DNA of 59,716 bases from Bacteroides sp. Its GTDB lineage: Bacteria; Bacteroidota; Bacteroidia; Bacteroidales; Bacteroidaceae. The position numbers and the translations under genes are program-made. A model generated the notes under the pieces. That model saw only the letters and a program-made list of their open reading frames with translations. It made no database searches and was not told the origin of the DNA. The stretch covers positions 1-59,716 of the forward strand of contig JAGBWA010000057.1 in the NCBI GenBank assembly GCA_017630035.1. The letters run 5' to 3'. Shown here piece after piece: positions 1 through 59,716 of this stretch. How positions within the stretch are numbered: position 1 is the first letter of the stretch; each line of letters starts with the position of its first letter.

Positions 1-24
1 ATATTATATTTTTGTAAGAAAAAG

Positions 25-534
25 TTGAGAAAGGTTATTAATTCAGATTTAGAGATGCGAAATGGAAAATCAAATCTTGAATTACCTAATTTGTTAAAGT
101 TTCTCTATTATATCCATAATGACCGATTTTATCGAAACTTGTTCTATCACAGGGTTGGCCCTATAATCAGTCTATTTATTAGTTGGTTGAGCCCCAGTGA
201 TAAGTATTTTGTAATTTCAGGCACTGCCAAGGTTGGTAAAGGTGCGTATTTCGCCCATCCTTTTTCTTCTATTATTGCGAAAAGCATAGGTGAAAATTTC
301 TCTTGTCGCCATTCAACTACTCTTGGTAATAAGATAGATGGGAATAACGAGAATCGACCAACTATTGGCGATAATGTCTCGCTTGGTGCTAATGTGGTCA
401 TCGTTGGTGATGTTAAGATAGGAAACAACGTTACTATAGGTGCTGGTTCTGTAGTAGTGAAAGATATTCCGGATAATTCGGTGGCAGTGGGTAATCCTGC
501 AAAGGTGATAAAGACTTTGCCTCCAATTGAATAA
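25..534 (+). CDS. Serine O-acetyltransferase-like hexapeptide acetyltransferase (5' end uncertain)
   Basis: Acetyl-CoA-dependent O-acetyltransferase of the left-handed beta-helix (CysE-like) class, probably cytoplasmic and serving surface-polysaccharide synthesis. The C-terminal half shows successive hexapeptide units ([24 protein letters not shown]) and the family ending [15 protein letters not shown] carries the catalytic-type histidine. The frame is open to the left window edge. The first candidate starts are TTG at 25 and ATG at 55, so the real start may lie upstream and the gene may be cut. It sits 17 bases before a glycosyltransferase on the same strand, which suggests a polysaccharide operon. 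The acceptor, serine or a sugar, cannot be told from the sequence. Confidence 0.8.
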
Positions 535-551
535 TCAAAGATAAAGACATA

Positions 552-1679
552 ATGAACAAAAAATTATTCATAGTAGTAAACGTAGATTGGTTTTTTTTGA
601 GCCATAGAAAAGATGTTGCTTTGGCTGCCAAAGAGGCTGGATGGGATGTGACCATCGTGACGGCTGATACGGGTAAGTTGAAAGATATTGAGGCTCTTGG
701 ACTGAAGACTATCAACCTGCCAATGAGTCGTAGCGGAATGAACATCGTGCAGGAACTGAAGACGCTAAACTGGCTTCGTGAGCTCTATAAGCATGAGAAA
801 CCTGATGTGGTGCATCATGTGGGTATGAAGACTATCCTGTGGGGCACGTTGGCTGCTAAGTTCAGCCGTGTGCATGGGGTGGTGAATGCTATCAGTGGGC
901 TTGGCGGTTTCTTTGCTGAGGATAACAAGGGCTTGCTGGCACGTGTGATGCCGATGGTACTTAGATTTTCGCATAATCGTCCCAACTTACTTTGCATTTT
1001 TCAGAATGATGATGACTGGGGCCTATATGTGAAGCATGGTATCATCAAACATGAGCAAGGTCGTTTCATCAAAGGATCCGGGGTTGACTTGAACCAGTTC
1101 TGCTATACGCCTGAGCCGGAAGAGGGTAAGATAAAGGTAATGCTTACGGCACGAATGATTGTGGAAAAGGGGGTATTCCTTTTGACGGAAGCAGCAGGGC
1201 GTCTTCGTCCGAAATATGAAGGTAAGGTGGAGTTCTTATTGGTGGGTGGACTGGATGATCATCCGGGAGCAATCACTAAGGAGCAGTTGGATGCAGTTTG
1301 TGATGGAGAATATATCCAATGGTTGGGATATCGTACAGATGTGCGTGACTTGCTGAAGCAGTGTCACATCATGGCGTTTCCATCGTACTATATGGAGGGC
1401 CTACCCAAGAGTTTAATTGAGGCGGATGCCATTGGACGTCCTATCATCACCAGCAATTCGGTGGGTTGTAAGGAGACGTTAGTGGATGGCTACAATGGCT
1501 TTCTTATTCAACCAAAGGATGTGGATGCATTGACTGAGAAACTTGACTTGCTACTTTCTGACAAGGAGCTTCGTGTGAAGATGGGTAAAAATGCTCGTAC
1601 GTATGCTGAGGAATATTTTTCTATCGAGGTGGTGAAGGATAGGCATTTGGCGATTTATAGTGAGTTGGTGATTTTGTGA
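552..1679 (+). CDS. GT4-family glycosyltransferase
   Basis: Retaining glycosyltransferase with GT-B fold, adding a sugar to a lipid-linked oligosaccharide at the cytoplasmic face of the inner membrane. The 375 residues have the usual length. The N-terminal domain begins with a Rossmann-like strand (LFIVVNVDWFFLSHR) and has the VHHVGMKTILWG stretch. The C-terminal domain has VMLTARMIVEKGV and, near residue 283, the donor-binding EGLPKSLIEADAIGRP segment with the two spaced glutamates typical of GT4. It resembles the PglA/WbpT-like branch. Donor and acceptor cannot be assigned. It lies 17 bases after the acetyltransferase and 24 before the epimerase, consistent with one operon. Confidence 0.88.
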   Translation: MNKKLFIVVNVDWFFLSHRKDVALAAKEAGWDVTIVTADTGKLKDIEALGLKTINLPMSRSGMNIVQELKTLNWLRELYKHEKPDVVHHVGMKTILWGTLAAKFSRVHGVVNAISGLGGFFAEDNKGLLARVMPMVLRFSHNRPNLLCIFQNDDDWGLYVKHGIIKHEQGRFIKGSGVDLNQFCYTPEPEEGKIKVMLTARMIVEKGVFLLTEAAGRLRPKYEGKVEFLLVGGLDDHPGAITKEQLDAVCDGEYIQWLGYRTDVRDLLKQCHIMAFPSYYMEGLPKSLIEADAIGRPIITSNSVGCKETLVDGYNGFLIQPKDVDALTEKLDLLLSDKELRVKMGKNARTYAEEYFSIEVVKDRHLAIYSELVIL

Positions 1680-1703
1680 GTTAGAAGTTTGAAATAGCAT
1701 TAT

Positions 1704-2576
1704 ATGAAGAGAATTTTGGTTACTGGCGCTGGATCTTATGTGGGTGAGAGCGTAAGAAGATATATATTGGCAAAAGAGCCGTCGTATCAGATTGATGCGG
1801 TGGATACGATGGGGGATAATTGGAAGAAGGCGGACTATAGCCAGTATGATGTGGTGTTTCATGTGGCGGGCATTGCGCATGTGAATGCGGATCCAAAGAT
1901 GGAGCCGCTGTACTATAAGGTGAATCGTGACCTGACGATTGAGGTGGCGAAGCATGCCAAGGCCGCAGGGGTAAAGCAGTTTATCTTTATGAGTTCGCAG
2001 ATAGTGTTTCATGAAAGCCAGTCGTTGAAGGCTGAGGTGCTGACACGCGAAACGAAACCTAGCCCGAATGGCTTTTATGGGGATTCGAAACTACAAGCCG
2101 AGAATGGATTGCATGAGTTGGAATCGGAGGATTTCAAAGTTTGTATTCTTCGCCCTTGCATGATTTATGGGCCAAATGCGAAGGGGAACTTTCCTCGGTT
2201 GGCTAAATTGGCTACAAAGACGCCCATCTTTCCGGCTTGGCATAACAAGCGTTCGATGTTGTATATAGATAACTTAGCTGAATTTGTGCTGCAAGCTATT
2301 AAACGTGAGTTAGCTGGTACTTTCTATCCTCAAAATCGTGAATTGGCAGATACGGTGGAGATTATCCGTTTCTTTGCTAAGGCTGCCGGTCATAAGGTGT
2401 GGATTACAAAATTACTGAATCCGTTTGTGTGGTTGGGTAGTTTTATGCTACAACCAATTAATAAGATGTTTGCTACTTATTATTACGACCCGGAGATGAG
2501 CAAAATGGAGTTTGATTATCAGTTGGTGTCGTTTGAGGAGAGTCTTCAAAGGGTCAGTGACTCTTTGAAGCTTTGA
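1704..2576 (+). CDS. NAD-dependent nucleotide-sugar epimerase/dehydratase (extended SDR)
   Basis: Extended short-chain dehydrogenase acting on a nucleotide sugar. It has the Rossmann glycine motif TGAGSYVGESV at residues 6-16, a HVAGIAHV segment, and the catalytic tyrosine-lysine pair in FYGDSK near residue 124. At 290 residues it is slightly short for UDP-glucose 4-epimerases and fits the WbpV/RmlD-like group. The next gene is a WbpL/WecA-like phosphoglycosyltransferase. That pairing is known from O-antigen loci, where the epimerase/reductase makes the first sugar (QuiNAc or FucNAc type) and the transferase loads it onto undecaprenyl phosphate. By analogy this protein probably makes the initiating sugar; that role is inferred. 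Confidence 0.83.
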   Translation: MKRILVTGAGSYVGESVRRYILAKEPSYQIDAVDTMGDNWKKADYSQYDVVFHVAGIAHVNADPKMEPLYYKVNRDLTIEVAKHAKAAGVKQFIFMSSQIVFHESQSLKAEVLTRETKPSPNGFYGDSKLQAENGLHELESEDFKVCILRPCMIYGPNAKGNFPRLAKLATKTPIFPAWHNKRSMLYIDNLAEFVLQAIKRELAGTFYPQNRELADTVEIIRFFAKAAGHKVWITKLLNPFVWLGSFMLQPINKMFATYYYDPEMSKMEFDYQLVSFEESLQRVSDSLKL

Positions 2577-2614
2577 GAATTAAAAGTTAAGTTGGTGAGG
2601 TAGTGATTTAGCGT

Positions 2615-3631
2615 ATGACATATATAATTATTTTTGCTCTGCTATTTGTAGCAGAGCTTTTTTATTTTCGTGTTGCGGATAAGTGTAACATTATTGATAA
2701 GCCGAATGAACGGTCATCTCACTCGACGATTGTGCTTCGTGGGGGTGGTATCATTTTCTTATTGGCTCTATGGATATGGAGTGCGTTCTTCGGGTTTATG
2801 TACCCGTGGTTCTTGTTGGGGGTGACGCTGATTGCGGGGGTGAGTTTCTGGGATGATGTGCGCTCGTTGCCGGATTCGGTACGGCTAGTGGCTCAGTTCA
2901 TTGCGATGGGGATGATGTTTTATGAATTGATAATTGATAGTGGAGAATTGATAATTACTGCATGGTGGATGTGGCCACTTATCGTTTTAGGGGCGCTTAT
3001 CGTGTGTGTGGGGGCAACGAATGTTATCAATTTTATGGATGGTATCAATGGTATTACGGCGGGATATGCGCTTGCTGTGTTGGTGCCGCTGTTGTTGGTG
3101 AATGCTTCTGAAGGGTTTATTGATGAATCGTATCTGATTGTAGCGATATTGGGTGTGTTGGTGTTCTGCTTCTTTAACTTCCGCCCGAAGGGTAAGGCGA
3201 AGTGCTTTGCCGGGGATGTGGGTAGCATCAGTATTGCGTTTATCATGCTGTTTGCTATCGGGAAGTTAATTGTGCAGACGGGGGATGTGACGTACCTGAT
3301 CTTCCTCTTGGTGTATGGGGTGGATGGTGTGCTGACTATCTGTCACCGCATCATGTTGCATGAGAATCTTGGGGAGGCGCATCGAAAGCATGCGTACCAA
3401 CTGATGGCGAATGAGCTAAAGATTGGGCATGTGAAGGTGTCGCTATTCTATATGGCTTTGCAGTTTGTTGTGTCGCTTGGGTTTATTTATCTTTGCCCTG
3501 ATACAATTTTTGCGCATTGGATGTATCTCTTGGGGGCGCTTTTGCTTCTTGCTGTAGCGTATGTGTTGTTTAAGAGGAAGTATTATTATTTGCATGAGGA
3601 ATACTTACGCCAATTGAAAATTAAAAATTAA
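2615..3631 (+). CDS. WecA/WbpL-type undecaprenyl-phosphate sugar-1-phosphate transferase
   Basis: Polytopic inner-membrane enzyme of the MraY/WecA (GT4 phosphoglycosyltransferase) family that starts a polysaccharide unit on undecaprenyl phosphate. The 338 residues contain about ten membrane segments. Family motifs are in order: DKPNERSSH with RGGG near residues 27-45, NVINFMDGINGI (catalytic aspartate region) near 135-148, FAGDVGS near 198, and HRKHAYQ near 257. It follows the epimerase by 38 bases, the order seen for wbpV-wbpL. The last codons (QLKIKN and the stop) lie inside an AT-rich heptamer tract, so the C-terminal tail is repeat-derived. It is probably the last biosynthetic gene of the operon. 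Confidence 0.9.
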   Translation: MTYIIIFALLFVAELFYFRVADKCNIIDKPNERSSHSTIVLRGGGIIFLLALWIWSAFFGFMYPWFLLGVTLIAGVSFWDDVRSLPDSVRLVAQFIAMGMMFYELIIDSGELIITAWWMWPLIVLGALIVCVGATNVINFMDGINGITAGYALAVLVPLLLVNASEGFIDESYLIVAILGVLVFCFFNFRPKGKAKCFAGDVGSISIAFIMLFAIGKLIVQTGDVTYLIFLLVYGVDGVLTICHRIMLHENLGEAHRKHAYQLMANELKIGHVKVSLFYMALQFVVSLGFIYLCPDTIFAHWMYLLGALLLLAVAYVLFKRKYYYLHEEYLRQLKIKN

Positions 3632-3633
3632 AA
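3613..3633 (+). repeat. Heptamer tract, TTAAAAA type
   Basis: Three 7-base units of the ATTGAAA/ATTAAAA type that include the stop codon of the WecA-like gene. Confidence 0.8.
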
Positions 3634-3640
3634 ATGGATT

Positions 3641-3675
3641 CACTTTCCTTTTTGGCTTGATCCAAAAATAAAGTG
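3641..3675. terminator. Stem-loop after the polysaccharide operon
   Basis: CACTTT pairs with AAAGTG, and an inner TTTTTGG pairs with CCAAAAA around the loop CTTGAT, giving a two-part hairpin just after the WecA-like gene. There is no clean T run, so a rho-independent terminator is only likely. The stretch also resembles the start of a degraded dispersed repeat common in Bacteroides intergenic regions. Confidence 0.45.
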
Positions 3676-3865
3676 ACAAAGAAAAAGATCAAGGGCTGGA
3701 GTCTTCGGTGCTATTCGGGCAAAGCTATTAGTAGCCGGAGCTAAAAACTCGTTTCACTCAAACATACGCTCCTTACCTACTCCTAGCAAAGCCCTCAACA
3801 ACGCACCTACGCCAAGGCCCTTAGCCATGCGGCGTGTTTGCGTGGGTGTATTCGCCATGCGGTAT
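3676..3865. repeat. Degraded dispersed intergenic repeat
   Basis: A gene-free stretch containing AAAACTCGTTTCACTC, a phrase I recall recurring in Bacteroides intergenic DNA (recollection, not a search). At 3824-3853 it contains GCCATGCGGCGTGTTTGC, which recurs with two changes at 10580-10610 in this window; GCCATGCGG also appears a second time at 3854. No open frame worth calling. Confidence 0.45.
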
Positions 3866-3867
3866 AA

Positions 3868-3893
3868 TTAAATTAATAATTAAAAATTAAAAG
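3868..3893 (+). repeat. Heptamer tract, TTAAAAA type
   Basis: Units TTAATAA, TTAAAAA and TTAAAAG begin at 3873, 3880 and 3887, exactly seven bases apart, just before wbuC. Confidence 0.8.
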
Positions 3894-3901
3894 TTGGCGT
3901 T

Positions 3902-4330
3902 ATGCTGATAGACAATATACTTTTGGATTCGCTGTTTGAGCAGGCGAAGGTGTCGGAACGAAAGCGGATGAATTATGATTTGCGGACGAGTGCGGAGGAT
4001 ACGTCGCAACGGATGTTGAATGTGTTGCTGCCGGGTACGGTGGTGCCGATTCATCGGCATGAGGATACGACAGAGACGGTGGTTTGCCTAAAGGGCAGGT
4101 TGGAGGAGATCATCTATGAGGAGGTGGTGGAGTATTCGCGTGAGGAGACTTCACGGACTGAAGAGGTGGTGCGGAAGGTGTCGTTTAAGGAGGTATCTCG
4201 CCATTTGATTTGTCCTGCTGAAGGGCTTTATGGTGCTCAGATTCCGGCTGGGGCCTGGCATACGATTCATGTGATTGAGCCTTCGGTGATTTTTGAGGCG
4301 AAGGATGGGGGGTATAGAATTGAGAATTAA
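3902..4330 (+). CDS. wbuC: WbuC-family cupin metalloprotein
   Basis: Small cupin of the WbuC family, often found in O-antigen and capsule loci; its reaction is not established. Of 142 residues, the central barrel has a metal-site pattern: PGTVVPIHRHEDTTETV (two histidines and a glutamate) near residues 41-57, and GAWHTIHV near 117-124. It follows the WecA-like gene after a 270-base gap filled with repeats, and a strong terminator follows it, so it may be transcribed separately. Its last residues (IEN) and stop codon lie inside a heptamer tract. The cupin family assignment is firm; the function is unknown. Confidence 0.85.
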   Translation: MLIDNILLDSLFEQAKVSERKRMNYDLRTSAEDTSQRMLNVLLPGTVVPIHRHEDTTETVVCLKGRLEEIIYEEVVEYSREETSRTEEVVRKVSFKEVSRHLICPAEGLYGAQIPAGAWHTIHVIEPSVIFEAKDGGYRIEN

Positions 4331-4360
4331 AAATTAAAAGTTAAAAATTGAGAATAAGGG
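4319..4360 (+). repeat. Heptamer tract, ATTAAAA/ATTGAGA type
   Basis: Six consecutive 7-base units (ATTGAGA, ATTAAAA and GTTAAAA types, ending ATAAGGG) in perfect register, covering the wbuC stop codon and running up to the terminator. Confidence 0.85.
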
Positions 4361-4405
4361 GAATGCCGATGGGTACGGATGTACTTATCGGCATTCTTGT
4401 TTTTG
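4361..4405 (+). terminator. Rho-independent terminator, GCCGAT family copy 1
   Basis: GAATGCCGAT (4361-4370) pairs with ATCGGCATTC (4387-4396) and is followed by a T-rich run. The stem sequence recurs in four other terminators of this window. Confidence 0.85.
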
Positions 4406-4425
4406 CATGTTGCGGAGAGGGGGTG

Positions 4426-4472
4426 GTAACGGGTAACAGGGTAACATTTAAATTGAGAATTGAGAATTAAGC
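4426..4472 (+). repeat. Mixed heptamer tract (GTAACGG then ATTGAGA)
   Basis: GTAACGG and GTAACAG units at 7 to 8 base spacing pass directly into two ATTGAGA units and ATTAAGC at exact 7-base spacing. Confidence 0.65.
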
Positions 4473-4490
4473 TAAATTTGTTTCTGAAAA

Positions 4491-4522
4491 TTTGCATGTA
4501 CAAGATTCTGTACGTATATTTG
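4491..4522 (+). promoter_or_regulatory. Bacteroides-type promoter and operator of the toxin-antitoxin pair
   Basis: TTTG at 4491-4494 and TATATTTG at 4515-4522 are 20 bases apart, matching the Bacteroides -33/-7 consensus. The spacer holds an inverted repeat, GTACA (4498-4502) and TGTAC (4509-4513), which fits an operator for autoregulation by the antitoxin (inference). The expected transcription start is about 12 bases before the antitoxin ATG. Confidence 0.75.
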
Positions 4523-4541
4523 CGCCAAAAATAATAATAAT

Positions 4542-4793
4542 ATGACTGTTACTAATATCACAGATTTTAGAGCGAATGCTAAGGCATATATTGATGCCAT
4601 TATTAATGATAATGGTACATTGTTTATAAATAGGGGCACCACTGCTGCCGTTCTTATCTCATTGGAGGAATATAATTCTATCAAGGCTACAGAAAAAGTC
4701 TTGGAGACAGCTGGTGTATCCGATGAAATAGAGCTTGGAATTGAACAACTCAGCAGAGGAGAACGTATTGTGGTTGATATTGATTCGTTATAA
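4542..4793 (+). CDS. Phd/YefM-family antitoxin
   Basis: Antitoxin of a type II toxin-antitoxin pair that binds the toxin and represses its own promoter. Its 83 residues match YefM in length. The N-terminal fold shows the typical TNITDFRANAKAYIDAI, then FINRGTTAAVLISLEEYNSI, the Phd/YefM DNA-binding part; the acidic C-terminal tail should wrap the toxin. Its stop overlaps the toxin ATG by one base (TAATG), so the two are translationally coupled. A canonical promoter with an inverted repeat lies just upstream. The pair sits between the capsule genes and a phage-like block. Confidence 0.88.
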   Translation: MTVTNITDFRANAKAYIDAIINDNGTLFINRGTTAAVLISLEEYNSIKATEKVLETAGVSDEIELGIEQLSRGERIVVDIDSL

Positions 4794-5164
4794 TGATGAA
4801 GTTAGAGTTTGCACCTCAAGCACTTAAATCTTTTCAGTTAATTAAGGAGTCAGATTCCATTAAAGCAGAAAAGATAAAGGCAATTCTCAAGGATGCTTTG
4901 CAGCATCCAGAGAAAGGTCTTGGTGAGCCTGTTGCCCTTGATGGTAAGCTGAAAGGAATTTGGCAGAGAAAAATATCGTATAACGAATATTTGTATTACT
5001 TCTATGATGCCGATTCCTTGACGGTTGCATCCATAATAGTGGATAAAACAACTGAAAATACTATATCTGACAAGGGATTCAAACTTGGTGCTTTCTCCGA
5101 GGACGATTATGCTTCTGTAATGGCTCTAATGGCAGCCAATAGGGGAAAAGATGCCGACTTATAA
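4793..5164 (+). CDS. RelE/YoeB-like toxin
   Basis: Partner toxin of the upstream antitoxin, expected to be a ribosome-dependent mRNA endonuclease of the RelE/ParE superfamily. The core (residues 1-80) has the RelE pattern: MKLEFAPQALKSFQ, then GLGEPVALDGKLKGIWQRKI and a YNEYLYYFYDADSL strand, like YoeB up to its catalytic end. At 123 residues it is about 35 longer than YoeB. The extra tail (from about TTENTISDKG to KDADL) is not part of the family core and is unrecognised. Two ATG codons are adjacent at 4793 and 4796; either could be used. A terminator follows. Confidence 0.8.
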   Translation: MMKLEFAPQALKSFQLIKESDSIKAEKIKAILKDALQHPEKGLGEPVALDGKLKGIWQRKISYNEYLYYFYDADSLTVASIIVDKTTENTISDKGFKLGAFSEDDYASVMALMAANRGKDADL

Positions 5165-5210
5165 TGAATACATTGGGATATTGGTATGTCTTGGAGGTAG
5201 TGTAATAACG

Positions 5211-5255
5211 GAATGCCGATGGGTACGGATATACTCATCGGCATTTTTTGTTTTT
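5211..5255 (+). terminator. Rho-independent terminator, GCCGAT family copy 2
   Basis: GAATGCCGAT (5211-5220) pairs with ATCGGCATT (5237-5245), followed by a T run. Stem and most of the loop match copy 1 after wbuC. It ends the toxin-antitoxin transcript and separates it from the convergent peptidase gene. Confidence 0.85.
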
Positions 5256-5261
5256 GCATGA

Positions 5262-5729
5262 CTATGTGTTGAGGTGCAGTACTTGGTGGCGGTTCTTTTT
5301 CTTGTTTTTGCGACAGGAGACGTGGATCCAGTAGTCGAGGCCATTCTTTGTTTCAAGGATTAGTTGGTCGAAGTCGGTGTGGTCCTTGAGGAAGGTGAAC
5401 CAATGGTGGGCAATCTCCATGTCGGTGTGGCGTTGTCCGTCCACCCAAGAGGTGTACTCGGTTTTGGGAAGGTAGATGTCGGCTGCTTCGCCTAAGGTGT
5501 GCTGGCTGGCATAGACTCCTCCTACCTTGATGTTGAGGGTTGGGGAACGATAACCGGAACTGATGATGATGGGCTGTCCAGCGAATTTTCGGAGGGGTTC
5601 GAGGATGGTGCGACAGAGTTGTTGCAAGGTGGGGATGTACTGCACGGGGATGGTGTTGTCTATGCCGTGAGCGGCTGCTACTGAAGAACGTTGGAATTCT
5701 TCCAAAGTGAAATGGGTGCTGAGAATCAT
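5262..5729 (-). CDS. M15-family peptidase (phage-type D-Ala-D-Ala carboxypeptidase-like)
   Basis: Zinc peptidase of the M15 family, of the kind that cuts peptidoglycan peptides in phage endolysins. Of 155 residues, the family motif SQHTLGEAADIY (zinc histidine and aspartate) lies near residues 78-89, preceded by SGYRSPTLN, and a second histidine lies in WIHVS near 136. There is no signal peptide, so export would need a holin or another route, none of which is visible here. It is last in a minus-strand block with DUF5675, primase-like and DUF3987 genes. In many Bacteroides capsule loci an amidase fills this position (recollection), so this may be its functional substitute. Confidence 0.83.
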   Translation of the reverse strand: MILSTHFTLEEFQRSSVAAAHGIDNTIPVQYIPTLQQLCRTILEPLRKFAGQPIIISSGYRSPTLNIKVGGVYASQHTLGEAADIYLPKTEYTSWVDGQRHTDMEIAHHWFTFLKDHTDFDQLILETKNGLDYWIHVSCRKNKKKNRHQVLHLNT

Positions 5730-5734
5730 AAGAA

Positions 5735-5773
5735 ATTGAGAATTGATGGGAGTTACGGGTTACGGTTACGCTT
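5735..5773 (+). repeat. Heptamer tract, ATTGAGA then GGGTTAC type
   Basis: Units ATTGAGA, ATTGATG, GGAGTTA and CGGGTTA follow at 7-base steps and the last step is 6. The tract fills the gap between the M15 peptidase and DUF5675 genes. Confidence 0.65.
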
Positions 5774-6176
5774 TTGTCCAGTGTGAGCTGGAGGTGCATG
5801 GTTGGCACTTTGAGTCGTTGATAACAAGGGTGATTTGTTCCTCTCGTGCTTGACATTTTTCGATGCGCTCGAATAGGCGTACGTAGGTGCGAGTGGCTTT
5901 ATAAACTACTCCTGGGATGAGGGGGTGGCCTATGGCAATGATGTGTTGCTTATGTGAACCAATCCAAGATAATCCTATTCCGATACTCCAGCTTGTATTG
6001 GATATTCGGATGATGCGCCTTTTTGATTTATACCTGCATAGGCGGATTTGATATTTGCCAGGTGGTAGCATCGTGAGGGTATCTTCTATGGTATGGGTTA
6101 TTTGTTTGCCATTGACTTTTATTAGTCCTTCGGTGTAGAACTTGTTTTTGTAGGTACGATTAATGATGATGATCAT
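5766..6176 (-). CDS. DUF5675-family protein
   Basis: Conserved protein of unknown function matching the DUF5675 pattern: a beta-rich N-terminus (RTYKNKFYTEGLIKVNGKQ), then HTIEDTLTMLPPGKYQIRL and a late VRLFERI helix. In phages and Bacteroides capsule-flanking blocks this family often sits beside lysis genes, as here beside an M15 peptidase. The 136 residues are of normal size. Its ATG at 6176 overlaps the end of the primase-like gene by 17 bases, and its start region is built on a TGAGTTA heptamer tract. Biochemical function is not known. Confidence 0.75.
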   Translation of the reverse strand: MIIIINRTYKNKFYTEGLIKVNGKQITHTIEDTLTMLPPGKYQIRLCRYKSKRRIIRISNTSWSIGIGLSWIGSHKQHIIAIGHPLIPGVVYKATRTYVRLFERIEKCQAREEQITLVINDSKCQPCTSSSHWTKA

Positions 6177-7248
6177 GAGTTCTGAGTTGTGAGTTATGAG
6201 TTATGAGTTTTACGTAATATTCACTATAATCTTTTATGCCTTCTGGTAGTGGGTGGCGTACCAACTGTGGGAAAAGTTGTTTGAGTTGGAGGTAGAGTTT
6301 TTCGCCAGGGATGTCGGCATCGGGCGACATGTGGAGGTTTATGAGTTGTGAGTTCAGAGTGCTGAGTTCTGAGTGATTAGTGATGAGGGGTTTGAGGTCT
6401 TCTTCTTTGAGTAGGGTGGCGCTGGGGATGGCGATGGCTTTGCGACCACTGCTTAGGAGTGCCCAACAGTCGGAACAACCTTCGGCTATCCAGAGTTCTT
6501 CTCCGGGTTTAAGTAGTTTCAGTATCGGGAGGTTGTAAATGGAGATTCTGCTTCCTTGCGGGAAGAGGAATCTGGGTGGTGGGGGGATTAGGGCGGAGGG
6601 ATTAGGGCTTATGGGGGATGGTGGAGGGTTTAGGGCCCTACTCCCTACACTCTCCTCCCTCCTCCTTAATAGCCTGTTTTGTACACCTATCAATTGTCCA
6701 TCTATATCGAAGTAGGGGATTTGTAGCCATGGCGTTCCGTGACGGTCGGTGAAGGAGTTGAGGCGACACCAACGGATTACTCCAGGGTGGAACTTGCGTT
6801 CGGTAAAGAGGAAGAGGCGGGCAGCTGGATTTAGGTAAGGCTGTTGGAAATACTTTTCAAATCGTGTGGATTCGAAGGGGGTAGGGTTTAGGGTTGAGGG
6901 ATTAGGATTGCCATTTGGGTGGTGCCCTACACCATACTCCCTCCTCCCTGCACCATGTTCTTCTGCCAGCCAATCGCACGTTTCTATGAAGTTTTTGCCC
7001 AATACATGCATGGCAAGGTCTATTACACCTCCGTGGGCACCACATACGAAACATTTGTAACTGTTTCTCCTTACATGGATAGATAGGCTGGGGTGGTTGT
7101 CGTTGTGGAACGGGCATAATGTTTTGTGATGGGTGACCTTTAGTCCTAACCGTTCGGCTACTCCCTCGATGGGGAGGTCGCGGAGTTTTTGAATAGCTTC
7201 GTTAGTATAGGGTTTGGAGTGTAGGGTATAGGGATTCATGTTGTTCAA
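6160..7248 (-). CDS. CHC2 zinc-finger/Toprim DNA primase-like protein with repeat-encoded insertions
   Basis: DnaG-like primase fragment: zinc-binding domain plus Toprim-like catalytic region. The zinc ribbon is C45-P-F-H48 with C66-F-V-C69, followed by GGVIDLAM. The Toprim signature is LWIAEGCSDCWALLSSG near 252-268 and a DAD in MSPDADIPG near 309-311. About a quarter of the 362 residues come from heptamer tracts kept in frame: roughly residues 5-13, 97-124, 193-222, 286-302 and the C-terminal 346-358. These parts are proline-rich or low-complexity and should be loops. Its start overlaps the DUF3987 stop by 4 bases (ATGA), and the two probably act together as in phage-type replication modules. 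Activity is uncertain given the insertions. Confidence 0.82.
   Translation of the reverse strand: MNNMNPYTLHSKPYTNEAIQKLRDLPIEGVAERLGLKVTHHKTLCPFHNDNHPSLSIHVRRNSYKCFVCGAHGGVIDLAMHVLGKNFIETCDWLAEEHGAGRREYGVGHHPNGNPNPSTLNPTPFESTRFEKYFQQPYLNPAARLFLFTERKFHPGVIRWCRLNSFTDRHGTPWLQIPYFDIDGQLIGVQNRLLRRREESVGSRALNPPPSPISPNPSALIPPPPRFLFPQGSRISIYNLPILKLLKPGEELWIAEGCSDCWALLSSGRKAIAIPSATLLKEEDLKPLITNHSELSTLNSQLINLHMSPDADIPGEKLYLQLKQLFPQLVRHPLPEGIKDYSEYYVKLITHNSQLRTHDHHH
6176..6210 (+). repeat. Heptamer tract, TGAGTTA type
   Basis: Five perfect 7-base units, all TGAGTTN. On the minus strand they encode the C-terminal ITHNSQLRTH of the primase-like protein, and they overlap the region just upstream of the DUF5675 start. 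Confidence 0.9.
6342..6390 (+). repeat. Heptamer tract, TGAGTTC type, inside the primase-like gene
   Basis: Seven units such as TGAGTTG, TGAGTTC, TGAGTGA and TTAGTGA at exact 7-base steps. Read in frame on the minus strand as residues of about 286-302 (TNHSELSTLNSQL). Confidence 0.85.
6584..6670 (+). repeat. Two-armed G-rich/C-rich heptamer array inside the primase-like gene
   Basis: Seven units of the GGGATTA/GGGTTTA type (6584-6632) meet, at a central GGGCCC, five units of the CCCTACT/CCCTCCT type (6636-6670) in the opposite orientation. Seven-base register is kept in each arm. It encodes a proline-rich stretch of the protein, about residues 193-222. Confidence 0.85.
6877..6959 (+). repeat. 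Second two-armed heptamer array inside the primase-like gene
   Basis: Five G-rich units (GGGTTTA, GGGTTGA, GGGATTA types, 6877-6911) are followed after a short GGTGCC-containing joint by five C-rich units (CCCTACA, CCCTCCT types, 6925-6959). Same layout as the array at 6584-6670. Encodes about residues 97-124. Confidence 0.85.
7209..7236 (+). repeat. Heptamer tract, AGGGTTT type, at the primase-like start
   Basis: Four 7-base units (AGGGTTT, GGAGTGT, AGGGTAT and AGGGATT types) just inside the gene start, encoding about residues 5-13 (NPYTLHSKP). Confidence 0.75.
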
Positions 7249-8591
7249 TTTTTAATGTAGTTTTTAATATATATTTCTTGATGTAAGTCCGGTTGATGAA
7301 TTAGCTTGGCTTTTTTCCACTTATGGAGGAAAATGCGAGCAGGCGAGAGGCCTAATTTGGCACATAGCTCTTGAAGCTGGTCGCGTGAAAATTGCGTGGG
7401 TATTTGGTCGTAAAGTGGTGTGACAACCCCTTTGTTTACATCGTCATCGTGCTTGTGCATCTCGTCGTATTGACGGCCCCATTGGGTAAGTAATCCATCA
7501 AGGATATATTGTGCCATGAAGTGGTAGAATTTGATGCAATGCTTTTTTATTGGGCTTAGGGTTGATGGATTAGGGATATCATCTATGCACCACAAATGAT
7601 AGAGCATACAGGTGAGTCGCCAAGCTGATACACTGGCACGTTTGTAGAAGCAGTTGTGGGCACGCGAACCGGTCTTGAGGATGATGGTCCGTTGTTCGGC
7701 ACACCATTTGCGCACACTGTTTTCTATCCATTCCATATCAATGTTGAGAATGGGTTGTAGGCGGTCATCGTCTGTATAGGTTTCGTCCATTAAACGGGCA
7801 ATGGTTTGGGTAATTAGGTTACGCTCTTGCTCGGTTTGCCTTCGAAATACCGGTGCATCTTCGCCAAGCAGGTCTTCGTCTATGCGTGTCAGAATTTTGC
7901 GGGTGCAGTTGCCACCCTCGATGGCACGCTTGTTGATGTATTCGTTGAGGGCATTCTCGGTGCCGCAAAACAGACTACAGTAGATGATGTCCACATCGGC
8001 ATTGTAGCTGGCATCGGAGAGGGTATCGCTACCGTATTCGGCACCAAGGTCGTAGGCCAAACGATCCATGGTGTTAAGGTCGGCAAAGGCACGTTTGTTG
8101 GATTCGGTCATGGTGGCCAACTCTTCGTTAAAGAAGAAAAAGGATAGTGGCTCGCCATATTTACGAATGAACATATCGGCACGTTTTACCAGTTTGGCTC
8201 GCGTGATGGTCTGCAGGTTGCGGGTGCAGGTGATAGGTTCTTCGGGTAACTGTTTATTCTTGGCTGCAGTCTTCTTTAGGTCGTTATAAGCCTGTTCGAT
8301 TCGTTTCTGCTCAATGTCTTTGAGCTTTAAGGGTCTAAGCAGTTGCTTTACTATGGGTCGTGTGAAGGATTTACCCGAACCTGGTTCGCCCAATACCAAT
8401 AGCTGGATGAGCAAAGCATGTGGCTCAAGGTCGTACACATATTTGGCTCTTATCCTGGTGCCCAAGGCGCAATAGCAGTCGAGGGCCGTCAATATAGCTG
8501 CTATGCGAAATTGTTCGGGAGCTGTATCCCAGAATACTCGGAGTGATGGGGGGAGGTTTGATGCTGAAAGTGTCGTTGTAGGTTTAATCAT
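7245..8591 (-). CDS. DUF3987-family P-loop protein
   Basis: P-loop protein of the DUF3987 family, usually next to primase-like genes in phages, plasmids and Bacteroides capsule-flanking blocks; a helicase or ATPase role in replication is presumed, not shown. Walker A is GEPGSGKS at residues 68-75; a hydrophobic strand before an acidic pair (SFFFFNEELAT) near 180 fits Walker B. The 448 residues are near the usual size. Near residues 338-347 the sequence PNPSTLSP is encoded by a G-rich heptamer tract and matches a peptide in the neighbouring primase-like protein. Its stop overlaps the start of that gene by four bases. The C-terminal end (YIKNYIKN) is AT-rich and repeat-like. Confidence 0.83.
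   Translation of the reverse strand: MIKPTTTLSASNLPPSLRVFWDTAPEQFRIAAILTALDCYCALGTRIRAKYVYDLEPHALLIQLLVLGEPGSGKSFTRPIVKQLLRPLKLKDIEQKRIEQAYNDLKKTAAKNKQLPEEPITCTRNLQTITRAKLVKRADMFIRKYGEPLSFFFFNEELATMTESNKRAFADLNTMDRLAYDLGAEYGSDTLSDASYNADVDIIYCSLFCGTENALNEYINKRAIEGGNCTRKILTRIDEDLLGEDAPVFRRQTEQERNLITQTIARLMDETYTDDDRLQPILNIDMEWIENSVRKWCAEQRTIILKTGSRAHNCFYKRASVSAWRLTCMLYHLWCIDDIPNPSTLSPIKKHCIKFYHFMAQYILDGLLTQWGRQYDEMHKHDDDVNKGVVTPLYDQIPTQFSRDQLQELCAKLGLSPARIFLHKWKKAKLIHQPDLHQEIYIKNYIKN
7552..7579 (+). repeat. Heptamer tract, GGGTTGA type, inside the DUF3987 gene
   Basis: Four 7-base units (GGGCTTA, GGGTTGA, TGGATTA, GGGATAT types). Read on the minus strand it gives IPNPSTLSP, almost the same peptide as the array at 6877-6911 gives in the next gene. 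Confidence 0.85.
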
Positions 8592-8596
8592 TGAAA

Positions 8597-8631
8597 TTAA
8601 AAATTAATAGTTAAAAATTAAAAGTTATTTT
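8597..8631 (+). repeat. Heptamer tract, TTAAAAA type
   Basis: Five units (TTAAAAA, TTAATAG, TTAAAAG, TTATTTT types) in exact register fill the gap between the small unknown gene and the DUF3987 gene. Confidence 0.8.
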
Positions 8632-8632
8632 T

Positions 8633-8956
8633 TTAATCGATGATGGTGAAGGCTTCGAGTAGTTCGTGATAGACTTGAAAGGCTAATTCTTTGCGATCGA
8701 GGTTGATAGATGGATCGATGGTGCGCATGTGGACTTGGTACTTGCCGTTTTGCATGTGTACAAGGCTGACATACTTACCATCGAAAAGTTTGGGATTACG
8801 GTGATGGTGCTGACCATTAGTTACAGCTTCCTCGAAGAGGTACTGGTCTTCACTGATTCGTGATAGTACTCCACGATAGCACTGTCCGGGATTTAGTTGA
8901 CCATCTTCTTGCATAATGGTTTTAAGGTCGATGCAGAGGTTCATGTTCTTTTTCAT
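8633..8956 (-). CDS. Conserved hypothetical protein
   Basis: Unrecognised 107-residue cytoplasmic protein, mixed alpha/beta. It has a likely N-terminal strand (NLCIDLKTIM), a PGQCYRGVL segment, a FDGKYVSLV strand and a helical end (YHELLEAF). No signal peptide or membrane segment. I chose the ATG at 8956 because residues before it (from an ATG at 9013 that directly abuts the stop of the upstream gene) look unlike the rest; the longer form cannot be excluded and would be translationally coupled. It lies between another small unknown and the DUF3987 gene on the same strand, and proteins of this shape often accompany DUF3987. Function unknown. Confidence 0.65.
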   Translation of the reverse strand: MKKNMNLCIDLKTIMQEDGQLNPGQCYRGVLSRISEDQYLFEEAVTNGQHHHRNPKLFDGKYVSLVHMQNGKYQVHMRTIDPSINLDRKELAFQVYHELLEAFTIID

Positions 8957-9013
8957 ACTGTTTTTTTGTTGATACACAGATTTGAATTTCTGTGGCAAAG
9001 GAACGGAGAGCAT

Positions 9014-9499
9014 TTAGGGTAAACGGAGGCACTCGGTATACTGTAGGAGTAGCTTGATTTGATCTCTTCCGAGTAGGTAACGGTTCATGCCTGTGTAGTG
9101 ACTATTACGCTTTTCCGATTGCTCCATCATTAGGTGTAGCTGCACAGCAGTGTAGGCGTCTCGTTTGTAGATATTATTCTCTAATAATACTGCCATTACG
9201 ACATTCACGCGATACCAATTGGGCTCTCCGCGACTATTGCTGTAACGATTCAGAAAGAACAAGTCGCCCAATTCTGGTGAACGAAGAATTTTTTCCCAAA
9301 GTGTATGGATAGAGGACCGGTATGCATCCGATGCACATGCATCTATACGCGATACATAACGGAGAATGGCTTGAATGCCTGCTTCGCGTGACTTTTCCGG
9401 GGTTGATGACTGGATGTAAAGGCGTCCTTCCAAAAATGCTTTTTTGAGATTGTCGATGTTAAAGTCCTCGACTTGGACCATTTTGTTTACTTGCTTCAT
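9014..9499 (-). CDS. Conserved hypothetical protein
   Basis: Unrecognised 161-residue soluble, mostly helical protein. It shows an N-terminal amphipathic helix (IDNLKKAFLEGRLYI), a SREAGIQAILRYVSRI helix, and a later NVVMAVLLENNIYKRDAY helix. No catalytic motif, signal peptide or membrane span is seen. It is the first gene of the minus-strand block that continues through the small unknown, DUF3987, primase-like, DUF5675 and M15 genes. The 404 bases upstream carry direct repeats and the divergent HU-like promoter. As first gene of the block it could be its regulator, but no DNA-binding motif is evident. Confidence 0.65.
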   Translation of the reverse strand: MKQVNKMVQVEDFNIDNLKKAFLEGRLYIQSSTPEKSREAGIQAILRYVSRIDACASDAYRSSIHTLWEKILRSPELGDLFFLNRYSNSRGEPNWYRVNVVMAVLLENNIYKRDAYTAVQLHLMMEQSEKRNSHYTGMNRYLLGRDQIKLLLQYTECLRLP

Positions 9500-9716
9500 T
9501 GTCCTAATTTTTAGGGCATGAAGATATGGTAACCGCGTAACCGTAACTTGGTTACGTCGCTAAATTGTTGTTTATATTATATAGTAATAATATACTATCT
9601 GTAAATAATTTAAAATAATTAAATATATAATATGTACGCATGTACGCTCGCGCATGCATAAGGAATTTCGATGTTGGTTACAGGTAACGGTTACGCCTCT
9701 CCTAAAGGTTGTGCTA

Positions 9717-9760
9717 AATCTGGGGAAACTTATGTACGAATCTGGGGAAAAGTGGTGAAT
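9717..9760 (+). repeat. 22-base direct repeat, two copies
   Basis: AATCTGGGGAAA occurs at 9717-9728 and again at 9739-9750, 22 bases apart, just upstream of the HU-like gene's -7 box. Confidence 0.8.
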
Positions 9761-9776
9761 GAGGGAGGTATGGTAG

Positions 9777-9784
9777 TATCTTTG
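9777..9784 (+). promoter_or_regulatory. -7 box (TATCTTTG) of the HU-like gene
   Basis: Matches TAnnTTTG. No clear -33 TTTG is seen at the proper distance, so an activator may be needed. Transcription from here would place the three 23-base repeats in the leader RNA. Confidence 0.6.
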
Positions 9785-9806
9785 CAGTGTTGATATTTGA
9801 CAGCCC

Positions 9807-9875
9807 TCACTGATGACCTATGTCTATCTTCACTGATGAACAATGTATGCCATCACTGATGACTGCAGGAATCAA
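9807..9875 (+). repeat. Three 23-base direct repeats in the HU-like gene leader
   Basis: TCACTGATGA starts at 9807, 9830 and 9853, exactly 23 bases apart; the rest of the first two units also agrees at most positions (common ATGT core). Confidence 0.85.
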
Positions 9876-9903
9876 CAGCAGTGTATTAAATCGTTTTACT
9901 GCT

Positions 9904-10542
9904 ATGATTAATTATTCAATTACAATGCGTCCGGTGAACGCAAATCTTTTTGAAATTAATGCAGCTAAGGGTCGCATTAAGGAGGCTTTGGCTAAAGGTG
10001 AAACACCCAGTAGCGCGGATGAGGCGTTGGTGAAGAGCGAGGTGCAACATGCGTTTGCGGTGGCTCAGTATTCGGATGTGATGACCATCGAGAAGTTTGC
10101 CCGCCACATCGCTACCCACGGCTGTGTCTATTCGCGTGCGGACATCAGTGCCATTCTCTACTTGGCGGTGGATTGTATGCGTGAGATGTTGCTGGATGGC
10201 CGCAAGATTCGCTTGGGCGACTTGGGCGATTTCTCGGTGAGCCTCTCGTCGAAGGGTGCCGAAACAGCGGATAAGTTCTCTTCTGCGAACATCTCGGCCG
10301 TGAATGTGGTGTGGGACTGCGGTCAGGAGTTTAAGAACTTGCTGCCCGATGCGGAATTTAACCTTGTGGCGAGTCGTGCTGCTCAGGCTGCTGTGTTGAA
10401 GGCTATCAAGAGTGGCAACTCTATTGTGGATCTTGGGGCGACCGGCTCGAATGTACCTTCGGGGGATGATGATGAACCGACTAATCCTTCGGGTCCTACT
10501 ACCGGTGGGGGCGATGATGATGAACTCGATCCGTTGGGATAA
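9904..10542 (+). CDS. HU-like DNA-binding protein with acidic tail
   Basis: Bacteroidales HU-family (HU-HIG type) DNA-binding protein, 212 residues from the ATG at 9904. That start matches the usual N-terminus MINYSITMRPVNANLFE; an upstream in-frame ATG at 9820 would add 28 residues encoded by direct repeats and is unlikely. The HU fold spans roughly residues 30-150 (AVAQYSDVMTIEKFARHI, SRADISAILYLAV, GRKIRLGDLGDFSVSL). After FNLVASRAAQAAVLKAI comes a Gly/Asp/Pro-rich tail ending in DDDELDPLG, presumably disordered. Proteins of this type flank capsule loci in Bacteroides, with a smalltalk gene and often an amidase; here smalltalk follows but no amidase. Confidence 0.88.
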   Translation: MINYSITMRPVNANLFEINAAKGRIKEALAKGETPSSADEALVKSEVQHAFAVAQYSDVMTIEKFARHIATHGCVYSRADISAILYLAVDCMREMLLDGRKIRLGDLGDFSVSLSSKGAETADKFSSANISAVNVVWDCGQEFKNLLPDAEFNLVASRAAQAAVLKAIKSGNSIVDLGATGSNVPSGDDDEPTNPSGPTTGGGDDDELDPLG

Positions 10543-10548
10543 AGATTA

Positions 10549-10576
10549 ATTATGATTTATGATTTATGATTTATGA
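10549..10576 (+). repeat. Heptamer tract, TTTATGA type
   Basis: Four 7-base units (one ATTATGA, three TTTATGA) right after the HU-like stop codon. Confidence 0.85.
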
Positions 10577-10579
10577 ATT

Positions 10580-10610
10580 GCCATGCGGCGTGTTAGCGTG
10601 GATGTATTCA
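10580..10610 (+). repeat. Dispersed repeat, second copy of the 3824-3853 element
   Basis: GCCATGCGGCGTGTTAGC continues to TGTATTC, as at 3824-3853 with two base changes. In both places it lies in a gene-free gap beside a heptamer tract. Confidence 0.7.
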
Positions 10611-10695
10611 ATTAATATTTAATCTTTGACAGAAGAACAGAAGGACAGATTCTAAATTTGTTTCTTTTGTTCTTTTGTCTAAAAACCGAACTATC

Positions 10696-10803
10696 ATGGA
10701 AGAACAGAAAAAGAAGAAAAATACGTTTGAATTGATTTTGAAGATTATTATTGCGGTGGCTTCGGCGATTGCTGGTGCGATTGGGGCTGCGGCGTGTTGT
10801 TGA
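10696..10803 (+). CDS. Smalltalk-family small protein
   Basis: A 35-residue protein: lysine-rich start (MEEQKKKKNTF) followed by one hydrophobic helix (LILKIIIAVASAIAGAIGA) ending in ACC. This layout, charged head, single membrane segment and small-residue end, is that of the Bacteroidales smalltalk proteins, which sit between HU-like genes and amidases at capsule loci. It lies 153 bases after the HU-like gene on the same strand. The function of the family is unknown. The stop codon begins a TAGCTAC heptamer tract. Confidence 0.8.
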   Translation: MEEQKKKKNTFELILKIIIAVASAIAGAIGAAACC

Positions 10804-10842
10804 CTACTAGAGATTAGCTATTAGCTACTATACTAGTGACTA
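10801..10842 (+). repeat. Heptamer tract, TAGCTAC type
   Basis: Six 7-base units (TGACTAC, TAGAGAT, TAGCTAT, TAGCTAC and similar) starting at the smalltalk stop codon. Confidence 0.8.
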
Positions 10843-10880
10843 GATCGTTTGCAGACTATTGTCATGCGGATGAAAACGAA

Positions 10881-10904
10881 GACGCCTCTGTGAGACGTCT
10901 CTAC
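10881..10904 (+). repeat. Dispersed GACGCCTC/GAGACGTCTCTAC element, copy 1
   Basis: A 24-base element, GACGCCTC followed by GTGAGACGTCTCTAC after one or two variable bases; copy 2 at 14949-14972 differs at one position. Confidence 0.75.
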
Positions 10905-10913
10905 TATTTTGGG

Positions 10914-10955
10914 AAATGCTGATGGGTACGAAAGGTGCCTATCAGCATTTTTTTG
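10914..10955 (+). terminator. Rho-independent terminator, GCCGAT family copy 3
   Basis: AAATGCTGAT (10914-10923) pairs with ATCAGCATTT (10941-10950), then T7. A compensated variant of the GCCGAT stem: CTGAT with ATCAG in place of CCGAT with ATCGG. Confidence 0.85.
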
Positions 10956-10988
10956 TATATCTATACCTACTATGTCAATTTAAATCAG

Positions 10989-10996
10989 TAATTTTG
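10989..10996 (+). promoter_or_regulatory. -7 box (TAATTTTG) of the YjbH-like gene
   Basis: Matches TAnnTTTG, 25 bases before the ATG at 11022. No -33 TTTG at 20 bases. Confidence 0.55.
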
Positions 10997-11021
10997 CGCA
11001 TTGTACAGATTTATTCGTTAT

Positions 11022-11828
11022 ATGGAAAATAACTTGCTAAAGAGAATTGTAGGGATGGCTTGCTTGCTGCTGTTATTGGTGGCTCCTGCTAAGGCGCAGT
11101 TTACGTATGGTACTACGGGCTTGCTGCATATGCCTACGGCGGATATGCAACGGGATAAGACCTTTATGTTTGGGGGTAGTTTCTTGAATGAACATGCAAC
11201 ACCAGCTCGTTTTAATTTTAATACCTATAACTATTATATAAATATTACCTTCTTTCCTTGGTTGGAGGTAGGTTATACATGTAATCTTTTTACAGCTAAA
11301 TCGTTAGGTTTGGATAAACATGGTTATTCAGGTTTTACCAATCAAGATCGTAATTTTAGCGGACGCCTTCGTTTATGGAAAGAGGGTTGGTGGAAAGAGT
11401 GGACACCACAGGTTGTTGTAGGTGGGAATGATGTACTCCATGGTTCGGCTTATGGCGGTGATATAGGTGCTGTAGAAGGTGCAGGTATACGTGGTAATAC
11501 TTACTTTCAGCGTTATTATATAGCGGCTACCAAGCATATTGATTGGTATGGTAAGTGGGGAGTACATGCGGCTTATGTGTATAGTAAGCGTATTGGACAT
11601 GCTTTTAATGGCCTTGCTCTTGGTGTGGATTATACGTTTGCTTTGCCAGAGACATCGACACTGAATAAGGCGGTGAATAAGCTAAACTTGATGGCGGAGT
11701 ATGACTCAAAATTTGTAAACGTTGGTGCCAAGTATGCTTGCTGGAAGGATTACGTTAATGTGGTAGCGGAATTGCGGGAGTGTAGGTATCCTTCGGTGGG
11801 AGTTTACTTCAAAGTTCATTTGAAGTAG
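11022..11828 (+). CDS. YjbH-like envelope protein
   Basis: Predicted exported beta-rich outer-membrane protein related to YjbH, which accompanies exopolysaccharide export in other bacteria. The ATG at 11022 gives 268 residues and a clean signal peptide (basic start, LLLLLVAPAKAQ, cut after AKA); a TTG at 11001 would only add seven residues. After cleavage comes the YjbH-type opening TYGTTGLLHMPTADM, then many alternating aromatic strands (NTYNYYINITFFPWLEVGY) up to the end VGVYFKVHLK. It has its own -7 box and stands between the capsule-flanking block and the uronic-acid genes, so a role in polysaccharide export is plausible but inferred. Confidence 0.7.
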   Translation: MENNLLKRIVGMACLLLLLVAPAKAQFTYGTTGLLHMPTADMQRDKTFMFGGSFLNEHATPARFNFNTYNYYINITFFPWLEVGYTCNLFTAKSLGLDKHGYSGFTNQDRNFSGRLRLWKEGWWKEWTPQVVVGGNDVLHGSAYGGDIGAVEGAGIRGNTYFQRYYIAATKHIDWYGKWGVHAAYVYSKRIGHAFNGLALGVDYTFALPETSTLNKAVNKLNLMAEYDSKFVNVGAKYACWKDYVNVVAELRECRYPSVGVYFKVHLK

Positions 11829-11852
11829 TTCTGAGTTCTGAGTTAAGAGTTA
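11825..11852 (+). repeat. Heptamer tract, TGAGTTC type
   Basis: Units GTAGTTC, TGAGTTC, TGAGTTA and AGAGTTA in 7-base register, covering the YjbH-like stop codon. Confidence 0.8.
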
Positions 11853-11903
11853 ACTTCCTTCGGTCGTTCAAAACCTCTTTGGATTTTTAACAATCAAGGA
11901 ATA

Positions 11904-11929
11904 GTAAAAGTTAAAAATTAAGAATATAT
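11904..11929 (+). repeat. Heptamer tract, TTAAAAA type
   Basis: GTAAAAG, TTAAAAA and TTAAGAA units directly before the ATG of the epimerase gene. Confidence 0.7.
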
Positions 11930-12970
11930 ATGCGAATATTGATTACGGGGGCAGCGGGATTCATTGGAAGTAATCTGGTGAAGGCTGTGTATAAGTGTTA
12001 TGAGCATCCGGAGGTGATGGGCATTGATAATATGAATGATTATTACGATGTGCGCCTGAAGGAGGAACGATTGAAGGAGTTGGAGGCTTATCCTGATTTC
12101 CAGTTTGTACGTGGAAATATTGCGGATAAGGCTTTGATTGATTCGTTGTTTGCAGCGTTTAAACCACAAGTGGTGGTGAACTTGGCAGCACAAGCGGGTG
12201 TGCGTTATAGTATTACCAATCCGGGAGCGTATATTGAGGCGAACTTGATTGGTTTCTATAATATCTTGGAGGCTTGTCGCAACTCGTATGGCCAATACGA
12301 GGGTGGCGTGGAGCATTTGGTGTATGCTTCGTCGTCGTCGGTATATGGATCGAACAAGAAGATTCCTTACTCTACGGATGATAAGGTGGATAACCCGGTG
12401 TCGCTCTATGCGGCTACCAAGAAGAGCAATGAGCTGATGGCGCATGCGTATAGTAAGTTGTATAACATTCCTTCGACCGGACTTCGTTTCTTTACGGTGT
12501 ATGGTCCGGCAGGTCGCCCGGATATGGCGTACTTCGGCTTTACCAATAAGTTGGTGAAGGGGGATAAGATTCAAATCTTTAACTTTGGTAACTGTAAGCG
12601 CGACTTTACTTATGTGGATGATATTGTGGAGGGCGTGATTCGTGTGATGCAAAAGGCTCCTGCCAAGCAACTTGGCGAGGATGGTTTGCCTATTCCGCCT
12701 TATGCTGTTTATAACATTGGTAATAACCAACCGGAGAATTTGCTCGATTTTGTGACGATTCTGCAAGAGGAGTTGTTGGCTGCCGGTGTGCTGCCTGCGG
12801 ATTATGATTTCGAGGCGCATAAGGAGTTGGTGCCGATGCAGCCGGGGGATGTGCCGGTGACGTATGCGGATACGTCGGCCTTGGAGCGTGATTTTGGGTT
12901 TAAGCCTTCTACTTCGTTGCGTGAGGGGCTGAGGAAGTTTGCGCAGTGGTATAAGGAGTATTATAAATAA
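11930..12970 (+). CDS. UDP-glucuronate 4-epimerase
   Basis: Extended SDR that interconverts UDP-glucuronate and UDP-galacturonate in the cytoplasm. The NAD motif is TGAAGFIGSN at residues 6-15, then ASSSSVYGSNKKIP, the catalytic YAATK near residue 163, and RFFTVYGPAGRPDMA. The combination NLAAQAGVRYSI, DYYDVRLK and GRPDMA is typical of the GlcA 4-epimerase branch. Its 346 residues are normal. A galacturonokinase-like gene starts 10 bases after its stop and a nucleotidylyltransferase overlaps that, forming a uronic-acid operon. UDP-glucose dehydrogenase, which makes its substrate, is convergent 2 kb away. Confidence 0.87.
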   Translation: MRILITGAAGFIGSNLVKAVYKCYEHPEVMGIDNMNDYYDVRLKEERLKELEAYPDFQFVRGNIADKALIDSLFAAFKPQVVVNLAAQAGVRYSITNPGAYIEANLIGFYNILEACRNSYGQYEGGVEHLVYASSSSVYGSNKKIPYSTDDKVDNPVSLYAATKKSNELMAHAYSKLYNIPSTGLRFFTVYGPAGRPDMAYFGFTNKLVKGDKIQIFNFGNCKRDFTYVDDIVEGVIRVMQKAPAKQLGEDGLPIPPYAVYNIGNNQPENLLDFVTILQEELLAAGVLPADYDFEAHKELVPMQPGDVPVTYADTSALERDFGFKPSTSLREGLRKFAQWYKEYYK

Positions 12971-12980
12971 GAATATTACA

Positions 12981-14153
12981 ATGCTTTGCGAAGAGAAATT
13001 TAATCAGATTTATGGGCGTGAGGCGAAGGAGATTGCCTTCTGCCCCTATAGAATATGCCCCATTGGTGCACATTCGGACCATAACTTGGGTAAGATTACC
13101 GGATTGGCGATAAACAAGGGTATTCATATTGCTTATTCACCCAAGCAGAATGGGGTGGTGGAGATGGCTTCGTTGCAGTTTCCTAAACGTGCACAATGGC
13201 ATATTGACAGTGTGCCTGCAGTGAAGTGTGACGACTGGGCGGACTACTTGCGTGGTGCTTCGCTGTCGTTGGCAAGAAAATATAAACTGCACGTGGGCTT
13301 GTGTGGTGTGATTGAGGGGTCGTTGCCCATTGGCGGATTGTCGTCGAGTGCAGCGGTGATTATTGCTTTCTTGTCGGCTTTGTGCAAGGTGAATGGCATC
13401 TCTTTGTCGGCACAAGAGTTGATTGATACGGCCTACGATGCGGAGAAAAACTATGTGGGCGTGAATGTGGGTAAGTTGGATCAAAGCTGTGAGGCTCTGA
13501 GCAAGAAGGATCACTTGCTCTATTTGGATACTAAGGATGGCCAGTATGAGTTGATTCCACAACATCCGGCTATGAAACCGTATAAGATTGCAATTTTCTT
13601 CTCGGGCTTGGAGCATAGCTTGCTGGGCTCTAAATTCAATATGCGTGTGGATGAACTTCGTTCGGGCGTGTATGCGCTTCAGGCATTTGCAGGCATGGAG
13701 TATGGTAAGTTTAATGAGGCAATGGCTCGCTATGTGCCGCGTGAGGTGTACGAGCAGTATAAGGATCGCTTGCCAGCTACTTGGGCTCGTCGTTGCGAAC
13801 ATTGGTACACTGAATTCGAACGTGTGGAGAAGGGTGCCGAGGCTTGGCGAAGAGGCGACATCGAAGCGTATGGCAAGCTGTCGTTCGAGTCGGGATGGAG
13901 CAGTATCCATAACTGGGAATCGGGTGCGCCCGAACAGATTCGTCTGTACGAGATTATGACCGAGACCGATGGTATCTATGGTGGCCGTTTCAGTGGCGCA
14001 GGCTTTAAGGGTTGCTGCATGGCGTTGATTGACCCTGCCTACGAGGAGCTGATCAGACGTGAGGTGACGCAAAAGTACCTGGCGGCTTATCCGGAGATGA
14101 CCGGAAAATATGAAATGTTTATTTGTGAAAGTGCAGACGGAGTGATATTATGA
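12981..14153 (+). CDS. Galacturonokinase-like GHMP kinase
   Basis: GHMP kinase that phosphorylates a sugar at C1. The galactokinase signature is altered: CPYRICPIGAHSDH (residues 22-35) in place of the GEHTDY form. Plant galacturonokinase has a very similar RICPLGAHIDH, from memory of the family. The ATP loop is LPIGGLSSSAAV near residue 116, and the third motif is GGRFSGAGFKGCC near 333. From the ATG at 12981 it has 390 residues; the in-frame ATG at 12939 would lie inside the epimerase gene. Between UDP-GlcA epimerase and a nucleotidylyltransferase, the best role is GalA to GalA-1-phosphate. Plain galactokinase is the alternative. Confidence 0.75.
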   Translation: MLCEEKFNQIYGREAKEIAFCPYRICPIGAHSDHNLGKITGLAINKGIHIAYSPKQNGVVEMASLQFPKRAQWHIDSVPAVKCDDWADYLRGASLSLARKYKLHVGLCGVIEGSLPIGGLSSSAAVIIAFLSALCKVNGISLSAQELIDTAYDAEKNYVGVNVGKLDQSCEALSKKDHLLYLDTKDGQYELIPQHPAMKPYKIAIFFSGLEHSLLGSKFNMRVDELRSGVYALQAFAGMEYGKFNEAMARYVPREVYEQYKDRLPATWARRCEHWYTEFERVEKGAEAWRRGDIEAYGKLSFESGWSSIHNWESGAPEQIRLYEIMTETDGIYGGRFSGAGFKGCCMALIDPAYEELIRREVTQKYLAAYPEMTGKYEMFICESADGVIL

Positions 14154-14884
14154 AATGTTTGATTCTTGCAGCCGGGTATGCTACCCGACTCTATCCATTG
14201 ACTGAGAATTTTCCAAAGCCTCTGCTTGAGGTGGGTGACAAAACCATCCTTGATTGGCTGATTGATGATATGGCCACTACCGGCTTGATTGATGAGTATA
14301 TCGTGATTAGTAACCATAAGTTTGCTCATATCTTCGAGGAGTGGGCGGCCAAGCATACGGTGGTAACCATTCGTGTGGTGGATGATGGTACTACGAATAA
14401 CGAAAATCGCTTGGGTGCGGTACGCGATATTCAGTTTGCCATTGACCAACTGCAACTGGACGATGACTTGTTGGTGATGGCGGGTGATAACTTGCTCGAC
14501 TTTAGTATGGCGGAATTTATTCGTTATGCGCACGATAAGCAAGCTACTTGCGTGATGAGTTATTATGAAGGCGATGCTGCCAAGCTTCGTAAGAGTGGGG
14601 TGGCAGAACTGGATGCCGACAGACGTATCCTCTCGATGGAGGAGAAACCTGCCGAACCAAAGAGCACTTGGTGTATTCCTGCCTTCTATTGCTACACACG
14701 CGAGGATAGCAAACTGATTGCGAAGGGTATTGAAAATGGTTGTGGTGTGGATGCTCCTGGTAGCTTCATTGCTTGGTTGTGCAAGCAGATTGCTGTGTAT
14801 GCTTGGGAAATGCCGGGTAAACGATATGATATCGGTAACTTGGAGAGCTATGAGGAGGTGAAGCGAAGCTATAAGGGGATTTAG
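14150..14884 (+). CDS. Sugar-1-phosphate nucleotidylyltransferase
   Basis: Nucleotidyltransferase of the RmlA/GlmU-N type that couples a sugar-1-phosphate to a nucleotide. It shows LAAGYATRLYPLTENFPKPL at residues 6-25 (pyrophosphorylase signature with a Y for the usual G) and VMAGDNLLDF near 108 with the metal-binding aspartate. 244 residues is the size of the short single-domain form. Its ATG overlaps the stop of the GHMP kinase (ATGA), so the two products are probably made in balance. In context it would turn GalA-1-phosphate into UDP-GalA. The nucleotide and sugar are inferred from neighbours. Its stop codon starts a heptamer tract. Confidence 0.82.
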   Translation: MKCLILAAGYATRLYPLTENFPKPLLEVGDKTILDWLIDDMATTGLIDEYIVISNHKFAHIFEEWAAKHTVVTIRVVDDGTTNNENRLGAVRDIQFAIDQLQLDDDLLVMAGDNLLDFSMAEFIRYAHDKQATCVMSYYEGDAAKLRKSGVAELDADRRILSMEEKPAEPKSTWCIPAFYCYTREDSKLIAKGIENGCGVDAPGSFIAWLCKQIAVYAWEMPGKRYDIGNLESYEEVKRSYKGI

Positions 14885-14907
14885 TGACTAGCTACTAGTG
14901 CTAGTAG
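14881..14907 (+). repeat. Heptamer tract, TAGCTAC type
   Basis: TTAGTGA, CTAGCTA and CTAGTAG units at 7, 7 and 6 base steps, covering the nucleotidylyltransferase stop codon. Confidence 0.65.
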
Positions 14908-14972
14908 AGACGTCATAGTATGGCGTCTCAAGTGTGGCGGTTTGCGGAGACGCCTCGGTGAGACGTCTCTAC
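14907..14972 (+). repeat. Dispersed GAGACG/CGTCTC elements, including copy 2 of the 10881 element
   Basis: GAGACG (14907-14912) is inverted as CGTCTC at 14924-14929, and 14949-14972 repeats the 10881-10904 element with one change. Confidence 0.7.
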
Positions 14973-15016
14973 GATGTGGTGGTTTATGCAGACATACCAT
15001 AGGTCCCTACTGATAT

Positions 15017-15056
15017 AAAAATGCCGATAGGGAAACCTACCGGCATTTATTTTAAC
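15017..15056. terminator. Terminator, GCCGAT family copy 4
   Basis: AAATGCCGATAGG pairs with CCTACCGGCATTT with one mismatch, flanked by A and T runs, so it can serve both convergent genes (nucleotidylyltransferase and ugd). Confidence 0.8.
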
Positions 15057-15078
15057 TTTTAACTTTTAATTTTTAATT
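15051..15078 (+). repeat. Heptamer tract, TTTAACT/TTTAATT type
   Basis: Four 7-base units in perfect register; the ugd stop codon (minus strand) lies inside. Confidence 0.85.
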
Positions 15079-16389
15079 AATGCCAATGCAGCTATACAAG
15101 AAGCCTTGTTCATCGAGTTCGTGGCGATCGTAGATGTTACGGCCATCGATGAGGATAGGTTGCTTCATGGTGCGCTTCAGCACTGCCCAGCTGGGGAGGC
15201 GGAACTCTTTCCATTCGGTAACCACCATCAAGGCATCGGCATCGAAGGCGGCATCGTAGATGTCCTTAGCATAGGTCACTACATCGCCAATTCTGCGTTT
15301 GCACTCTTCCATAGCGATGGGGTCGTACACGCTTACTGTGGCACCGGCTGCCAAGAGTTTCTCGATGAGTACCAAGGATGGGGCTTCGCGCATATCGTCG
15401 GTATCGGGTTTGAAGGCCAATCCCCAGATAGCTACTCTCTTGCCTTGCAAGTTGCCATCGAAACGCTTCATAATCTTTTCGAAGAGGATGCTCTTTTGGG
15501 CTTCGTTTACCTCTTCTACCGCACGCAACACGCGCATGGTGTAGCCATTTTTCTCGGCTGTCTTGATAAGGGCTTTCACATCCTTGGGGAAGCAGCTACC
15601 TCCGTATCCACAACCAGGATAGAGGAATTTGCTACCGATGCGGCTATCGCTACCAATGCCCTTGCGTACCATGTTGACATCGGCACCCACAAGTTCGCAG
15701 AGGTTGGCAATGTCGTTCATGAAGCTGATGCGGGTGGCCAACATGGAGTTGGCGGCATACTTAATCATTTCGGCACTGGGAACATCGGTGAAGATGACAC
15801 GGAAGTTATTCAGCAAGAAGGGACGATAGAGCTTGGTCATTAGCTTTTGGGCCTTTTCGCTCTCTACACCCACTACTACACGGTCGGGGCTCATGAAGTC
15901 CTTGATGGCTGCACCTTCCTTTAAGAATTCGGGGTTGCTGGCTACATCGAACGGAATCTCTACTCCTCGCTTGTCCAACTCTTCTTGGATGGCGGCCTTC
16001 ACCTTTTGGGCGGTTCCTACGGGTACGGTACTCTTGGTGACTACCAACACGTACTTGTTCATGTGGCGGCCAATGGTACGAGCTACTTCAATTACATATT
16101 TTAAATCGGCACTACCATCTTCGTCGGGTGGGGTACCTACAGCACTGAAGACAATCTCTACATCGTCCAACACTTCGGTGAGGTCTGTGGTAAAGTTCAA
16201 GCGACCGGCTTCGTGGTTGCGATGCACCATGTTCTCCAATCCCGGTTCGTAGATGGGAATGATACCTTTCTTTAAGTTCTCGATTTTCTCTTTTTGTACA
16301 TCTACGCAAGTTACATCTACACCCATTTCGGCGAAACAGGTTCCGGTAACCAATCCAACATAGCCTGTACCAACAATAGCAATCTTCAT
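15073..16389 (-). CDS. ugd: UDP-glucose 6-dehydrogenase
   Basis: Oxidises UDP-glucose to UDP-glucuronate with two NAD+ in the cytoplasm. The N-terminal Rossmann motif is GTGYVGLVTGTCFAEMG at residues 7-23; the catalytic cysteine lies in GYGGSCFPKDV near residue 263; the C-terminal NAD/UDP domain has VAIWGLAFKPDTDDMREAPS. 438 residues is the standard length. It has its own -7 box (TACATTTG on the minus strand, 16433-16440) and feeds the convergent UDP-GlcA epimerase operon. The end of the gene lies in a heptamer tract. Confidence 0.95.
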   Translation of the reverse strand: MKIAIVGTGYVGLVTGTCFAEMGVDVTCVDVQKEKIENLKKGIIPIYEPGLENMVHRNHEAGRLNFTTDLTEVLDDVEIVFSAVGTPPDEDGSADLKYVIEVARTIGRHMNKYVLVVTKSTVPVGTAQKVKAAIQEELDKRGVEIPFDVASNPEFLKEGAAIKDFMSPDRVVVGVESEKAQKLMTKLYRPFLLNNFRVIFTDVPSAEMIKYAANSMLATRISFMNDIANLCELVGADVNMVRKGIGSDSRIGSKFLYPGCGYGGSCFPKDVKALIKTAEKNGYTMRVLRAVEEVNEAQKSILFEKIMKRFDGNLQGKRVAIWGLAFKPDTDDMREAPSLVLIEKLLAAGATVSVYDPIAMEECKRRIGDVVTYAKDIYDAAFDADALMVVTEWKEFRLPSWAVLKRTMKQPILIDGRNIYDRHELDEQGFLYSCIGIN

Positions 16390-16432
16390 ATTGTTTTGTT
16401 ATAAATTGAACGTCGTGTTATTTATCACGATG

Positions 16433-16440
16433 CAAATGTA
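16433..16440 (-). promoter_or_regulatory. -7 box (TACATTTG) of ugd
   Basis: TAnnTTTG on the minus strand, 43 bases before the ugd ATG. A small hairpin (TCGTG at 16413-16417 with CACGA at 16426-16430) lies in the leader. Confidence 0.6.
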
Positions 16441-16482
16441 ATAAAAAATGCCGATAAGCAGTTGCTTACCGGCATTTTTGTT
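16441..16482 (-). terminator. Terminator of secDF, GCCGAT family copy 5
   Basis: AATGCCGATAAGCA pairs with TGCTTACCGGCATT with one mismatch; T-rich on the minus-strand exit side. Lies 15 bases after the secDF stop and abuts the ugd promoter. Confidence 0.8.
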
Positions 16483-16496
16483 TATTCTTTTAATTT

Positions 16497-19448
16497 TTAT
16501 GCGTTCTCTTTAGTGCGCTTCATGATGCTGTAAGCAATAGGAGAAGCGATGAAGAGTGACGACAAGGTACCGAATACAACACCCAAGATCATAGCGAAGG
16601 CGAAGCTGCGGATTGAATCTCCACCAAGGATGAAGATGCAAAGCAACACGATCAATGTAGATACTGAAGTGTTGATGGTACGAGCCAATGTAGAGTTCAA
16701 CGAGTCGTTGAACAACTGCATCTTGTCGCGCTTAGGATAGAGACCGAAGAACTCGCGTACACGGTCGAAGATTACCACCTTATCGTTGATTGAGTAACCG
16801 ATAGCGGTCAACACGGCACCAATGAAGGTTTGGTCGATTTCCAATGAGAATGGAAGGATGCCCCAGAAGATTGAGTACATACCCAAGATAATCAAGGTAT
16901 CGAATGCCAATGCTACGATTGAACCGATAGAGTAGGCAATGTTGCGGAAACGAATCAAGATGTACAAACCGATTGCCAACAATGCCAATACTACCGACCA
17001 GATAGCTGAAGTAGTGATGTCTTCGGCAATGCTTGGACCTACCTTTTGCGAACTGATGATACTACCACCGGTGTAGTTGTCGCGGTCGATGAAGGTTTCC
17101 AATGAGATGTCTTGTGTCAAAACTGGCTTCAAAGCTTCGTAGAGGTATGCTTCGATTTCGCTATCTACGTTGTTGCCTTCTTCCTGGATGCGGTAGTTGG
17201 TGCTGATACGAACGGTCTTACCGTCTGTACCTACAGCAATGACTGATACGTTGGCATCGCCAAACTTGTCGGCAATGAGTTCACGAATTTGTTCAGGCTC
17301 TACTTGGTTTTCGAATTGTACCTTGAAGTTACGTCCACCTGTGAAGTCGATGCTCTTGCTCAAACCACGAGTTGCCAAGAAACCAACACATACTACTACA
17401 GCAACAGCAGCAACAGTCAACCATGTCTTAGCGCGACCCATGAAGTCGAAGTGTACGTTTTGCATCAAGTTCTTTGAAATACCGGTAGTAAAGGTGATGT
17501 TTTGCCACTTGTCTTTGTTCATGAAGTATTCGTAAACCAAACGAGTCAAGAATACTGCAGTGAAGAATGAAATCAAGATACCGATAATCAAAGTGGTGGC
17601 GAAACCACGGATAGGACCTGTACCGAAGTTGAACAGGATGATACCGGTGATGATTGAGGTCAAGTTTGAGTCGAAGATAGCCGAGAAGGCATTTGAATAA
17701 CCATCGGCCAATGCTTTCTTCACGCCCTTGCCTGCACGCAATTCTTCTTTTGTGCGTTCGTAAATCAATACGTTAGCATCCACGGCCATACCCAATGCCA
17801 ATACGATACCGGCAATACCAGACATGGTCAAAGCTGCTTGGAACGAAGCAAGAATACCCAACGTGAAGAAGAGGTTCAAGATCAAGGCACTGTTGGCAAC
17901 CATACCTGGGATGAGACCATACATAGCGCACATGTAGATCATCAATACGATTAACGCTACGATGAACGAGATAACACCTGCGTTGATAGAGGCTTGACCC
18001 AATGAAGGACCTACGATGTCTTCTTGTACGATGTGGGCAGGAGCCGGCATCTTACCAGAGTTCAATACGTTGGCCAAGTCTTTGGTTTGGTCGGGGGTAA
18101 AGTTACCGGTAATGATTGAGCTACCACCAGTGATTTCGTTTTGTACGGTAGGAGCTGAATATACATAACCATCCAATACGATAGCAATCCACTTGCCAAT
18201 GTTTTGCTTGGTGAGTTGTGCCCAACGACGAGCGCCATCGGTATTCATTGACATGTTTACACAGGGCTTGCCATATTGGTCGAAGTCGTCCTTAGCATCT
18301 ACCATTACATCGCCTTCCAATGGAGCTTTACCATTGCGTTCGGTCATCTTGATACCGTAGAGTTCGAAGGTTTGTGCCAATGGGTCGAGTTCTGAAGCTG
18401 ATACGCTCCACAACAAACGGAGGTTCTTAGGAAGGTTTTCCTTTACTTCGGGCATAGCCAAGTAGCGGTTTACTTCGGCTGTATCCTTATAGTTGGCATA
18501 ACCAATTACCGGACTGCTGGCGTTGCTCACTTGAAGTACAGCCAACAAGGGGTGTTCCTTCTTGATTTGAGCCATATCTACAGTAGCAGCGGTTTCGCCC
18601 TTCAAGGCAGCAGCCAAACTGTCGGCAGTGCTCAATGCTGGAGCAGCCTCTTCTGCCACTTCTTCGGTAGCAGCATCGGCCAAAAGCAGGCGAAGTTGGT
18701 TGTCGGCAGCTTGCATGTAAGGAGCAATCTCGCGAGCATCATAGGTTTCCCAGAATTCCAAGTTGGCAGAACCTTGTAGTAATTTTCTTACACGTTCGGG
18801 CTCTTTTACACCAGGAAGTTCCACCATGATACGACCCATCTTGTCTTCCAAGCTTTGGATGTTGGGTTGAACCACACCAAAGTGGTCGATACGGGTGCGA
18901 AGTACGTTGAACGAGTTGTCGATAGCAGCTTTCACTTCTTCGCGCAACACCTTTTCAACTTCGGCATCGGTTGACTTTTGGTTCACCTTGTCCTTGAGTT
19001 GTTGAGTAGCAAACAGCTCGGCCAAACAGCTTTCGGGAGCCAACTTGTGATACTCGTTAACGAACAGGGTGATAACGTCGTCCTGACTGCTTACAGCTTG
19101 CTTAGCTGCATTGCTCAATGCTTGATTGAATGTTTCGTCTGTTTTGTTGTCAGCCAAAAGCTTGATGACATCGGGTACAGAAACTTCGAGGATGACGTTC
19201 ATACCACCCTTCAAGTCCAAACCCAAACCGATTTCCATTTCGCGGCAATCCTTCAGCGTCCAGTTGCCGAAGTACACCTTTTCATTGGCCAATGAATCCA
19301 AGTAGTTTTGCTCTACTTTAGCATCTCCTTTTGCAAGCTCTTTTGCCTTGTTTGTGTAGTGGCGAGTTACAAAAGAGAACGAAAGATAGAACAAACACAC
19401 CAAGGTGAGGAGTGCTGCAAAAATCTTTACAAATCCTTTGTTTTGCAT
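16497..19448 (-). CDS. secDF: Protein translocase subunit SecDF (fused)
   Basis: Inner-membrane RND-type component that uses the proton gradient to help SecYEG release exported proteins. SecD and SecF are fused into 983 residues, as usual in Bacteroidetes. SecD half: N-terminal membrane segment, GLDLKGGMNVILEV near residue 75, a large periplasmic domain with an alanine/glutamate-rich insert around 260-285, then AVDANVLIYERTKEELRAG. SecF half begins around residue 650 and has TGGRNFKVQF and GYSINDKVVIFDRVRE. It has its own -7 box (TATATTTG, 19505-19512, minus strand) and a terminator, so it is transcribed alone. Confidence 0.96.
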   Translation of the reverse strand: MQNKGFVKIFAALLTLVCLFYLSFSFVTRHYTNKAKELAKGDAKVEQNYLDSLANEKVYFGNWTLKDCREMEIGLGLDLKGGMNVILEVSVPDVIKLLADNKTDETFNQALSNAAKQAVSSQDDVITLFVNEYHKLAPESCLAELFATQQLKDKVNQKSTDAEVEKVLREEVKAAIDNSFNVLRTRIDHFGVVQPNIQSLEDKMGRIMVELPGVKEPERVRKLLQGSANLEFWETYDAREIAPYMQAADNQLRLLLADAATEEVAEEAAPALSTADSLAAALKGETAATVDMAQIKKEHPLLAVLQVSNASSPVIGYANYKDTAEVNRYLAMPEVKENLPKNLRLLWSVSASELDPLAQTFELYGIKMTERNGKAPLEGDVMVDAKDDFDQYGKPCVNMSMNTDGARRWAQLTKQNIGKWIAIVLDGYVYSAPTVQNEITGGSSIITGNFTPDQTKDLANVLNSGKMPAPAHIVQEDIVGPSLGQASINAGVISFIVALIVLMIYMCAMYGLIPGMVANSALILNLFFTLGILASFQAALTMSGIAGIVLALGMAVDANVLIYERTKEELRAGKGVKKALADGYSNAFSAIFDSNLTSIITGIILFNFGTGPIRGFATTLIIGILISFFTAVFLTRLVYEYFMNKDKWQNITFTTGISKNLMQNVHFDFMGRAKTWLTVAAVAVVVCVGFLATRGLSKSIDFTGGRNFKVQFENQVEPEQIRELIADKFGDANVSVIAVGTDGKTVRISTNYRIQEEGNNVDSEIEAYLYEALKPVLTQDISLETFIDRDNYTGGSIISSQKVGPSIAEDITTSAIWSVVLALLAIGLYILIRFRNIAYSIGSIVALAFDTLIILGMYSIFWGILPFSLEIDQTFIGAVLTAIGYSINDKVVIFDRVREFFGLYPKRDKMQLFNDSLNSTLARTINTSVSTLIVLLCIFILGGDSIRSFAFAMILGVVFGTLSSLFIASPIAYSIMKRTKENA

Positions 19449-19504
19449 GTTAGTTTAATTTATTATTATTACGTTTTTTAATTAATTTTTTTGCATACAA
19501 GGCG

Positions 19505-19512
19505 CAAATATA
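19505..19512 (-). promoter_or_regulatory. -7 box (TATATTTG) of secDF
   Basis: Perfect TAnnTTTG on the minus strand, 57 bases upstream of the secDF ATG, just past the stop of the M3 peptidase gene. Confidence 0.65.
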
Positions 19513-19531
19513 GGCATTTTTTTACAATTTG

Positions 19532-21616
19532 TTACTTCATTCCACGATTTTTTAACATCGGTTCCAATTGTGGCTCGGCTCCACGGAAGTTTTTGTAGAG
19601 GGTCATGGGGTCTTCGCTATCCCCTTTTTCGAGCACATTTTCGCGGAATAGTTTAGCGGTTTTAGCATCGAAAATGCCGTTTTCCTTGAATGCTTCGAAG
19701 GCATCGTTGTCCAATACATTGGCCCAAAGATAGCTGTAATAACCAGCCGAATAGCCGCCAATGATGTGGTTGAAGTAGGTAACACGATAGCGAGGAGCTA
19801 TTTGCGGTATCAGCTTCAGTTGGTCCATCATCTCCTTTTCGAAGGCAATGACATCCAGTTGGTCAATCTCGGTGAGGTTGTGCAGGTTCATGTCGAGGAT
19901 GGCAGCTGCCAATAGTTCGGTGGTCATGAAGCCTTGGTTGAAGGTGTTTTGGTTCAGGATTTTCTGAATCAGTTCGTCGGGAATGACTTCACCGGTTTGG
20001 TAGTGCTTAGCATACATCTTCAGCACTTCGGGTTCCAATGCCCAGTGTTCGTTGATTTGTGAGGGGAGTTCCACAAAGTCGCGTGCTACACTGGTGCCCG
20101 AAATGCCTTTGTAGTTGCACTTAGTGAGCAGGCCATGGAGGGCGTGACCAAACTCGTGGAACAGGGTTTGTACTTCGTCGATGGTGAGCAATGAAGGGGT
20201 GTCGCCAACGGGTTTGGTGAAGCTGGCAACGTTGCATACCAATGGGCGGATGGTGCCTTCTTGGTCGCGATAGTTGCTCATCCAAGCACCACCTCGCTTA
20301 CCGGCACGGGGGAAGTAATCTACATAGAAGATACCCAAGTGGCTGCCATCGGCATCCTTTACTTCGAACACCTCTACATCGGGATGATACACTGGAATAT
20401 CCTTCAGTGGGGTGAGGGTGATGCCATAGAGTTTGTTGGCTACGGCAAAGGCACCTTCGCGTACGTTTTCGAGCTTGAAGTAGGGCTTGATGGCTTCCTC
20501 TTCCAAATTGTATTTTTCCTTGCGAAGCAGGTCGGTATAATACCACCAATCCCATGCTTCCAATTTTTCGCCTTTACCCTCCTTGTCCATCATGGCTTGG
20601 AGGTCGGCTGCTTCGGCTTCGGCCTTAGGCAAAGCATAGCTCCAGAGGTTGTGTAGGAACTCCATAACGGCTTTCGAATTCTTGGCCATGGTGCGTTCCA
20701 ATACGAAGTTTGAGTAGCAATCGTAACCCATCAAGTTGGCCTTTTCGAGGCGAAGTTTGATGATGTCGGCCAGGATTTGCTTATTGTCGTTTTGGTCGTT
20801 GTTGTTACCCTTGTTAGTGTAGCCTTTATACATTTGTTCGCGCAAGTCGCGATTGGCGGCATATTGCATGAAGGGCAGGAAGCTGGCACTATGAAGGGTG
20901 AAGAGCCATTTGCCGGGTTGGCCGGCTGCTTCGGCTTCGGCAGCTGCACTGCTCTTGAACCATTCGGGAAGGCCTTGGAGCTCTTCTTCCTTCTCTACAA
21001 AGAGTTTGAAAGTGTTGTTCTCGTTCAGCACATTGTTGCTAAAGCTGATGCCAAGGGTAGAGAGTTGCTTGTTCACTTCGCGCAAGCGGGCTTGCTTCTC
21101 TTCGGTGAGGTTGGCACCCGAGCGAACGAAACCTTGGTAGGTGTTCTCCAACAAGCGAAGTTGTTCGGTGGTGAGACCTAATGTCTCTTTTTGGTCGTAA
21201 ACGGCCTTCACCTTTTGGAACAAAGGTTGGTTCAACGAGATGTTGTCGCTATGTTCCGAGAGCATAGGGGCAAACTTCATCTCCAATTGGGTCAGTTGCT
21301 CGTTTGTTTCGGCCTCGGTGAGGTTGAAGAATACGCCACCTAAGCGGTCGAGGATGGGCGAACTGTTGTCTAATGCCACAATCACATTGTCGAAGGTAGG
21401 TGCATCGGCATTGTCGATAATGGCTTGGATGTTGGCATTTTGTTCCTCAATACCTTGCATAAAGGCGGGTTCGTAATGCTCTAACTTGATTTGGTCGAAC
21501 GGAGGTACACCAAAGGGTGTTTGAAACTCGGTTAAGAACGGATTTTGTTCTGTTTGTGTAGCGCAAGAGTACATCATACAACTGGCTGCTAAAATGATTA
21601 AACTTTTTTTAAGCAT
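19532..21616 (-). CDS. dcp: M3-family peptidyl-dipeptidase (Dcp-like lipoprotein)
   Basis: Zinc metallopeptidase of family M3 that trims peptides. The zinc motif FHEFGHALHGLL lies near residue 480 with a downstream glutamate. The 694 residues match Dcp. The N-terminus (MLKKSLIILAASCMMYSCATQ) is a lipoprotein signal with cysteine in MYSC, so the enzyme should be anchored in the envelope, unlike cytoplasmic E. coli Dcp. It lies 14 bases after the EEP-family gene and looks like the last gene of the rhomboid-EEP-M3 operon. Oligopeptidase A is the alternative name; sequence alone does not separate them fully. Confidence 0.9.
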   Translation of the reverse strand: MLKKSLIILAASCMMYSCATQTEQNPFLTEFQTPFGVPPFDQIKLEHYEPAFMQGIEEQNANIQAIIDNADAPTFDNVIVALDNSSPILDRLGGVFFNLTEAETNEQLTQLEMKFAPMLSEHSDNISLNQPLFQKVKAVYDQKETLGLTTEQLRLLENTYQGFVRSGANLTEEKQARLREVNKQLSTLGISFSNNVLNENNTFKLFVEKEEELQGLPEWFKSSAAAEAEAAGQPGKWLFTLHSASFLPFMQYAANRDLREQMYKGYTNKGNNNDQNDNKQILADIIKLRLEKANLMGYDCYSNFVLERTMAKNSKAVMEFLHNLWSYALPKAEAEAADLQAMMDKEGKGEKLEAWDWWYYTDLLRKEKYNLEEEAIKPYFKLENVREGAFAVANKLYGITLTPLKDIPVYHPDVEVFEVKDADGSHLGIFYVDYFPRAGKRGGAWMSNYRDQEGTIRPLVCNVASFTKPVGDTPSLLTIDEVQTLFHEFGHALHGLLTKCNYKGISGTSVARDFVELPSQINEHWALEPEVLKMYAKHYQTGEVIPDELIQKILNQNTFNQGFMTTELLAAAILDMNLHNLTEIDQLDVIAFEKEMMDQLKLIPQIAPRYRVTYFNHIIGGYSAGYYSYLWANVLDNDAFEAFKENGIFDAKTAKLFRENVLEKGDSEDPMTLYKNFRGAEPQLEPMLKNRGMK

Positions 21617-21630
21617 AGTAATTTATTGTT

Positions 21631-22734
21631 TTATTGTAATATTCGGAAGTGACACATGATGGGGTAGTGGTCGGATTCTTTGATGTCGTTGTCCACCTCG
21701 CATTGGTAGGGCTGGATGCCGGAGCTACAAAGAATGTGGTCTATCTTGAAATAGAAAAGGTGTTGGTGGTAGGAGGTTCCCAAGCCGGTACCTGTTTCGG
21801 TGAAAGCGTCTTGTAGGCCTTGCGAAATGGTGCGGTGGGAGAAGGAGGTGGAGGTGTCGTTGAAGTCGCCACACACCATTACCCTCTTGTGTTTGCTCTC
21901 CTGGATAACTTGGGCTATGGCTTTGGCTTGTGCGCCACGGATGTTGGCGGCCAAGGCCAGTTTGCGCAAGAGGGTTTTCGAATTGCTCTTCAGTTTCTCG
22001 CCTTCGGGCATTTCCAAGATCTCTTCGTAGAGCTGTCTGTCGGCCGAGGTCAATCGGTTCGATTCCAAGTGGCAGTTTATCAGCAAAACGGTATCGTTGT
22101 CTATCTTCAGTTCGTAGGCCACTGCTCCATTGTAGAGGCTCTCCAACTTCAGGGGCTTGGCCGAAAGGATGGGGTATTTGGAGTAGCAGGCAAGGGTGCT
22201 GGCATGCCCCTTCTTGCCTTTACCTATCTTGTTGATGCGGTGGTACTTGTAATCGCTTAGGGCTTTATCCACTTGCCGTTGTGTGATGTGGTTTTTAGAG
22301 AGCCCCACGGCATACTCTTGCAAGCAGATGATGTGGGCATCGCTCGATTTTAGGTATTCCAATACGCGCTCTCCACCCTTGTCGCTTTCCAATCCATTGA
22401 AGGCCATGACGTTGTACGACAATAGTTTGCTGCTGTTCAGTGGGGCATCTTCGGCAAAGAGGTGGATGGGGAGTGTGTCGCGAATCTGTCCGAAGCAGAG
22501 GATGAAGGCAAGGGTGGGGAACCAGAGCAGTTTGTATTGCTGCATGATGAGGATGAGCAGGTAGCAGCAGATGTTTATCACCAGCACAATGGGGAAGGTG
22601 AGCCCGATGCACGAAAGGATGGGGTGCACGGAAGGGTCGATGCGGTCGGCATAGGCTGTGGCTAGCATCAGCAGAGCAAAAAGGGTGTTGATGACTGCCA
22701 GAATGATTGCAAGGGTTCGTATCAGAAATTTCAT
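21631..22734 (-). CDS. Membrane-anchored endonuclease/exonuclease/phosphatase-family protein
   Basis: Mg2+-dependent phosphodiesterase/phosphatase fold (EEP superfamily). Three N-terminal membrane segments (about residues 5-90) precede the catalytic domain. The domain has LSYNVMAFNG, CLQEYAV (metal glutamate), LINCHLESNRL, VCGDFNDTSTS and the C-terminal ESDHYPIMCHF with the catalytic Asp-His pair. The substrate cannot be told; lipids, nucleic acids and phosphosugars all occur in this superfamily. It starts 18 bases after the first rhomboid gene's stop and precedes the M3 peptidase by 14 bases. Confidence 0.85.
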   Translation of the reverse strand: MKFLIRTLAIILAVINTLFALLMLATAYADRIDPSVHPILSCIGLTFPIVLVINICCYLLILIMQQYKLLWFPTLAFILCFGQIRDTLPIHLFAEDAPLNSSKLLSYNVMAFNGLESDKGGERVLEYLKSSDAHIICLQEYAVGLSKNHITQRQVDKALSDYKYHRINKIGKGKKGHASTLACYSKYPILSAKPLKLESLYNGAVAYELKIDNDTVLLINCHLESNRLTSADRQLYEEILEMPEGEKLKSNSKTLLRKLALAANIRGAQAKAIAQVIQESKHKRVMVCGDFNDTSTSFSHRTISQGLQDAFTETGTGLGTSYHQHLFYFKIDHILCSSGIQPYQCEVDNDIKESDHYPIMCHFRILQ

Positions 22735-22752
22735 CTTCTTCGGTAATTGGGT

Positions 22753-23643
22753 TTATCTCCGGCTGGCATCGAATAGCGTTTTCTTCTCTTCACTTGTCAG
22801 GTTTTCATAGCCCGACTTCTTCAGTTTGTCCAGAATGCGGTCCACCTCTTCGTTTTGTGCCTTTTTGCGGGCGTTATAGTCATAATCGGTTTGGTGGCTT
22901 CCTCCATAAGTGGCCTTCATCTTGGGTTTCTTAGGTTTGAAGCTAAATAAAGATACTATCCAATCAATGGTTCGGTTGATCCATGAGGTGATGTCGGTTC
23001 CTTTGCTTAGGCTATGGGCAAACCACAATCCGGCTAAGGCACCACCCAAGTGGGCAATGTGTCCGCCGCTGTTGGCCGAGGTGATGAGGAGTAGGTCGGT
23101 GCCAATGACTATCAAGGCCAAATACTTCAAGCGAATGGTGCCCAATAGCAACAAACGGATGGGGTAGTTGGGTTGGCGGTAGGCGGTAGCAGCTACAATG
23201 GCCAATACGGATGCCGAAGCTCCCGACATGAAAGAGGCGTATCGGTAGGGCTCGAAGTAGGGAAAGAGGTTGAACGAAAGCATGTAGAGCAATCCGCCAC
23301 AGATGCCTCCCAGAAGGTATAGCCCACGTAAATGTTTGGCCGAATAGGTTTGCAAGAAAAGGGTGCCAAACCAATAAAGCCACAACATATTGAACAAAAT
23401 GTGCCACACACCACTGTGTAGAAACATGTAGGTAAGTATGGACCAAGGCTGAATGAGGAAGCGTTGGGGCCATGCCGGCAGTTCGAGCCAATGGAATAGG
23501 CCGGTTATGTTGATATTGAACAATAGCAGAATGACACTTACCAAGGTGGTGATGATGAACACGCCTGCATTGATGTAGATGAGCTGGATGCAGATGGAAC
23601 CTCGGCGGAAGTTATCCTTTAGTTCATTGATAATAGTATTCAT
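22753..23643 (-). CDS. Rhomboid-family intramembrane serine protease (longer copy)
   Basis: Integral inner-membrane protease that cuts membrane proteins inside the bilayer. The catalytic serine is in SGASASVLA near residue 142, and the catalytic histidine in GGHIAHLGGALAG near 197; HSGVWHILFNMLWLYWFG is the conserved TM2 region. The 296 residues include a C-terminal cytoplasmic tail rich in lysine (about 240-296) absent in the neighbour copy. Its start overlaps the end of the preceding rhomboid gene by 20 bases, so the pair is probably co-translated. The substrate is unknown. Confidence 0.9.
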   Translation of the reverse strand: MNTIINELKDNFRRGSICIQLIYINAGVFIITTLVSVILLLFNINITGLFHWLELPAWPQRFLIQPWSILTYMFLHSGVWHILFNMLWLYWFGTLFLQTYSAKHLRGLYLLGGICGGLLYMLSFNLFPYFEPYRYASFMSGASASVLAIVAATAYRQPNYPIRLLLLGTIRLKYLALIVIGTDLLLITSANSGGHIAHLGGALAGLWFAHSLSKGTDITSWINRTIDWIVSLFSFKPKKPKMKATYGGSHQTDYDYNARKKAQNEEVDRILDKLKKSGYENLTSEEKKTLFDASRR

Positions 23644-24364
23644 TTCTTCTTCGTCTGTTTTGGTTGCGCCAATACATTATTAATATAAAGCCAAAAATCA
23701 TGCCTCCCAAGTGGGCAAAGTGTGCCACATTGTCGCCAGGGTTATTGGCCATACCGGAAAAGAATTCGATAAGGGCATAGCCTGCCACAAAATACTTCGC
23801 CGGAATGGGGAAGGGGAGGGGGAAGACAAACATCTTTTCGTTGGGGAAGAGCATGCCAAAGCCCAATAGGATGCCGTAAATGGCACCAGATGCTCCCACA
23901 GTGAGGCCATTGACGATAAAGTTCAGGCTGGCCAAATCGGGATTGACAAAGTTCTTTCCTTGTTGCAAGGCGGCTGCTCCTTCGCGCAATACTACATCGA
24001 CAGCTTCGGCCGGCATGCCGGAAGTGGTGATGAAATATTGGATACCAACGACCAATTCTTGGATAAGTCCGGCACCTACACCACACACAAGGTAGAAGGT
24101 GAGGAATCGCTTTGGACCCCACACTTGCTCCAAGATGCGACCAAACATCCACAAGGCAAACATGTTGAAAAACAAGTGGGTAAAGCCACCATGCATAAAT
24201 AGGTAGGTGAAGAATTGGGCCAAGTTAAAGTTGTCGGACAGCACAAAGTGCAAACCCAAGTAGCGAGCTAAATCAATGCCGTAGCTATCGGCCACAATCG
24301 TTCCCAAGAACATCAGAATGTTGATAATAAGCAGGTTCTTGGTGATGGGTGGTATTTGGTTCAT
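23624..24364 (-). CDS. Rhomboid-family intramembrane serine protease (shorter copy)
   Basis: Second rhomboid of a tandem pair, 246 residues from the ATG at 24364. An upstream in-frame ATG at 24466 was rejected because it passes through the promoter region. Catalytic serine in GASGAIYGILLG, histidine in DNVAHFAHLGGMI; HGGFTHLFFNMFALWMFG is the TM2 signature. Compared with the downstream copy it has a long loop after TM2 (VGIQYFITTSGMPAEAVDV) and no cytoplasmic tail. First gene of the four-gene operon rhomboid-rhomboid-EEP-M3; a -7 box on the minus strand lies at 24392-24399. Confidence 0.9.
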   Translation of the reverse strand: MNQIPPITKNLLIINILMFLGTIVADSYGIDLARYLGLHFVLSDNFNLAQFFTYLFMHGGFTHLFFNMFALWMFGRILEQVWGPKRFLTFYLVCGVGAGLIQELVVGIQYFITTSGMPAEAVDVVLREGAAALQQGKNFVNPDLASLNFIVNGLTVGASGAIYGILLGFGMLFPNEKMFVFPLPFPIPAKYFVAGYALIEFFSGMANNPGDNVAHFAHLGGMIFGFILIMYWRNQNRRRRNEYYYQ

Positions 24365-24391
24365 ATTATTCTTTCTAATTAATAGTTTCGG

Positions 24392-24429
24392 CAAATGTAC
24401 GAATAAATACGAAATAGTTCGTATCTTTG
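24392..24429. promoter_or_regulatory. Divergent promoters and palindrome between rhomboid operon and argS
   Basis: TACATTTG on the minus strand (24392-24399) serves the rhomboid operon; TATCTTTG on the plus strand (24422-24429) serves argS. Between them is a perfect inverted repeat, ATACGAA-ATAG-TTCGTAT (24407-24424), touching the argS -7 box and well placed as an operator. Confidence 0.65.
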
Positions 24430-24482
24430 CCGTGTGAAATAACTTAAATGAAGAAATTTTTACCATTCATAATTAATATTAT

Positions 24483-26300
24483 ATGAAGATTGAAGAGAAG
24501 TTGTCGCAATCGGTCATCGAAGGACTGAAAGCACTCTACGGACAGGAGGTGCCTGCTTCGCAAGTGCAGTTGCAAAAGACGAAGAAAGAGTTTGAGGGAC
24601 ACTTGACATTGGTGGTCTTCCCATTTTTGAGAATGTCGAAGAAGGGACCTGAACAGACTGCTCAAGAGGTGGGCGAATACCTATTGGCCAACGAATCGGC
24701 TGTATCGGCTTATAATGTTATCAAGGGCTTTTTGAACTTGACTATTGCTTCGAATGCTTGGATTGAGTTGCTGAATGCCATTCATCAGGATGCACAGTAT
24801 GGTATCCAAACTGCTAACGAACAATCGCCTTTGGTGATGATTGAATACTCATCGCCCAACACCAACAAACCGCTTCACTTGGGACACGTGCGCAACAATC
24901 TCTTGGGTCATGCATTGGCCAATATCGTTGCGGCCAATGGTAACAAGGTGGTGAAAACCAACATTGTGAACGACCGTGGTATCCACATCTGCAAGTCGAT
25001 GTTGGCTTGGTTGAAGTATGGCAATGGCGAAACTCCCGAATCGAGCGGCAAGAAGGGCGACCACCTCATTGGCGACTACTATGTGGCTTTCGACAAGCAC
25101 TATAAGGCTGAACTGAAAGAGCTGATGGCGCAATATCAGGCCGAAGGCATGAACGAGGAAGAGGCTAAGGCAAAGTCCGAAGCAGAAAGCCCGTTGATGA
25201 AGGAGGCACGCGAGATGTTGGTGAAGTGGGAAGCCAACGACCCTGAAGTGCGTGCGCTTTGGAAGAAGATGAACGACTGGGTATATGCCGGTTTTGATGA
25301 AACTTACCGCATGATGGGTGTGGGATTCGATAAGATTTATTACGAATCGGATACGTACCTTGAAGGTAAGGAGAAGGTGATGGAAGGTCTTGAAAAGGGA
25401 TTCTTCTACCGCAAAGAGGATAATTCGGTATGGGCCGACTTGACCGGTGAGGGACTCGACCACAAACTGTTGCTCCGTTCGGATGGTACATCGGTTTACA
25501 TGACGCAAGATATCGGTACCGCCAAACTTCGTTTCCAAGATTTCCCTATCAACAAGATGATTTATGTGGTGGGCAACGAACAAAACTACCACTTCCAAGT
25601 GCTTTCTATCTTGCTCGATAAGCTTGGCTTTGAGTGGGGCAAGGGATTGGTTCACTTCTCGTATGGCATGGTGGAATTGCCCGAAGGCAAGATGAAGAGC
25701 CGTGAAGGTACGGTGGTAGATGCCGATGACCTGATGGCCGAAATGATTGCTACCGCTAAGGAGACCAGCAACGAGTTGGGCAAGTTGGACGGCTTGTCGC
25801 AAGAGGAGGCCGATAATATTGCGCGTATCGTAGGTTTGGGTGCATTGAAGTACTTCATTCTCAAGGTGGATGCACGCAAGAACATGACCTTCAACCCTAA
25901 GGAATCTATCGACTTCAACGGCAACACCGGTCCGTTTATCCAATACACTTACGCTCGTATCCAATCGGTATTGCGCAAGGCTGCCGAACAAGGCATCGTG
26001 ATTCCCGAAACGCTTGCAGCAGACATTACTTTGAGCGAGAAGGAGGAAGGTTTGATTCAGATGTTGGCCGACTTTGCTGCTGTAGTGAAAGAGGCTGGTA
26101 CTACTTATAGTCCGTCGGGTATTGCCAACTACTGCTACGACTTGGTGAAGGAATACAACCAATTCTATCACGACTTCAGCATCTTGCGCGAAGAGAACGA
26201 AGCCATCAAGGTGTTCCGCCTTGCGTTGAGTGCCAATGTGGCGAAAGTGGTTCGCCTCGGCATGGGCTTGCTTGGCATTGAGGTGCCCGATAGAATGTAA
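24483..26300 (+). CDS. argS: Arginyl-tRNA synthetase
   Basis: Class I aminoacyl-tRNA synthetase charging tRNA-Arg. N-terminal tRNA-binding (Add1) domain to about residue 115; HIGH-type motif in NTNKPLHLGHVRNN near 124-137; EGKMKSREGTVVD near 398 stands for KMSKS in the usual degenerate ArgRS form; the C-terminal DALR anticodon-binding domain includes YARIQSVLRKA and ends MGLLGIEVPDRM. 605 residues is the normal size. The ATG is preceded by a -7 box about 53 bases upstream, and a strong terminator follows. Confidence 0.97.
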   Translation: MKIEEKLSQSVIEGLKALYGQEVPASQVQLQKTKKEFEGHLTLVVFPFLRMSKKGPEQTAQEVGEYLLANESAVSAYNVIKGFLNLTIASNAWIELLNAIHQDAQYGIQTANEQSPLVMIEYSSPNTNKPLHLGHVRNNLLGHALANIVAANGNKVVKTNIVNDRGIHICKSMLAWLKYGNGETPESSGKKGDHLIGDYYVAFDKHYKAELKELMAQYQAEGMNEEEAKAKSEAESPLMKEAREMLVKWEANDPEVRALWKKMNDWVYAGFDETYRMMGVGFDKIYYESDTYLEGKEKVMEGLEKGFFYRKEDNSVWADLTGEGLDHKLLLRSDGTSVYMTQDIGTAKLRFQDFPINKMIYVVGNEQNYHFQVLSILLDKLGFEWGKGLVHFSYGMVELPEGKMKSREGTVVDADDLMAEMIATAKETSNELGKLDGLSQEEADNIARIVGLGALKYFILKVDARKNMTFNPKESIDFNGNTGPFIQYTYARIQSVLRKAAEQGIVIPETLAADITLSEKEEGLIQMLADFAAVVKEAGTTYSPSGIANYCYDLVKEYNQFYHDFSILREENEAIKVFRLALSANVAKVVRLGMGLLGIEVPDRM

Positions 26301-26345
26301 TAAAATCCTTACAGACGATATTGAAGCGGAAAAGTCTGCTTTATG

Positions 26346-26394
26346 AATTTTCCTCGTGGGGGAGATATATAGCCCTCACGAGGAAAATTTTTTT
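26346..26394 (+). terminator. Terminator of argS
   Basis: ATTTTCCTCGTG (26347-26358) pairs perfectly with CACGAGGAAAAT (26377-26388), then T7. The stem belongs to a CCTCACGAGG repeat type seen again near 57440. Confidence 0.85.
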
Positions 26395-26440
26395 CTCTCG
26401 TGAGGAAAAAAATCTTTCTTCGTGAAGGCTATTTATGAAA
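26366..26440. repeat. CCTCACGAGGAAAA-type dispersed repeat, copy 1
   Basis: Alternating CACGAGGAAAA and CGTGAGGAAAAAAA motifs followed by TTCGTGAAGG and an AT-rich end. A closely similar order occurs at 57385-57476. Confidence 0.6.
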
Positions 26441-26465
26441 AAGAAGGGATTTTGATAAATGTTTG

Positions 26466-29582
<3,117 letters not shown>

Positions 29583-31253
29583 TTATGATGCTTTCTTCTT
29601 AGTAAGCAATTGTTTATACTCCTCGGGCGATTGCAACACCTTGATGGCGGCTTTTAAGTCGGGGTCATCTTTCAACTGCTCGATGATGCCACCTTTTTGG
29701 TAGTAGTAGCGCTTGATAATTTCCAATGCAAGGAGTTGCTTGATCTCCTTTTTCGAGTGATTCAAATCGTGTTCGAGGTCGTGTTGTAGTTTCTTCTCCA
29801 ATGCCTCGAACTCGGCAGTTGCTCCTTCTAAATAGCCTTCGAATTCGGCTATTTCGCGAAGGTTCTTCAATAGTTTGCCCGTTTGTTGGTCGTACTTAAA
29901 GTCGGATTGCTTCACCATCTCCTTAAACTCTTGGAAATCTTTATCGGTTAGCTTAAACTCATTGGCAGGAGCAATGGTGGGGTGCTTCAAGCAATATTGG
30001 GTAGCATAATCGAAAATTTGGTTGTCGTTTACCAAATAGTAGAGTATGTTGGCTGCTTTTTGTGGCTCTACTTCAATGTCGGGACGGATGCCACCACCAT
30101 CGCGCACTTCGCGTCCGGCTTCGGTATAGAAGACATTGGTCAAGCTATCGGGCACGCGACCGGCACTACCATCGGCATTGCGATGTTGGTAGTCGATGGC
30201 TTGCACGCATCGGCCACTGGGGATGTAATATTTCGAAGTGGTGAGTTTCATGGCTGCTCCATAGGGTAATGGACGAGTGGTTTGCACCAATCCCTTGCCA
30301 AAGGTGCGGTTGCCGATGATAACAGCACGATCCAAGTCTTGCAACGAGCCGGCCAAGATTTCAGATGCGGATGCGGTACTGTTGTTTACTAATATCGTTA
30401 AGGGAATATCTAAATCGATAGGCTCGCGAAGTGTTTTGTAGGTGGAATGGGCTTGTTGTATCTTGCCTTTGGTGGTAACCAATGTCTTGCCACGGGGAAC
30501 GAAAAAGTTCGCAATTTCGATGGCTTCGTCCAATAAGCCACCGCCATTTCCGCGAAGGTCTATTACCAACGAGTTGATGCCTTGTTTCTTCAAATCCAAG
30601 AAAGCGCGTTTGAACTCTTTCGATGGATCGCCCGAGAAGGTACTCAAGTTGATGTAGCCAATGCTATCGGTCAGTACACTATAATAAGGTATAATGGGCA
30701 GTTCGATGGATTGACGTACAATCTCGAACTCGATAGGTTTCTTTGTACCTGGGCGTTCCACTTTCAGTTTGAAGGTGGTACCAATTTCGCCTCGAAGCAT
30801 GTTGCTCACTTGTTGATTGTCTTTTCCCATCAAGTCTTCGCCATCAATCTCCAAAAGAATATCGCCTGCTTTCAATCCATGTTTGGCGGCCGGCATGCCT
30901 TCGTAAGGTTCGGAAATCATGCTTCGTTTCAATTTGGGGTTCCAAGTGATGATAGAACCAATACCTCCGTACGAATTCTTCAGCATCTGTTCCAATTCGT
31001 CCTGATCTTCTTCGGGATAATAGACGGTATAGGGGTCTAAACCGTATAACATGGCATCAATGCCATCGCGAATAGCTTGGTTGGGGTCGATGGTATCCAC
31101 ATAGAGCATATCCAATTCTTTGATAAGTGCATTGAAGATATCTAAGTTCTTCGAAATTTGGAAGTTGCGGTCGTCACTTTGTTGGAAACCGATGCCGATA
31201 CAAGCCGTAATGAATAGTACGGCCAATATGCCCCATATCTTGTTTCTTTTCAT
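29583..31253 (-). CDS. S41-family C-terminal processing protease
   Basis: PDZ-containing serine protease of the CtpA/Prc type, acting in the periplasm. The ATG at 31253 gives 556 residues with an N-terminal anchor (KRNKIWGILAVLFITACIGIGF); the frame runs further upstream but overlaps the kinase gene. PDZ domain around residues 85-165 (GMPAAKHGLKAGDILLEIDGE); S41 core with NSTASASEILAGSL (catalytic serine) and GNRTFGKGLVQT (catalytic lysine). A charged helical C-terminal part follows. Starts 11 bases after the PfkB gene, which suggests co-transcription. The substrate is unknown. Confidence 0.9.
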   Translation of the reverse strand: MKRNKIWGILAVLFITACIGIGFQQSDDRNFQISKNLDIFNALIKELDMLYVDTIDPNQAIRDGIDAMLYGLDPYTVYYPEEDQDELEQMLKNSYGGIGSIITWNPKLKRSMISEPYEGMPAAKHGLKAGDILLEIDGEDLMGKDNQQVSNMLRGEIGTTFKLKVERPGTKKPIEFEIVRQSIELPIIPYYSVLTDSIGYINLSTFSGDPSKEFKRAFLDLKKQGINSLVIDLRGNGGGLLDEAIEIANFFVPRGKTLVTTKGKIQQAHSTYKTLREPIDLDIPLTILVNNSTASASEILAGSLQDLDRAVIIGNRTFGKGLVQTTRPLPYGAAMKLTTSKYYIPSGRCVQAIDYQHRNADGSAGRVPDSLTNVFYTEAGREVRDGGGIRPDIEVEPQKAANILYYLVNDNQIFDYATQYCLKHPTIAPANEFKLTDKDFQEFKEMVKQSDFKYDQQTGKLLKNLREIAEFEGYLEGATAEFEALEKKLQHDLEHDLNHSKKEIKQLLALEIIKRYYYQKGGIIEQLKDDPDLKAAIKVLQSPEEYKQLLTKKKAS

Positions 31254-31264
31254 ATCTAATGAAT

Positions 31265-32248
31265 TTATGCGTTCTGAGTTATTTCCTTTTTTAATTTCTC
31301 CCATGTAGCTGCTTCCAATTCGGTACCGACTACTTGGATTACCTCTCCGGCTAATAGGGTACCGATTTGTGCACAACGTTCCAACGATTGTCCCATAGAG
31401 AGGCCATAGAGGAAACCGGCAGCAAAGAAATCGCCAGCTCCCGTGGTATCGATTACCTCTTCCACATCGGGGGCATTGACATGTATGTATTCCGTTCCCT
31501 TACGGATGTGTGTGCCCTCTTTGCGCTCTTTTACGATGGCAATGCTACAGAGTTTAGCTATTTCGTTGATGGCTTCACTGGCCTTCAAGCCGGTAAAGGC
31601 TTCGGCTTCTTGCTCATTGGCAAACACCACATCTACGTATTTGTTTATCAATTGAGTGAAAAAGGCTTTCTCTGCCGATACGATGTTGTAGCTGGCCATG
31701 TCGAGGCAAACAATGAGGCCTGCCTCTTTGGCTAAATGCATGGCTCGCGTAATGAGTTCATGGTCTTGTACCAAATATCCCTCAATGAATAGGTAGTGAT
31801 AACCCTCGAACATTTCTTGCTTCAATTCATCGGCCTTTTGTTCGGCTGCAGCTCCCAAGTGGGTAGCAAAGGTGCGTTCGCCATCGGTAGAGATAAAGGT
31901 AGAGGCTACTCCAGAGGGTTGGGTGTTGGAGAAGAGCATGTAGGTTTCTACTCCTCGTGAGGTCATGCTATCGTTGAAGTAACGACCAAACTCATCATCG
32001 GCAATCTTACCGATAAAACCACCTTGTCCGCCCAGTTCAACCAAAGCGCGAATCATGTTACCTGCCGAACCGCCGGCTACTCGTGCGGGTTTCACCTCTT
32101 TTAATAGTTCGTTAATAGCATTTAATTTATTATCGTCTATCAAGGTCATACTTCCTTTGGATAATTCCAATTCGGTTAGGGTCGAATCGTCCTTCAATTT
32201 TATCAAAACATCGACCAAAGCATTGCCCATTCCTATAATTTTCTCCAT
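31265..32248 (-). CDS. PfkB-family kinase (adenosine/sugar kinase)
   Basis: Ribokinase-like kinase that phosphorylates a nucleoside or sugar with ATP. N-terminal ALVDVLIKL; PfkB signature 1 region GGSAGNMIRALVELGG near residue 59; signature 2 DTTGAGDFFAAGFLYG near residue 265 with the catalytic aspartate. 327 residues is normal. In Bacteroidales this branch is usually named adenosine kinase; the exact substrate is unproven. It is the first gene of the PfkB-S41-beta-galactosidase operon and has a -7 box (TATCTTTG on the minus strand, 32266-32273). Confidence 0.87.
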   Translation of the reverse strand: MEKIIGMGNALVDVLIKLKDDSTLTELELSKGSMTLIDDNKLNAINELLKEVKPARVAGGSAGNMIRALVELGGQGGFIGKIADDEFGRYFNDSMTSRGVETYMLFSNTQPSGVASTFISTDGERTFATHLGAAAEQKADELKQEMFEGYHYLFIEGYLVQDHELITRAMHLAKEAGLIVCLDMASYNIVSAEKAFFTQLINKYVDVVFANEQEAEAFTGLKASEAINEIAKLCSIAIVKERKEGTHIRKGTEYIHVNAPDVEEVIDTTGAGDFFAAGFLYGLSMGQSLERCAQIGTLLAGEVIQVVGTELEAATWEKLKKEITQNA

Positions 32249-32265
32249 AAGACTAAATTTTTTTG

Positions 32266-32304
32266 CAAAGATATTGCATATTTCGAAATATCCTATTACC
32301 TTTG
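32266..32304. promoter_or_regulatory. Divergent promoters of the PfkB operon and tRNA-Asn, with palindrome
   Basis: TATCTTTG on the minus strand (32266-32273) and TACCTTTG on the plus strand (32297-32304, with ATTG 20 bases upstream at 32273-32276). Between them is the perfect 14-base palindrome ATATTTCGAAATAT (32278-32291). Confidence 0.65.
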
Positions 32305-32334
32305 CACCGCATTTGAGAGGAAATGGTTAAAAAT

Positions 32335-32408
32335 TCTTCCTTAGCTCAGTCGGTTAGAGCATCTGACTGTTAATCAGAGGGTCCTTGGTTCAAGTCCAAG
32401 AGGAAGAG
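32335..32408 (+). tRNA. tRNA-Asn (GTT), copy 1
   Basis: 74-base cloverleaf: acceptor TCTTCCT pairs with AGGAAGA, discriminator G, anticodon GTT in CTGACTGTTAATCAG, T arm CTTGGTTCAAGTCCAAG. CCA is not fully encoded. Confidence 0.96.
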
Positions 32409-32429
32409 CAAAATCCTATCAAATGTCAT

Positions 32430-32503
32430 TCTTCCTTAGCTCAGTCGGTTAGAGCATCTGACTGTTAATCAGAGGGTCCTTGGTTCAAGTCCAAGAGGAA
32501 GAG
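32430..32503 (+). tRNA. tRNA-Asn (GTT), copy 2
   Basis: Identical 74-base copy of the first tRNA-Asn, 21 bases downstream, followed by a terminator. Confidence 0.96.
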
Positions 32504-32504
32504 C

Positions 32505-32540
32505 AAACGAGACTTACAAATGAGTAGGTCTCGTTTTTGT
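32505..32540 (+). terminator. Terminator of the tRNA-Asn pair
   Basis: AAACGAGAC (32505-32513) pairs with GTCTCGTTT (32528-32536) and runs into T5. Confidence 0.85.
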
Positions 32541-32545
32541 TTATG

Positions 32546-32580
32546 ATAACTCATAACTCAGCACTCTTAACTTAGCACTT
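32546..32580 (+). repeat. Heptamer tract, ATAACTC type
   Basis: Five 7-base units (ATAACTC, AGCACTC, TTAACTT, AGCACTT types) in perfect register, ending exactly at the ATG of the Nudix gene. Confidence 0.85.
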
Positions 32581-33099
32581 ATGAAACATCCTTTCTATCA
32601 GTTCGTTTATTGCCCAAAATGTGGTTCGAAGGAGTTTGTCGAGCAGAACGATAAGGCAAAACATTGTCGTGCTTGTGGATTTACCTATTATTTCAATCCG
32701 TCGGCATCTACGGTAGCATTCATCTTGAATGAACGCAATGAGTTGTTGGTGTGCCGACGTGCGAAAGAGCCAGCAAAGGGAACTTTGGATTTGCCCGGTG
32801 GCTTTTTGGATACTTACGAAACGGGCGAAGAGGGTGTGATTCGTGAGGTGAAAGAGGAGACGGGCATGGAGGTGTTGCAGACGGAATACCTATTTTCTAT
32901 CCCTAACCGCTATCTTTACTCCGATTTTGTGGTGCATACACTCGATTTGTTCTATCGTTGTCGGGTGAAGCAATGTGAAAACCTTGAGGCTCATGATGAT
33001 GTGGCCGAGGCTTTTTTTATCCCCTTAGAGAGAGTGAACCCGGAGGATTTCGGGCTCGACTCTATCCGTAAAGGGGTAATTCGTTTCTTAACTATCTGA
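32581..33099 (+). CDS. Nudix hydrolase with zinc ribbon
   Basis: Nudix pyrophosphohydrolase of 172 residues with an N-terminal four-cysteine ribbon (CPKC at 11-14, CRAC at 30-33), resembling the NudC-like layout though shorter than NudC. The Nudix box is complete: GGFLDTYETG followed by EEGVIREVKEETGM near residues 72-95, with the REVKEE metal-binding core. Likely substrates are nucleotide-linked compounds; not assignable from sequence. Its last 8 bases overlap the end of the convergent pepP gene. A heptamer tract forms the whole space before its ATG. Confidence 0.88.
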   Translation: MKHPFYQFVYCPKCGSKEFVEQNDKAKHCRACGFTYYFNPSASTVAFILNERNELLVCRRAKEPAKGTLDLPGGFLDTYETGEEGVIREVKEETGMEVLQTEYLFSIPNRYLYSDFVVHTLDLFYRCRVKQCENLEAHDDVAEAFFIPLERVNPEDFGLDSIRKGVIRFLTI

Positions 33100-34465
33100 T
33101 AGCTTCTACTTCGTCGGGAGTAAGAGGGATATATTTACCCAATCTGCGGGCTCCAGTTTCGGTAATCAAGTAATCTTCTTCGTTGCGGATACCACCAAAG
33201 GTGCGGTATTCCTCTACCTTGTCGTAATTGATGAACTCGGTGAACTTCTTTTGTCCATGCCAAAGGTCAATCAATTCGGGAATGAAGTAGATACCTGGTT
33301 CTACGGTATGGACAAAACCTGGTTGCAAAGGGATGGCTAATCGTTGGCTCTTACGGCCGAATTGGGTACTCTTGGGTTGCCCGTCATAGCCTACCCATAC
33401 TTCACCAAGATTCTCCATATCGTGCACGTCCAAGCCCATCATGTGGCCCAATCCGTGAGGATAGAATAGTGCATGCGCACCTTCGCGAACAGCATCATCG
33501 GCATTACCTTTCATCAATCCCAATGCTTTCAATCCTTCGACCATCACCTTTGCCGAGAGGTCGTAAACTTCCATGTAAGGAATGCCTGGACGCAAAGCTT
33601 CTACCGATGCCTTGTGCATAGCGTTTTGTATTTCGTACACAGCACGTTGGCGAGGAGTGAATGTTTTGTCTGCAGGTATGGTCGATGACATATCGCCACA
33701 ATAGCCACTTGGCAATTCAGCACCAGCATCAATTAGGAACAAATCGCCCGGTTTGATAAGGTTGCCATGATAATGGTTGTGCAAGGTCTGTCCGTTGATG
33801 GTGGCAATGGTGGGGAAGCTGAGTTCGCAATTGTTCATCTGTGCCACTCGATTCATTTCGGCCACTACCTCATATTCGTACATGCCCGGGCGGATGAATT
33901 TCATTGCTGCCAAGTGCATATCGGCAGTAACGTTGCAAGCTTTTTCTATTTCGGCAATCTCTTCATCGGTTTTGATGTTGCGTTGGGCAACAATGGCGCG
34001 AATGAAAGGGATAGATGGTGCTTGTTGTGCTGGCATCAATCCGAGCCAATTGAGCAACTTCAAACTATGCTCTGCACGATAAGTGGGCAAGTAGTGAATG
34101 GTTTGCTTGCTTTGTTGTGCTTGCTGCAAGTAGGTCTTAAGTTGGCCTGACGGACGAACATCACTGATGCCTACGAGCGAAGCATTGTCGCGTAAAGTGG
34201 GTAGTACGCCCATCCATATAATGTGGTCGATGGTTAGTTCATCGCCAAAGATAATTTCACGGTCGTTGTCTATGTCGATAATGGCCGATAGACCGGCTGC
34301 CGACAAGCCAAAGTAGTATAAAAAGGTAGAGTCTTGGCGATAGCGGAAGGCATTGTCTTCGTAGTTCAATCCTTGGTCATCATTTCCCAAGAAAAGTAGC
34401 AAGCCCGATCCAACGGCTTGTTTCAAAACAGCTCTACGCTGAATATAAGTCTCTTTTGCAAACAT
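33092..34465 (-). CDS. pepP: Xaa-Pro aminopeptidase P family
   Basis: Dinuclear-metal (M24B) peptidase removing N-terminal residues before proline, cytoplasmic. An N-terminal creatinase-like domain (residues 1-165) precedes the pita-bread domain. Metal ligands are visible in order: DAGAELPSGYCGDMSS near 246-261 (two aspartates), HGLGHMMGLDVHD near 341 (histidine), VEPGIYF near 390 and a late glutamate in TFGGIRNEEDYL. 457 residues is standard. It is divergent from rpoN with mirrored -7 boxes. Confidence 0.92.
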   Translation of the reverse strand: MFAKETYIQRRAVLKQAVGSGLLLFLGNDDQGLNYEDNAFRYRQDSTFLYYFGLSAAGLSAIIDIDNDREIIFGDELTIDHIIWMGVLPTLRDNASLVGISDVRPSGQLKTYLQQAQQSKQTIHYLPTYRAEHSLKLLNWLGLMPAQQAPSIPFIRAIVAQRNIKTDEEIAEIEKACNVTADMHLAAMKFIRPGMYEYEVVAEMNRVAQMNNCELSFPTIATINGQTLHNHYHGNLIKPGDLFLIDAGAELPSGYCGDMSSTIPADKTFTPRQRAVYEIQNAMHKASVEALRPGIPYMEVYDLSAKVMVEGLKALGLMKGNADDAVREGAHALFYPHGLGHMMGLDVHDMENLGEVWVGYDGQPKSTQFGRKSQRLAIPLQPGFVHTVEPGIYFIPELIDLWHGQKKFTEFINYDKVEEYRTFGGIRNEEDYLITETGARRLGKYIPLTPDEVEAIR

Positions 34466-34495
34466 ATTGTAAGGTTTTTAGTTTCTTTGTGGGAA

Positions 34496-34531
34496 CAAAG
34501 ATAATAAAGATAATAAAAAACATTATCTTTG
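34496..34531. promoter_or_regulatory. Divergent -7 boxes of pepP and rpoN
   Basis: TATCTTTG occurs on the minus strand at 34496-34503 (pepP) and on the plus strand at 34524-34531 (rpoN), separated by 20 bases, so the two promoters must overlap and may compete. Confidence 0.6.
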
Positions 34532-34551
34532 CGCTATAAAAATGTATTTGT

Positions 34552-36009
34552 ATGGCGAAAAAGTCTCATCAAGAAGGCGTGCAACTGCAGGAAAACGTGC
34601 AATTGATGTCGCAATTCCAGGTGCTGGCAGCTCGGCTATTGGAGCTGACATCCGTGGAGTTGGAAGATCGTGTGCGTGCCGAGTTGCACGAAAATCCGGC
34701 TTTGGATGAAGATTTGCATCGCCAATCGGAACAAGAATTGCCATCAGAGGGCGAAGGTGGTGATGATGTACGCGCCAACTATCGCTCGGAAGATGATGTG
34801 CCAGATTATGAGTGGCAACGTTCGGGAAGACATTATGCTCAGATAGAGGAGATTCCTTTCTCGGAGGCTACCTCTTTCTTTGAAATGCTTCAAGAACAAC
34901 TGGACGAACGCCATTTGACGCCACATCAACGACGAGTAGCCACTTATTTGCTTGGCTCGTTGGACGATGATGGATTGTTGCGTAAAGACCTGCTGACCAT
35001 TTACGATGAGTTGCAATTCCACATGGATATTGTATCATCGGTCGAAGAGTTGGAACAACTGCTGAAGATGATTCAAAGCTTTGATCCTGCCGGTGTAGGT
35101 GCAACCAACTTGCAGGAATGCTTGCTGTTGCAACTTGAGCGAAAAGAACGAACACAGGGAAGTAGTGAACTGCTGACGCTAGAAAAACGAATAGTGAAGC
35201 ATCACTACAAAGACTTCACCAACAAGCAATGGGCGCGAATAGAACAACGTGTTGAGGCTACTCCCGAAATGTTCCAACAAGCCATTGCCGAGATTTGTCG
35301 CTTGAATCCACGTCCGGGTGCTTCGATGGGCGAAAGCATCGGACGAAGTGGCGGACAGATAGTGCCCGACTTTATCGTTGATACTACCGATGACGAAGAG
35401 ATAACCATAGCCCTGAACAATCGCAATGTGCCCGAACTGCACCTAAACAATGAGTTTGTACAGCTGCTTGAAGAGGAGGAAGAACGGGAAGCTGATGACG
35501 AACAACCGCAAGAGGCGACCTCGTTCTTGAAACAAAAGGTAATGGCAGCACAAACCTTCGTTGGGGCTTTGAAGTTGCGCCACCAAACCATGCTGAAGAC
35601 AATGGGTGTAATTGTAGCGAAACAACGACCCTTTTTCTTGGAAGGCGATTTTGCTTTATTAAAACCCATGACGCGTGTAGATGTGGCCAAGGAATTAGGC
35701 ATGGATGTATCCACCATATCGCGTGTGTGCAATGGTAAGTACGCCCAAACGCGCTTTGGCATCTTTGCCTTGAAAGATTTCTTCACCGATGCCTATACAG
35801 CCGATGAAAAGAAGGACCTGACGGTAGTGAAGATGATGCAAGAGTTGAAGAAACTAATTGATACAGAAGATAAAACAAAACCATATACCGACGATGAATT
35901 GAGCGAATTGCTGAAGCAGCAAGGCTTGAATATGGCCAGACGTACCATCGCCAAATACCGCGAGCAATTGGGTATTCCTGTGGCTCGCCTAAGAAGTGAA
36001 CTCTTATGA
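34552..36009 (+). CDS. rpoN: RNA polymerase sigma-54 factor
   Basis: Alternative sigma factor that needs enhancer-binding ATPases. N-terminal region I is glutamine/leucine-rich (QENVQLMSQFQVLAARLLEL), then the acidic region II (EQELPSEGEGGDDV), the core-binding domain around 115-300 and a helix-turn-helix (VAKELGMDVSTISRVCNGKY). The RpoN box is ARRTIAKYRE near the C-terminus. 485 residues is normal. An extra acidic run (LLEEEEEREADDEQPQ) lies near residue 305. The next gene overlaps its stop by 4 bases. Confidence 0.96.
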   Translation: MAKKSHQEGVQLQENVQLMSQFQVLAARLLELTSVELEDRVRAELHENPALDEDLHRQSEQELPSEGEGGDDVRANYRSEDDVPDYEWQRSGRHYAQIEEIPFSEATSFFEMLQEQLDERHLTPHQRRVATYLLGSLDDDGLLRKDLLTIYDELQFHMDIVSSVEELEQLLKMIQSFDPAGVGATNLQECLLLQLERKERTQGSSELLTLEKRIVKHHYKDFTNKQWARIEQRVEATPEMFQQAIAEICRLNPRPGASMGESIGRSGGQIVPDFIVDTTDDEEITIALNNRNVPELHLNNEFVQLLEEEEEREADDEQPQEATSFLKQKVMAAQTFVGALKLRHQTMLKTMGVIVAKQRPFFLEGDFALLKPMTRVDVAKELGMDVSTISRVCNGKYAQTRFGIFALKDFFTDAYTADEKKDLTVVKMMQELKKLIDTEDKTKPYTDDELSELLKQQGLNMARRTIAKYREQLGIPVARLRSELL

Positions 36010-36680
36010 CAGAAAATAGTATATCCAACGAACAAACCGGTTTAGACAAGGCCGCCATCTGGCTGTCGAGGTTGACAACACCCACCATTATGCCAACGCT
36101 TGTCTTCATTTTCATCTTCATTGGTAGCTACTTGCGCATTATGCCTGTGGCCTATCGGATGATGGTGGTGGGTATTGTGGCTTGTTTCACTTGTCTGCTT
36201 CCGGCACTCTTTATGTTGGCGTTGCGCATCTTCGATAAAACCTCTTCTGGGGCAAAGGATGCAAATAGCGATAAGGGACAAACAAGGTTTATGTTTGCCT
36301 CCTCGTACCTTGTTTGCATTGTCTTGATGGCTAAGTTGGGCATGCCTTGGTACTTGACGGCCGTTCCATTGGCGTCATTGCTCATCATGCTTTTGTGCTA
36401 TCTGCTTGGCATTTGGTGGCGAGTCAGTTTGCACATGGCTGCAATGGGTGGTGTAATAGGCTCATTGGTTATGTTTGCTATGCTATTAGGTTATAATCCT
36501 GTGTGGGCACTTGCTGCTCTTGTGTTGTTGGCCGGTTTGTTGGGCACAGCTCGTATTGTTGCAGCCGAACATACTAATCTACAGGTGTTTGGTGGTTTTG
36601 CCATTGGCTTTATCATTGCTTGCTTGTTGCTCTATCCCACAAGCAGCCTCCTTTTGCAAAAACTTTTATTTATCTATTAA
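36006..36680 (+). CDS. PAP2-like integral membrane protein
   Basis: Membrane protein of 224 residues with about six hydrophobic segments (residues 26-48, 52-73, 97-115, 118-136, 143-165, 168-215). The C-terminal part resembles a type 2 phosphatidic acid phosphatase: WRVSLHMAAMGGVIGS carries a motif-2-like histidine and TARIVAAEHTNLQVFGG a motif-3-like Arg and His with the usual Asp replaced. Motif 1 (KxxxxxxRP) is not seen. It may be a lipid phosphatase variant or an inactive relative. Its ATG overlaps the rpoN stop (ATGA), so it is translated with rpoN. Confidence 0.65.
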   Translation: MTENSISNEQTGLDKAAIWLSRLTTPTIMPTLVFIFIFIGSYLRIMPVAYRMMVVGIVACFTCLLPALFMLALRIFDKTSSGAKDANSDKGQTRFMFASSYLVCIVLMAKLGMPWYLTAVPLASLLIMLLCYLLGIWWRVSLHMAAMGGVIGSLVMFAMLLGYNPVWALAALVLLAGLLGTARIVAAEHTNLQVFGGFAIGFIIACLLLYPTSSLLLQKLLFIY

Positions 36681-36698
36681 CCATAAAAACTTATAATT

Positions 36699-37076
36699 AT
36701 GAACGTTCCTACAAATTTGAAGTACACAAGCGAACATGAATGGATTCGCGTGGAAGGCGACATTGCCTATGTTGGTATTACCGATTATGCACAAGCACAA
36801 TTGGGCGATATTGTATTCGTTGATATCCAAACTGAAGGCGAAACATTGGCTGCCGGTGATGTATTTGGTACCATCGAGGTAGTAAAAACTGTATCAGACC
36901 TCTTCTTGCCAGTTGCCGGTGAAGTGTTGGAACAAAACGAAACGTTGGCCGATCAACCAGAGTTGGTGAATACCGACCCCTATGGCGAAGGTTGGCTTAT
37001 TAAGATTAAACCTGCTGCCAATGCCGATTATGATGCACTGCTCGATGCAGAAGGATATAAGGCAGTGATTGAATAG
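36699..37076 (+). CDS. gcvH: Glycine cleavage system H protein
   Basis: Lipoyl carrier protein that shuttles the aminomethyl group between P and T proteins of glycine cleavage. 125 residues; the lipoylation lysine is in FGTIEVVKTVSDLF near residue 63; the start KYTSEHEWIRVEGD and the end NTDPYGEGWLIKIKP are diagnostic. gcvP and gcvT are not in the window. It lies 18 bases after the PAP2-like gene, and its stop codon begins a long heptamer tract ahead of purE. Confidence 0.96.
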   Translation: MNVPTNLKYTSEHEWIRVEGDIAYVGITDYAQAQLGDIVFVDIQTEGETLAAGDVFGTIEVVKTVSDLFLPVAGEVLEQNETLADQPELVNTDPYGEGWLIKIKPAANADYDALLDAEGYKAVIE

Positions 37077-37139
37077 TTGTTAGCTACTAGTGACTAGTGT
37101 GAAATTAAACTTTTAATTTTTAATTCTCAATTTAATAAA
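37074..37139 (+). repeat. Long heptamer tract, TAGCTAC type passing into TTTAATT type
   Basis: Four TAG-containing units (TAGTTGT, TAGCTAC, TAGTGAC types), then, after three bases, TTAAACT, TTTAATT (twice) and CTCAATT in exact 7-base register. Begins at the gcvH stop codon and fills the space to purE. Confidence 0.88.
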
Positions 37140-37645
37140 TGTCTCCAATCGTAAGTATCATCATGGGTAGTACCTCCGACCTTCCTGTAATGGAAAAGGC
37201 TGCCCAATTGCTGAACGACATGCACGTGCCGTTCGAAATCAATGCACTCTCGGCACATCGCACACCCGAGGCTGTTGAAGCATTTGCCAAGGGTGCGCAA
37301 GCTCGTGGCATTAAAGTGATTATTGCTGCTGCTGGTATGGCTGCTGCCTTGCCTGGTGTTATTGCTGCCAATACCACTCTTCCGGTGATTGGTGTGCCCA
37401 TCAAAGGCTCGGTGCTCGATGGCGTAGATGCGCTCTATTCCATCATTCAAATGCCTCCTGGCATACCAGTAGCTACTGTAGCCATCAATGGCGCAATGAA
37501 TGCTGCTATCTTGGCCATTCAGATGCTTGCTTTAAGCGATGCTCAGTTGGCCGACTCGTTGGCTCAATACAAACAAGGATTGAAGAAGAAAATAGAAAAG
37601 GCCAACGAAGATTTAAAGGAAGTGAAGTACGAATATAAGTGCTGA
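37139..37645 (+). CDS. purE: N5-carboxyaminoimidazole ribonucleotide mutase
   Basis: Purine biosynthesis enzyme converting N5-CAIR to CAIR. 168 residues; VSIIMGSTSDLPVMEKAA near residues 4-21, the ALSAHRTPEAV helix with the catalytic histidine near 41, and the AAGMAAALPGVIAANTTLPVIGVP segment are the class I PurE hallmarks. The ATG at 37139 is preceded by a heptamer tract with no clear promoter, so it probably depends on upstream transcription. ispG follows after one base. Confidence 0.96.
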   Translation: MSPIVSIIMGSTSDLPVMEKAAQLLNDMHVPFEINALSAHRTPEAVEAFAKGAQARGIKVIIAAAGMAAALPGVIAANTTLPVIGVPIKGSVLDGVDALYSIIQMPPGIPVATVAINGAMNAAILAIQMLALSDAQLADSLAQYKQGLKKKIEKANEDLKEVKYEYKC

Positions 37646-37646
37646 T

Positions 37647-39479
37647 ATGGATTTATTCAATTATAGCCGTCGCGAAAGTTCGGAAGTGAATGTGGGTGCC
37701 ACTCCATTGGGGGCAGATAACCCTATTCGCATCCAGAGTATGACCAATACCATAACACAAGATACCGACGCTTGTGTGGCGCAAGCACGTCGTATTATCG
37801 ATGCCGGTGGCGAATATGTGCGCCTCACTACCCAAGGTGTGCGCGAAGCCGAAAATCTGATGAACATCAACGTTGGCTTGCGTAGTGCAGGATACATGAC
37901 ACCCTTGGTGGCCGATGTGCATTTCAATCCCAATGTGGCCGATGTAGCTGCCCAATATGCTGAAAAGGTACGCATCAATCCCGGCAACTATGTCGATTCG
38001 GCACGTACCTTCAAGCAGTTGGAATATACCGATGAGGAATATGCTGCCGAGTTGGAAAAGATTCGTCGTCGTTTTGTGCCCTTCTTGAATATCTGTAAGG
38101 AGAACCATACCGCCATTCGCATTGGTGTGAATCATGGTTCTTTGTCCGACCGTATTATGTCGCGCTATGGCGATACGCCCGAAGGGATGGTAGAATCGTG
38201 CATGGAGTTCTTGCGCATTTGTGTGGAAGAGCAATTTACCGATGTTGTTATCTCTATCAAGGCATCGAACACGGTAGTGATGGTGAAGACTGTTCGCTTG
38301 CTTGCTAAGGTAATGGAGCAAGAGGGCATGCACTTCCCCTTGCACCTGGGTGTTACCGAGGCTGGCGATGGTGAAGATGGTCGCATCAAATCGGCTTTAG
38401 GTATTGGCGCATTGCTGGCCGATGGCTTGGGCGATACTATCCGTGTATCATTGAGCGAAGCGCCTGAAGCAGAGATACCAGTGGCGCGTAAGTTGGTAGA
38501 TTATGTTGTCGCACGCAATGGTCATCCTTACATTCCTGGTGCTGTTGCGCCTGCGTTCAGTTACACCCATCCTACTCGTCGTGCTACTCGTGCTGTGCGA
38601 AACATTGGTGGTGGCCAGTTGCCTGTAGTGGTTACGGCTCAGTTGGATGAGTCTGTCAGCTACCAAGCTCCCTTCATTCCCGATTATGTTTATGTGGGTC
38701 GTGCTTTGCCCGAAATGCCACAGCCCGATGTACAATACATCCTCGATGCTGATTGTTGGGAAGGACAACCTAACTCTTGGCCTGCTTTCAAGGCCGATCA
38801 ACTCCCCTTTATGTCGGGTTGCTGTAGCGAGTTGAAGTTCCTCTTTACCACCTATATGGGTTTGAACGATGAGGTATTGGCTTGTTTGAAGTATCATCCC
38901 GAAGTGGTGCTGGTTAGTCAAAGTAACCACCCCAATCGTTTGGGCGAACATCGTGCGTTGGTACACCAACTGATGTGCGAAGGCTTGGACAATCCCGTCA
39001 TCTTCTTCCAACACTACAACGAGCCCCAATTGGAAGACCTCCAACTGAAGGCTGCTGCCGACATGGGTGCGTTGGTGTTCGATGGTTTGGTGGATGGCCT
39101 CCTTATTTATAATATGTGTGGCAACAACCGTGCCGATTTGCCTTTCGGTATTTTGCAAGCCGGTCGTTTGCGCACAAGTAAGACCGAGTATATCTCTTGT
39201 CCCGGTTGCGGCCGTACGCTCTATAACCTTGAAGAGACTATTGCACGCATCAAGCAGGCAACCTCTCACTTGAAAGGCCTGAAGATAGGCATTATGGGTT
39301 GCATTGTGAATGGTCCGGGCGAGATGGCCGATGCCGATTACGGCTATGTAGGTGCCGGTCGCGGTAAGATAAGCCTGTACAAGCAAAAAGAGTGTATCGA
39401 GAAGAACATCCCCGAAGCCGAAGCCGTGGATAAACTTATTGAACTGATAAAGGCCAACGGCGATTGGAAAGAACAATAA
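37647..39479 (+). CDS. ispG: 4-hydroxy-3-methylbut-2-enyl diphosphate synthase (long form)
   Basis: Iron-sulfur enzyme of the MEP isoprenoid pathway (also called GcpE). 610 residues is the long bacteroidetal/plant form with a large insertion between TIM barrel and Fe-S domain, here roughly residues 270-500. N-terminal barrel shows NPIRIQSMTNTIT and LVADVHFNP; the Fe-S cysteines are in SCPGCGRTL and MGCIVNGPGE near the end. It starts one base after the purE stop, so the pair is translationally coupled. A bidirectional terminator overlaps its stop codon. Confidence 0.96.
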   Translation: MDLFNYSRRESSEVNVGATPLGADNPIRIQSMTNTITQDTDACVAQARRIIDAGGEYVRLTTQGVREAENLMNINVGLRSAGYMTPLVADVHFNPNVADVAAQYAEKVRINPGNYVDSARTFKQLEYTDEEYAAELEKIRRRFVPFLNICKENHTAIRIGVNHGSLSDRIMSRYGDTPEGMVESCMEFLRICVEEQFTDVVISIKASNTVVMVKTVRLLAKVMEQEGMHFPLHLGVTEAGDGEDGRIKSALGIGALLADGLGDTIRVSLSEAPEAEIPVARKLVDYVVARNGHPYIPGAVAPAFSYTHPTRRATRAVRNIGGGQLPVVVTAQLDESVSYQAPFIPDYVYVGRALPEMPQPDVQYILDADCWEGQPNSWPAFKADQLPFMSGCCSELKFLFTTYMGLNDEVLACLKYHPEVVLVSQSNHPNRLGEHRALVHQLMCEGLDNPVIFFQHYNEPQLEDLQLKAAADMGALVFDGLVDGLLIYNMCGNNRADLPFGILQAGRLRTSKTEYISCPGCGRTLYNLEETIARIKQATSHLKGLKIGIMGCIVNGPGEMADADYGYVGAGRGKISLYKQKECIEKNIPEAEAVDKLIELIKANGDWKEQ

Positions 39480-39514
39480 CAAAAAAGTGAGTCACAGACT
39501 CACTTTTTTTGTTA
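39477..39514. terminator. Bidirectional terminator between ispG and topA
   Basis: AAAAAAGTGAGTC pairs with GACTCACTTTTTT around the loop ACA, extended by TAAC/GTTA. It starts at the ispG stop codon and can also end topA transcripts. Confidence 0.9.
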
Positions 39515-39533
39515 CTTAACTATCTGTAGTGTC

Positions 39534-41864
39534 TTATTTCTTTGCTCTACGACCTTTGGTAGTTTTACCTTCTTGTAGCTTAATCAATTCATGGCAAGCA
39601 TCCAAGGTGAGGTCTTGTGGAACAATGTCCTTAGGAATCTTGTAGTTGCTTCCCTTATAAGCAATGTATGGCCCAAAGCGACCGTTCATAATTTCCAATT
39701 CGGGCTCTTCGGCAAACTGCTTGATGTGGCGTTGAGCTTCGGCATTTAGCTTCTCTTTAATCAAATCGATAGCCTCTTCCAATGTAATGCTCATAGGGTC
39801 GGTACCCTTGGGAAGCGAAGTGTAGGCCTTGTTATGGTAGATATATGGACCAAAGCGACCGGCACCAATGGTGATGGTAGCGCCTTCGTATTCGCCCAAT
39901 TCGCGAGGGAGTTTGAAGAGGTCGAGTACTTCTTCCAGCGATACGCTCTCGATAGACATCTCTTTCTTGAGTTGTGCAAAGCGAGGCTTCTCTTCGTCTT
40001 CAGCCTTACCAATTTGAGCAACAGGACCAAAACGGCCAATCTTTACAGAAACTTGCTTACCGCTTTGTGGGTCGATACCCAAGATGCGCTCACCGGCTTT
40101 TGTTTCATTCTTCACGGCCAAGGTGTTCTCTACCGATGGGTGGAAGTCGCCATAGAACTCCTTCAACGTGCTTGTCCAACTCTCTTTACCTTCGGCAATC
40201 TCGTCGAATTGCTTTTCTACGTTTGCCGTGAAATTATAGTCTAAGATGTTGGGGAAATATTGTGTCAAGAAGTCGTTCACTACAATACCGATGTCGGTTG
40301 GTAAAAGCTTCGACTTTTCAGTGCCTACCATTTCTGTACGCACTTGTTCGGTGATGTTACCCTCTCTCAAAGTGAGCATGGTGTAGTTGCGCTCTTCACC
40401 GGCTTTGTCGCCTTTCACTACATATTCTCGTTGTTGGATGGTAGAGATGGTAGGTGCATAGGTAGATGGACGGCCGATGCCCAATTCTTCCAACTTGTGT
40501 ACTAACAAAGCTTCGGTGTAGCGAAGCGGATGTTGTGTGAAGCGCTCGGTAGCAGTAAGTTCTTTGCTGATGAGGTCTTGACCTACCGATAGCGGAGGAA
40601 GCATACGGGTTTCGTCTTCTTGTTCCACTTCTTCGTCGTACGATTCGCGATATACACGCAAGAAACCATCGAACTTCACTACTTCGCCTACGGCAGTGAA
40701 AGTATCTTGCACGCCCGAAATAGCGATGGTTACGGTAGTCTTCTCTACTTCGGCTTCAGCCATTTGCGAAGCGATGGTGCGCTTCCAAATCAAGTCGTAC
40801 AAACGCTTTTCTTGCGCTGTTCCCTCAATCTTGGCGCTCGACATATAGGTGGGGCGGATGGCTTCGTGTGCCTCTTGTGCGCCCTTCGATTTAGTGGCAA
40901 AGTTGCGTGAATGGACGTAGTTCTCACCCATCAATTCGGTAATCACCTCCTTGCTTGTGTTGATAGCCAATGAAGAGAGGTTCACCGAGTCGGTACGCAT
41001 ATAGGTAATCTTTCCCGATTCGTACAAGCGTTGCGCAATCATCATGGTTTGTGCCACGGTGAATCCCAATTTGCGGGCAGCCTCTTGTTGCAAAGTAGAG
41101 GTGGTAAATGGTGCAGCGGGGAATTTCTTCAACGGGCGTGTAGTGATGTCGCTAATGGTGAAGGTAGCTGTTTGGCATGCCGCGAGGAATTGCTTTGCTT
41201 CTTCCTTTGTTTTGAAACGACGTCCAAGATCGGCTTTCATCTCCACTTGCTTACCATCTGCATCGGGCACTAAGAACAGAGCAGTCACACGATAAGATGC
41301 TTCGCTCTTAAATGATTGGATTTCGCGTTCGCGCTCTACAATCAAACGAACAGCTACCGATTGCACACGACCAGCCGAGAGGGCGGGCTTCACTTTGCGC
41401 CACAATACAGGCGATAGCTCAAAACCTACAATGCGGTCGAGTACACGACGTGCTTGTTGCGCATTTACTAAGTTCAAGTCGATGTCGCGTGGTTGCTCAA
41501 TCGCCTTCAAAATGGCTTGTTTAGTGATTTCGTGAAATACAATACGTTTGGTATTTTCGGGTTTCAGATTCAGAACTTCGTATAGATGCCATGCGATAGC
41601 TTCTCCTTCGCGGTCCTCATCGGATGCCAACCATACCATTTCGGATTTGGCAGCTTCCTCTTTCAGTTCGGTTACCAACTTCTTCTTGTCGGCAGGGATT
41701 TCATAATTAGGTTTGAAATTGTCTTTTACGTCCAAACTGAACTCTTTCTTCTTCAAATCGCGGATATGACCATAGCTGGAAAGTACTTTAAACTCTTTTC
41801 CTAAGAACTTTTCAATGGTCTTTGCTTTTGCGGGAGACTCTACGATAACCAGATTTTTTTGCAT
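39534..41864 (-). CDS. topA: DNA topoisomerase I
   Basis: Type IA topoisomerase relaxing negative supercoils. From the ATG at 41864 (MQKNLVIVESPAKAKTIEKF) it has 776 residues; a longer start at 41909 lies within the promoter. Toprim motifs VIVESPAKA and SDEDREGEAIAWHL; the active-site tyrosine is in KITYMRTDSVNLS near residue 300. The C-terminus has no four-cysteine zinc fingers but four repeats of the GRFGP type (KIGRFGPVAQIG, GRFGPYIYHN, GRFGPYIAYK), usual for Bacteroidetes. A -7 box (TACTTTTG, 41907-41914, minus strand) lies upstream. Confidence 0.96.
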   Translation of the reverse strand: MQKNLVIVESPAKAKTIEKFLGKEFKVLSSYGHIRDLKKKEFSLDVKDNFKPNYEIPADKKKLVTELKEEAAKSEMVWLASDEDREGEAIAWHLYEVLNLKPENTKRIVFHEITKQAILKAIEQPRDIDLNLVNAQQARRVLDRIVGFELSPVLWRKVKPALSAGRVQSVAVRLIVEREREIQSFKSEASYRVTALFLVPDADGKQVEMKADLGRRFKTKEEAKQFLAACQTATFTISDITTRPLKKFPAAPFTTSTLQQEAARKLGFTVAQTMMIAQRLYESGKITYMRTDSVNLSSLAINTSKEVITELMGENYVHSRNFATKSKGAQEAHEAIRPTYMSSAKIEGTAQEKRLYDLIWKRTIASQMAEAEVEKTTVTIAISGVQDTFTAVGEVVKFDGFLRVYRESYDEEVEQEDETRMLPPLSVGQDLISKELTATERFTQHPLRYTEALLVHKLEELGIGRPSTYAPTISTIQQREYVVKGDKAGEERNYTMLTLREGNITEQVRTEMVGTEKSKLLPTDIGIVVNDFLTQYFPNILDYNFTANVEKQFDEIAEGKESWTSTLKEFYGDFHPSVENTLAVKNETKAGERILGIDPQSGKQVSVKIGRFGPVAQIGKAEDEEKPRFAQLKKEMSIESVSLEEVLDLFKLPRELGEYEGATITIGAGRFGPYIYHNKAYTSLPKGTDPMSITLEEAIDLIKEKLNAEAQRHIKQFAEEPELEIMNGRFGPYIAYKGSNYKIPKDIVPQDLTLDACHELIKLQEGKTTKGRRAKK

Positions 41865-41906
41865 ACAAATTTGTGTTAGTAAAGGGCACTGCCCAAAAAA
41901 TCGCCG

Positions 41907-41914
41907 CAAAAGTA
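41907..41914 (-). promoter_or_regulatory. -7 box (TACTTTTG) of topA
   Basis: TAnnTTTG on the minus strand, 43 bases before the topA ATG. Confidence 0.6.
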
Positions 41915-41976
41915 GAGAAAAAAACGAAACTACACATTATTATATAAGGAGTTTTTAGGAAAAAACAACTTTTTTA

Positions 41977-43605
41977 TCAAAACTGAATGGTTACACCACC
42001 TATGAAATTGGCTTTTTCGGTGGGATAACCGACATAAAGTTGGTTGTTATTTCCTAATAGGTTGTTGGCACGAGCATAGATGCCGATGCCATTGAACAGG
42101 GTATAGTTTGCTTTTAAGTAAAGATTGCCATAGCTATCGGGCATGAATATTGTAGCACTTTTCGTGTAGTCGATGTGTTGATATCCGGCTTCGCATTGCA
42201 AACCATTGATAGGATTAAGTTGTAGTGCTATGTTTGCAGATAATTGCGGCAATAGGTAGCAATAAGCCTCCATTGATTCTTTCTCTTCCCAACCTTGGTA
42301 CTTCACCGAAGCATTAATGCCGAATAACTGTTTGTGGTAATAGGCAAGGTCCGCACCAACATAGAAGTTGTTTAGGTCGTATTGCTTGAATGCAGGGTCG
42401 GGGAGATAAGTGAAGAAGGTAGCATAGTAAACATCGTCTTCTGTAATGTTGTCGAAAACAGCCAATAGTTCATTCTTTAGCATCTGATATCCTCCAAAGA
42501 GATGCATATAGAATCCTATGTCGCTTCCTATTTTATAGCCTATAGAAGCATTTAGTTGCTCAAATCCGCTTTCATAGGGTGTGGTAATCTTGGCATACGG
42601 ATTGCATTGCTCCAATTCCCTGAAGCCATTCATGCGTCGTCCGCCCGTTGCTTGTAGATAAAGGGCGCTATTTTTGCCTGTTTGGTAATCGAAACGAAAG
42701 TCGGGCGATAAATAGAATGCTTCGCCATAATTTGTTGCCAAAGCTATAATTGCGCCTAACTTGAGTTGCCAATTATCGCTTTGTTTACGATAGTAGGGAT
42801 TTAAATCGATAGTGCTATAATTTCGTTTCTCTACGAAGTTATTATCTATTTGAGTAGCTATTCCCACTAGTTGTGCTTCGTCAGTAAGTTGTATAGTGAA
42901 ATCGGCATTGGTGCGCAAAATAGTCTCCTTTTGCGGCATTTGGTCGTGTGCACGGTTATAGAGGAGCAGTGCCGTACGAATATCATACTGATACTTCTCC
43001 GATGGATTGTTGGATTTCACACCCATTTGTACATCACCTGAAGTGAAGCGTTGTCGGCTGTAAGATGTCAGGTTGAAGTTGCTTAACCCAAAATGTCCGC
43101 CTGCTTGAAACGTCACCTTATTAAATGCGTGCGCGTATTCTACGCCCGCGCGTGTACGATAGAAACGTGAATCCCATTCACCTGAGCCATTATATCGTTC
43201 GAACGTGCCGTTATGTCCGTTCAAACTTGCTTGTACGTTCAGTTTGTCGCGTTTGCTAAGGTTGAAAAGGTAATTACCATAGATATCTAACTTACCGTAG
43301 TTACCGGCACTTAAACGCAAATAGCCGGGCTTTGCCATAGGTTGTTGCTCTGTAGCGGTATAATTGTTCATTTGTTCGTATGGGAACTGCTTTGTAGCCA
43401 TCACCTCCATACTATACTCCACTGGACGATTCTCTACCGATGGCGCCTCAACTTGGGGCAATACATTGATTTTGGTTGCATCTTCAATCAATGGTGAGTA
43501 CTCTTGCTCTACCACCACGGTGCGGTTTAGCAATGAATCGTTCTTTTGCTCTTGTGCGTAGATTGATGTTGATAATAGCAGTGCTATGTATAGAAATCTT
43601 TTCAT
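41977..43605 (-). CDS. TonB-receptor-like outer-membrane beta-barrel without plug
   Basis: Predicted outer-membrane barrel of 542 residues with signal peptide MKRFLYIALLLSTSIYAQ. After it comes a short periplasmic segment (NRTVVVEQEYSPLIEDA) and then strand after strand of alternating aromatic residues, closing with GGVTIQF whose terminal phenylalanine is the barrel-insertion signal. The size and strand style resemble the barrel of a TonB-dependent receptor, but there is no plug domain and no TonB box. It follows the large TPR gene by 20 bases and precedes topA, and probably works with the TPR protein in the outer membrane. Function not recognised. Confidence 0.75.
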   Translation of the reverse strand: MKRFLYIALLLSTSIYAQEQKNDSLLNRTVVVEQEYSPLIEDATKINVLPQVEAPSVENRPVEYSMEVMATKQFPYEQMNNYTATEQQPMAKPGYLRLSAGNYGKLDIYGNYLFNLSKRDKLNVQASLNGHNGTFERYNGSGEWDSRFYRTRAGVEYAHAFNKVTFQAGGHFGLSNFNLTSYSRQRFTSGDVQMGVKSNNPSEKYQYDIRTALLLYNRAHDQMPQKETILRTNADFTIQLTDEAQLVGIATQIDNNFVEKRNYSTIDLNPYYRKQSDNWQLKLGAIIALATNYGEAFYLSPDFRFDYQTGKNSALYLQATGGRRMNGFRELEQCNPYAKITTPYESGFEQLNASIGYKIGSDIGFYMHLFGGYQMLKNELLAVFDNITEDDVYYATFFTYLPDPAFKQYDLNNFYVGADLAYYHKQLFGINASVKYQGWEEKESMEAYCYLLPQLSANIALQLNPINGLQCEAGYQHIDYTKSATIFMPDSYGNLYLKANYTLFNGIGIYARANNLLGNNNQLYVGYPTEKANFIGGVTIQF

Positions 43606-43625
43606 GTTCTTCGTTTGCTAAATGG

Positions 43626-46600
43626 TTATTCCTCTGTAATAGTGGCTAGTCGCTCTTCAATCATGCCTGCAATGTCGTCGTCAGCTTGATAGTTCTGCTT
43701 CAAGCTTAACAAGTATTGGCGTGCCTCAATGTTCTTTCCTTGTGCGGCATAAACGTCCGAGAGTAGCACGAATGCCCTGGCCAACCAATAGGCATGAGGT
43801 GTGCTTTGGTCGATGAATTGCAACACTTGTTGCTCGGCGGCAGCATATTCTTCATCGTCGAATAGCATTTGCGACAAGCGATATTTAGCTTCAGCACCAT
43901 ATACTGTGCGTAAATCTTTGGCCAATTCTTGCCAATCAGCAAATGCTTTTTCGTTGGCTTGCTCTTGCAAGTAGGCCATGCTTCGCAGGTAGCGTGCTTC
44001 GTTCTTTATTTCGGGCGAAATTTTCTCTTCAGCTAATATGGATGTGGCGGCATGGATGGTTTCTATGCTGTTATTCAGTTGGCTTGCACTGAGCAAAGCA
44101 CCAATTAATCCCATTCGCTTGCGTTCGATGGTACTTGCCTTTGCTTGCAACTTCTTGTAGGTTGCCAATGCCTCTTCGTGTCGTTTCTGTTTGCTTAGAG
44201 TTTCTGCTTGCATCACAAGCGCCTCTTCGCTAAAAGGAGAGTCGGGATATTCCAATAATTTAGCGGTGTGTTCCAATAGCTCGGCATCATTGTTAACTGT
44301 TTTCGCCATCAATGCCAAGTAGTAGTGTGCGTTCAAGCTAAATGCACCTTGCGGATAGCTTTGTAAATAGCGTTCGAAACTCTGCTTGGCTTGTTTGTTA
44401 TCGGCGCGCATATATACCTTTTCGGCGGCAATGTAGGTCAAGGAATCTTGTTCGTTTACTTCGAAGCGGATGTTCCCTGGCATTTCGGTGATGAGTTTGG
44501 CATACTCGTCCACGCGGTTGGTCTCCACGTAAAGCGACTTCAAATCGCGCATAGCCAATTTCGCTTCTTCGCTACCGGGGTAGTTGATAACCACCTGTTT
44601 GTAGGCTTGGATAGCTTTATCGTAATTGTCGTCCTGGTAGTGTAACAAGCCAATTTCGGTTGCCGCTTTTCGGCTTAACGGACTATCAGGATAGTTGTTT
44701 ACCAATTGTTGGAAGGTTTCGATAGCTTGGTCGTTGGCCGATTGTTGCACATACGAACGTCCTTTTTCGTATAATGCGTTGATGTGATAGGGCGATTGTG
44801 GATAGCGTTTCGATAGTTCGTTCAGTAGCGATACCTTCTTGCTGTAATCCTTCTGCAAGCCGGCCACCAATGCCAATTGGTAGTAAGCATAATCGCCACC
44901 TACCGTACCTTGTGCTTCGGCAAGATTATAGTATTGTTTTGCCTCTTCAAATTGGCGGTTATTCAGATAACAATCGGCTATTCTATTGTATGCATCAGCC
45001 AATAACGATTTGTTCTTTTCTTTCTCTGCCGATGCAAAAGCAAGGAAGCGTCGGGCAGCATTAGCATATTGTTTTTCTCTAAATAGTATGTATCCAAGAT
45101 TGTATTCTGATAAGGCATACATCTGTGTACCCTTTTGTAGGGTTTGTTGTTGGTAAGTTTGGAAGTCGCGTTTTGCCTTCTCCCATTCCCCTTGTCGGTA
45201 GTAGGTTTCACCCCGCCAATAGTGTGCATCGGCTGCTATCTGACGATTGTATTTGCTCAACTCAATGCTGCGATTGAAGTAGTTGATAGCTTCGGGAAAT
45301 AGCGTGTTGGTAAACGCTTGTGTACCTAATTGGAAAAGTATCTTTTGCTTAGCACCAAGAATTTCGCTACTTGGTTGGGCAATGCGTTCGATGGATTGCA
45401 ATGCGGCATCGTAGCTTTTGGTGTTCATATATACCTCTACCAAGTAGCTGCTAACCTTGTCGGTGAAGCGAGATTGTGGAAACTCGTTGAGGAAACGTTC
45501 GAATACGGTTACCGATTCGCCAAATGCCGAGTAGGCCGTTTCGTGAATGATAAGTGCATGGTTGTAGGCGGCCAATTCTTTCACCGCTACATCGGCATTG
45601 CTTGCTGCTGCTTGTTCAAAGAACATACGCGCTTGTGTCTTATCACCCAGTTTCAATGCCGCCAATCCCATATTCAAGTAGGCATTTTGAGCCAACGCAT
45701 CATCGATGGTTGTCACTTTGTTTAGGTGCTCTACTACTTCGCCATAAAGCCCTGCGTTGTAGCACGATAAACCTAACATATACAACGCATCGCGTCTTGG
45801 TTTCTCGCCATTCAATTGCAAGTAACTTTTAAGTGCATCAGCGGCCGCCTTGGGCTGGTTAAGGTGATAATTTACAGCACCTTTTATGCGATATATCTGT
45901 GCGGTATGTTCGTTACTTTTGTATTTCTCCAAATAGCCATTAGCTACCTCTTCAGCCTTTGCATATTGCTTTGTTTGCAAGTAGATTTCGGCCATATAAT
46001 AGGGCACTAATGCTTCGTATTTGGGATGATTTTTCAACGATAAGAAACCTTCTAAAGCCTCGTCGAAGCGTTGTTGTGAATAGCGTATATAGGCTAAATA
46101 ATACTTGCTATCGGCATCGTAGCGCGACGAAGTATTGCTTAGTGCCAAGAACCAACTTGCGGCTTCGGTTAAGTTGCCTTGTTGCAAGTAGCTTACCGCC
46201 ATTCGGTAGATGAAGTCATCGCGTTCTTCGCCACTCAATTGGTCGAAATCGCATTGCTCAAACCAATTGAGTGCTTGCTCATACTCCTTGTCGAAAAAAT
46301 AGGTCGAGGCTAATACACCTTTCAAACGGTTGTTGTAGGGCGATTCGGGGAAGGCCTTTAGTACATTCTCCAGTTTAAGCGTGGCATCGGGTTGTTGCAA
46401 CTCATAGCTGATGCAAGCCAGCATATAGTGTGCCTGCATGCGTTGCGTTTCGGTTGTTGGTACCTCTCTTACAACTTCAAGATAGTTTTCCAGGGGGGAT
46501 ATTGCCGCCGAATAGGCTTTCTCTTCGAATAAGTTTTTGCCTGTTATAAAATCATTTTCTTGGGCATGTAGTGATAGAAACGAACTACCAATCAGCCATA

Positions 46601-46628
46601 GGGTTATAGTAATGATGCGATGTTTCAT
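43626..46628 (-). CDS. Large periplasmic TPR-repeat protein
   Basis: Exported 1000-residue protein made almost wholly of tetratricopeptide repeats. The ATG at 46628 gives a signal peptide (MKHRIITITLWLIGSSFLSLHAQ); a longer frame begins inside the neighbouring kinase-like gene and was rejected. Many helical pairs of the form YxxAxxxF...YPxS are visible (for example SRKAATEIGLLHYQDDNYDK), recalling BamD and the YbgF-like proteins. It lies between a histidine-kinase-like protein and an outer-membrane barrel, with gaps of 16 and 20 bases. A scaffold role in envelope assembly is the likely inference; no enzyme motif is present. Confidence 0.85.
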   Translation of the reverse strand: MKHRIITITLWLIGSSFLSLHAQENDFITGKNLFEEKAYSAAISPLENYLEVVREVPTTETQRMQAHYMLACISYELQQPDATLKLENVLKAFPESPYNNRLKGVLASTYFFDKEYEQALNWFEQCDFDQLSGEERDDFIYRMAVSYLQQGNLTEAASWFLALSNTSSRYDADSKYYLAYIRYSQQRFDEALEGFLSLKNHPKYEALVPYYMAEIYLQTKQYAKAEEVANGYLEKYKSNEHTAQIYRIKGAVNYHLNQPKAAADALKSYLQLNGEKPRRDALYMLGLSCYNAGLYGEVVEHLNKVTTIDDALAQNAYLNMGLAALKLGDKTQARMFFEQAAASNADVAVKELAAYNHALIIHETAYSAFGESVTVFERFLNEFPQSRFTDKVSSYLVEVYMNTKSYDAALQSIERIAQPSSEILGAKQKILFQLGTQAFTNTLFPEAINYFNRSIELSKYNRQIAADAHYWRGETYYRQGEWEKAKRDFQTYQQQTLQKGTQMYALSEYNLGYILFREKQYANAARRFLAFASAEKEKNKSLLADAYNRIADCYLNNRQFEEAKQYYNLAEAQGTVGGDYAYYQLALVAGLQKDYSKKVSLLNELSKRYPQSPYHINALYEKGRSYVQQSANDQAIETFQQLVNNYPDSPLSRKAATEIGLLHYQDDNYDKAIQAYKQVVINYPGSEEAKLAMRDLKSLYVETNRVDEYAKLITEMPGNIRFEVNEQDSLTYIAAEKVYMRADNKQAKQSFERYLQSYPQGAFSLNAHYYLALMAKTVNNDAELLEHTAKLLEYPDSPFSEEALVMQAETLSKQKRHEEALATYKKLQAKASTIERKRMGLIGALLSASQLNNSIETIHAATSILAEEKISPEIKNEARYLRSMAYLQEQANEKAFADWQELAKDLRTVYGAEAKYRLSQMLFDDEEYAAAEQQVLQFIDQSTPHAYWLARAFVLLSDVYAAQGKNIEARQYLLSLKQNYQADDDIAGMIEERLATITEE

Positions 46629-46644
46629 GCTAATTGTTATTGTT

Positions 46645-48024
46645 TTATACATGTAGCTCAAGTACGAAACGAGTACCTTTGGTGTAACTACTATCCAAAC
46701 TGAGTGAGCCATTCATTTTGGTAGCTATCAATGCACAAATAGGCAATCCCAATCCGTCACCTTGTGTCAATTCTTTAACTTGTGCAAAGGGCTTGAACAA
46801 GTTTTCGCGTCGCTCTTCGGCTATGCCACAACCGGTGTCGGTTACAATGAATTGGTGAGTATGCGCACCTCGTTTCTTGAAGTCGAGGATTATCTTTCCT
46901 CCTTCCGGTGTATATTTGGCGGCATTTTCCAATAGGTGTAGGATAACGCGCTCAAGGTGTTCAACATTGATTGGTGCCGATAGCTTTGGTGCGTTGACGC
47001 TACAAGTAACGTCTGGTTTTGTTTTGTCGGCAATTTTAGCCATTACACCCTCGCAGAAGGTTAGGATGTTTTTGTTTTCCATCTCGAAAGGCTCGTCAAT
47101 GGTACTTTCAAGTTCCGACATCTCTTGTATGTGGTCGGCAAATGCGTGCAATGCCTTCACTTCCGCTAAATGTTGTGGCAGGTTGTTCAGCGTAGGTCCC
47201 ATTTGCGAAGAGATGTTTTGGATGAACTTGGTTTTTAGTTCGTTGTGCTCTTTCGCTGTTTGGATAATTTTCTTTTGTTTGCGCGACAAAACAATGAAAC
47301 GTAGCAAAACGATGGCGCCAACTACCAAAGCGGCGGCCAAGATAAGTAGCAACACGCAAAGAGCAATAATAATGTATTGCTTGCTACTTAGCTTATCATC
47401 TTTCTCGGTAATGGTTTGTAGGCTTTCATCATATTTCTGTTGTAAAGCATCCAAGTTGTCTTGTGCTTTTAGTGCTTGCACCGAGTCGTTCCATAGCATA
47501 TACTTTTCGTAAGTACGAGCCATGAACGATGCGTTACCGGCCCTACGAGCAATACCGATAATTGTTTGGTAGCACTTGTCTATCTCGTCATATTGCTTGG
47601 CGGCTTTATACTTCTCTATCAGTTTGTTGATGCACGCATCCCCTTTGGTGCTTTCACCGAAAGTGTAGTAAACATTTGCTTGAGTGTATAGCAAATCGTT
47701 GGCAATAGAGTCGTTTTCAATGGTTTTGGTTTGCTCTTCCAAGCGTTCAAGTTGCTCTTTGGCGCGTTTAGAGTTGCGCAATTTGATGTACATCTGTATG
47801 CGCTCCTTGGTGATGTTATACCTCACCTCAGGCATCTTCTTGCCGCCTGCTCGTTCTTCGCCATAAAGTGCCGATTCGGCATTGCGCAACGATTCGAAGG
47901 CCTCTTTGTATTCGTTACGTCCATGTTGTTGTTGCGCTTTCTTGATAAACGAGGCCGACGATTGAGCCATTAGTGTAAAGCTACAAAATGTAGCTACTAT
48001 GAAGAAAATTACTCTTGTTCTCAT
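46645..48024 (-). CDS. Histidine-kinase-like sensor lacking the phospho-acceptor histidine
   Basis: Envelope sensor of 459 residues: signal peptide (residues 1-20), periplasmic TPR-like helices to about 205, one membrane segment at 217-245, a short coiled linker, then a GHKL ATPase domain. The ATPase boxes look intact: N box LLENAAKY (364-371), G1 DTGCGI (396-401), F box LFKPF, G2 GDGLGL (422-427). But where a kinase has SHE-x-RTP the sequence reads NISSQMGPTLN (270-280), with no histidine. No response regulator is adjacent. It may be a pseudokinase, or signal by another route. Confidence 0.85.
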   Translation of the reverse strand: MRTRVIFFIVATFCSFTLMAQSSASFIKKAQQQHGRNEYKEAFESLRNAESALYGEERAGGKKMPEVRYNITKERIQMYIKLRNSKRAKEQLERLEEQTKTIENDSIANDLLYTQANVYYTFGESTKGDACINKLIEKYKAAKQYDEIDKCYQTIIGIARRAGNASFMARTYEKYMLWNDSVQALKAQDNLDALQQKYDESLQTITEKDDKLSSKQYIIIALCVLLLILAAALVVGAIVLLRFIVLSRKQKKIIQTAKEHNELKTKFIQNISSQMGPTLNNLPQHLAEVKALHAFADHIQEMSELESTIDEPFEMENKNILTFCEGVMAKIADKTKPDVTCSVNAPKLSAPINVEHLERVILHLLENAAKYTPEGGKIILDFKKRGAHTHQFIVTDTGCGIAEERRENLFKPFAQVKELTQGDGLGLPICALIATKMNGSLSLDSSYTKGTRFVLELHV

Positions 48025-48064
48025 GCTTACATTCTATTATTTTGCTACAAAATTAGTGACTTTT

Positions 48065-49732
48065 TTAATATTTAAAGCTACTGCCTCCTAAAAACTCGCG
48101 CAACAAAGAGGTTGGAGGCAACTCCAAATCTTTGATAGCAGTGAAATATTGAATGAATCGTCTTAAGCGATAAGCTTCGGCAAATTCAGGACAATTTTGG
48201 GGCACTTCCATTAAGATTGGTTCAATGTAAGGACGAAGTACGCCCAATTCATACAACATGGCCGAGTTGAACATCACATCGGCATTCTCTTGGAAGGGGA
48301 ATATCCATTTATCTTCTCCGGCACGTACACTTGGCCATCGCGAAATGGTTTCTTGAGCCGAATAGTTGCGATACTTGTAATCGCGAATAATGCGTCGGAT
48401 AAGGCGGTTATCGCTTGTAGGAATCCAGTTGTGATCGTCGAGCGAGATGCTGGTAAGAGCCGATACATAGATTTTAAACTTATGTTCGGGCGCAATTTGC
48501 GGTGTCAATTCAGGGTTAAGTGCATGTATGCCTTCGAGAATCAATACCATATCCTCTTTCAATTGCAACTTATCCCCCTTGTATTCGCGTTTTCCAGTGG
48601 TAAAGTTGAAGGTAGGTAACATAATCTCTTCGCCACGTAGCAATGCTTGCAAGTCTTCGTCGAACTTCTTCAAATCCAATGCATAAAGCGATTCGTAGTC
48701 ATAATCGCCACTTGCATCGCGTGGTGTATCTTCGCGGTTCACAAAGTAATTGTCGAGCGCAATGGGGTAGGGACGTATGCCGTTGGTTATCAGTTGCACA
48801 CTAAGGCGTTTGCTGAACGTGGTTTTGCCCGATGACGATGGCCCCGAAATCAATACCAACTTCACCGGTTTGCCTCCGTTACACCCCCTATTATAGATTT
48901 CTTCGGCAATTTGTGCAATTTTCTTTTCTTGCAAAGCCTCGGCCACTTTAATCAATCCTCCAGCTTCGCCTCTTTGGCATATCTTGTTCACATCGCCCAC
49001 ATTGCTACATTCAAGGATGTCGTTCCAACGAAGATGCTCTTTGAATACCTCGAACATCTTCTCTTGTTTTACGATTTCGCCCAACTGGTTGGGATTGTTT
49101 TTGTCGGGCAGACGCAATAGCAACCCATCGTAATACTTCACCAAGTCGAATAGGTAGAGGAAACCGGTGCTGGGCAATAGGCAACCATAATAGTAATCGA
49201 TGGTATCGCCCAACATATAATAATAGGTATATAGCGAGCCGGTGCTCTCCAATAGCTTGGCTTTATCTTCCAATCCCAATTCGTTGAAGAAGGGGACTGC
49301 TTCAGCGGTTAGGCACTCCTTGCGACGGAAAGGAATATTTTCTGCTATAATTTCTTGCATGCGTTTCTTTAGCGCATTTACATCCTCCAATTCGATGGGG
49401 CGGCCAATGTATAAGTTGCAGAAATAGCCGTTCGATACCGAATGCTCCACGCATAATTTCCCTTTAGGAAAAATCTCTTTGATGGCTTTGTAAAGTACAA
49501 AACACAAACTTCGAGCATAGGTGCGTCGAGCAGACGGATGTGTAATGTCCAAAAACTCCACATCTTTGTTGTGATATACCCTATAAGATAGCCCTTCGGT
49601 GCAGTTATTTACCCTTGCACTGACCAATTGATGGGGTAATTTTAAATTAAATCCTTGATAAATCTCCAAAAGTGTGCTTCCGATAGGGAATGTTTTAGAA
49701 ATATTATTATTTTTGCAACGGATTTGTACCAT
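48065..49732 (-). CDS. TGS-domain uridine-kinase-like protein
   Basis: Cytoplasmic 555-residue protein: an N-terminal TGS domain (residues 1-60), a ThrRS second-additional-domain-like region with HPSARRTYAR and CVEHSV (60-180), and a C-terminal P-loop kinase of the uridine kinase/phosphoribulokinase type (VLISGPSSSGKTTFSKRL near 290, PIALDNYFVNRED, LILEGIHALNPEL). This architecture is known in Bacteroidetes and Firmicutes; the substrate is thought to be a nucleoside but is not settled. It is the first gene of the minus-strand group kinase, HK-like, TPR, barrel, 40 bases before the HK-like gene. Confidence 0.87.
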   Translation of the reverse strand: MVQIRCKNNNISKTFPIGSTLLEIYQGFNLKLPHQLVSARVNNCTEGLSYRVYHNKDVEFLDITHPSARRTYARSLCFVLYKAIKEIFPKGKLCVEHSVSNGYFCNLYIGRPIELEDVNALKKRMQEIIAENIPFRRKECLTAEAVPFFNELGLEDKAKLLESTGSLYTYYYMLGDTIDYYYGCLLPSTGFLYLFDLVKYYDGLLLRLPDKNNPNQLGEIVKQEKMFEVFKEHLRWNDILECSNVGDVNKICQRGEAGGLIKVAEALQEKKIAQIAEEIYNRGCNGGKPVKLVLISGPSSSGKTTFSKRLSVQLITNGIRPYPIALDNYFVNREDTPRDASGDYDYESLYALDLKKFDEDLQALLRGEEIMLPTFNFTTGKREYKGDKLQLKEDMVLILEGIHALNPELTPQIAPEHKFKIYVSALTSISLDDHNWIPTSDNRLIRRIIRDYKYRNYSAQETISRWPSVRAGEDKWIFPFQENADVMFNSAMLYELGVLRPYIEPILMEVPQNCPEFAEAYRLRRFIQYFTAIKDLELPPTSLLREFLGGSSFKY

Positions 49733-49826
49733 AAGTGTAAAAGTCTAAAAGTTCGTATTCATATTTTGAATGTGAAGATAGCGATTTTCTTGAAAATAAA
49801 ACAAAAAACCTACAAATAAGTGAAAG

Positions 49827-51530
49827 ATGGAATATTCTTTTTATGATTTTTTAAAATTACTTGGCTCTTTAGCCCTATTCCTCTATGGAATGAAGATTAT
49901 GAGTGAAGGACTTCAGAAGTTTGCTGGAGATCGCCTTCGTAAGATTTTAACCGCCATGACTACCAACCGCGTAATGGGTGTAATTACCGGTTTGCTGATT
50001 ACGGCACTTATCCAATCCTCATCGGCCACAACCGTGATGGTGGTTAGCTTCGTTAATGCAGGATTGTTAGAGTTGGCGCAATCCATTGGTGTAATTATGG
50101 GTGCCAACATCGGTACAACCGTAACGGCTTGGATTATCTCAGCATTAGGCTTTAAAGTAGATATCGCTGCTTTTGCCATTCCTTTATTATTCTTCGGTCT
50201 TCCTCTTCTCTTCTCACAAAAGAGTAGTCGGAAGTCATTGGGCGAATTTATCTTTGGTTTTTCGTTCCTTTTCATGGGGCTTCAAAACTTGAAAGCCAAT
50301 GCCCCCGACTTGCAACAAAACCCCGACATGTTGCAATTTGTTCAAAACTGGGCAGATATGGGCTTCCTGTCTATCTTAATATTTGTACTTATTGGTACGG
50401 TGCTCACCATGATTGTGCAAGCATCGGCGGCTACCATGGCCATCACCTTGATTATGTGTGCCAACGGTTGGATTAGCTTCGAATTGGGTGCTGCGTTGGT
50501 GCTTGGCGAAAACATTGGTACCACAATTACCGCCAACCTTGCCGCCCTTACCGGTAACACACAAGCCAAACGAGCTGCTATGGCGCACTTGGTGTTCAAC
50601 GTATTTGGCGTTATTTGGGTGCTTTGCCTCTTCCCCTTCTTCACCGGAGCCATCTCTTGGTTTGTAGAAAACGTAATGGGTGTAACCGAAACCTCTGTAG
50701 CTGTTCCATTTAAGCTCTCAGCTTTTCACACCGCATTCAATATTTGCAACGTATTGATTATGATTTGGTTCGTTAAGCTTATCGAACGTACCGTATGTAC
50801 CATCTATCCGGCGAAAGAACAAGACGAAGAGTATCGTTTGCGCTTCATCAGTGGCGGTATGCTCTCTACGGCCGAACTCTCTATTCTTCAAGCCAAGAAG
50901 GAAATTCATCTCTACGCCGAACGTACCTATCGCATGTATGGCATGGTGAAAGATTTGCTTCACATGGAGAAAGAAGAAGATTTCAATAAACTCTTTAGTC
51001 GAGTAGAGAAGTACGAAAGCATTAGCGACAACATGGAGCTTGAGATAGCCAACTACTTGAATCAAGTATCCGAAGGCCGACTCAGCTCGGAAAGTAAGTT
51101 GGAAATTCGCGCCATGCTTCGCGAAGTAACCGAGATTGAAAGCATTGGCGATAGCTGCTACAACTTGGCACGCACCATCAACCGTCGCCGTCAAGCAAAC
51201 GTAGATTTCGTTGAAAAGCAATACGAACGCATCCACAACATGATGGCGTTGGTAGATCAATCGTTGCAACAAATGATTGTAGTTATCAACCATGCCGAAC
51301 ACGAAAACCGCGATGTAGATGTGAACAAGTCGTTCAACCTTGAAAACGAAATCAATAACTACCGCAACCAACTCAAGAACCAAAACATCCTCGATGTCAA
51401 CAACAAAGAGTACGACTATCAAATGGGTGTATTCTACATGGACTTGATTGCCGAATGCGAAAAACTTGGCGACTATGTAGTGAATGTTGTGGAAGCAACA
51501 ACCGATATGAAAGAGAAGAAATCAGCTTAA
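49827..51530 (+). CDS. Na+/phosphate cotransporter family protein with PhoU-like domain
   Basis: Inner-membrane Na+/Pi symporter of the NptA/YjbB type, 567 residues. Two inverted membrane repeats carry the paired QSSSATT (about residue 63) and QASAATM (about residue 197) substrate motifs with GANIGTTVTAW and GENIGTTITAN. The C-terminal 220 residues form a helical PhoU-like domain (AERTYRMYGMVKDLL, ECEKLGDYVVNVVEA). Some relatives export phosphate. Upstream on the same strand a TATTTTTG at 49708 could be its -7 box. A strong terminator follows. Confidence 0.92.
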   Translation: MEYSFYDFLKLLGSLALFLYGMKIMSEGLQKFAGDRLRKILTAMTTNRVMGVITGLLITALIQSSSATTVMVVSFVNAGLLELAQSIGVIMGANIGTTVTAWIISALGFKVDIAAFAIPLLFFGLPLLFSQKSSRKSLGEFIFGFSFLFMGLQNLKANAPDLQQNPDMLQFVQNWADMGFLSILIFVLIGTVLTMIVQASAATMAITLIMCANGWISFELGAALVLGENIGTTITANLAALTGNTQAKRAAMAHLVFNVFGVIWVLCLFPFFTGAISWFVENVMGVTETSVAVPFKLSAFHTAFNICNVLIMIWFVKLIERTVCTIYPAKEQDEEYRLRFISGGMLSTAELSILQAKKEIHLYAERTYRMYGMVKDLLHMEKEEDFNKLFSRVEKYESISDNMELEIANYLNQVSEGRLSSESKLEIRAMLREVTEIESIGDSCYNLARTINRRRQANVDFVEKQYERIHNMMALVDQSLQQMIVVINHAEHENRDVDVNKSFNLENEINNYRNQLKNQNILDVNNKEYDYQMGVFYMDLIAECEKLGDYVVNVVEATTDMKEKKSA

Positions 51531-51549
51531 TCTTCTGCATTGATAAAGC

Positions 51550-51580
51550 AAAAGGGGTTGGCCGCGGCCAACCCCTTTTT
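51550..51580. terminator. Bidirectional terminator after the Na/Pi gene
   Basis: A perfect palindrome, AAAAGGGGTTGGCCG with its exact inverse, centred at 51564/51565 and ending in a T run. It serves the Na/Pi gene and the convergent rubredoxin gene. Confidence 0.92.
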
Positions 51581-51618
51581 TAATTTTCCCTTAAGGCTAA
51601 ATTAATTTTCCCTTAAGG
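51581..51618. repeat. 22-base tandem duplication at the rubredoxin 3' end
   Basis: TAATTTTCCCTTAAGG occurs at 51581-51596 and 51603-51618, 22 bases apart. The inner copy encodes the last residues and stop of rubredoxin; the outer copy is a non-coding duplicate. Confidence 0.8.
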
Positions 51619-51766
51619 AAAAATCTTCTTTCCCTACACCACAAATAGGACATACCCAATCTTCGGGAATTTTCTCGAAAGGTGTACCAGGCTTAATGCC
51701 ATTTTCAGGATCGCCCACCTCGGGGTCGTAAACATAGTTGCAAACATCGCAAATGTACTTTTTCAT
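51602..51766 (-). CDS. Rubredoxin
   Basis: 54-residue electron carrier with one iron bound by four cysteines: [12 protein letters not shown] (C6, C9) and [13 protein letters not shown] (C39, C42). Length and sequence are standard. Cytoplasmic, usually part of oxygen-stress defence in anaerobes. It is transcribed alone, divergent from the Ca2+-ATPase; the shared upstream region holds a 9-base inverted repeat. Its last residues (LREN) are encoded in one copy of a duplicated 16-base stretch. Confidence 0.95.
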
Positions 51767-51796
51767 GTGCATAACTTTTTAAGTTGTTTCTACTTT

Positions 51797-51852
51797 ATAA
51801 CGAACAAACATGAAAATAAGTTCGTTATACCCGATAATTTATCTTATTTTTG
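51797..51852. promoter_or_regulatory. Inverted repeat and -7 box between rubredoxin and Ca2+-ATPase genes
   Basis: ATAACGAAC (51797-51805) and GTTCGTTAT (51820-51828) form a perfect 9-base inverted repeat with a 14-base spacer. TATTTTTG (51845-51852) is the -7 box for the ATPase gene, with a weak TTCG at the -33 position that falls in the right arm. Confidence 0.6.
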
Positions 51853-51881
51853 CAACAAATTTCATAAAACACTAAACTGAT

Positions 51882-54533
51882 ATGGCTGAATCTATTAATC
51901 ATCGCACAGGACTGACCGACGAGGAGGTGCTACAAAGTCGTAGTAAGCATGGCGATAATGTGCTTACTCCCCCTAAACGTCCCTCTTTGTGGAAACTCTA
52001 CTTGGAGAAGTTCGAAGACCCCGTAGTACGTGTATTGTTGGTGGCCGCTTGCTTTTCGCTACTCATCTCTATTTTCGAAAACGAGTATGCCGAAACCATC
52101 GGCATTATCCTTGCCATCCTTTTGGCCACCGGTATAGGCTTCTATTTTGAATACGATGCCAACAAGAAGTTCGACTTGCTGAATAGCGTCAACGAAGAGA
52201 CACCCGTGAAGGTGTTGCGCAACGGACAAGTGCAAGTCATCCCCCGAAAGGATGTAGTTGTGGGCGATGTTGTGCTATTGGAAACTGGCGATGAGATACC
52301 GGCCGATGGCGATTTGATAGAGGCCGTATCGTTGCAAGTGAACGAGTCGAACCTGACGGGCGAGCCAGTCATCAGTAAGACAACCGACAAAGCCCACTTC
52401 CACCCGGATGCTACCTACCCCAGCAATCGCCTGATGCGTGGCACTACGGTGGTAGATGGTCGTGCCAGGATGTGTGTCGATTGTGTGGGCGATGCCACCG
52501 AAATAGGTAAGGTGGCGCGTCAAAGCACCGAACAAACCTCCGAACCTACTCCATTGAACATTCAACTCGATAAGTTGGCAAACCTCATCAGCAAGATTGG
52601 CTTCTCCGTAGCCGGCCTGGCCTTTGCCATCTTCTTTATAAAGGATGTGTTGTTACACTATCCCTTCTCTACCTTTACCACCTTTGCCGATTGGTTACCG
52701 GCGTTGAAAGCCACCTTGCAATACTTCATGATGGCCGTAACGCTGATTGTAGTGGCCGTGCCCGAAGGCTTGCCCATGAGTGTCACCCTTAGCTTGGCGT
52801 TGAACATGCGCCGAATGCTTGTCACCAACAACCTTGTGCGCAAGATGCATGCTTGCGAAACAATGGGTGCCATCACCGTTATCTGTACCGATAAAACCGG
52901 CACGCTGACACAAAACCAAATGCAAGTGGGCGATGCCGCCTTCTATGCATCGGAAGGAAACGACGCATTGAAGCAACTGATTTATCAAGGCATAGCCGTT
53001 AACTCAACCGCCTTTTTGGAAGAAAACAACGGCGAAGCAAAGCCAAAGGGAGTAGGCAACCCCACCGAAGTGGCACTATTGTTGTGGTTGCATGCCCAAG
53101 GCATTGACTACCTGAAGTTGCGCGAAACGGCTACCGTTATCGACCAACTCACCTTCTCTACCGAGCGTAAGTACATGGCCACATTGGTAAAGGCCGCTGA
53201 AGCAGGCAAGCATATCCTCTTTGTGAAGGGTGCGCCCGAGATTGTCTTTGCCAAGTGTAGCCAAGTGTGGTTGCCCGAAGGCCTCTCTCCGGCCAATGCC
53301 CACCAATCGATGGTGGATAACCAATTGTTGGGCTATCAAGCAAAGGCCATGCGCACGTTGGGCTTTGCCTATAAGATAGTAGATGATACGGAGAAAGATT
53401 GCGCTCAGCAAGTAAACGATATGACCTTTATCGGTGTGGTAGCCATTAGCGACCCCGTGCGCGAGGATGTGCCACCGGCCATTAATCGTTGTGTCGATGC
53501 CGGCATCGGTGTGAAGATAGTTACCGGCGACACACCGGGCACCGCTACCGAAATAGCCCGTCAGATAGGGTTGTGGACAGAGGCGGATACCGACCGCAAT
53601 CGCATCACCGGTACCGAGTTTGCTAACCTGACCGACGATGAGGCTTTGAATCGTGTAATGGATTTGAAGATTATGTCGCGTGCTCGCCCCACCGACAAGC
53701 AACGCCTGGTGCAACTCCTTCAACAAAAGGGAGCCGTAGTAGCGGTTACGGGCGATGGCACCAACGATGCCCCGGCCTTGAACCATGCACAGGTGGGCCT
53801 CTCTATGGGTAGTGGCACCTCCGTAGCCAAGGAGGCAAGCGACATTACCTTGCTCGACGATTCGTTCAAAAGTATCGCTACGGCCGTGATGTGGGGACGC
53901 TCGTTGTACAAGAACATTCAACGCTTCATCCTCTTCCAACTCACCATCAACTTCGTGGCCCTCTTCATTGTGTTGCTCGGCTCGTTGGTGGGCACCGAGT
54001 TGCCGCTCACCGTTACCCAAATGCTATGGGTGAACCTCATTATGGATACCTTTGCCGCATTAGCACTGGCCTCTATACCTCCAAGCGAAAGCGTGATGCA
54101 AGCCAAGCCGCGCAAGAGTAGCGACTTCATCATTACTCCCACTATGGGATGGATGATATTTGGTGTGGGCATCCTGTTTGCTTGCGTGTTGATGGGCATG
54201 CTGATTGCCTTCGAACATGCACCCGGTGGGCTTACCGTGCATCGCCTCACCATTTTCTTCACCTTCTTCGTGATGCTTCAATTCTGGAACCTATTCAATG
54301 CCCGTGTCTTTGGCACCAACGACTCGGCATTCAAAAATATCACTAAAACCTACGGCATGGAGGTGGTGGTGTTGGCCATCTTATTGGGACAATTCCTCAT
54401 TGTGCAATTTGGTGGCGAAGTGTTCCGTACCGAGCCGCTCGGTTGGCAAGAGTGGGTGTGGATTATCCTCTCCACTTCGTTGGTGTTGTGGGTAGGCGAA
54501 TTGGTGCGATGGATTAAACGAATGAAACAATAA
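51882..54533 (+). CDS. Calcium-translocating P-type ATPase (PMCA type)
   Basis: P2-type ATPase moving Ca2+ across the inner membrane. 883 residues. Landmarks in order: actuator LTGEPVIS near 165; TM4 ion site VAVPEGLPM near 292; phosphorylation site CTDKTGTLTQNQ near 337; nucleotide-binding KGAPEIVF near 448; hinge VTGDGTNDAPALNHA near 624; C-terminal transport helices with LWVNLIMDTFAALALA. It lacks the long N-terminal metal-binding domains of copper pumps. A HAD phosphatase gene starts 4 bases after its stop. Confidence 0.94.
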   Translation: MAESINHRTGLTDEEVLQSRSKHGDNVLTPPKRPSLWKLYLEKFEDPVVRVLLVAACFSLLISIFENEYAETIGIILAILLATGIGFYFEYDANKKFDLLNSVNEETPVKVLRNGQVQVIPRKDVVVGDVVLLETGDEIPADGDLIEAVSLQVNESNLTGEPVISKTTDKAHFHPDATYPSNRLMRGTTVVDGRARMCVDCVGDATEIGKVARQSTEQTSEPTPLNIQLDKLANLISKIGFSVAGLAFAIFFIKDVLLHYPFSTFTTFADWLPALKATLQYFMMAVTLIVVAVPEGLPMSVTLSLALNMRRMLVTNNLVRKMHACETMGAITVICTDKTGTLTQNQMQVGDAAFYASEGNDALKQLIYQGIAVNSTAFLEENNGEAKPKGVGNPTEVALLLWLHAQGIDYLKLRETATVIDQLTFSTERKYMATLVKAAEAGKHILFVKGAPEIVFAKCSQVWLPEGLSPANAHQSMVDNQLLGYQAKAMRTLGFAYKIVDDTEKDCAQQVNDMTFIGVVAISDPVREDVPPAINRCVDAGIGVKIVTGDTPGTATEIARQIGLWTEADTDRNRITGTEFANLTDDEALNRVMDLKIMSRARPTDKQRLVQLLQQKGAVVAVTGDGTNDAPALNHAQVGLSMGSGTSVAKEASDITLLDDSFKSIATAVMWGRSLYKNIQRFILFQLTINFVALFIVLLGSLVGTELPLTVTQMLWVNLIMDTFAALALASIPPSESVMQAKPRKSSDFIITPTMGWMIFGVGILFACVLMGMLIAFEHAPGGLTVHRLTIFFTFFVMLQFWNLFNARVFGTNDSAFKNITKTYGMEVVVLAILLGQFLIVQFGGEVFRTEPLGWQEWVWIILSTSLVLWVGELVRWIKRMKQ

Positions 54534-54537
54534 TACG

Positions 54538-55155
54538 ATGGATAAGCAGATAAAGAACCTGTTGATTGACTTTGGAGGCGTGCTCATTGACCTCGACCGC
54601 CAACGTTGCTTGGATAACTTCCAACGCTTGGGATTGACCGATGTTTCCCACCTCTTGGATGTGTGCCACCAGCAAGGTTTCTTCTCTTTGCACGAAAGGG
54701 GAGAGATCGATGCCGCCGGCTTCCGTCAATGCATCCGCCAAGTGGCCGACAAGCCGCTGAGCGATGAGGCTATAGACGAAGCTTGGAATAGTTTCTTGGT
54801 AACGATTCCTACCTATAAACTCGACCTCTTGCTCCAATTGCGCAAGAAGTATAAGGTGTATCTGTTGAGCAATACCAACGACATTCATTGGGAGTGGTCG
54901 TGCAAGCATGTGTTCACCTACAATGGACATACGGTGAACGACTTCTTCGACCGCATCTTCCTCTCCTACGAGATGAAACTTGCCAAACCCAATCCGGACA
55001 TCTTCCGAATGGTATCGGCGCAAGCACCGCTTTCGTTCGGCGAAACGCTCTTTATCGATGATTCGCCCGAGAATTGCCGCGTGGCCAACCAGTTGGGCAT
55101 TGCCACCTATACACCCAAGGCTCACGAAGATTGGAGCCATTTGTTTAAAGATTAG
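54538..55155 (+). CDS. HAD-family phosphatase
   Basis: Haloacid dehalogenase-like hydrolase of 205 residues, resembling YihX-type sugar-phosphate phosphatases. Motif I is LLIDFGGVLIDLD: the nucleophile aspartate is present but the usual second aspartate is a glycine (DFGGV), as in the YihX/epoxide-hydrolase branch. Motif II VYLLSNTNDIH, motif III lysine in MKLAKPNPDIF, motif IV FIDDSPENC. Cytoplasmic; substrate unknown. Four bases after the Ca2+-ATPase stop, and 40 bases before ribF; its role may be FMN or sugar phosphate turnover, which is only a guess. Confidence 0.88.
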   Translation: MDKQIKNLLIDFGGVLIDLDRQRCLDNFQRLGLTDVSHLLDVCHQQGFFSLHERGEIDAAGFRQCIRQVADKPLSDEAIDEAWNSFLVTIPTYKLDLLLQLRKKYKVYLLSNTNDIHWEWSCKHVFTYNGHTVNDFFDRIFLSYEMKLAKPNPDIFRMVSAQAPLSFGETLFIDDSPENCRVANQLGIATYTPKAHEDWSHLFKD

Positions 55156-55158
55156 TAG

Positions 55159-55178
55159 GGACGCGGCATGACGCGTCC
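55159..55178. repeat. GGACGCG hairpin between HAD and ribF genes
   Basis: GGACGCG-GCATGA-CGCGTCC: a perfect 7-base stem. Resembles the GAGACG/CGTCTC elements at 10881 and 14907 in layout. No T run, so not an obvious terminator. Confidence 0.6.
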
Positions 55179-55195
55179 GTGTAAACACAAGGATA

Positions 55196-56098
55196 ATGAG
55201 TAACGAAACAAGATACGTAGCAACCATAGGCTTTTTCGATGGCGTTCATCGGGGGCATAGACACTTGATTCAGCAAGTGCGTACCATCGCCCTTCAGCGT
55301 TCGCTATCATCGGCCGTCATTACCTTTCCTGTCCATCCGCGCAAGGTGATGCAATCGGCTTTTCAGCCCCAACTGCTCACTTCGGCCACCGAGAAGCAAC
55401 AGCTACTGGCCGCTACGGGTATCGATGCCGTTTGGATGATGCCCTTTACGCCCGAACTTTCGGCACTTTCTGCTCGCTCGTTCATGCAGGTGCTTCGCGA
55501 TGAGTATCGTGTGGCGGCATTGGTGATAGGCTATGACCACCGCTTTGGACATAATCGCGCCGAAGGCTTCGACGACTATGTGCGCTATGGTCGCGAGTTG
55601 GGCATGGAGGTACTTCCGGCCACCGTTTACCCCGATTGTGTAGTTAGTTCGTCGGACGTTCGCCACCTGCTTGGCAAGGGCGATGTGCAGGCTGCTTCTT
55701 GTTTGCTTGGCTACGATTACTTTGTGGAAGGCATTGTGGTAGGCGGTCATCGTGTAGGGCGCGAAATTGGTTACCCCACCGCCAATATCCAACCATTGGA
55801 AGCCGATAAACTCATTCCTGCCGATGGTGTTTATGCTGTTCACGTAATGGTGGATGGACAAGTACATGGCGGCATGTTGAGCATTGGTCGTCGTCCCACC
55901 TTGAACAACGGCACCGACCGTAGCATCGAGGTGCACATCTTCGATTTCAAACAAGATGTCTATCATCAAACCCTCCGCCTTTCGTTTGTCCAATACCTCC
56001 GTCCCGTGCACAGTTTCCCCTCCATCGAGGCGCTTATCAATCAGCTATCACAAGACGAACAACAGGCTCGCGCCTTGTTAAAAAATGAAAAAAGATAA
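55196..56098 (+). CDS. ribF: Bifunctional riboflavin kinase/FAD synthetase
   Basis: Makes FMN and FAD from riboflavin. 300 residues. The N-terminal FAD synthetase domain has TIGFFDGVHRGHRHLI (residues 10-25) and a SSSDVRHLL segment; the C-terminal riboflavin kinase domain has GHRVGREIGYPTANI near 185 and LRLSFVQYLRPV. ATG chosen at the start of the conserved domain. Possibly co-transcribed with the HAD gene, with a small hairpin in between. Confidence 0.95.
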   Translation: MSNETRYVATIGFFDGVHRGHRHLIQQVRTIALQRSLSSAVITFPVHPRKVMQSAFQPQLLTSATEKQQLLAATGIDAVWMMPFTPELSALSARSFMQVLRDEYRVAALVIGYDHRFGHNRAEGFDDYVRYGRELGMEVLPATVYPDCVVSSSDVRHLLGKGDVQAASCLLGYDYFVEGIVVGGHRVGREIGYPTANIQPLEADKLIPADGVYAVHVMVDGQVHGGMLSIGRRPTLNNGTDRSIEVHIFDFKQDVYHQTLRLSFVQYLRPVHSFPSIEALINQLSQDEQQARALLKNEKR

Positions 56099-56146
56099 AA
56101 ACATTGCAGATAATTCCTTATGTTTGTAATGTTTAAACATGTTTAA

Positions 56147-57322
<1,176 letters not shown>

Positions 57323-57342
57323 TCATACAATAATATAATTTG

Positions 57343-57388
57343 CACCACTCCATCCAGAACACCTTCTGGATGGGGTGTTTTTTTTCTC
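57343..57388 (+). terminator. Terminator of the esterase gene
   Basis: CACTCCATCCAGAA pairs with TTCTGGATGGGGTG (one G-T pair) around CACC, followed by T8. Confidence 0.92.
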
Positions 57389-57476
57389 ACGGGGAAAAAA
57401 TATCTCTCTCACGCCCCTCGTTTTTTTTCCTCACGAGGAAAAAATATCTGCCTCGTAGAGCATATATAGCAAAAAA
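57385..57476. repeat. CCTCACGAGGAAAA-type dispersed repeat, copy 2
   Basis: CTCACGGGGAAAAAATATCT, then CCTCACGAGGAAAAAATA and a CTCGTAGAGC/AT-rich end. Similar in order and sequence to 26366-26440 after argS. Confidence 0.6.
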
Positions 57477-57527
57477 CAACAAAGTTTTACAACCTTGATA
57501 GGAAAGCAACGCATTGCGCCCGTTGCC

Positions 57528-58673
57528 TTACATATTCCAACGCAAACCGATTTCCAATGATGGAACAAACGGGTGTTCAGTGTAGTAATGCTCTACAGAA
57601 GTGCCATCTTCGAAGAAATAGCCAACACCCGGTTCTAAATAGATACCGATTGCTTTGTCCAAGCGATACTCAGCTCCCAAAGCCGCATTCAGTGAACATT
57701 GCCATGGCTTCTCTGTATTTATTAATGCTGCATCGGTGAAAGCAGATGGCAGTTCACTGCTATTTTTAACACACTTCTCTAACATGGCACCTACCGCGCC
57801 ATAGAGAGAGAAACGGCCACTATTCCATAGCTGATAGCGTAACCCTAATGGAACACCAATGTAATGAAGTTGTTGGCCTATCTGCATTGAGCTATAGGAT
57901 AAATCGGACTTCAGGAGGGTATAACCCACTCCGCTTTGCAGCGACAGACGGTCATTCAACGGATAACTCAATTTAATACCCAAACGTATGGGGAAAGCAT
58001 GTTTCGAGGCCTTTCGTTCTTGTACCTTTTTAGGTTCGAATACATCTCCCAAATAGTGCATGCGATGTGGCGGAGTTCCAGGTGCTGCTCCATAAACAGG
58101 CTCGATATGCATACTTTCTGTTTTACTGTTTGAAAGTCCACCAGATGCATTCAAAGCAACAGACAATCGTTGTTTCTTGCTTTTTGCTTTGGGTTGTTGG
58201 ATAGGTACATTATGATGATATGTTTCCACTACCTCTTTCGTTGTAGGACGTTTCTGCGATTTCTCTTGTTGGACAGCTGTCATATCAACAACTTCAACGT
58301 ATTCTTCCACTATCGTTACGCCTACCGACTCTTGAGGTTTTACTTGTGGAATGATGTTATGCTGTTTTTTAGCAATAGGTTGCTTTTCAATAATAGTTTC
58401 TTCCATGGGTTTTGGGATAATCGCCTCTTCGGAGATTAATTCGTTTGGAATACTATAGTCTGCTTCATTGTTTTCATAGAGAGCGAAGAAGCCAACTAAA
58501 ACCAATACTACAGCAGCCACCGTTGCCCATCGCCAAATGGCAACAACGGAGGCACGGGCAGGCTGAGCTGCAAATCCCATCTGCTCGTTAATGCCTGTCC
58601 ATAAGTCGGAAGGAGGTGTCATTTCGTGCCCTTCCAAACGTGTTTTTAGTTTATCAGTCCAATCTCCCTTCAT
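57528..58673 (-). CDS. Anti-sigma-like membrane protein fused to an outer-membrane-type barrel domain
   Basis: 381 residues. The N-terminus (GDWTDKLKTRLEGHEMTPPSDLW) is the short anti-sigma-like cytoplasmic segment; one membrane helix at about 48-66 (ATVAAVVLVLVGFFALY); a long charged/proline-rich linker (70-175); then a C-terminal beta-barrel-like domain (SVALNASGG, IRLGIKLSYPLNDRLSLQSGVGYTLL, SLEIGLRWNM) typed like porin-family domains. Its ATG overlaps the stop of the ECF sigma gene (4 bases), so it is the likely partner. The layout suggests a protein reaching from inner to outer membrane, which would be unusual. Confidence 0.75.
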   Translation of the reverse strand: MKGDWTDKLKTRLEGHEMTPPSDLWTGINEQMGFAAQPARASVVAIWRWATVAAVVLVLVGFFALYENNEADYSIPNELISEEAIIPKPMEETIIEKQPIAKKQHNIIPQVKPQESVGVTIVEEYVEVVDMTAVQQEKSQKRPTTKEVVETYHHNVPIQQPKAKSKKQRLSVALNASGGLSNSKTESMHIEPVYGAAPGTPPHRMHYLGDVFEPKKVQERKASKHAFPIRLGIKLSYPLNDRLSLQSGVGYTLLKSDLSYSSMQIGQQLHYIGVPLGLRYQLWNSGRFSLYGAVGAMLEKCVKNSSELPSAFTDAALINTEKPWQCSLNAALGAEYRLDKAIGIYLEPGVGYFFEDGTSVEHYYTEHPFVPSLEIGLRWNM

Positions 58674-59209
58674 AGTTTTTTTGTGTTTAGTCCTTTAATC
58701 TTTTTTGCTAACCATTGTTTGGCGTAATACAATTGCGAGGAGGAAGTAGATTCTTTAATGTGCAGCAATTCGGCAATTTGTCGATGCGACAACTCCTCGA
58801 AAACATAGAGGTTCAACACCGTTCGATAGCCATCGGGCAATTCGCGAATCAAGCGATGCAGCTCATCAATCGATATGGATTCAACATCCACTTCTTCGTC
58901 TGAAGGCTCTTCTATCAACATTTCATATCCTACAAATTGTAACTTTCGTTGACTCCTGAGGAAATTCAGCGATTCGTTGACAACCACCTTAATCATATAG
59001 GCCTTCAGCGAATCGTCCTTATGAAACTTGAACGAGTGTAGAGAGGTGAAAATCTTTACGAAACTATTTTGCAGCACATCCTTCACATCATCTTCCGAAG
59101 GGACATAGCGGTGGCATACAGACATTAATATCCCTACATATCGTTGATAGAGTAGTTTCATTGCCTGTTGGTCGTTATTCTGTATGCGCGCTACAAGCTG
59201 CCGATCCAT
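58670..59209 (-). CDS. ECF-type RNA polymerase sigma factor
   Basis: Group IV sigma factor of 179 residues. Region 2 (residues 12-90) with LYQRYVGILMSVCHRY and DVLQNSFVKIFTSL; region 4 (about 120-175) with LPDGYRTVLNLYVFEELSHRQIAELL helix-turn-helix and a SQLYYAKQWLAKKI helix. The linker is acidic (LIEEPSDEEVDVESISIDEL). The downstream gene overlaps its stop and is a candidate anti-sigma. Upstream DNA has strong direct and inverted repeats that may include its own target site. No signal input is known. Confidence 0.92.
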   Translation of the reverse strand: MDRQLVARIQNNDQQAMKLLYQRYVGILMSVCHRYVPSEDDVKDVLQNSFVKIFTSLHSFKFHKDDSLKAYMIKVVVNESLNFLRSQRKLQFVGYEMLIEEPSDEEVDVESISIDELHRLIRELPDGYRTVLNLYVFEELSHRQIAELLHIKESTSSSQLYYAKQWLAKKIKGLNTKKL

Positions 59210-59248
59210 TTCTTAAGAATCCTTTTAACTTATAAACAACGAAATTAC

Positions 59249-59331
59249 AAAATCTTGTATGGAAATTACAATATTTGCTTTTATTAACATTTTGAAGCAA
59301 CAATTTCTGCAATTTGCATACAAGATTTTCG
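59249..59331. repeat. 13-base inverted repeat upstream of the ECF sigma gene
   Basis: Perfect arms AAAATCTTGTATG and CATACAAGATTTT, 57 bases apart; with two mismatches the match extends to about 22 bases. Confidence 0.8.
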
Positions 59332-59354
59332 TATTCTTTGTGTTTTCTTTGTAG

Positions 59355-59507
59355 AAATGTTTGGATAGTTATATACTATACATCAATGTAGATTATGGAG
59401 CCTTCATAGAATTTGGTTCTGAAGAGTGGTTCCGTTCGTACTTAGTACCGCAAGGCATTGCCGACAAAATAGAATTGAATATATCGTATTTGAATAAAGA
59501 ACAATAA
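59355..59507 (+). pseudogene. Start-less reading frame, probable gene remnant
   Basis: 50 codons open from a stop at 59352 to TAA at 59505-59507 without any ATG; encodes a protein-like peptide with VDYGAFIEFGSEEWFRSYL and a KIELNISYLNKEQ end. It looks like the C-terminus of a small exported protein whose 5' part has been lost, just before the serpin-like gene. Family not recognised; a non-ATG start cannot be excluded. Confidence 0.35.
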
Positions 59508-59521
59508 AATAAATTATAAGC

Positions 59522-59716
59522 ATGAAAAAGACATTAACCATTTTAGGAATGAGTGCCCTTATATTGTTGGGTACAGCCTGTAGCAATGACGATGATAACA
59601 ACATCGGAAGTAATACCCGAAAGGATATTCAGTTGACCAGAACCGAGCAAGAGATGGTAAAGGCAAGTAATGGATTTGCCTTTGATTTCTTCCGGAATAT
59701 CAATGCCGAGGAGAAT
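59522..59716 (+). CDS. Serpin-like lipoprotein (5' part only)
   Basis: First 65 codons of a gene cut by the right window edge. A lipoprotein signal (MKKTLTILGMSALILLGTACS, lipobox GTAC) is followed by a short acidic linker (NDDDNNIG) and TRTEQEMVKASNGFAFDFF, which fits the first helix of serpin-family protease inhibitors (ASNxFAFxLF pattern). Bacteroidales carry such lipoprotein serpins. The call rests on this one helix, so the family is probable, not certain. The reactive loop is outside the window. Confidence 0.6.
   Translation, partial: MKKTLTILGMSALILLGTACSNDDDNNIGSNTRKDIQLTRTEQEMVKASNGFAFDFFRNINAEEN

Follow-up and report, generated by a model that had tools for sequence, protein, structure and literature searches.

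The 7-base repeat tracts of this Bacteroides contig are probably, at a rough probability of 0.65, arms made of tandem repeats that belong to small inserted elements akin to the 23S rRNA intervening sequences (IVS). The complete element, as seen in relatives and in other phyla, lies between two genes and consists of a 7-nt array, an ORF of ~120 aa and an inverted array. The arms hold four to five copies of a 7-nt, at times 8-nt, unit, and the ORF specifies S23, a four-helix bundle known as the "23S rRNA intervening sequence protein" (PF05635, TIGR02436); protein P0003 also matches the DivGenRetAVD model at 3e-8, under that model's cut-off. The full S23 loci that were read lie between protein genes, not within 23S rRNA. 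The genome of this contig has a single S23 match, on a contig other than the stretch of 59,716 nucleotides analysed here (the window), in an element (L347) with both arms of TTTATGA type. A search of the window found no S23 ORF and no convincing inverted pair of tracts, so that we infer, rather than observe, its tracts to be lone or decayed (solo) arms of the S23-element class. The preliminary description of this DNA contained neither the inverted pairing of arms in relatives nor the S23 ORF of the full element, and a literature search turned up no publication that links heptad repeats with S23.

The 7-base signal in the window is real and is found elsewhere in the genome too. At score 9 the 60-kb window holds 13 lag-7 segments, versus a mean of 0.2 and a maximum of 1 in 20 local order-1 shuffles; lags 4-6, 8-13 and 15 give 0 to 4 segments, and the 8 segments at lag 14 are a harmonic of lag 7. 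The autocorrelation against shuffles proposed in the preliminary description, run on 283 kb of other contigs of the same genome, peaks at lag 7 (9 segments at score 11 vs 0.4 shuffled), the runners-up among lags 2-24 being lag 21 (6), lags 12 and 23 (5) and lags 14 and 22 (4). The single 7-nt step noted across tracts of many sequences is thus upheld and extends beyond the window, which is itself richer than the genome sample (10 lag-7 segments in 60 kb vs 9 in 283 kb at score 11). Twenty-one of the 23 period-7 arrays in the window and the 283-kb sample lie outside ORFs. Period 7 is the commonest, and 8- and 9-nt arrays occur as well in relatives. Twelve of the twenty tracts originally listed are among the 13 segments at score 9 (3613, 3868, 4319, 4426 as 4451, 6176, 6342, 6877, 8597, 10549, 11825, 15051 and 37074 as 37111), and the other eight are weaker and fall below that score (5735, 6584, 7209, 7552, 10801, 11904, 14881 and 32546). 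The 13th segment, at 23171, is absent from the earlier list and lies within an ORF.

Most tracts had been said to start at a stop codon or to span one; judged by eye against the ORF list, about 8 of the 20 lie at a stop (coordinates are those of the window, plus strand unless stated). These are the AATTAAA-type array at 3612..3635 and the AATTGAG/AATTAAA array at 4316..4346, which contain the stop codons of ORFs 2615-3631 and 3902-4330; the TTTATGA array at 10550..10576, 8 nt 3' of ORF 9820-10542, whose unit is that of both arms of L347; a weak TAGCTAT/TAGCTAC tract at 10801..10827; the AGTTCTG array at 11827..11853, at the stop of ORF 11001-11828; a weak TAGTGACTAGCTACTAGTGC tract at 14881..14903, at the stop of ORF 14150-14884; the minus-strand AGTTAAA/AATTAAA array at 15050..15078, at the stop of minus ORF 15073-16389; and the minus-strand tract at 37074..37132, of weak TAGCTAC/TAGTGAC type at the stop of ORF 36699-37076 and then a TTTTAAT/CTCAATT array (37111-37132) before the PurE-like ORF 37139-37645. 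After tract 14881..14903 come two inverted hairpin repeats, then one more hairpin, up to 15048. Six tracts, again by eye, lie beside a start codon: an AATTAAA-type array at 3871..3892, directly 5' of the start of ORF 3902-4330 and opposite in orientation to the usual right-hand arm; a weak tract at 5735..5770 passing from AATTGAG to GGTTACG (below score 9), which adjoins the start of minus-strand ORF 5262-5729; the TGAGTTA array at 6176..6209, at the start of minus ORF 5766-6176 and within the end of minus ORF 6160-7248; the AATTAAA array at 8594..8627, directly 5' of minus ORF 7245-8591; a weak AAAAGTTAAAAATTAAGAA tract at 11904..11925, directly 5' of ORF 11930-12970; and a weak minus-strand 7-nt ATAACTC tract at 32546..32579, directly 5' of ORF 32581-33099.

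A further five tracts lie within two ORFs that stay open. Minus ORF 6160-7248 contains the TGAGTTC array at 6342..6384, a weak G-rich tract (GGATTAG/GGTTTAG) that gives way to a C-rich one (CCCTACT) at 6584..6665, the TAGGGTT array at 6882..6910 followed by C-rich CCCTACA-like sequence to ~6955 and, at its 5' end, a weak tract of GTAGGGT types at 7209..7236 (below score 9); minus ORF 7245-8591 contains a weak GGGTTGATGGATTAGGG tract at 7552..7576 (below score 9). Besides itself, ORF 6160-7248 has partial and distant matches only. The remaining tract, at 4425..4468, is mid-spacer and consists of a GGTAACA tract (period 8 by TRF) and then an AATTGAG array at 4451-4468. A link of the tracts to gene ends exists, but it covers starts as well as stops. 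The further proposal that the repeats are favoured because they block read-through fared less well: stops on both strands are produced by 17 of 51 distinct units versus 12.3 (range 5-18) on letter shuffling, which is no clear enrichment, and with arrays also present in open ORFs stop-codon blocking was rejected as the driver.

The tie to S23 is carried by a census of 88 S23 loci from five phyla: arrays flank 83 of them on one or both sides and 58 on both, and 63 have an inverted match of at least 14 between the flanks; the first two figures are mixed-criterion totals, since the three batches differ slightly in period range (7-9, 6-10 and 5-12 for n=30, 18 and 40). By batch, the counts for at least one side, both sides and an inverted match of at least 14 are 29, 21 and 20; 18, 13 and 15; and 36, 24 and 28. 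The left-right match is 18.5, 20.8 and 18.5, compared with ~8.8, 8.8 and 8.7 for permuted flanks. Of the 142 array-bearing sides, 109 have 7 as their best period, and the median is 4.4 copies; five loci are without any array, and the flanks of some (L366, L367, L375) are not inverted matches. The batches of 30 and 40 come from a search that listed 100 matches in 36 genomes, 70 loci being examined as the best match of 30 genomes and 40 others picked from the list. The batch of 40 includes L434 and L439, the loci that prompted the idea, without which the totals are 81/86 and 56/86; that of 30 includes L336, read in a frame with 4 stops. The batch of 18 was chosen for spread from plasmid matches (29 and 25 records) and comprises 14 cyanobacterial loci plus Bernardetia, Treponema, Monoglobus and Chlorohelix, with two plasmids of one Nostoc and a nearly identical pair, L362 and L363, among them. 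Control ORFs, which are mechanically defined and not all genes, have arrays on both sides in 6 of 458 non-overlapping cases of S23-like size (on either side in 55), in 19 of 1355 longer ORFs and in 3 of 1497 mechanical ORFs. Among the sets of 458 and 1355, one control that gave a strong inverted match turned out to be an S23 ORF. Palindromes with 9-nt arms (CACAGATTA and GCGGATTAC types), at first taken for the same element, are now kept apart because period 9 is best on just 3 of the 142 S23 sides.

Arrays in general share features with the element. Among outward-reading arrays, G exceeds C in 60 of 61 with a gene on the left, and C exceeds G in 36 of 46 with a gene on the right, which is what inverted ends would give. 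These counts derive from 163 arrays outside ORFs, of which 38 with a gene close by on each side and 18 with no gene close by were not counted, and exclude 26 arrays inside ORFs. At S23 loci the same rule is followed on 58 of 70 informative sides (48 loci). ORF-less arrays of AATT type share inner ends with S23 elements, the sequence AAATRATAG coming after 13 of 213 such arrays versus 0.14 expected, and 8 of these 13 lie away from any S23 ORF. Within the genus array density is higher in S23-bearing genomes (20 vs 17 genomes, one-sided p 0.025); the 17 of 37 genomes are without detected S23, yet arrays occur in such genomes, as in G023 with 97 array matches. Eight of 13 window units are shared with S23 arms versus 4.7 when letters are shuffled, a moderate degree of sharing that 10 of 500 shuffles reach. 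The arrays looked at in the window's own genome are mostly single, and adjacent ones do not match as arm pairs (3.6 vs 5.1 permuted, 5 pairs).

Comparison of related genomes points to insertion. The tracts in relatives are inverted pairs that fill gene gaps; 80 element rows have inverted ends in an ORF-less short form, and such forms (two arms and a short core) together with lone arrays outnumber full elements. The spacer that holds the S23 element in the window's own genome is empty of it in 21 aligned relatives (of 22), and an element of spacer 222 is found in one species and missing from the same spacer in others; at spacer 223 most loci align on one side only. Two Nostoc plasmids share a neighbour protein next to S23, and S23 lies to one side of it on one plasmid and to the other side on the other. 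A difference of one whole 7-base unit, as the preliminary description proposed to look for, is seen by eye between two close species, where the unit is present in both arms of one orthologous element and in neither arm of the other; the element core is also inverted between two close species. Often the variant units of one arm recur in the other in mirrored order (L179, L332, L333). Inspection by eye of the few presence/absence cases found no target-site duplication, and arm matching in G012 was not significant (18.8 vs 16.6 permuted, maximum 20.2). One contig was excluded from the arm-matching and orientation counts, and since the presence of arrays partly guided the choice of sequence sampled from G031 and G012, array counts there are not rates.

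Plain replication slippage, in which arrays arise from polymerase slips of seven bases, the arms become alike through template switching in hairpins, and S23 ORFs are one cargo of many or settle at such sites, would account for the many unrelated units and for periods of 7, 8 and 9. It also suits the copy differences seen by eye in spacer 222 (1.7 copies of GTAACTA in two species, three GTAATTA-like copies in another), and heptanucleotides are the most abundant class of long simple repeat in many bacteria, for a polymerase-based reason, according to Mrazek 2007 as cited in PMC4679880. As the whole explanation it appears unlikely, since slippage alone leaves unexplained the excess of arrays at S23 loci over controls, the orientation rule, the shared inner ends and the precise presence and absence of elements. 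A gene-end device under selection for its RNA hairpin or stop codons, acting as a two-way terminator, an insulator or a block to read-through, fits the filling of gene gaps by elements, the unrelated hairpins that occupy orthologous spacers in other species, and the G-rich 5' and C-rich 3' arms in either direction. In co-directional gaps, however, arm mismatches in the sense RNA are 26 G.U versus 32 A.C, and this absence of wobble bias speaks against selection on an RNA stem; with the stop-codon counts given above and with arrays inside open ORFs and at divergent starts, the device is improbable.

Telomerase-like growth of repeats, laid down by a reverse transcriptase at the two ends of a break before these are joined, suits the orientation rule, arrays being C-poor when read outward from the gene on both sides, and the partial loss of former spacer sequence at L232, where an element appeared; a bacterial reverse transcriptase making tandem-repeat DNA has been described (PMC12632851). 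Arms that are mirror-ordered in variant units and that change together weaken it to the point of being very improbable, and favour copying between the arms. Under the preferred reading of the tracts as arms of S23 elements, the two arms would copy from or recombine with each other by way of a hairpin, the S23 protein would act on the arms, and its five-fold ring, taking one repeat per subunit, would set the 7-nt step.

Cyanobacterial STRRs are short intergenic heptanucleotide repeats. The parallel with them drawn in the preliminary description gains substance from the S23 ORFs of Nostoc, Anabaena, Trichormus and other cyanobacteria, including those on plasmids, which are heptad-flanked as well. 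TAACTGA repeats are reported in PMC4679880 from Beggiatoaceae, cyanobacteria and five Bacteroidetes. The likeness of both to the arrays at cyanobacterial S23 ORFs is one of general type, and the STRR and TAACTGA works deal with the arrays by themselves. Long simple sequence repeats (Mrazek 2007, via PMC4679880) have units of 5-11 nt, most commonly heptanucleotides, and differ by whole units as here; the present arrays are likewise tandem units of 5-11 nt above chance, but unlike slippage repeats they form inverted pairs tied to an ORF family. With MITE-like elements they share inverted ends, ORF-less short forms and presence or absence between species; they differ in a full form that carries S23 and no known transposase, and in ends of many sequence types. 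Another counterpart is the 23S rRNA IVS, such as the 428-nt IVS of Coxiella with its S23 ORF, which PMC4990558 terms selfish, its mobility only supposed. There too complementary ends enclose a single small ORF from this protein family; the present elements differ in ending in tandem 7-nt arrays and in being located between protein genes instead of within rRNA. Avd of the diversity-generating retroelements is a four-helix bundle related to S23 (PMC10053308).

A wider proposal is tentative and on the whole rather doubtful: that a single class of mobile element, with an IVS/Avd-type four-helix-bundle protein as its sole gene, left the heptanucleotide repeats of distant bacteria, among them the cyanobacterial STRRs, as its footprints. 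The five-fold ring of that protein would bind about five 7-nt repeats, one per subunit, much as TRAP holds evenly spaced RNA triplets, and so set both step and arm length; the element would spread via the hairpin, perhaps in RNA form and with the help of a reverse transcriptase borrowed from elsewhere. The reading of the tracts as arms of S23 elements, if true, would join the abundance of heptanucleotides among the long simple repeats of bacteria, the role of four-helix-bundle S23 ORFs and the origin of rRNA intervening sequences, and would connect a bacterial repeat type known for a long time with an element that is poorly understood; a kind of repeat hitherto ascribed to polymerase slippage would gain a candidate gene. 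Much of the spacer DNA of Bacteroides, and perhaps that of Nostoc too, may consist of the remains of such elements, a point that bears on the reading of operon gaps and on repeat-based typing.

The seven-base periodicity noted in the preliminary description is borne out in the window, where 13 lag-7 segments reach score 9 against a mean of 0.2 and a maximum of 1 in 20 shuffles; at this score lags 4-6, 8-13 and 15 give 0-4 segments, and lag 14, a harmonic, gives 8. The signal extends to 283 kb of other contigs of the same genome (9 segments vs 0.4 at score 11). Twelve of the 20 tracts originally listed pass score 9 and eight are weaker. The placement of most of them at stop codons did not stand up to comparison with the ORF list: about 8 of the 20 are at stops, 6 adjoin starts, 1 is mid-spacer and 5 lie within two minus-strand ORFs, both open through the tracts. 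In-frame 7-nt arrays inside coding genes, with repeats such as LNSQLSTLNSQL, are seen at window 6160-7248 and in the stretches L218 (19424-19581) and L244; we take these genes to be carA and a primase-like gene. The PurE-like protein encoded in the window has its best match at 91% identity, and the 13 top-listed matches all come from Bacteroides, which places the window in that genus. An Rfam search of the window gave two tRNAs and no other match, and two identical tRNA genes at 32333-32507 form an exact 95-nt tandem duplication, either real or an assembly effect.

AATT-type arrays are present in 42 of the 61 genomes, where + and - matches spaced 50-200 bases are numerous, and the layout read at these sites in relatives is array, core and inverted array. 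When adjacent arrays are compared, a left arm matches the right arm of its own locus, once reverse-complemented, more closely than it matches those of other loci, both for 18 pairs from named Bacteroidales and kin (10.4 vs 4.2) and for 15 pairs of the relative G031 (18.1 vs 11.5); the difference is not significant for 9 such pairs in G012 (18.8 vs 16.6), and the window's own genome shows no arm fit between adjacent arrays (3.6 vs 5.1, 5 pairs). The variant units of one arm may recur in the other in mirrored order, as at locus L179. With a close gene on the left of the array, G exceeds C in 60 of 61 cases; where the gene lies to the right, C exceeds G in 36, G exceeds C in 8 and 2 are equal, irrespective of whether the gene's start or stop is near, an orientation that would result from inverted element ends. 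The 79 element sites comprise 40 co-directional gaps, 23 convergent, 5 divergent, 4 inside ORFs and 7 unsorted. In the co-directional gaps, arm mismatches in sense RNA are 26 G.U vs 32 A.C, and thus give no sign of selection on RNA pairing.

Other inverted repeats occur in the window and elsewhere. Hairpin repeats of the GTAGAGACG..CGTCTC type, resembling REP/BIME units, lie at window 10877-10910 and, as an inverted pair, at 14908-14980, and adjoin arrays elsewhere in the genome (loci L411, L412). Spacers of the window also contain four terminator-like hairpins that resemble one another (AATGCCGATGGG.. / ..CATCGGCATT, with variants), at 4355-4400, 5205-5250, 10917-10955 and 15018-15048, some adjoining 7-nt arrays. 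Palindromes with 9-nt arms (types CACAGATTA, CACAGAGGG, GCGGATTAC) are found in one shared spacer of many Bacteroides species (L379-L399) and at L130, L139, L235 and L248; their arms are alike within each species and different between species, and at S23 ORFs they are rare, if present. At L018, from 1135, lies a composite palindrome whose left side consists of 9-nt units followed by 7-nt units and whose right side mirrors them in the same order.

Small proteins of one kind are encoded by the gene between the arms in G016 (L310) and by a gene in G031 (L031). Three of this kind, taken from other loci, score above cut-off for PF05635 and TIGR02436, the "23S rRNA intervening sequence protein" (S23). 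The closest solved structure is 2gsc (XCC0516), the title of whose paper, as it stands in the reference list of PMC10053308, mentions five four-helix bundles. S23 was found in 36 of 61 genomes searched (20 of 37 within the genus), and 14 control genomes yielded no match. Within the genus, AATT-type array density has a median of 4.4 per Mb with S23 vs 0.8 without (one-sided p 0.025); some array-rich genomes, such as G023, have no S23 match.

Arrays flank the S23 ORF at most loci examined. For the best S23 match in each of 30 genomes, an array stands on at least one side in 29 and on both in 21, with an inverted match of 14 or more in 20; the corresponding counts are 36, 24 and 28 at 40 further loci, and 18, 13 and 15 at 18 loci on named plasmids, of which 14 are cyanobacterial. 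Permuting the right flanks lowers the left-right fit from 18.5 to about 8.8, from 18.5 to about 8.7 and from 20.8 to about 8.8, respectively. Among controls, arrays are on both sides of 3/1497 mechanical ORFs, 6/458 non-overlapping ORFs of S23-like size (either side, 55/458) and 19/1355 longer ORFs (either side, 250/1355). Of the 142 array-bearing S23 sides, 109 have 7 as their best period among 5-12, 22 have 8 and 3 have 9, and median array length is 4.4 copies. S23 is located between the operon partners cas10 and cmr3, cas6 and cas4, and restriction subunits S and R; two Nostoc plasmids share a neighbor protein, with S23 to one side of it in the first plasmid and to the other side in the second, and with differing arm units.

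The elements show inversion symmetry, and comparison of orthologous spacers reveals them present or absent, differing by a whole unit, changed jointly in both arms and inverted in the core. Spacer 222 measures only 12 nt in both G009 and G021; in G012 it contains an armed element and reaches about 90 nt. A single 7-nt array stands there in G022 and likewise in G018, and G016 has array, gene and inverted array. At L232 about 17 nt of the older spacer sequence are replaced by about 85 nt of element in G012, and the site has a different hairpin in G021. Spacer 223 contains an element (L223 10545-10660 and L271) in both G012 and G009, close species between which, by eye, the core is inverted and an extra unit AATAAGA stands in both arms of G009 only. 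In a third spacer, two species have two arm families, with both sides changed. Genes at these loci are taken to include gcvH, carA, serC and serA.

The window's genome has a single S23 match, L347, on another contig. The spacer that contains this element has none in 21 aligned relatives, where its length of 50-213 nt, margins included, is too short for an S23 ORF. Both arms of L347 carry the unit TGATTTA, which is also the unit of the window tract at 10550, and similar arrays, mostly single, occur elsewhere in the genome; AGTTATG, AATTGAG and AATTAAA are also S23 arm units in relatives. Consensus units of 8 of 13 window segments are found among S23 arrays vs 4.7 when letter-shuffled (10 of 500 shuffles reach 8). 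ORF-less AATT-type arrays and S23 elements have inner ends in common: AAATRATAG follows 13 of 213 such arrays, where 0.14 would be expected, and S23 loci account for 5 of these 13; AAATAAATGT follows 5 of 213 (0.06 expected), 2 of the 5 at S23 ORFs. Because arm units and inner ends are shared, we infer that the window's tracts are lone or decayed arms of S23-type elements.

The arms would pair into a hairpin, each copying the other, with 7-nt units gained and lost through slippage. The main rival explanation, a slippage that itself prefers 7-nt steps, may act jointly with the S23-element mechanism. For the S23 element, the step may be set by the protein: a five-subunit ring with one repeat bound by each subunit would suit the arm length of four to five copies. 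Avd, a related protein, works with a reverse transcriptase (PMC10053308), so that an RNA route may be possible. S23-bearing intervening sequences in 23S rRNA (PMC4990558) and heptanucleotide repeats in several groups (PMC4679880) are each already known. No paper joining the two was found in the open-access literature searched.
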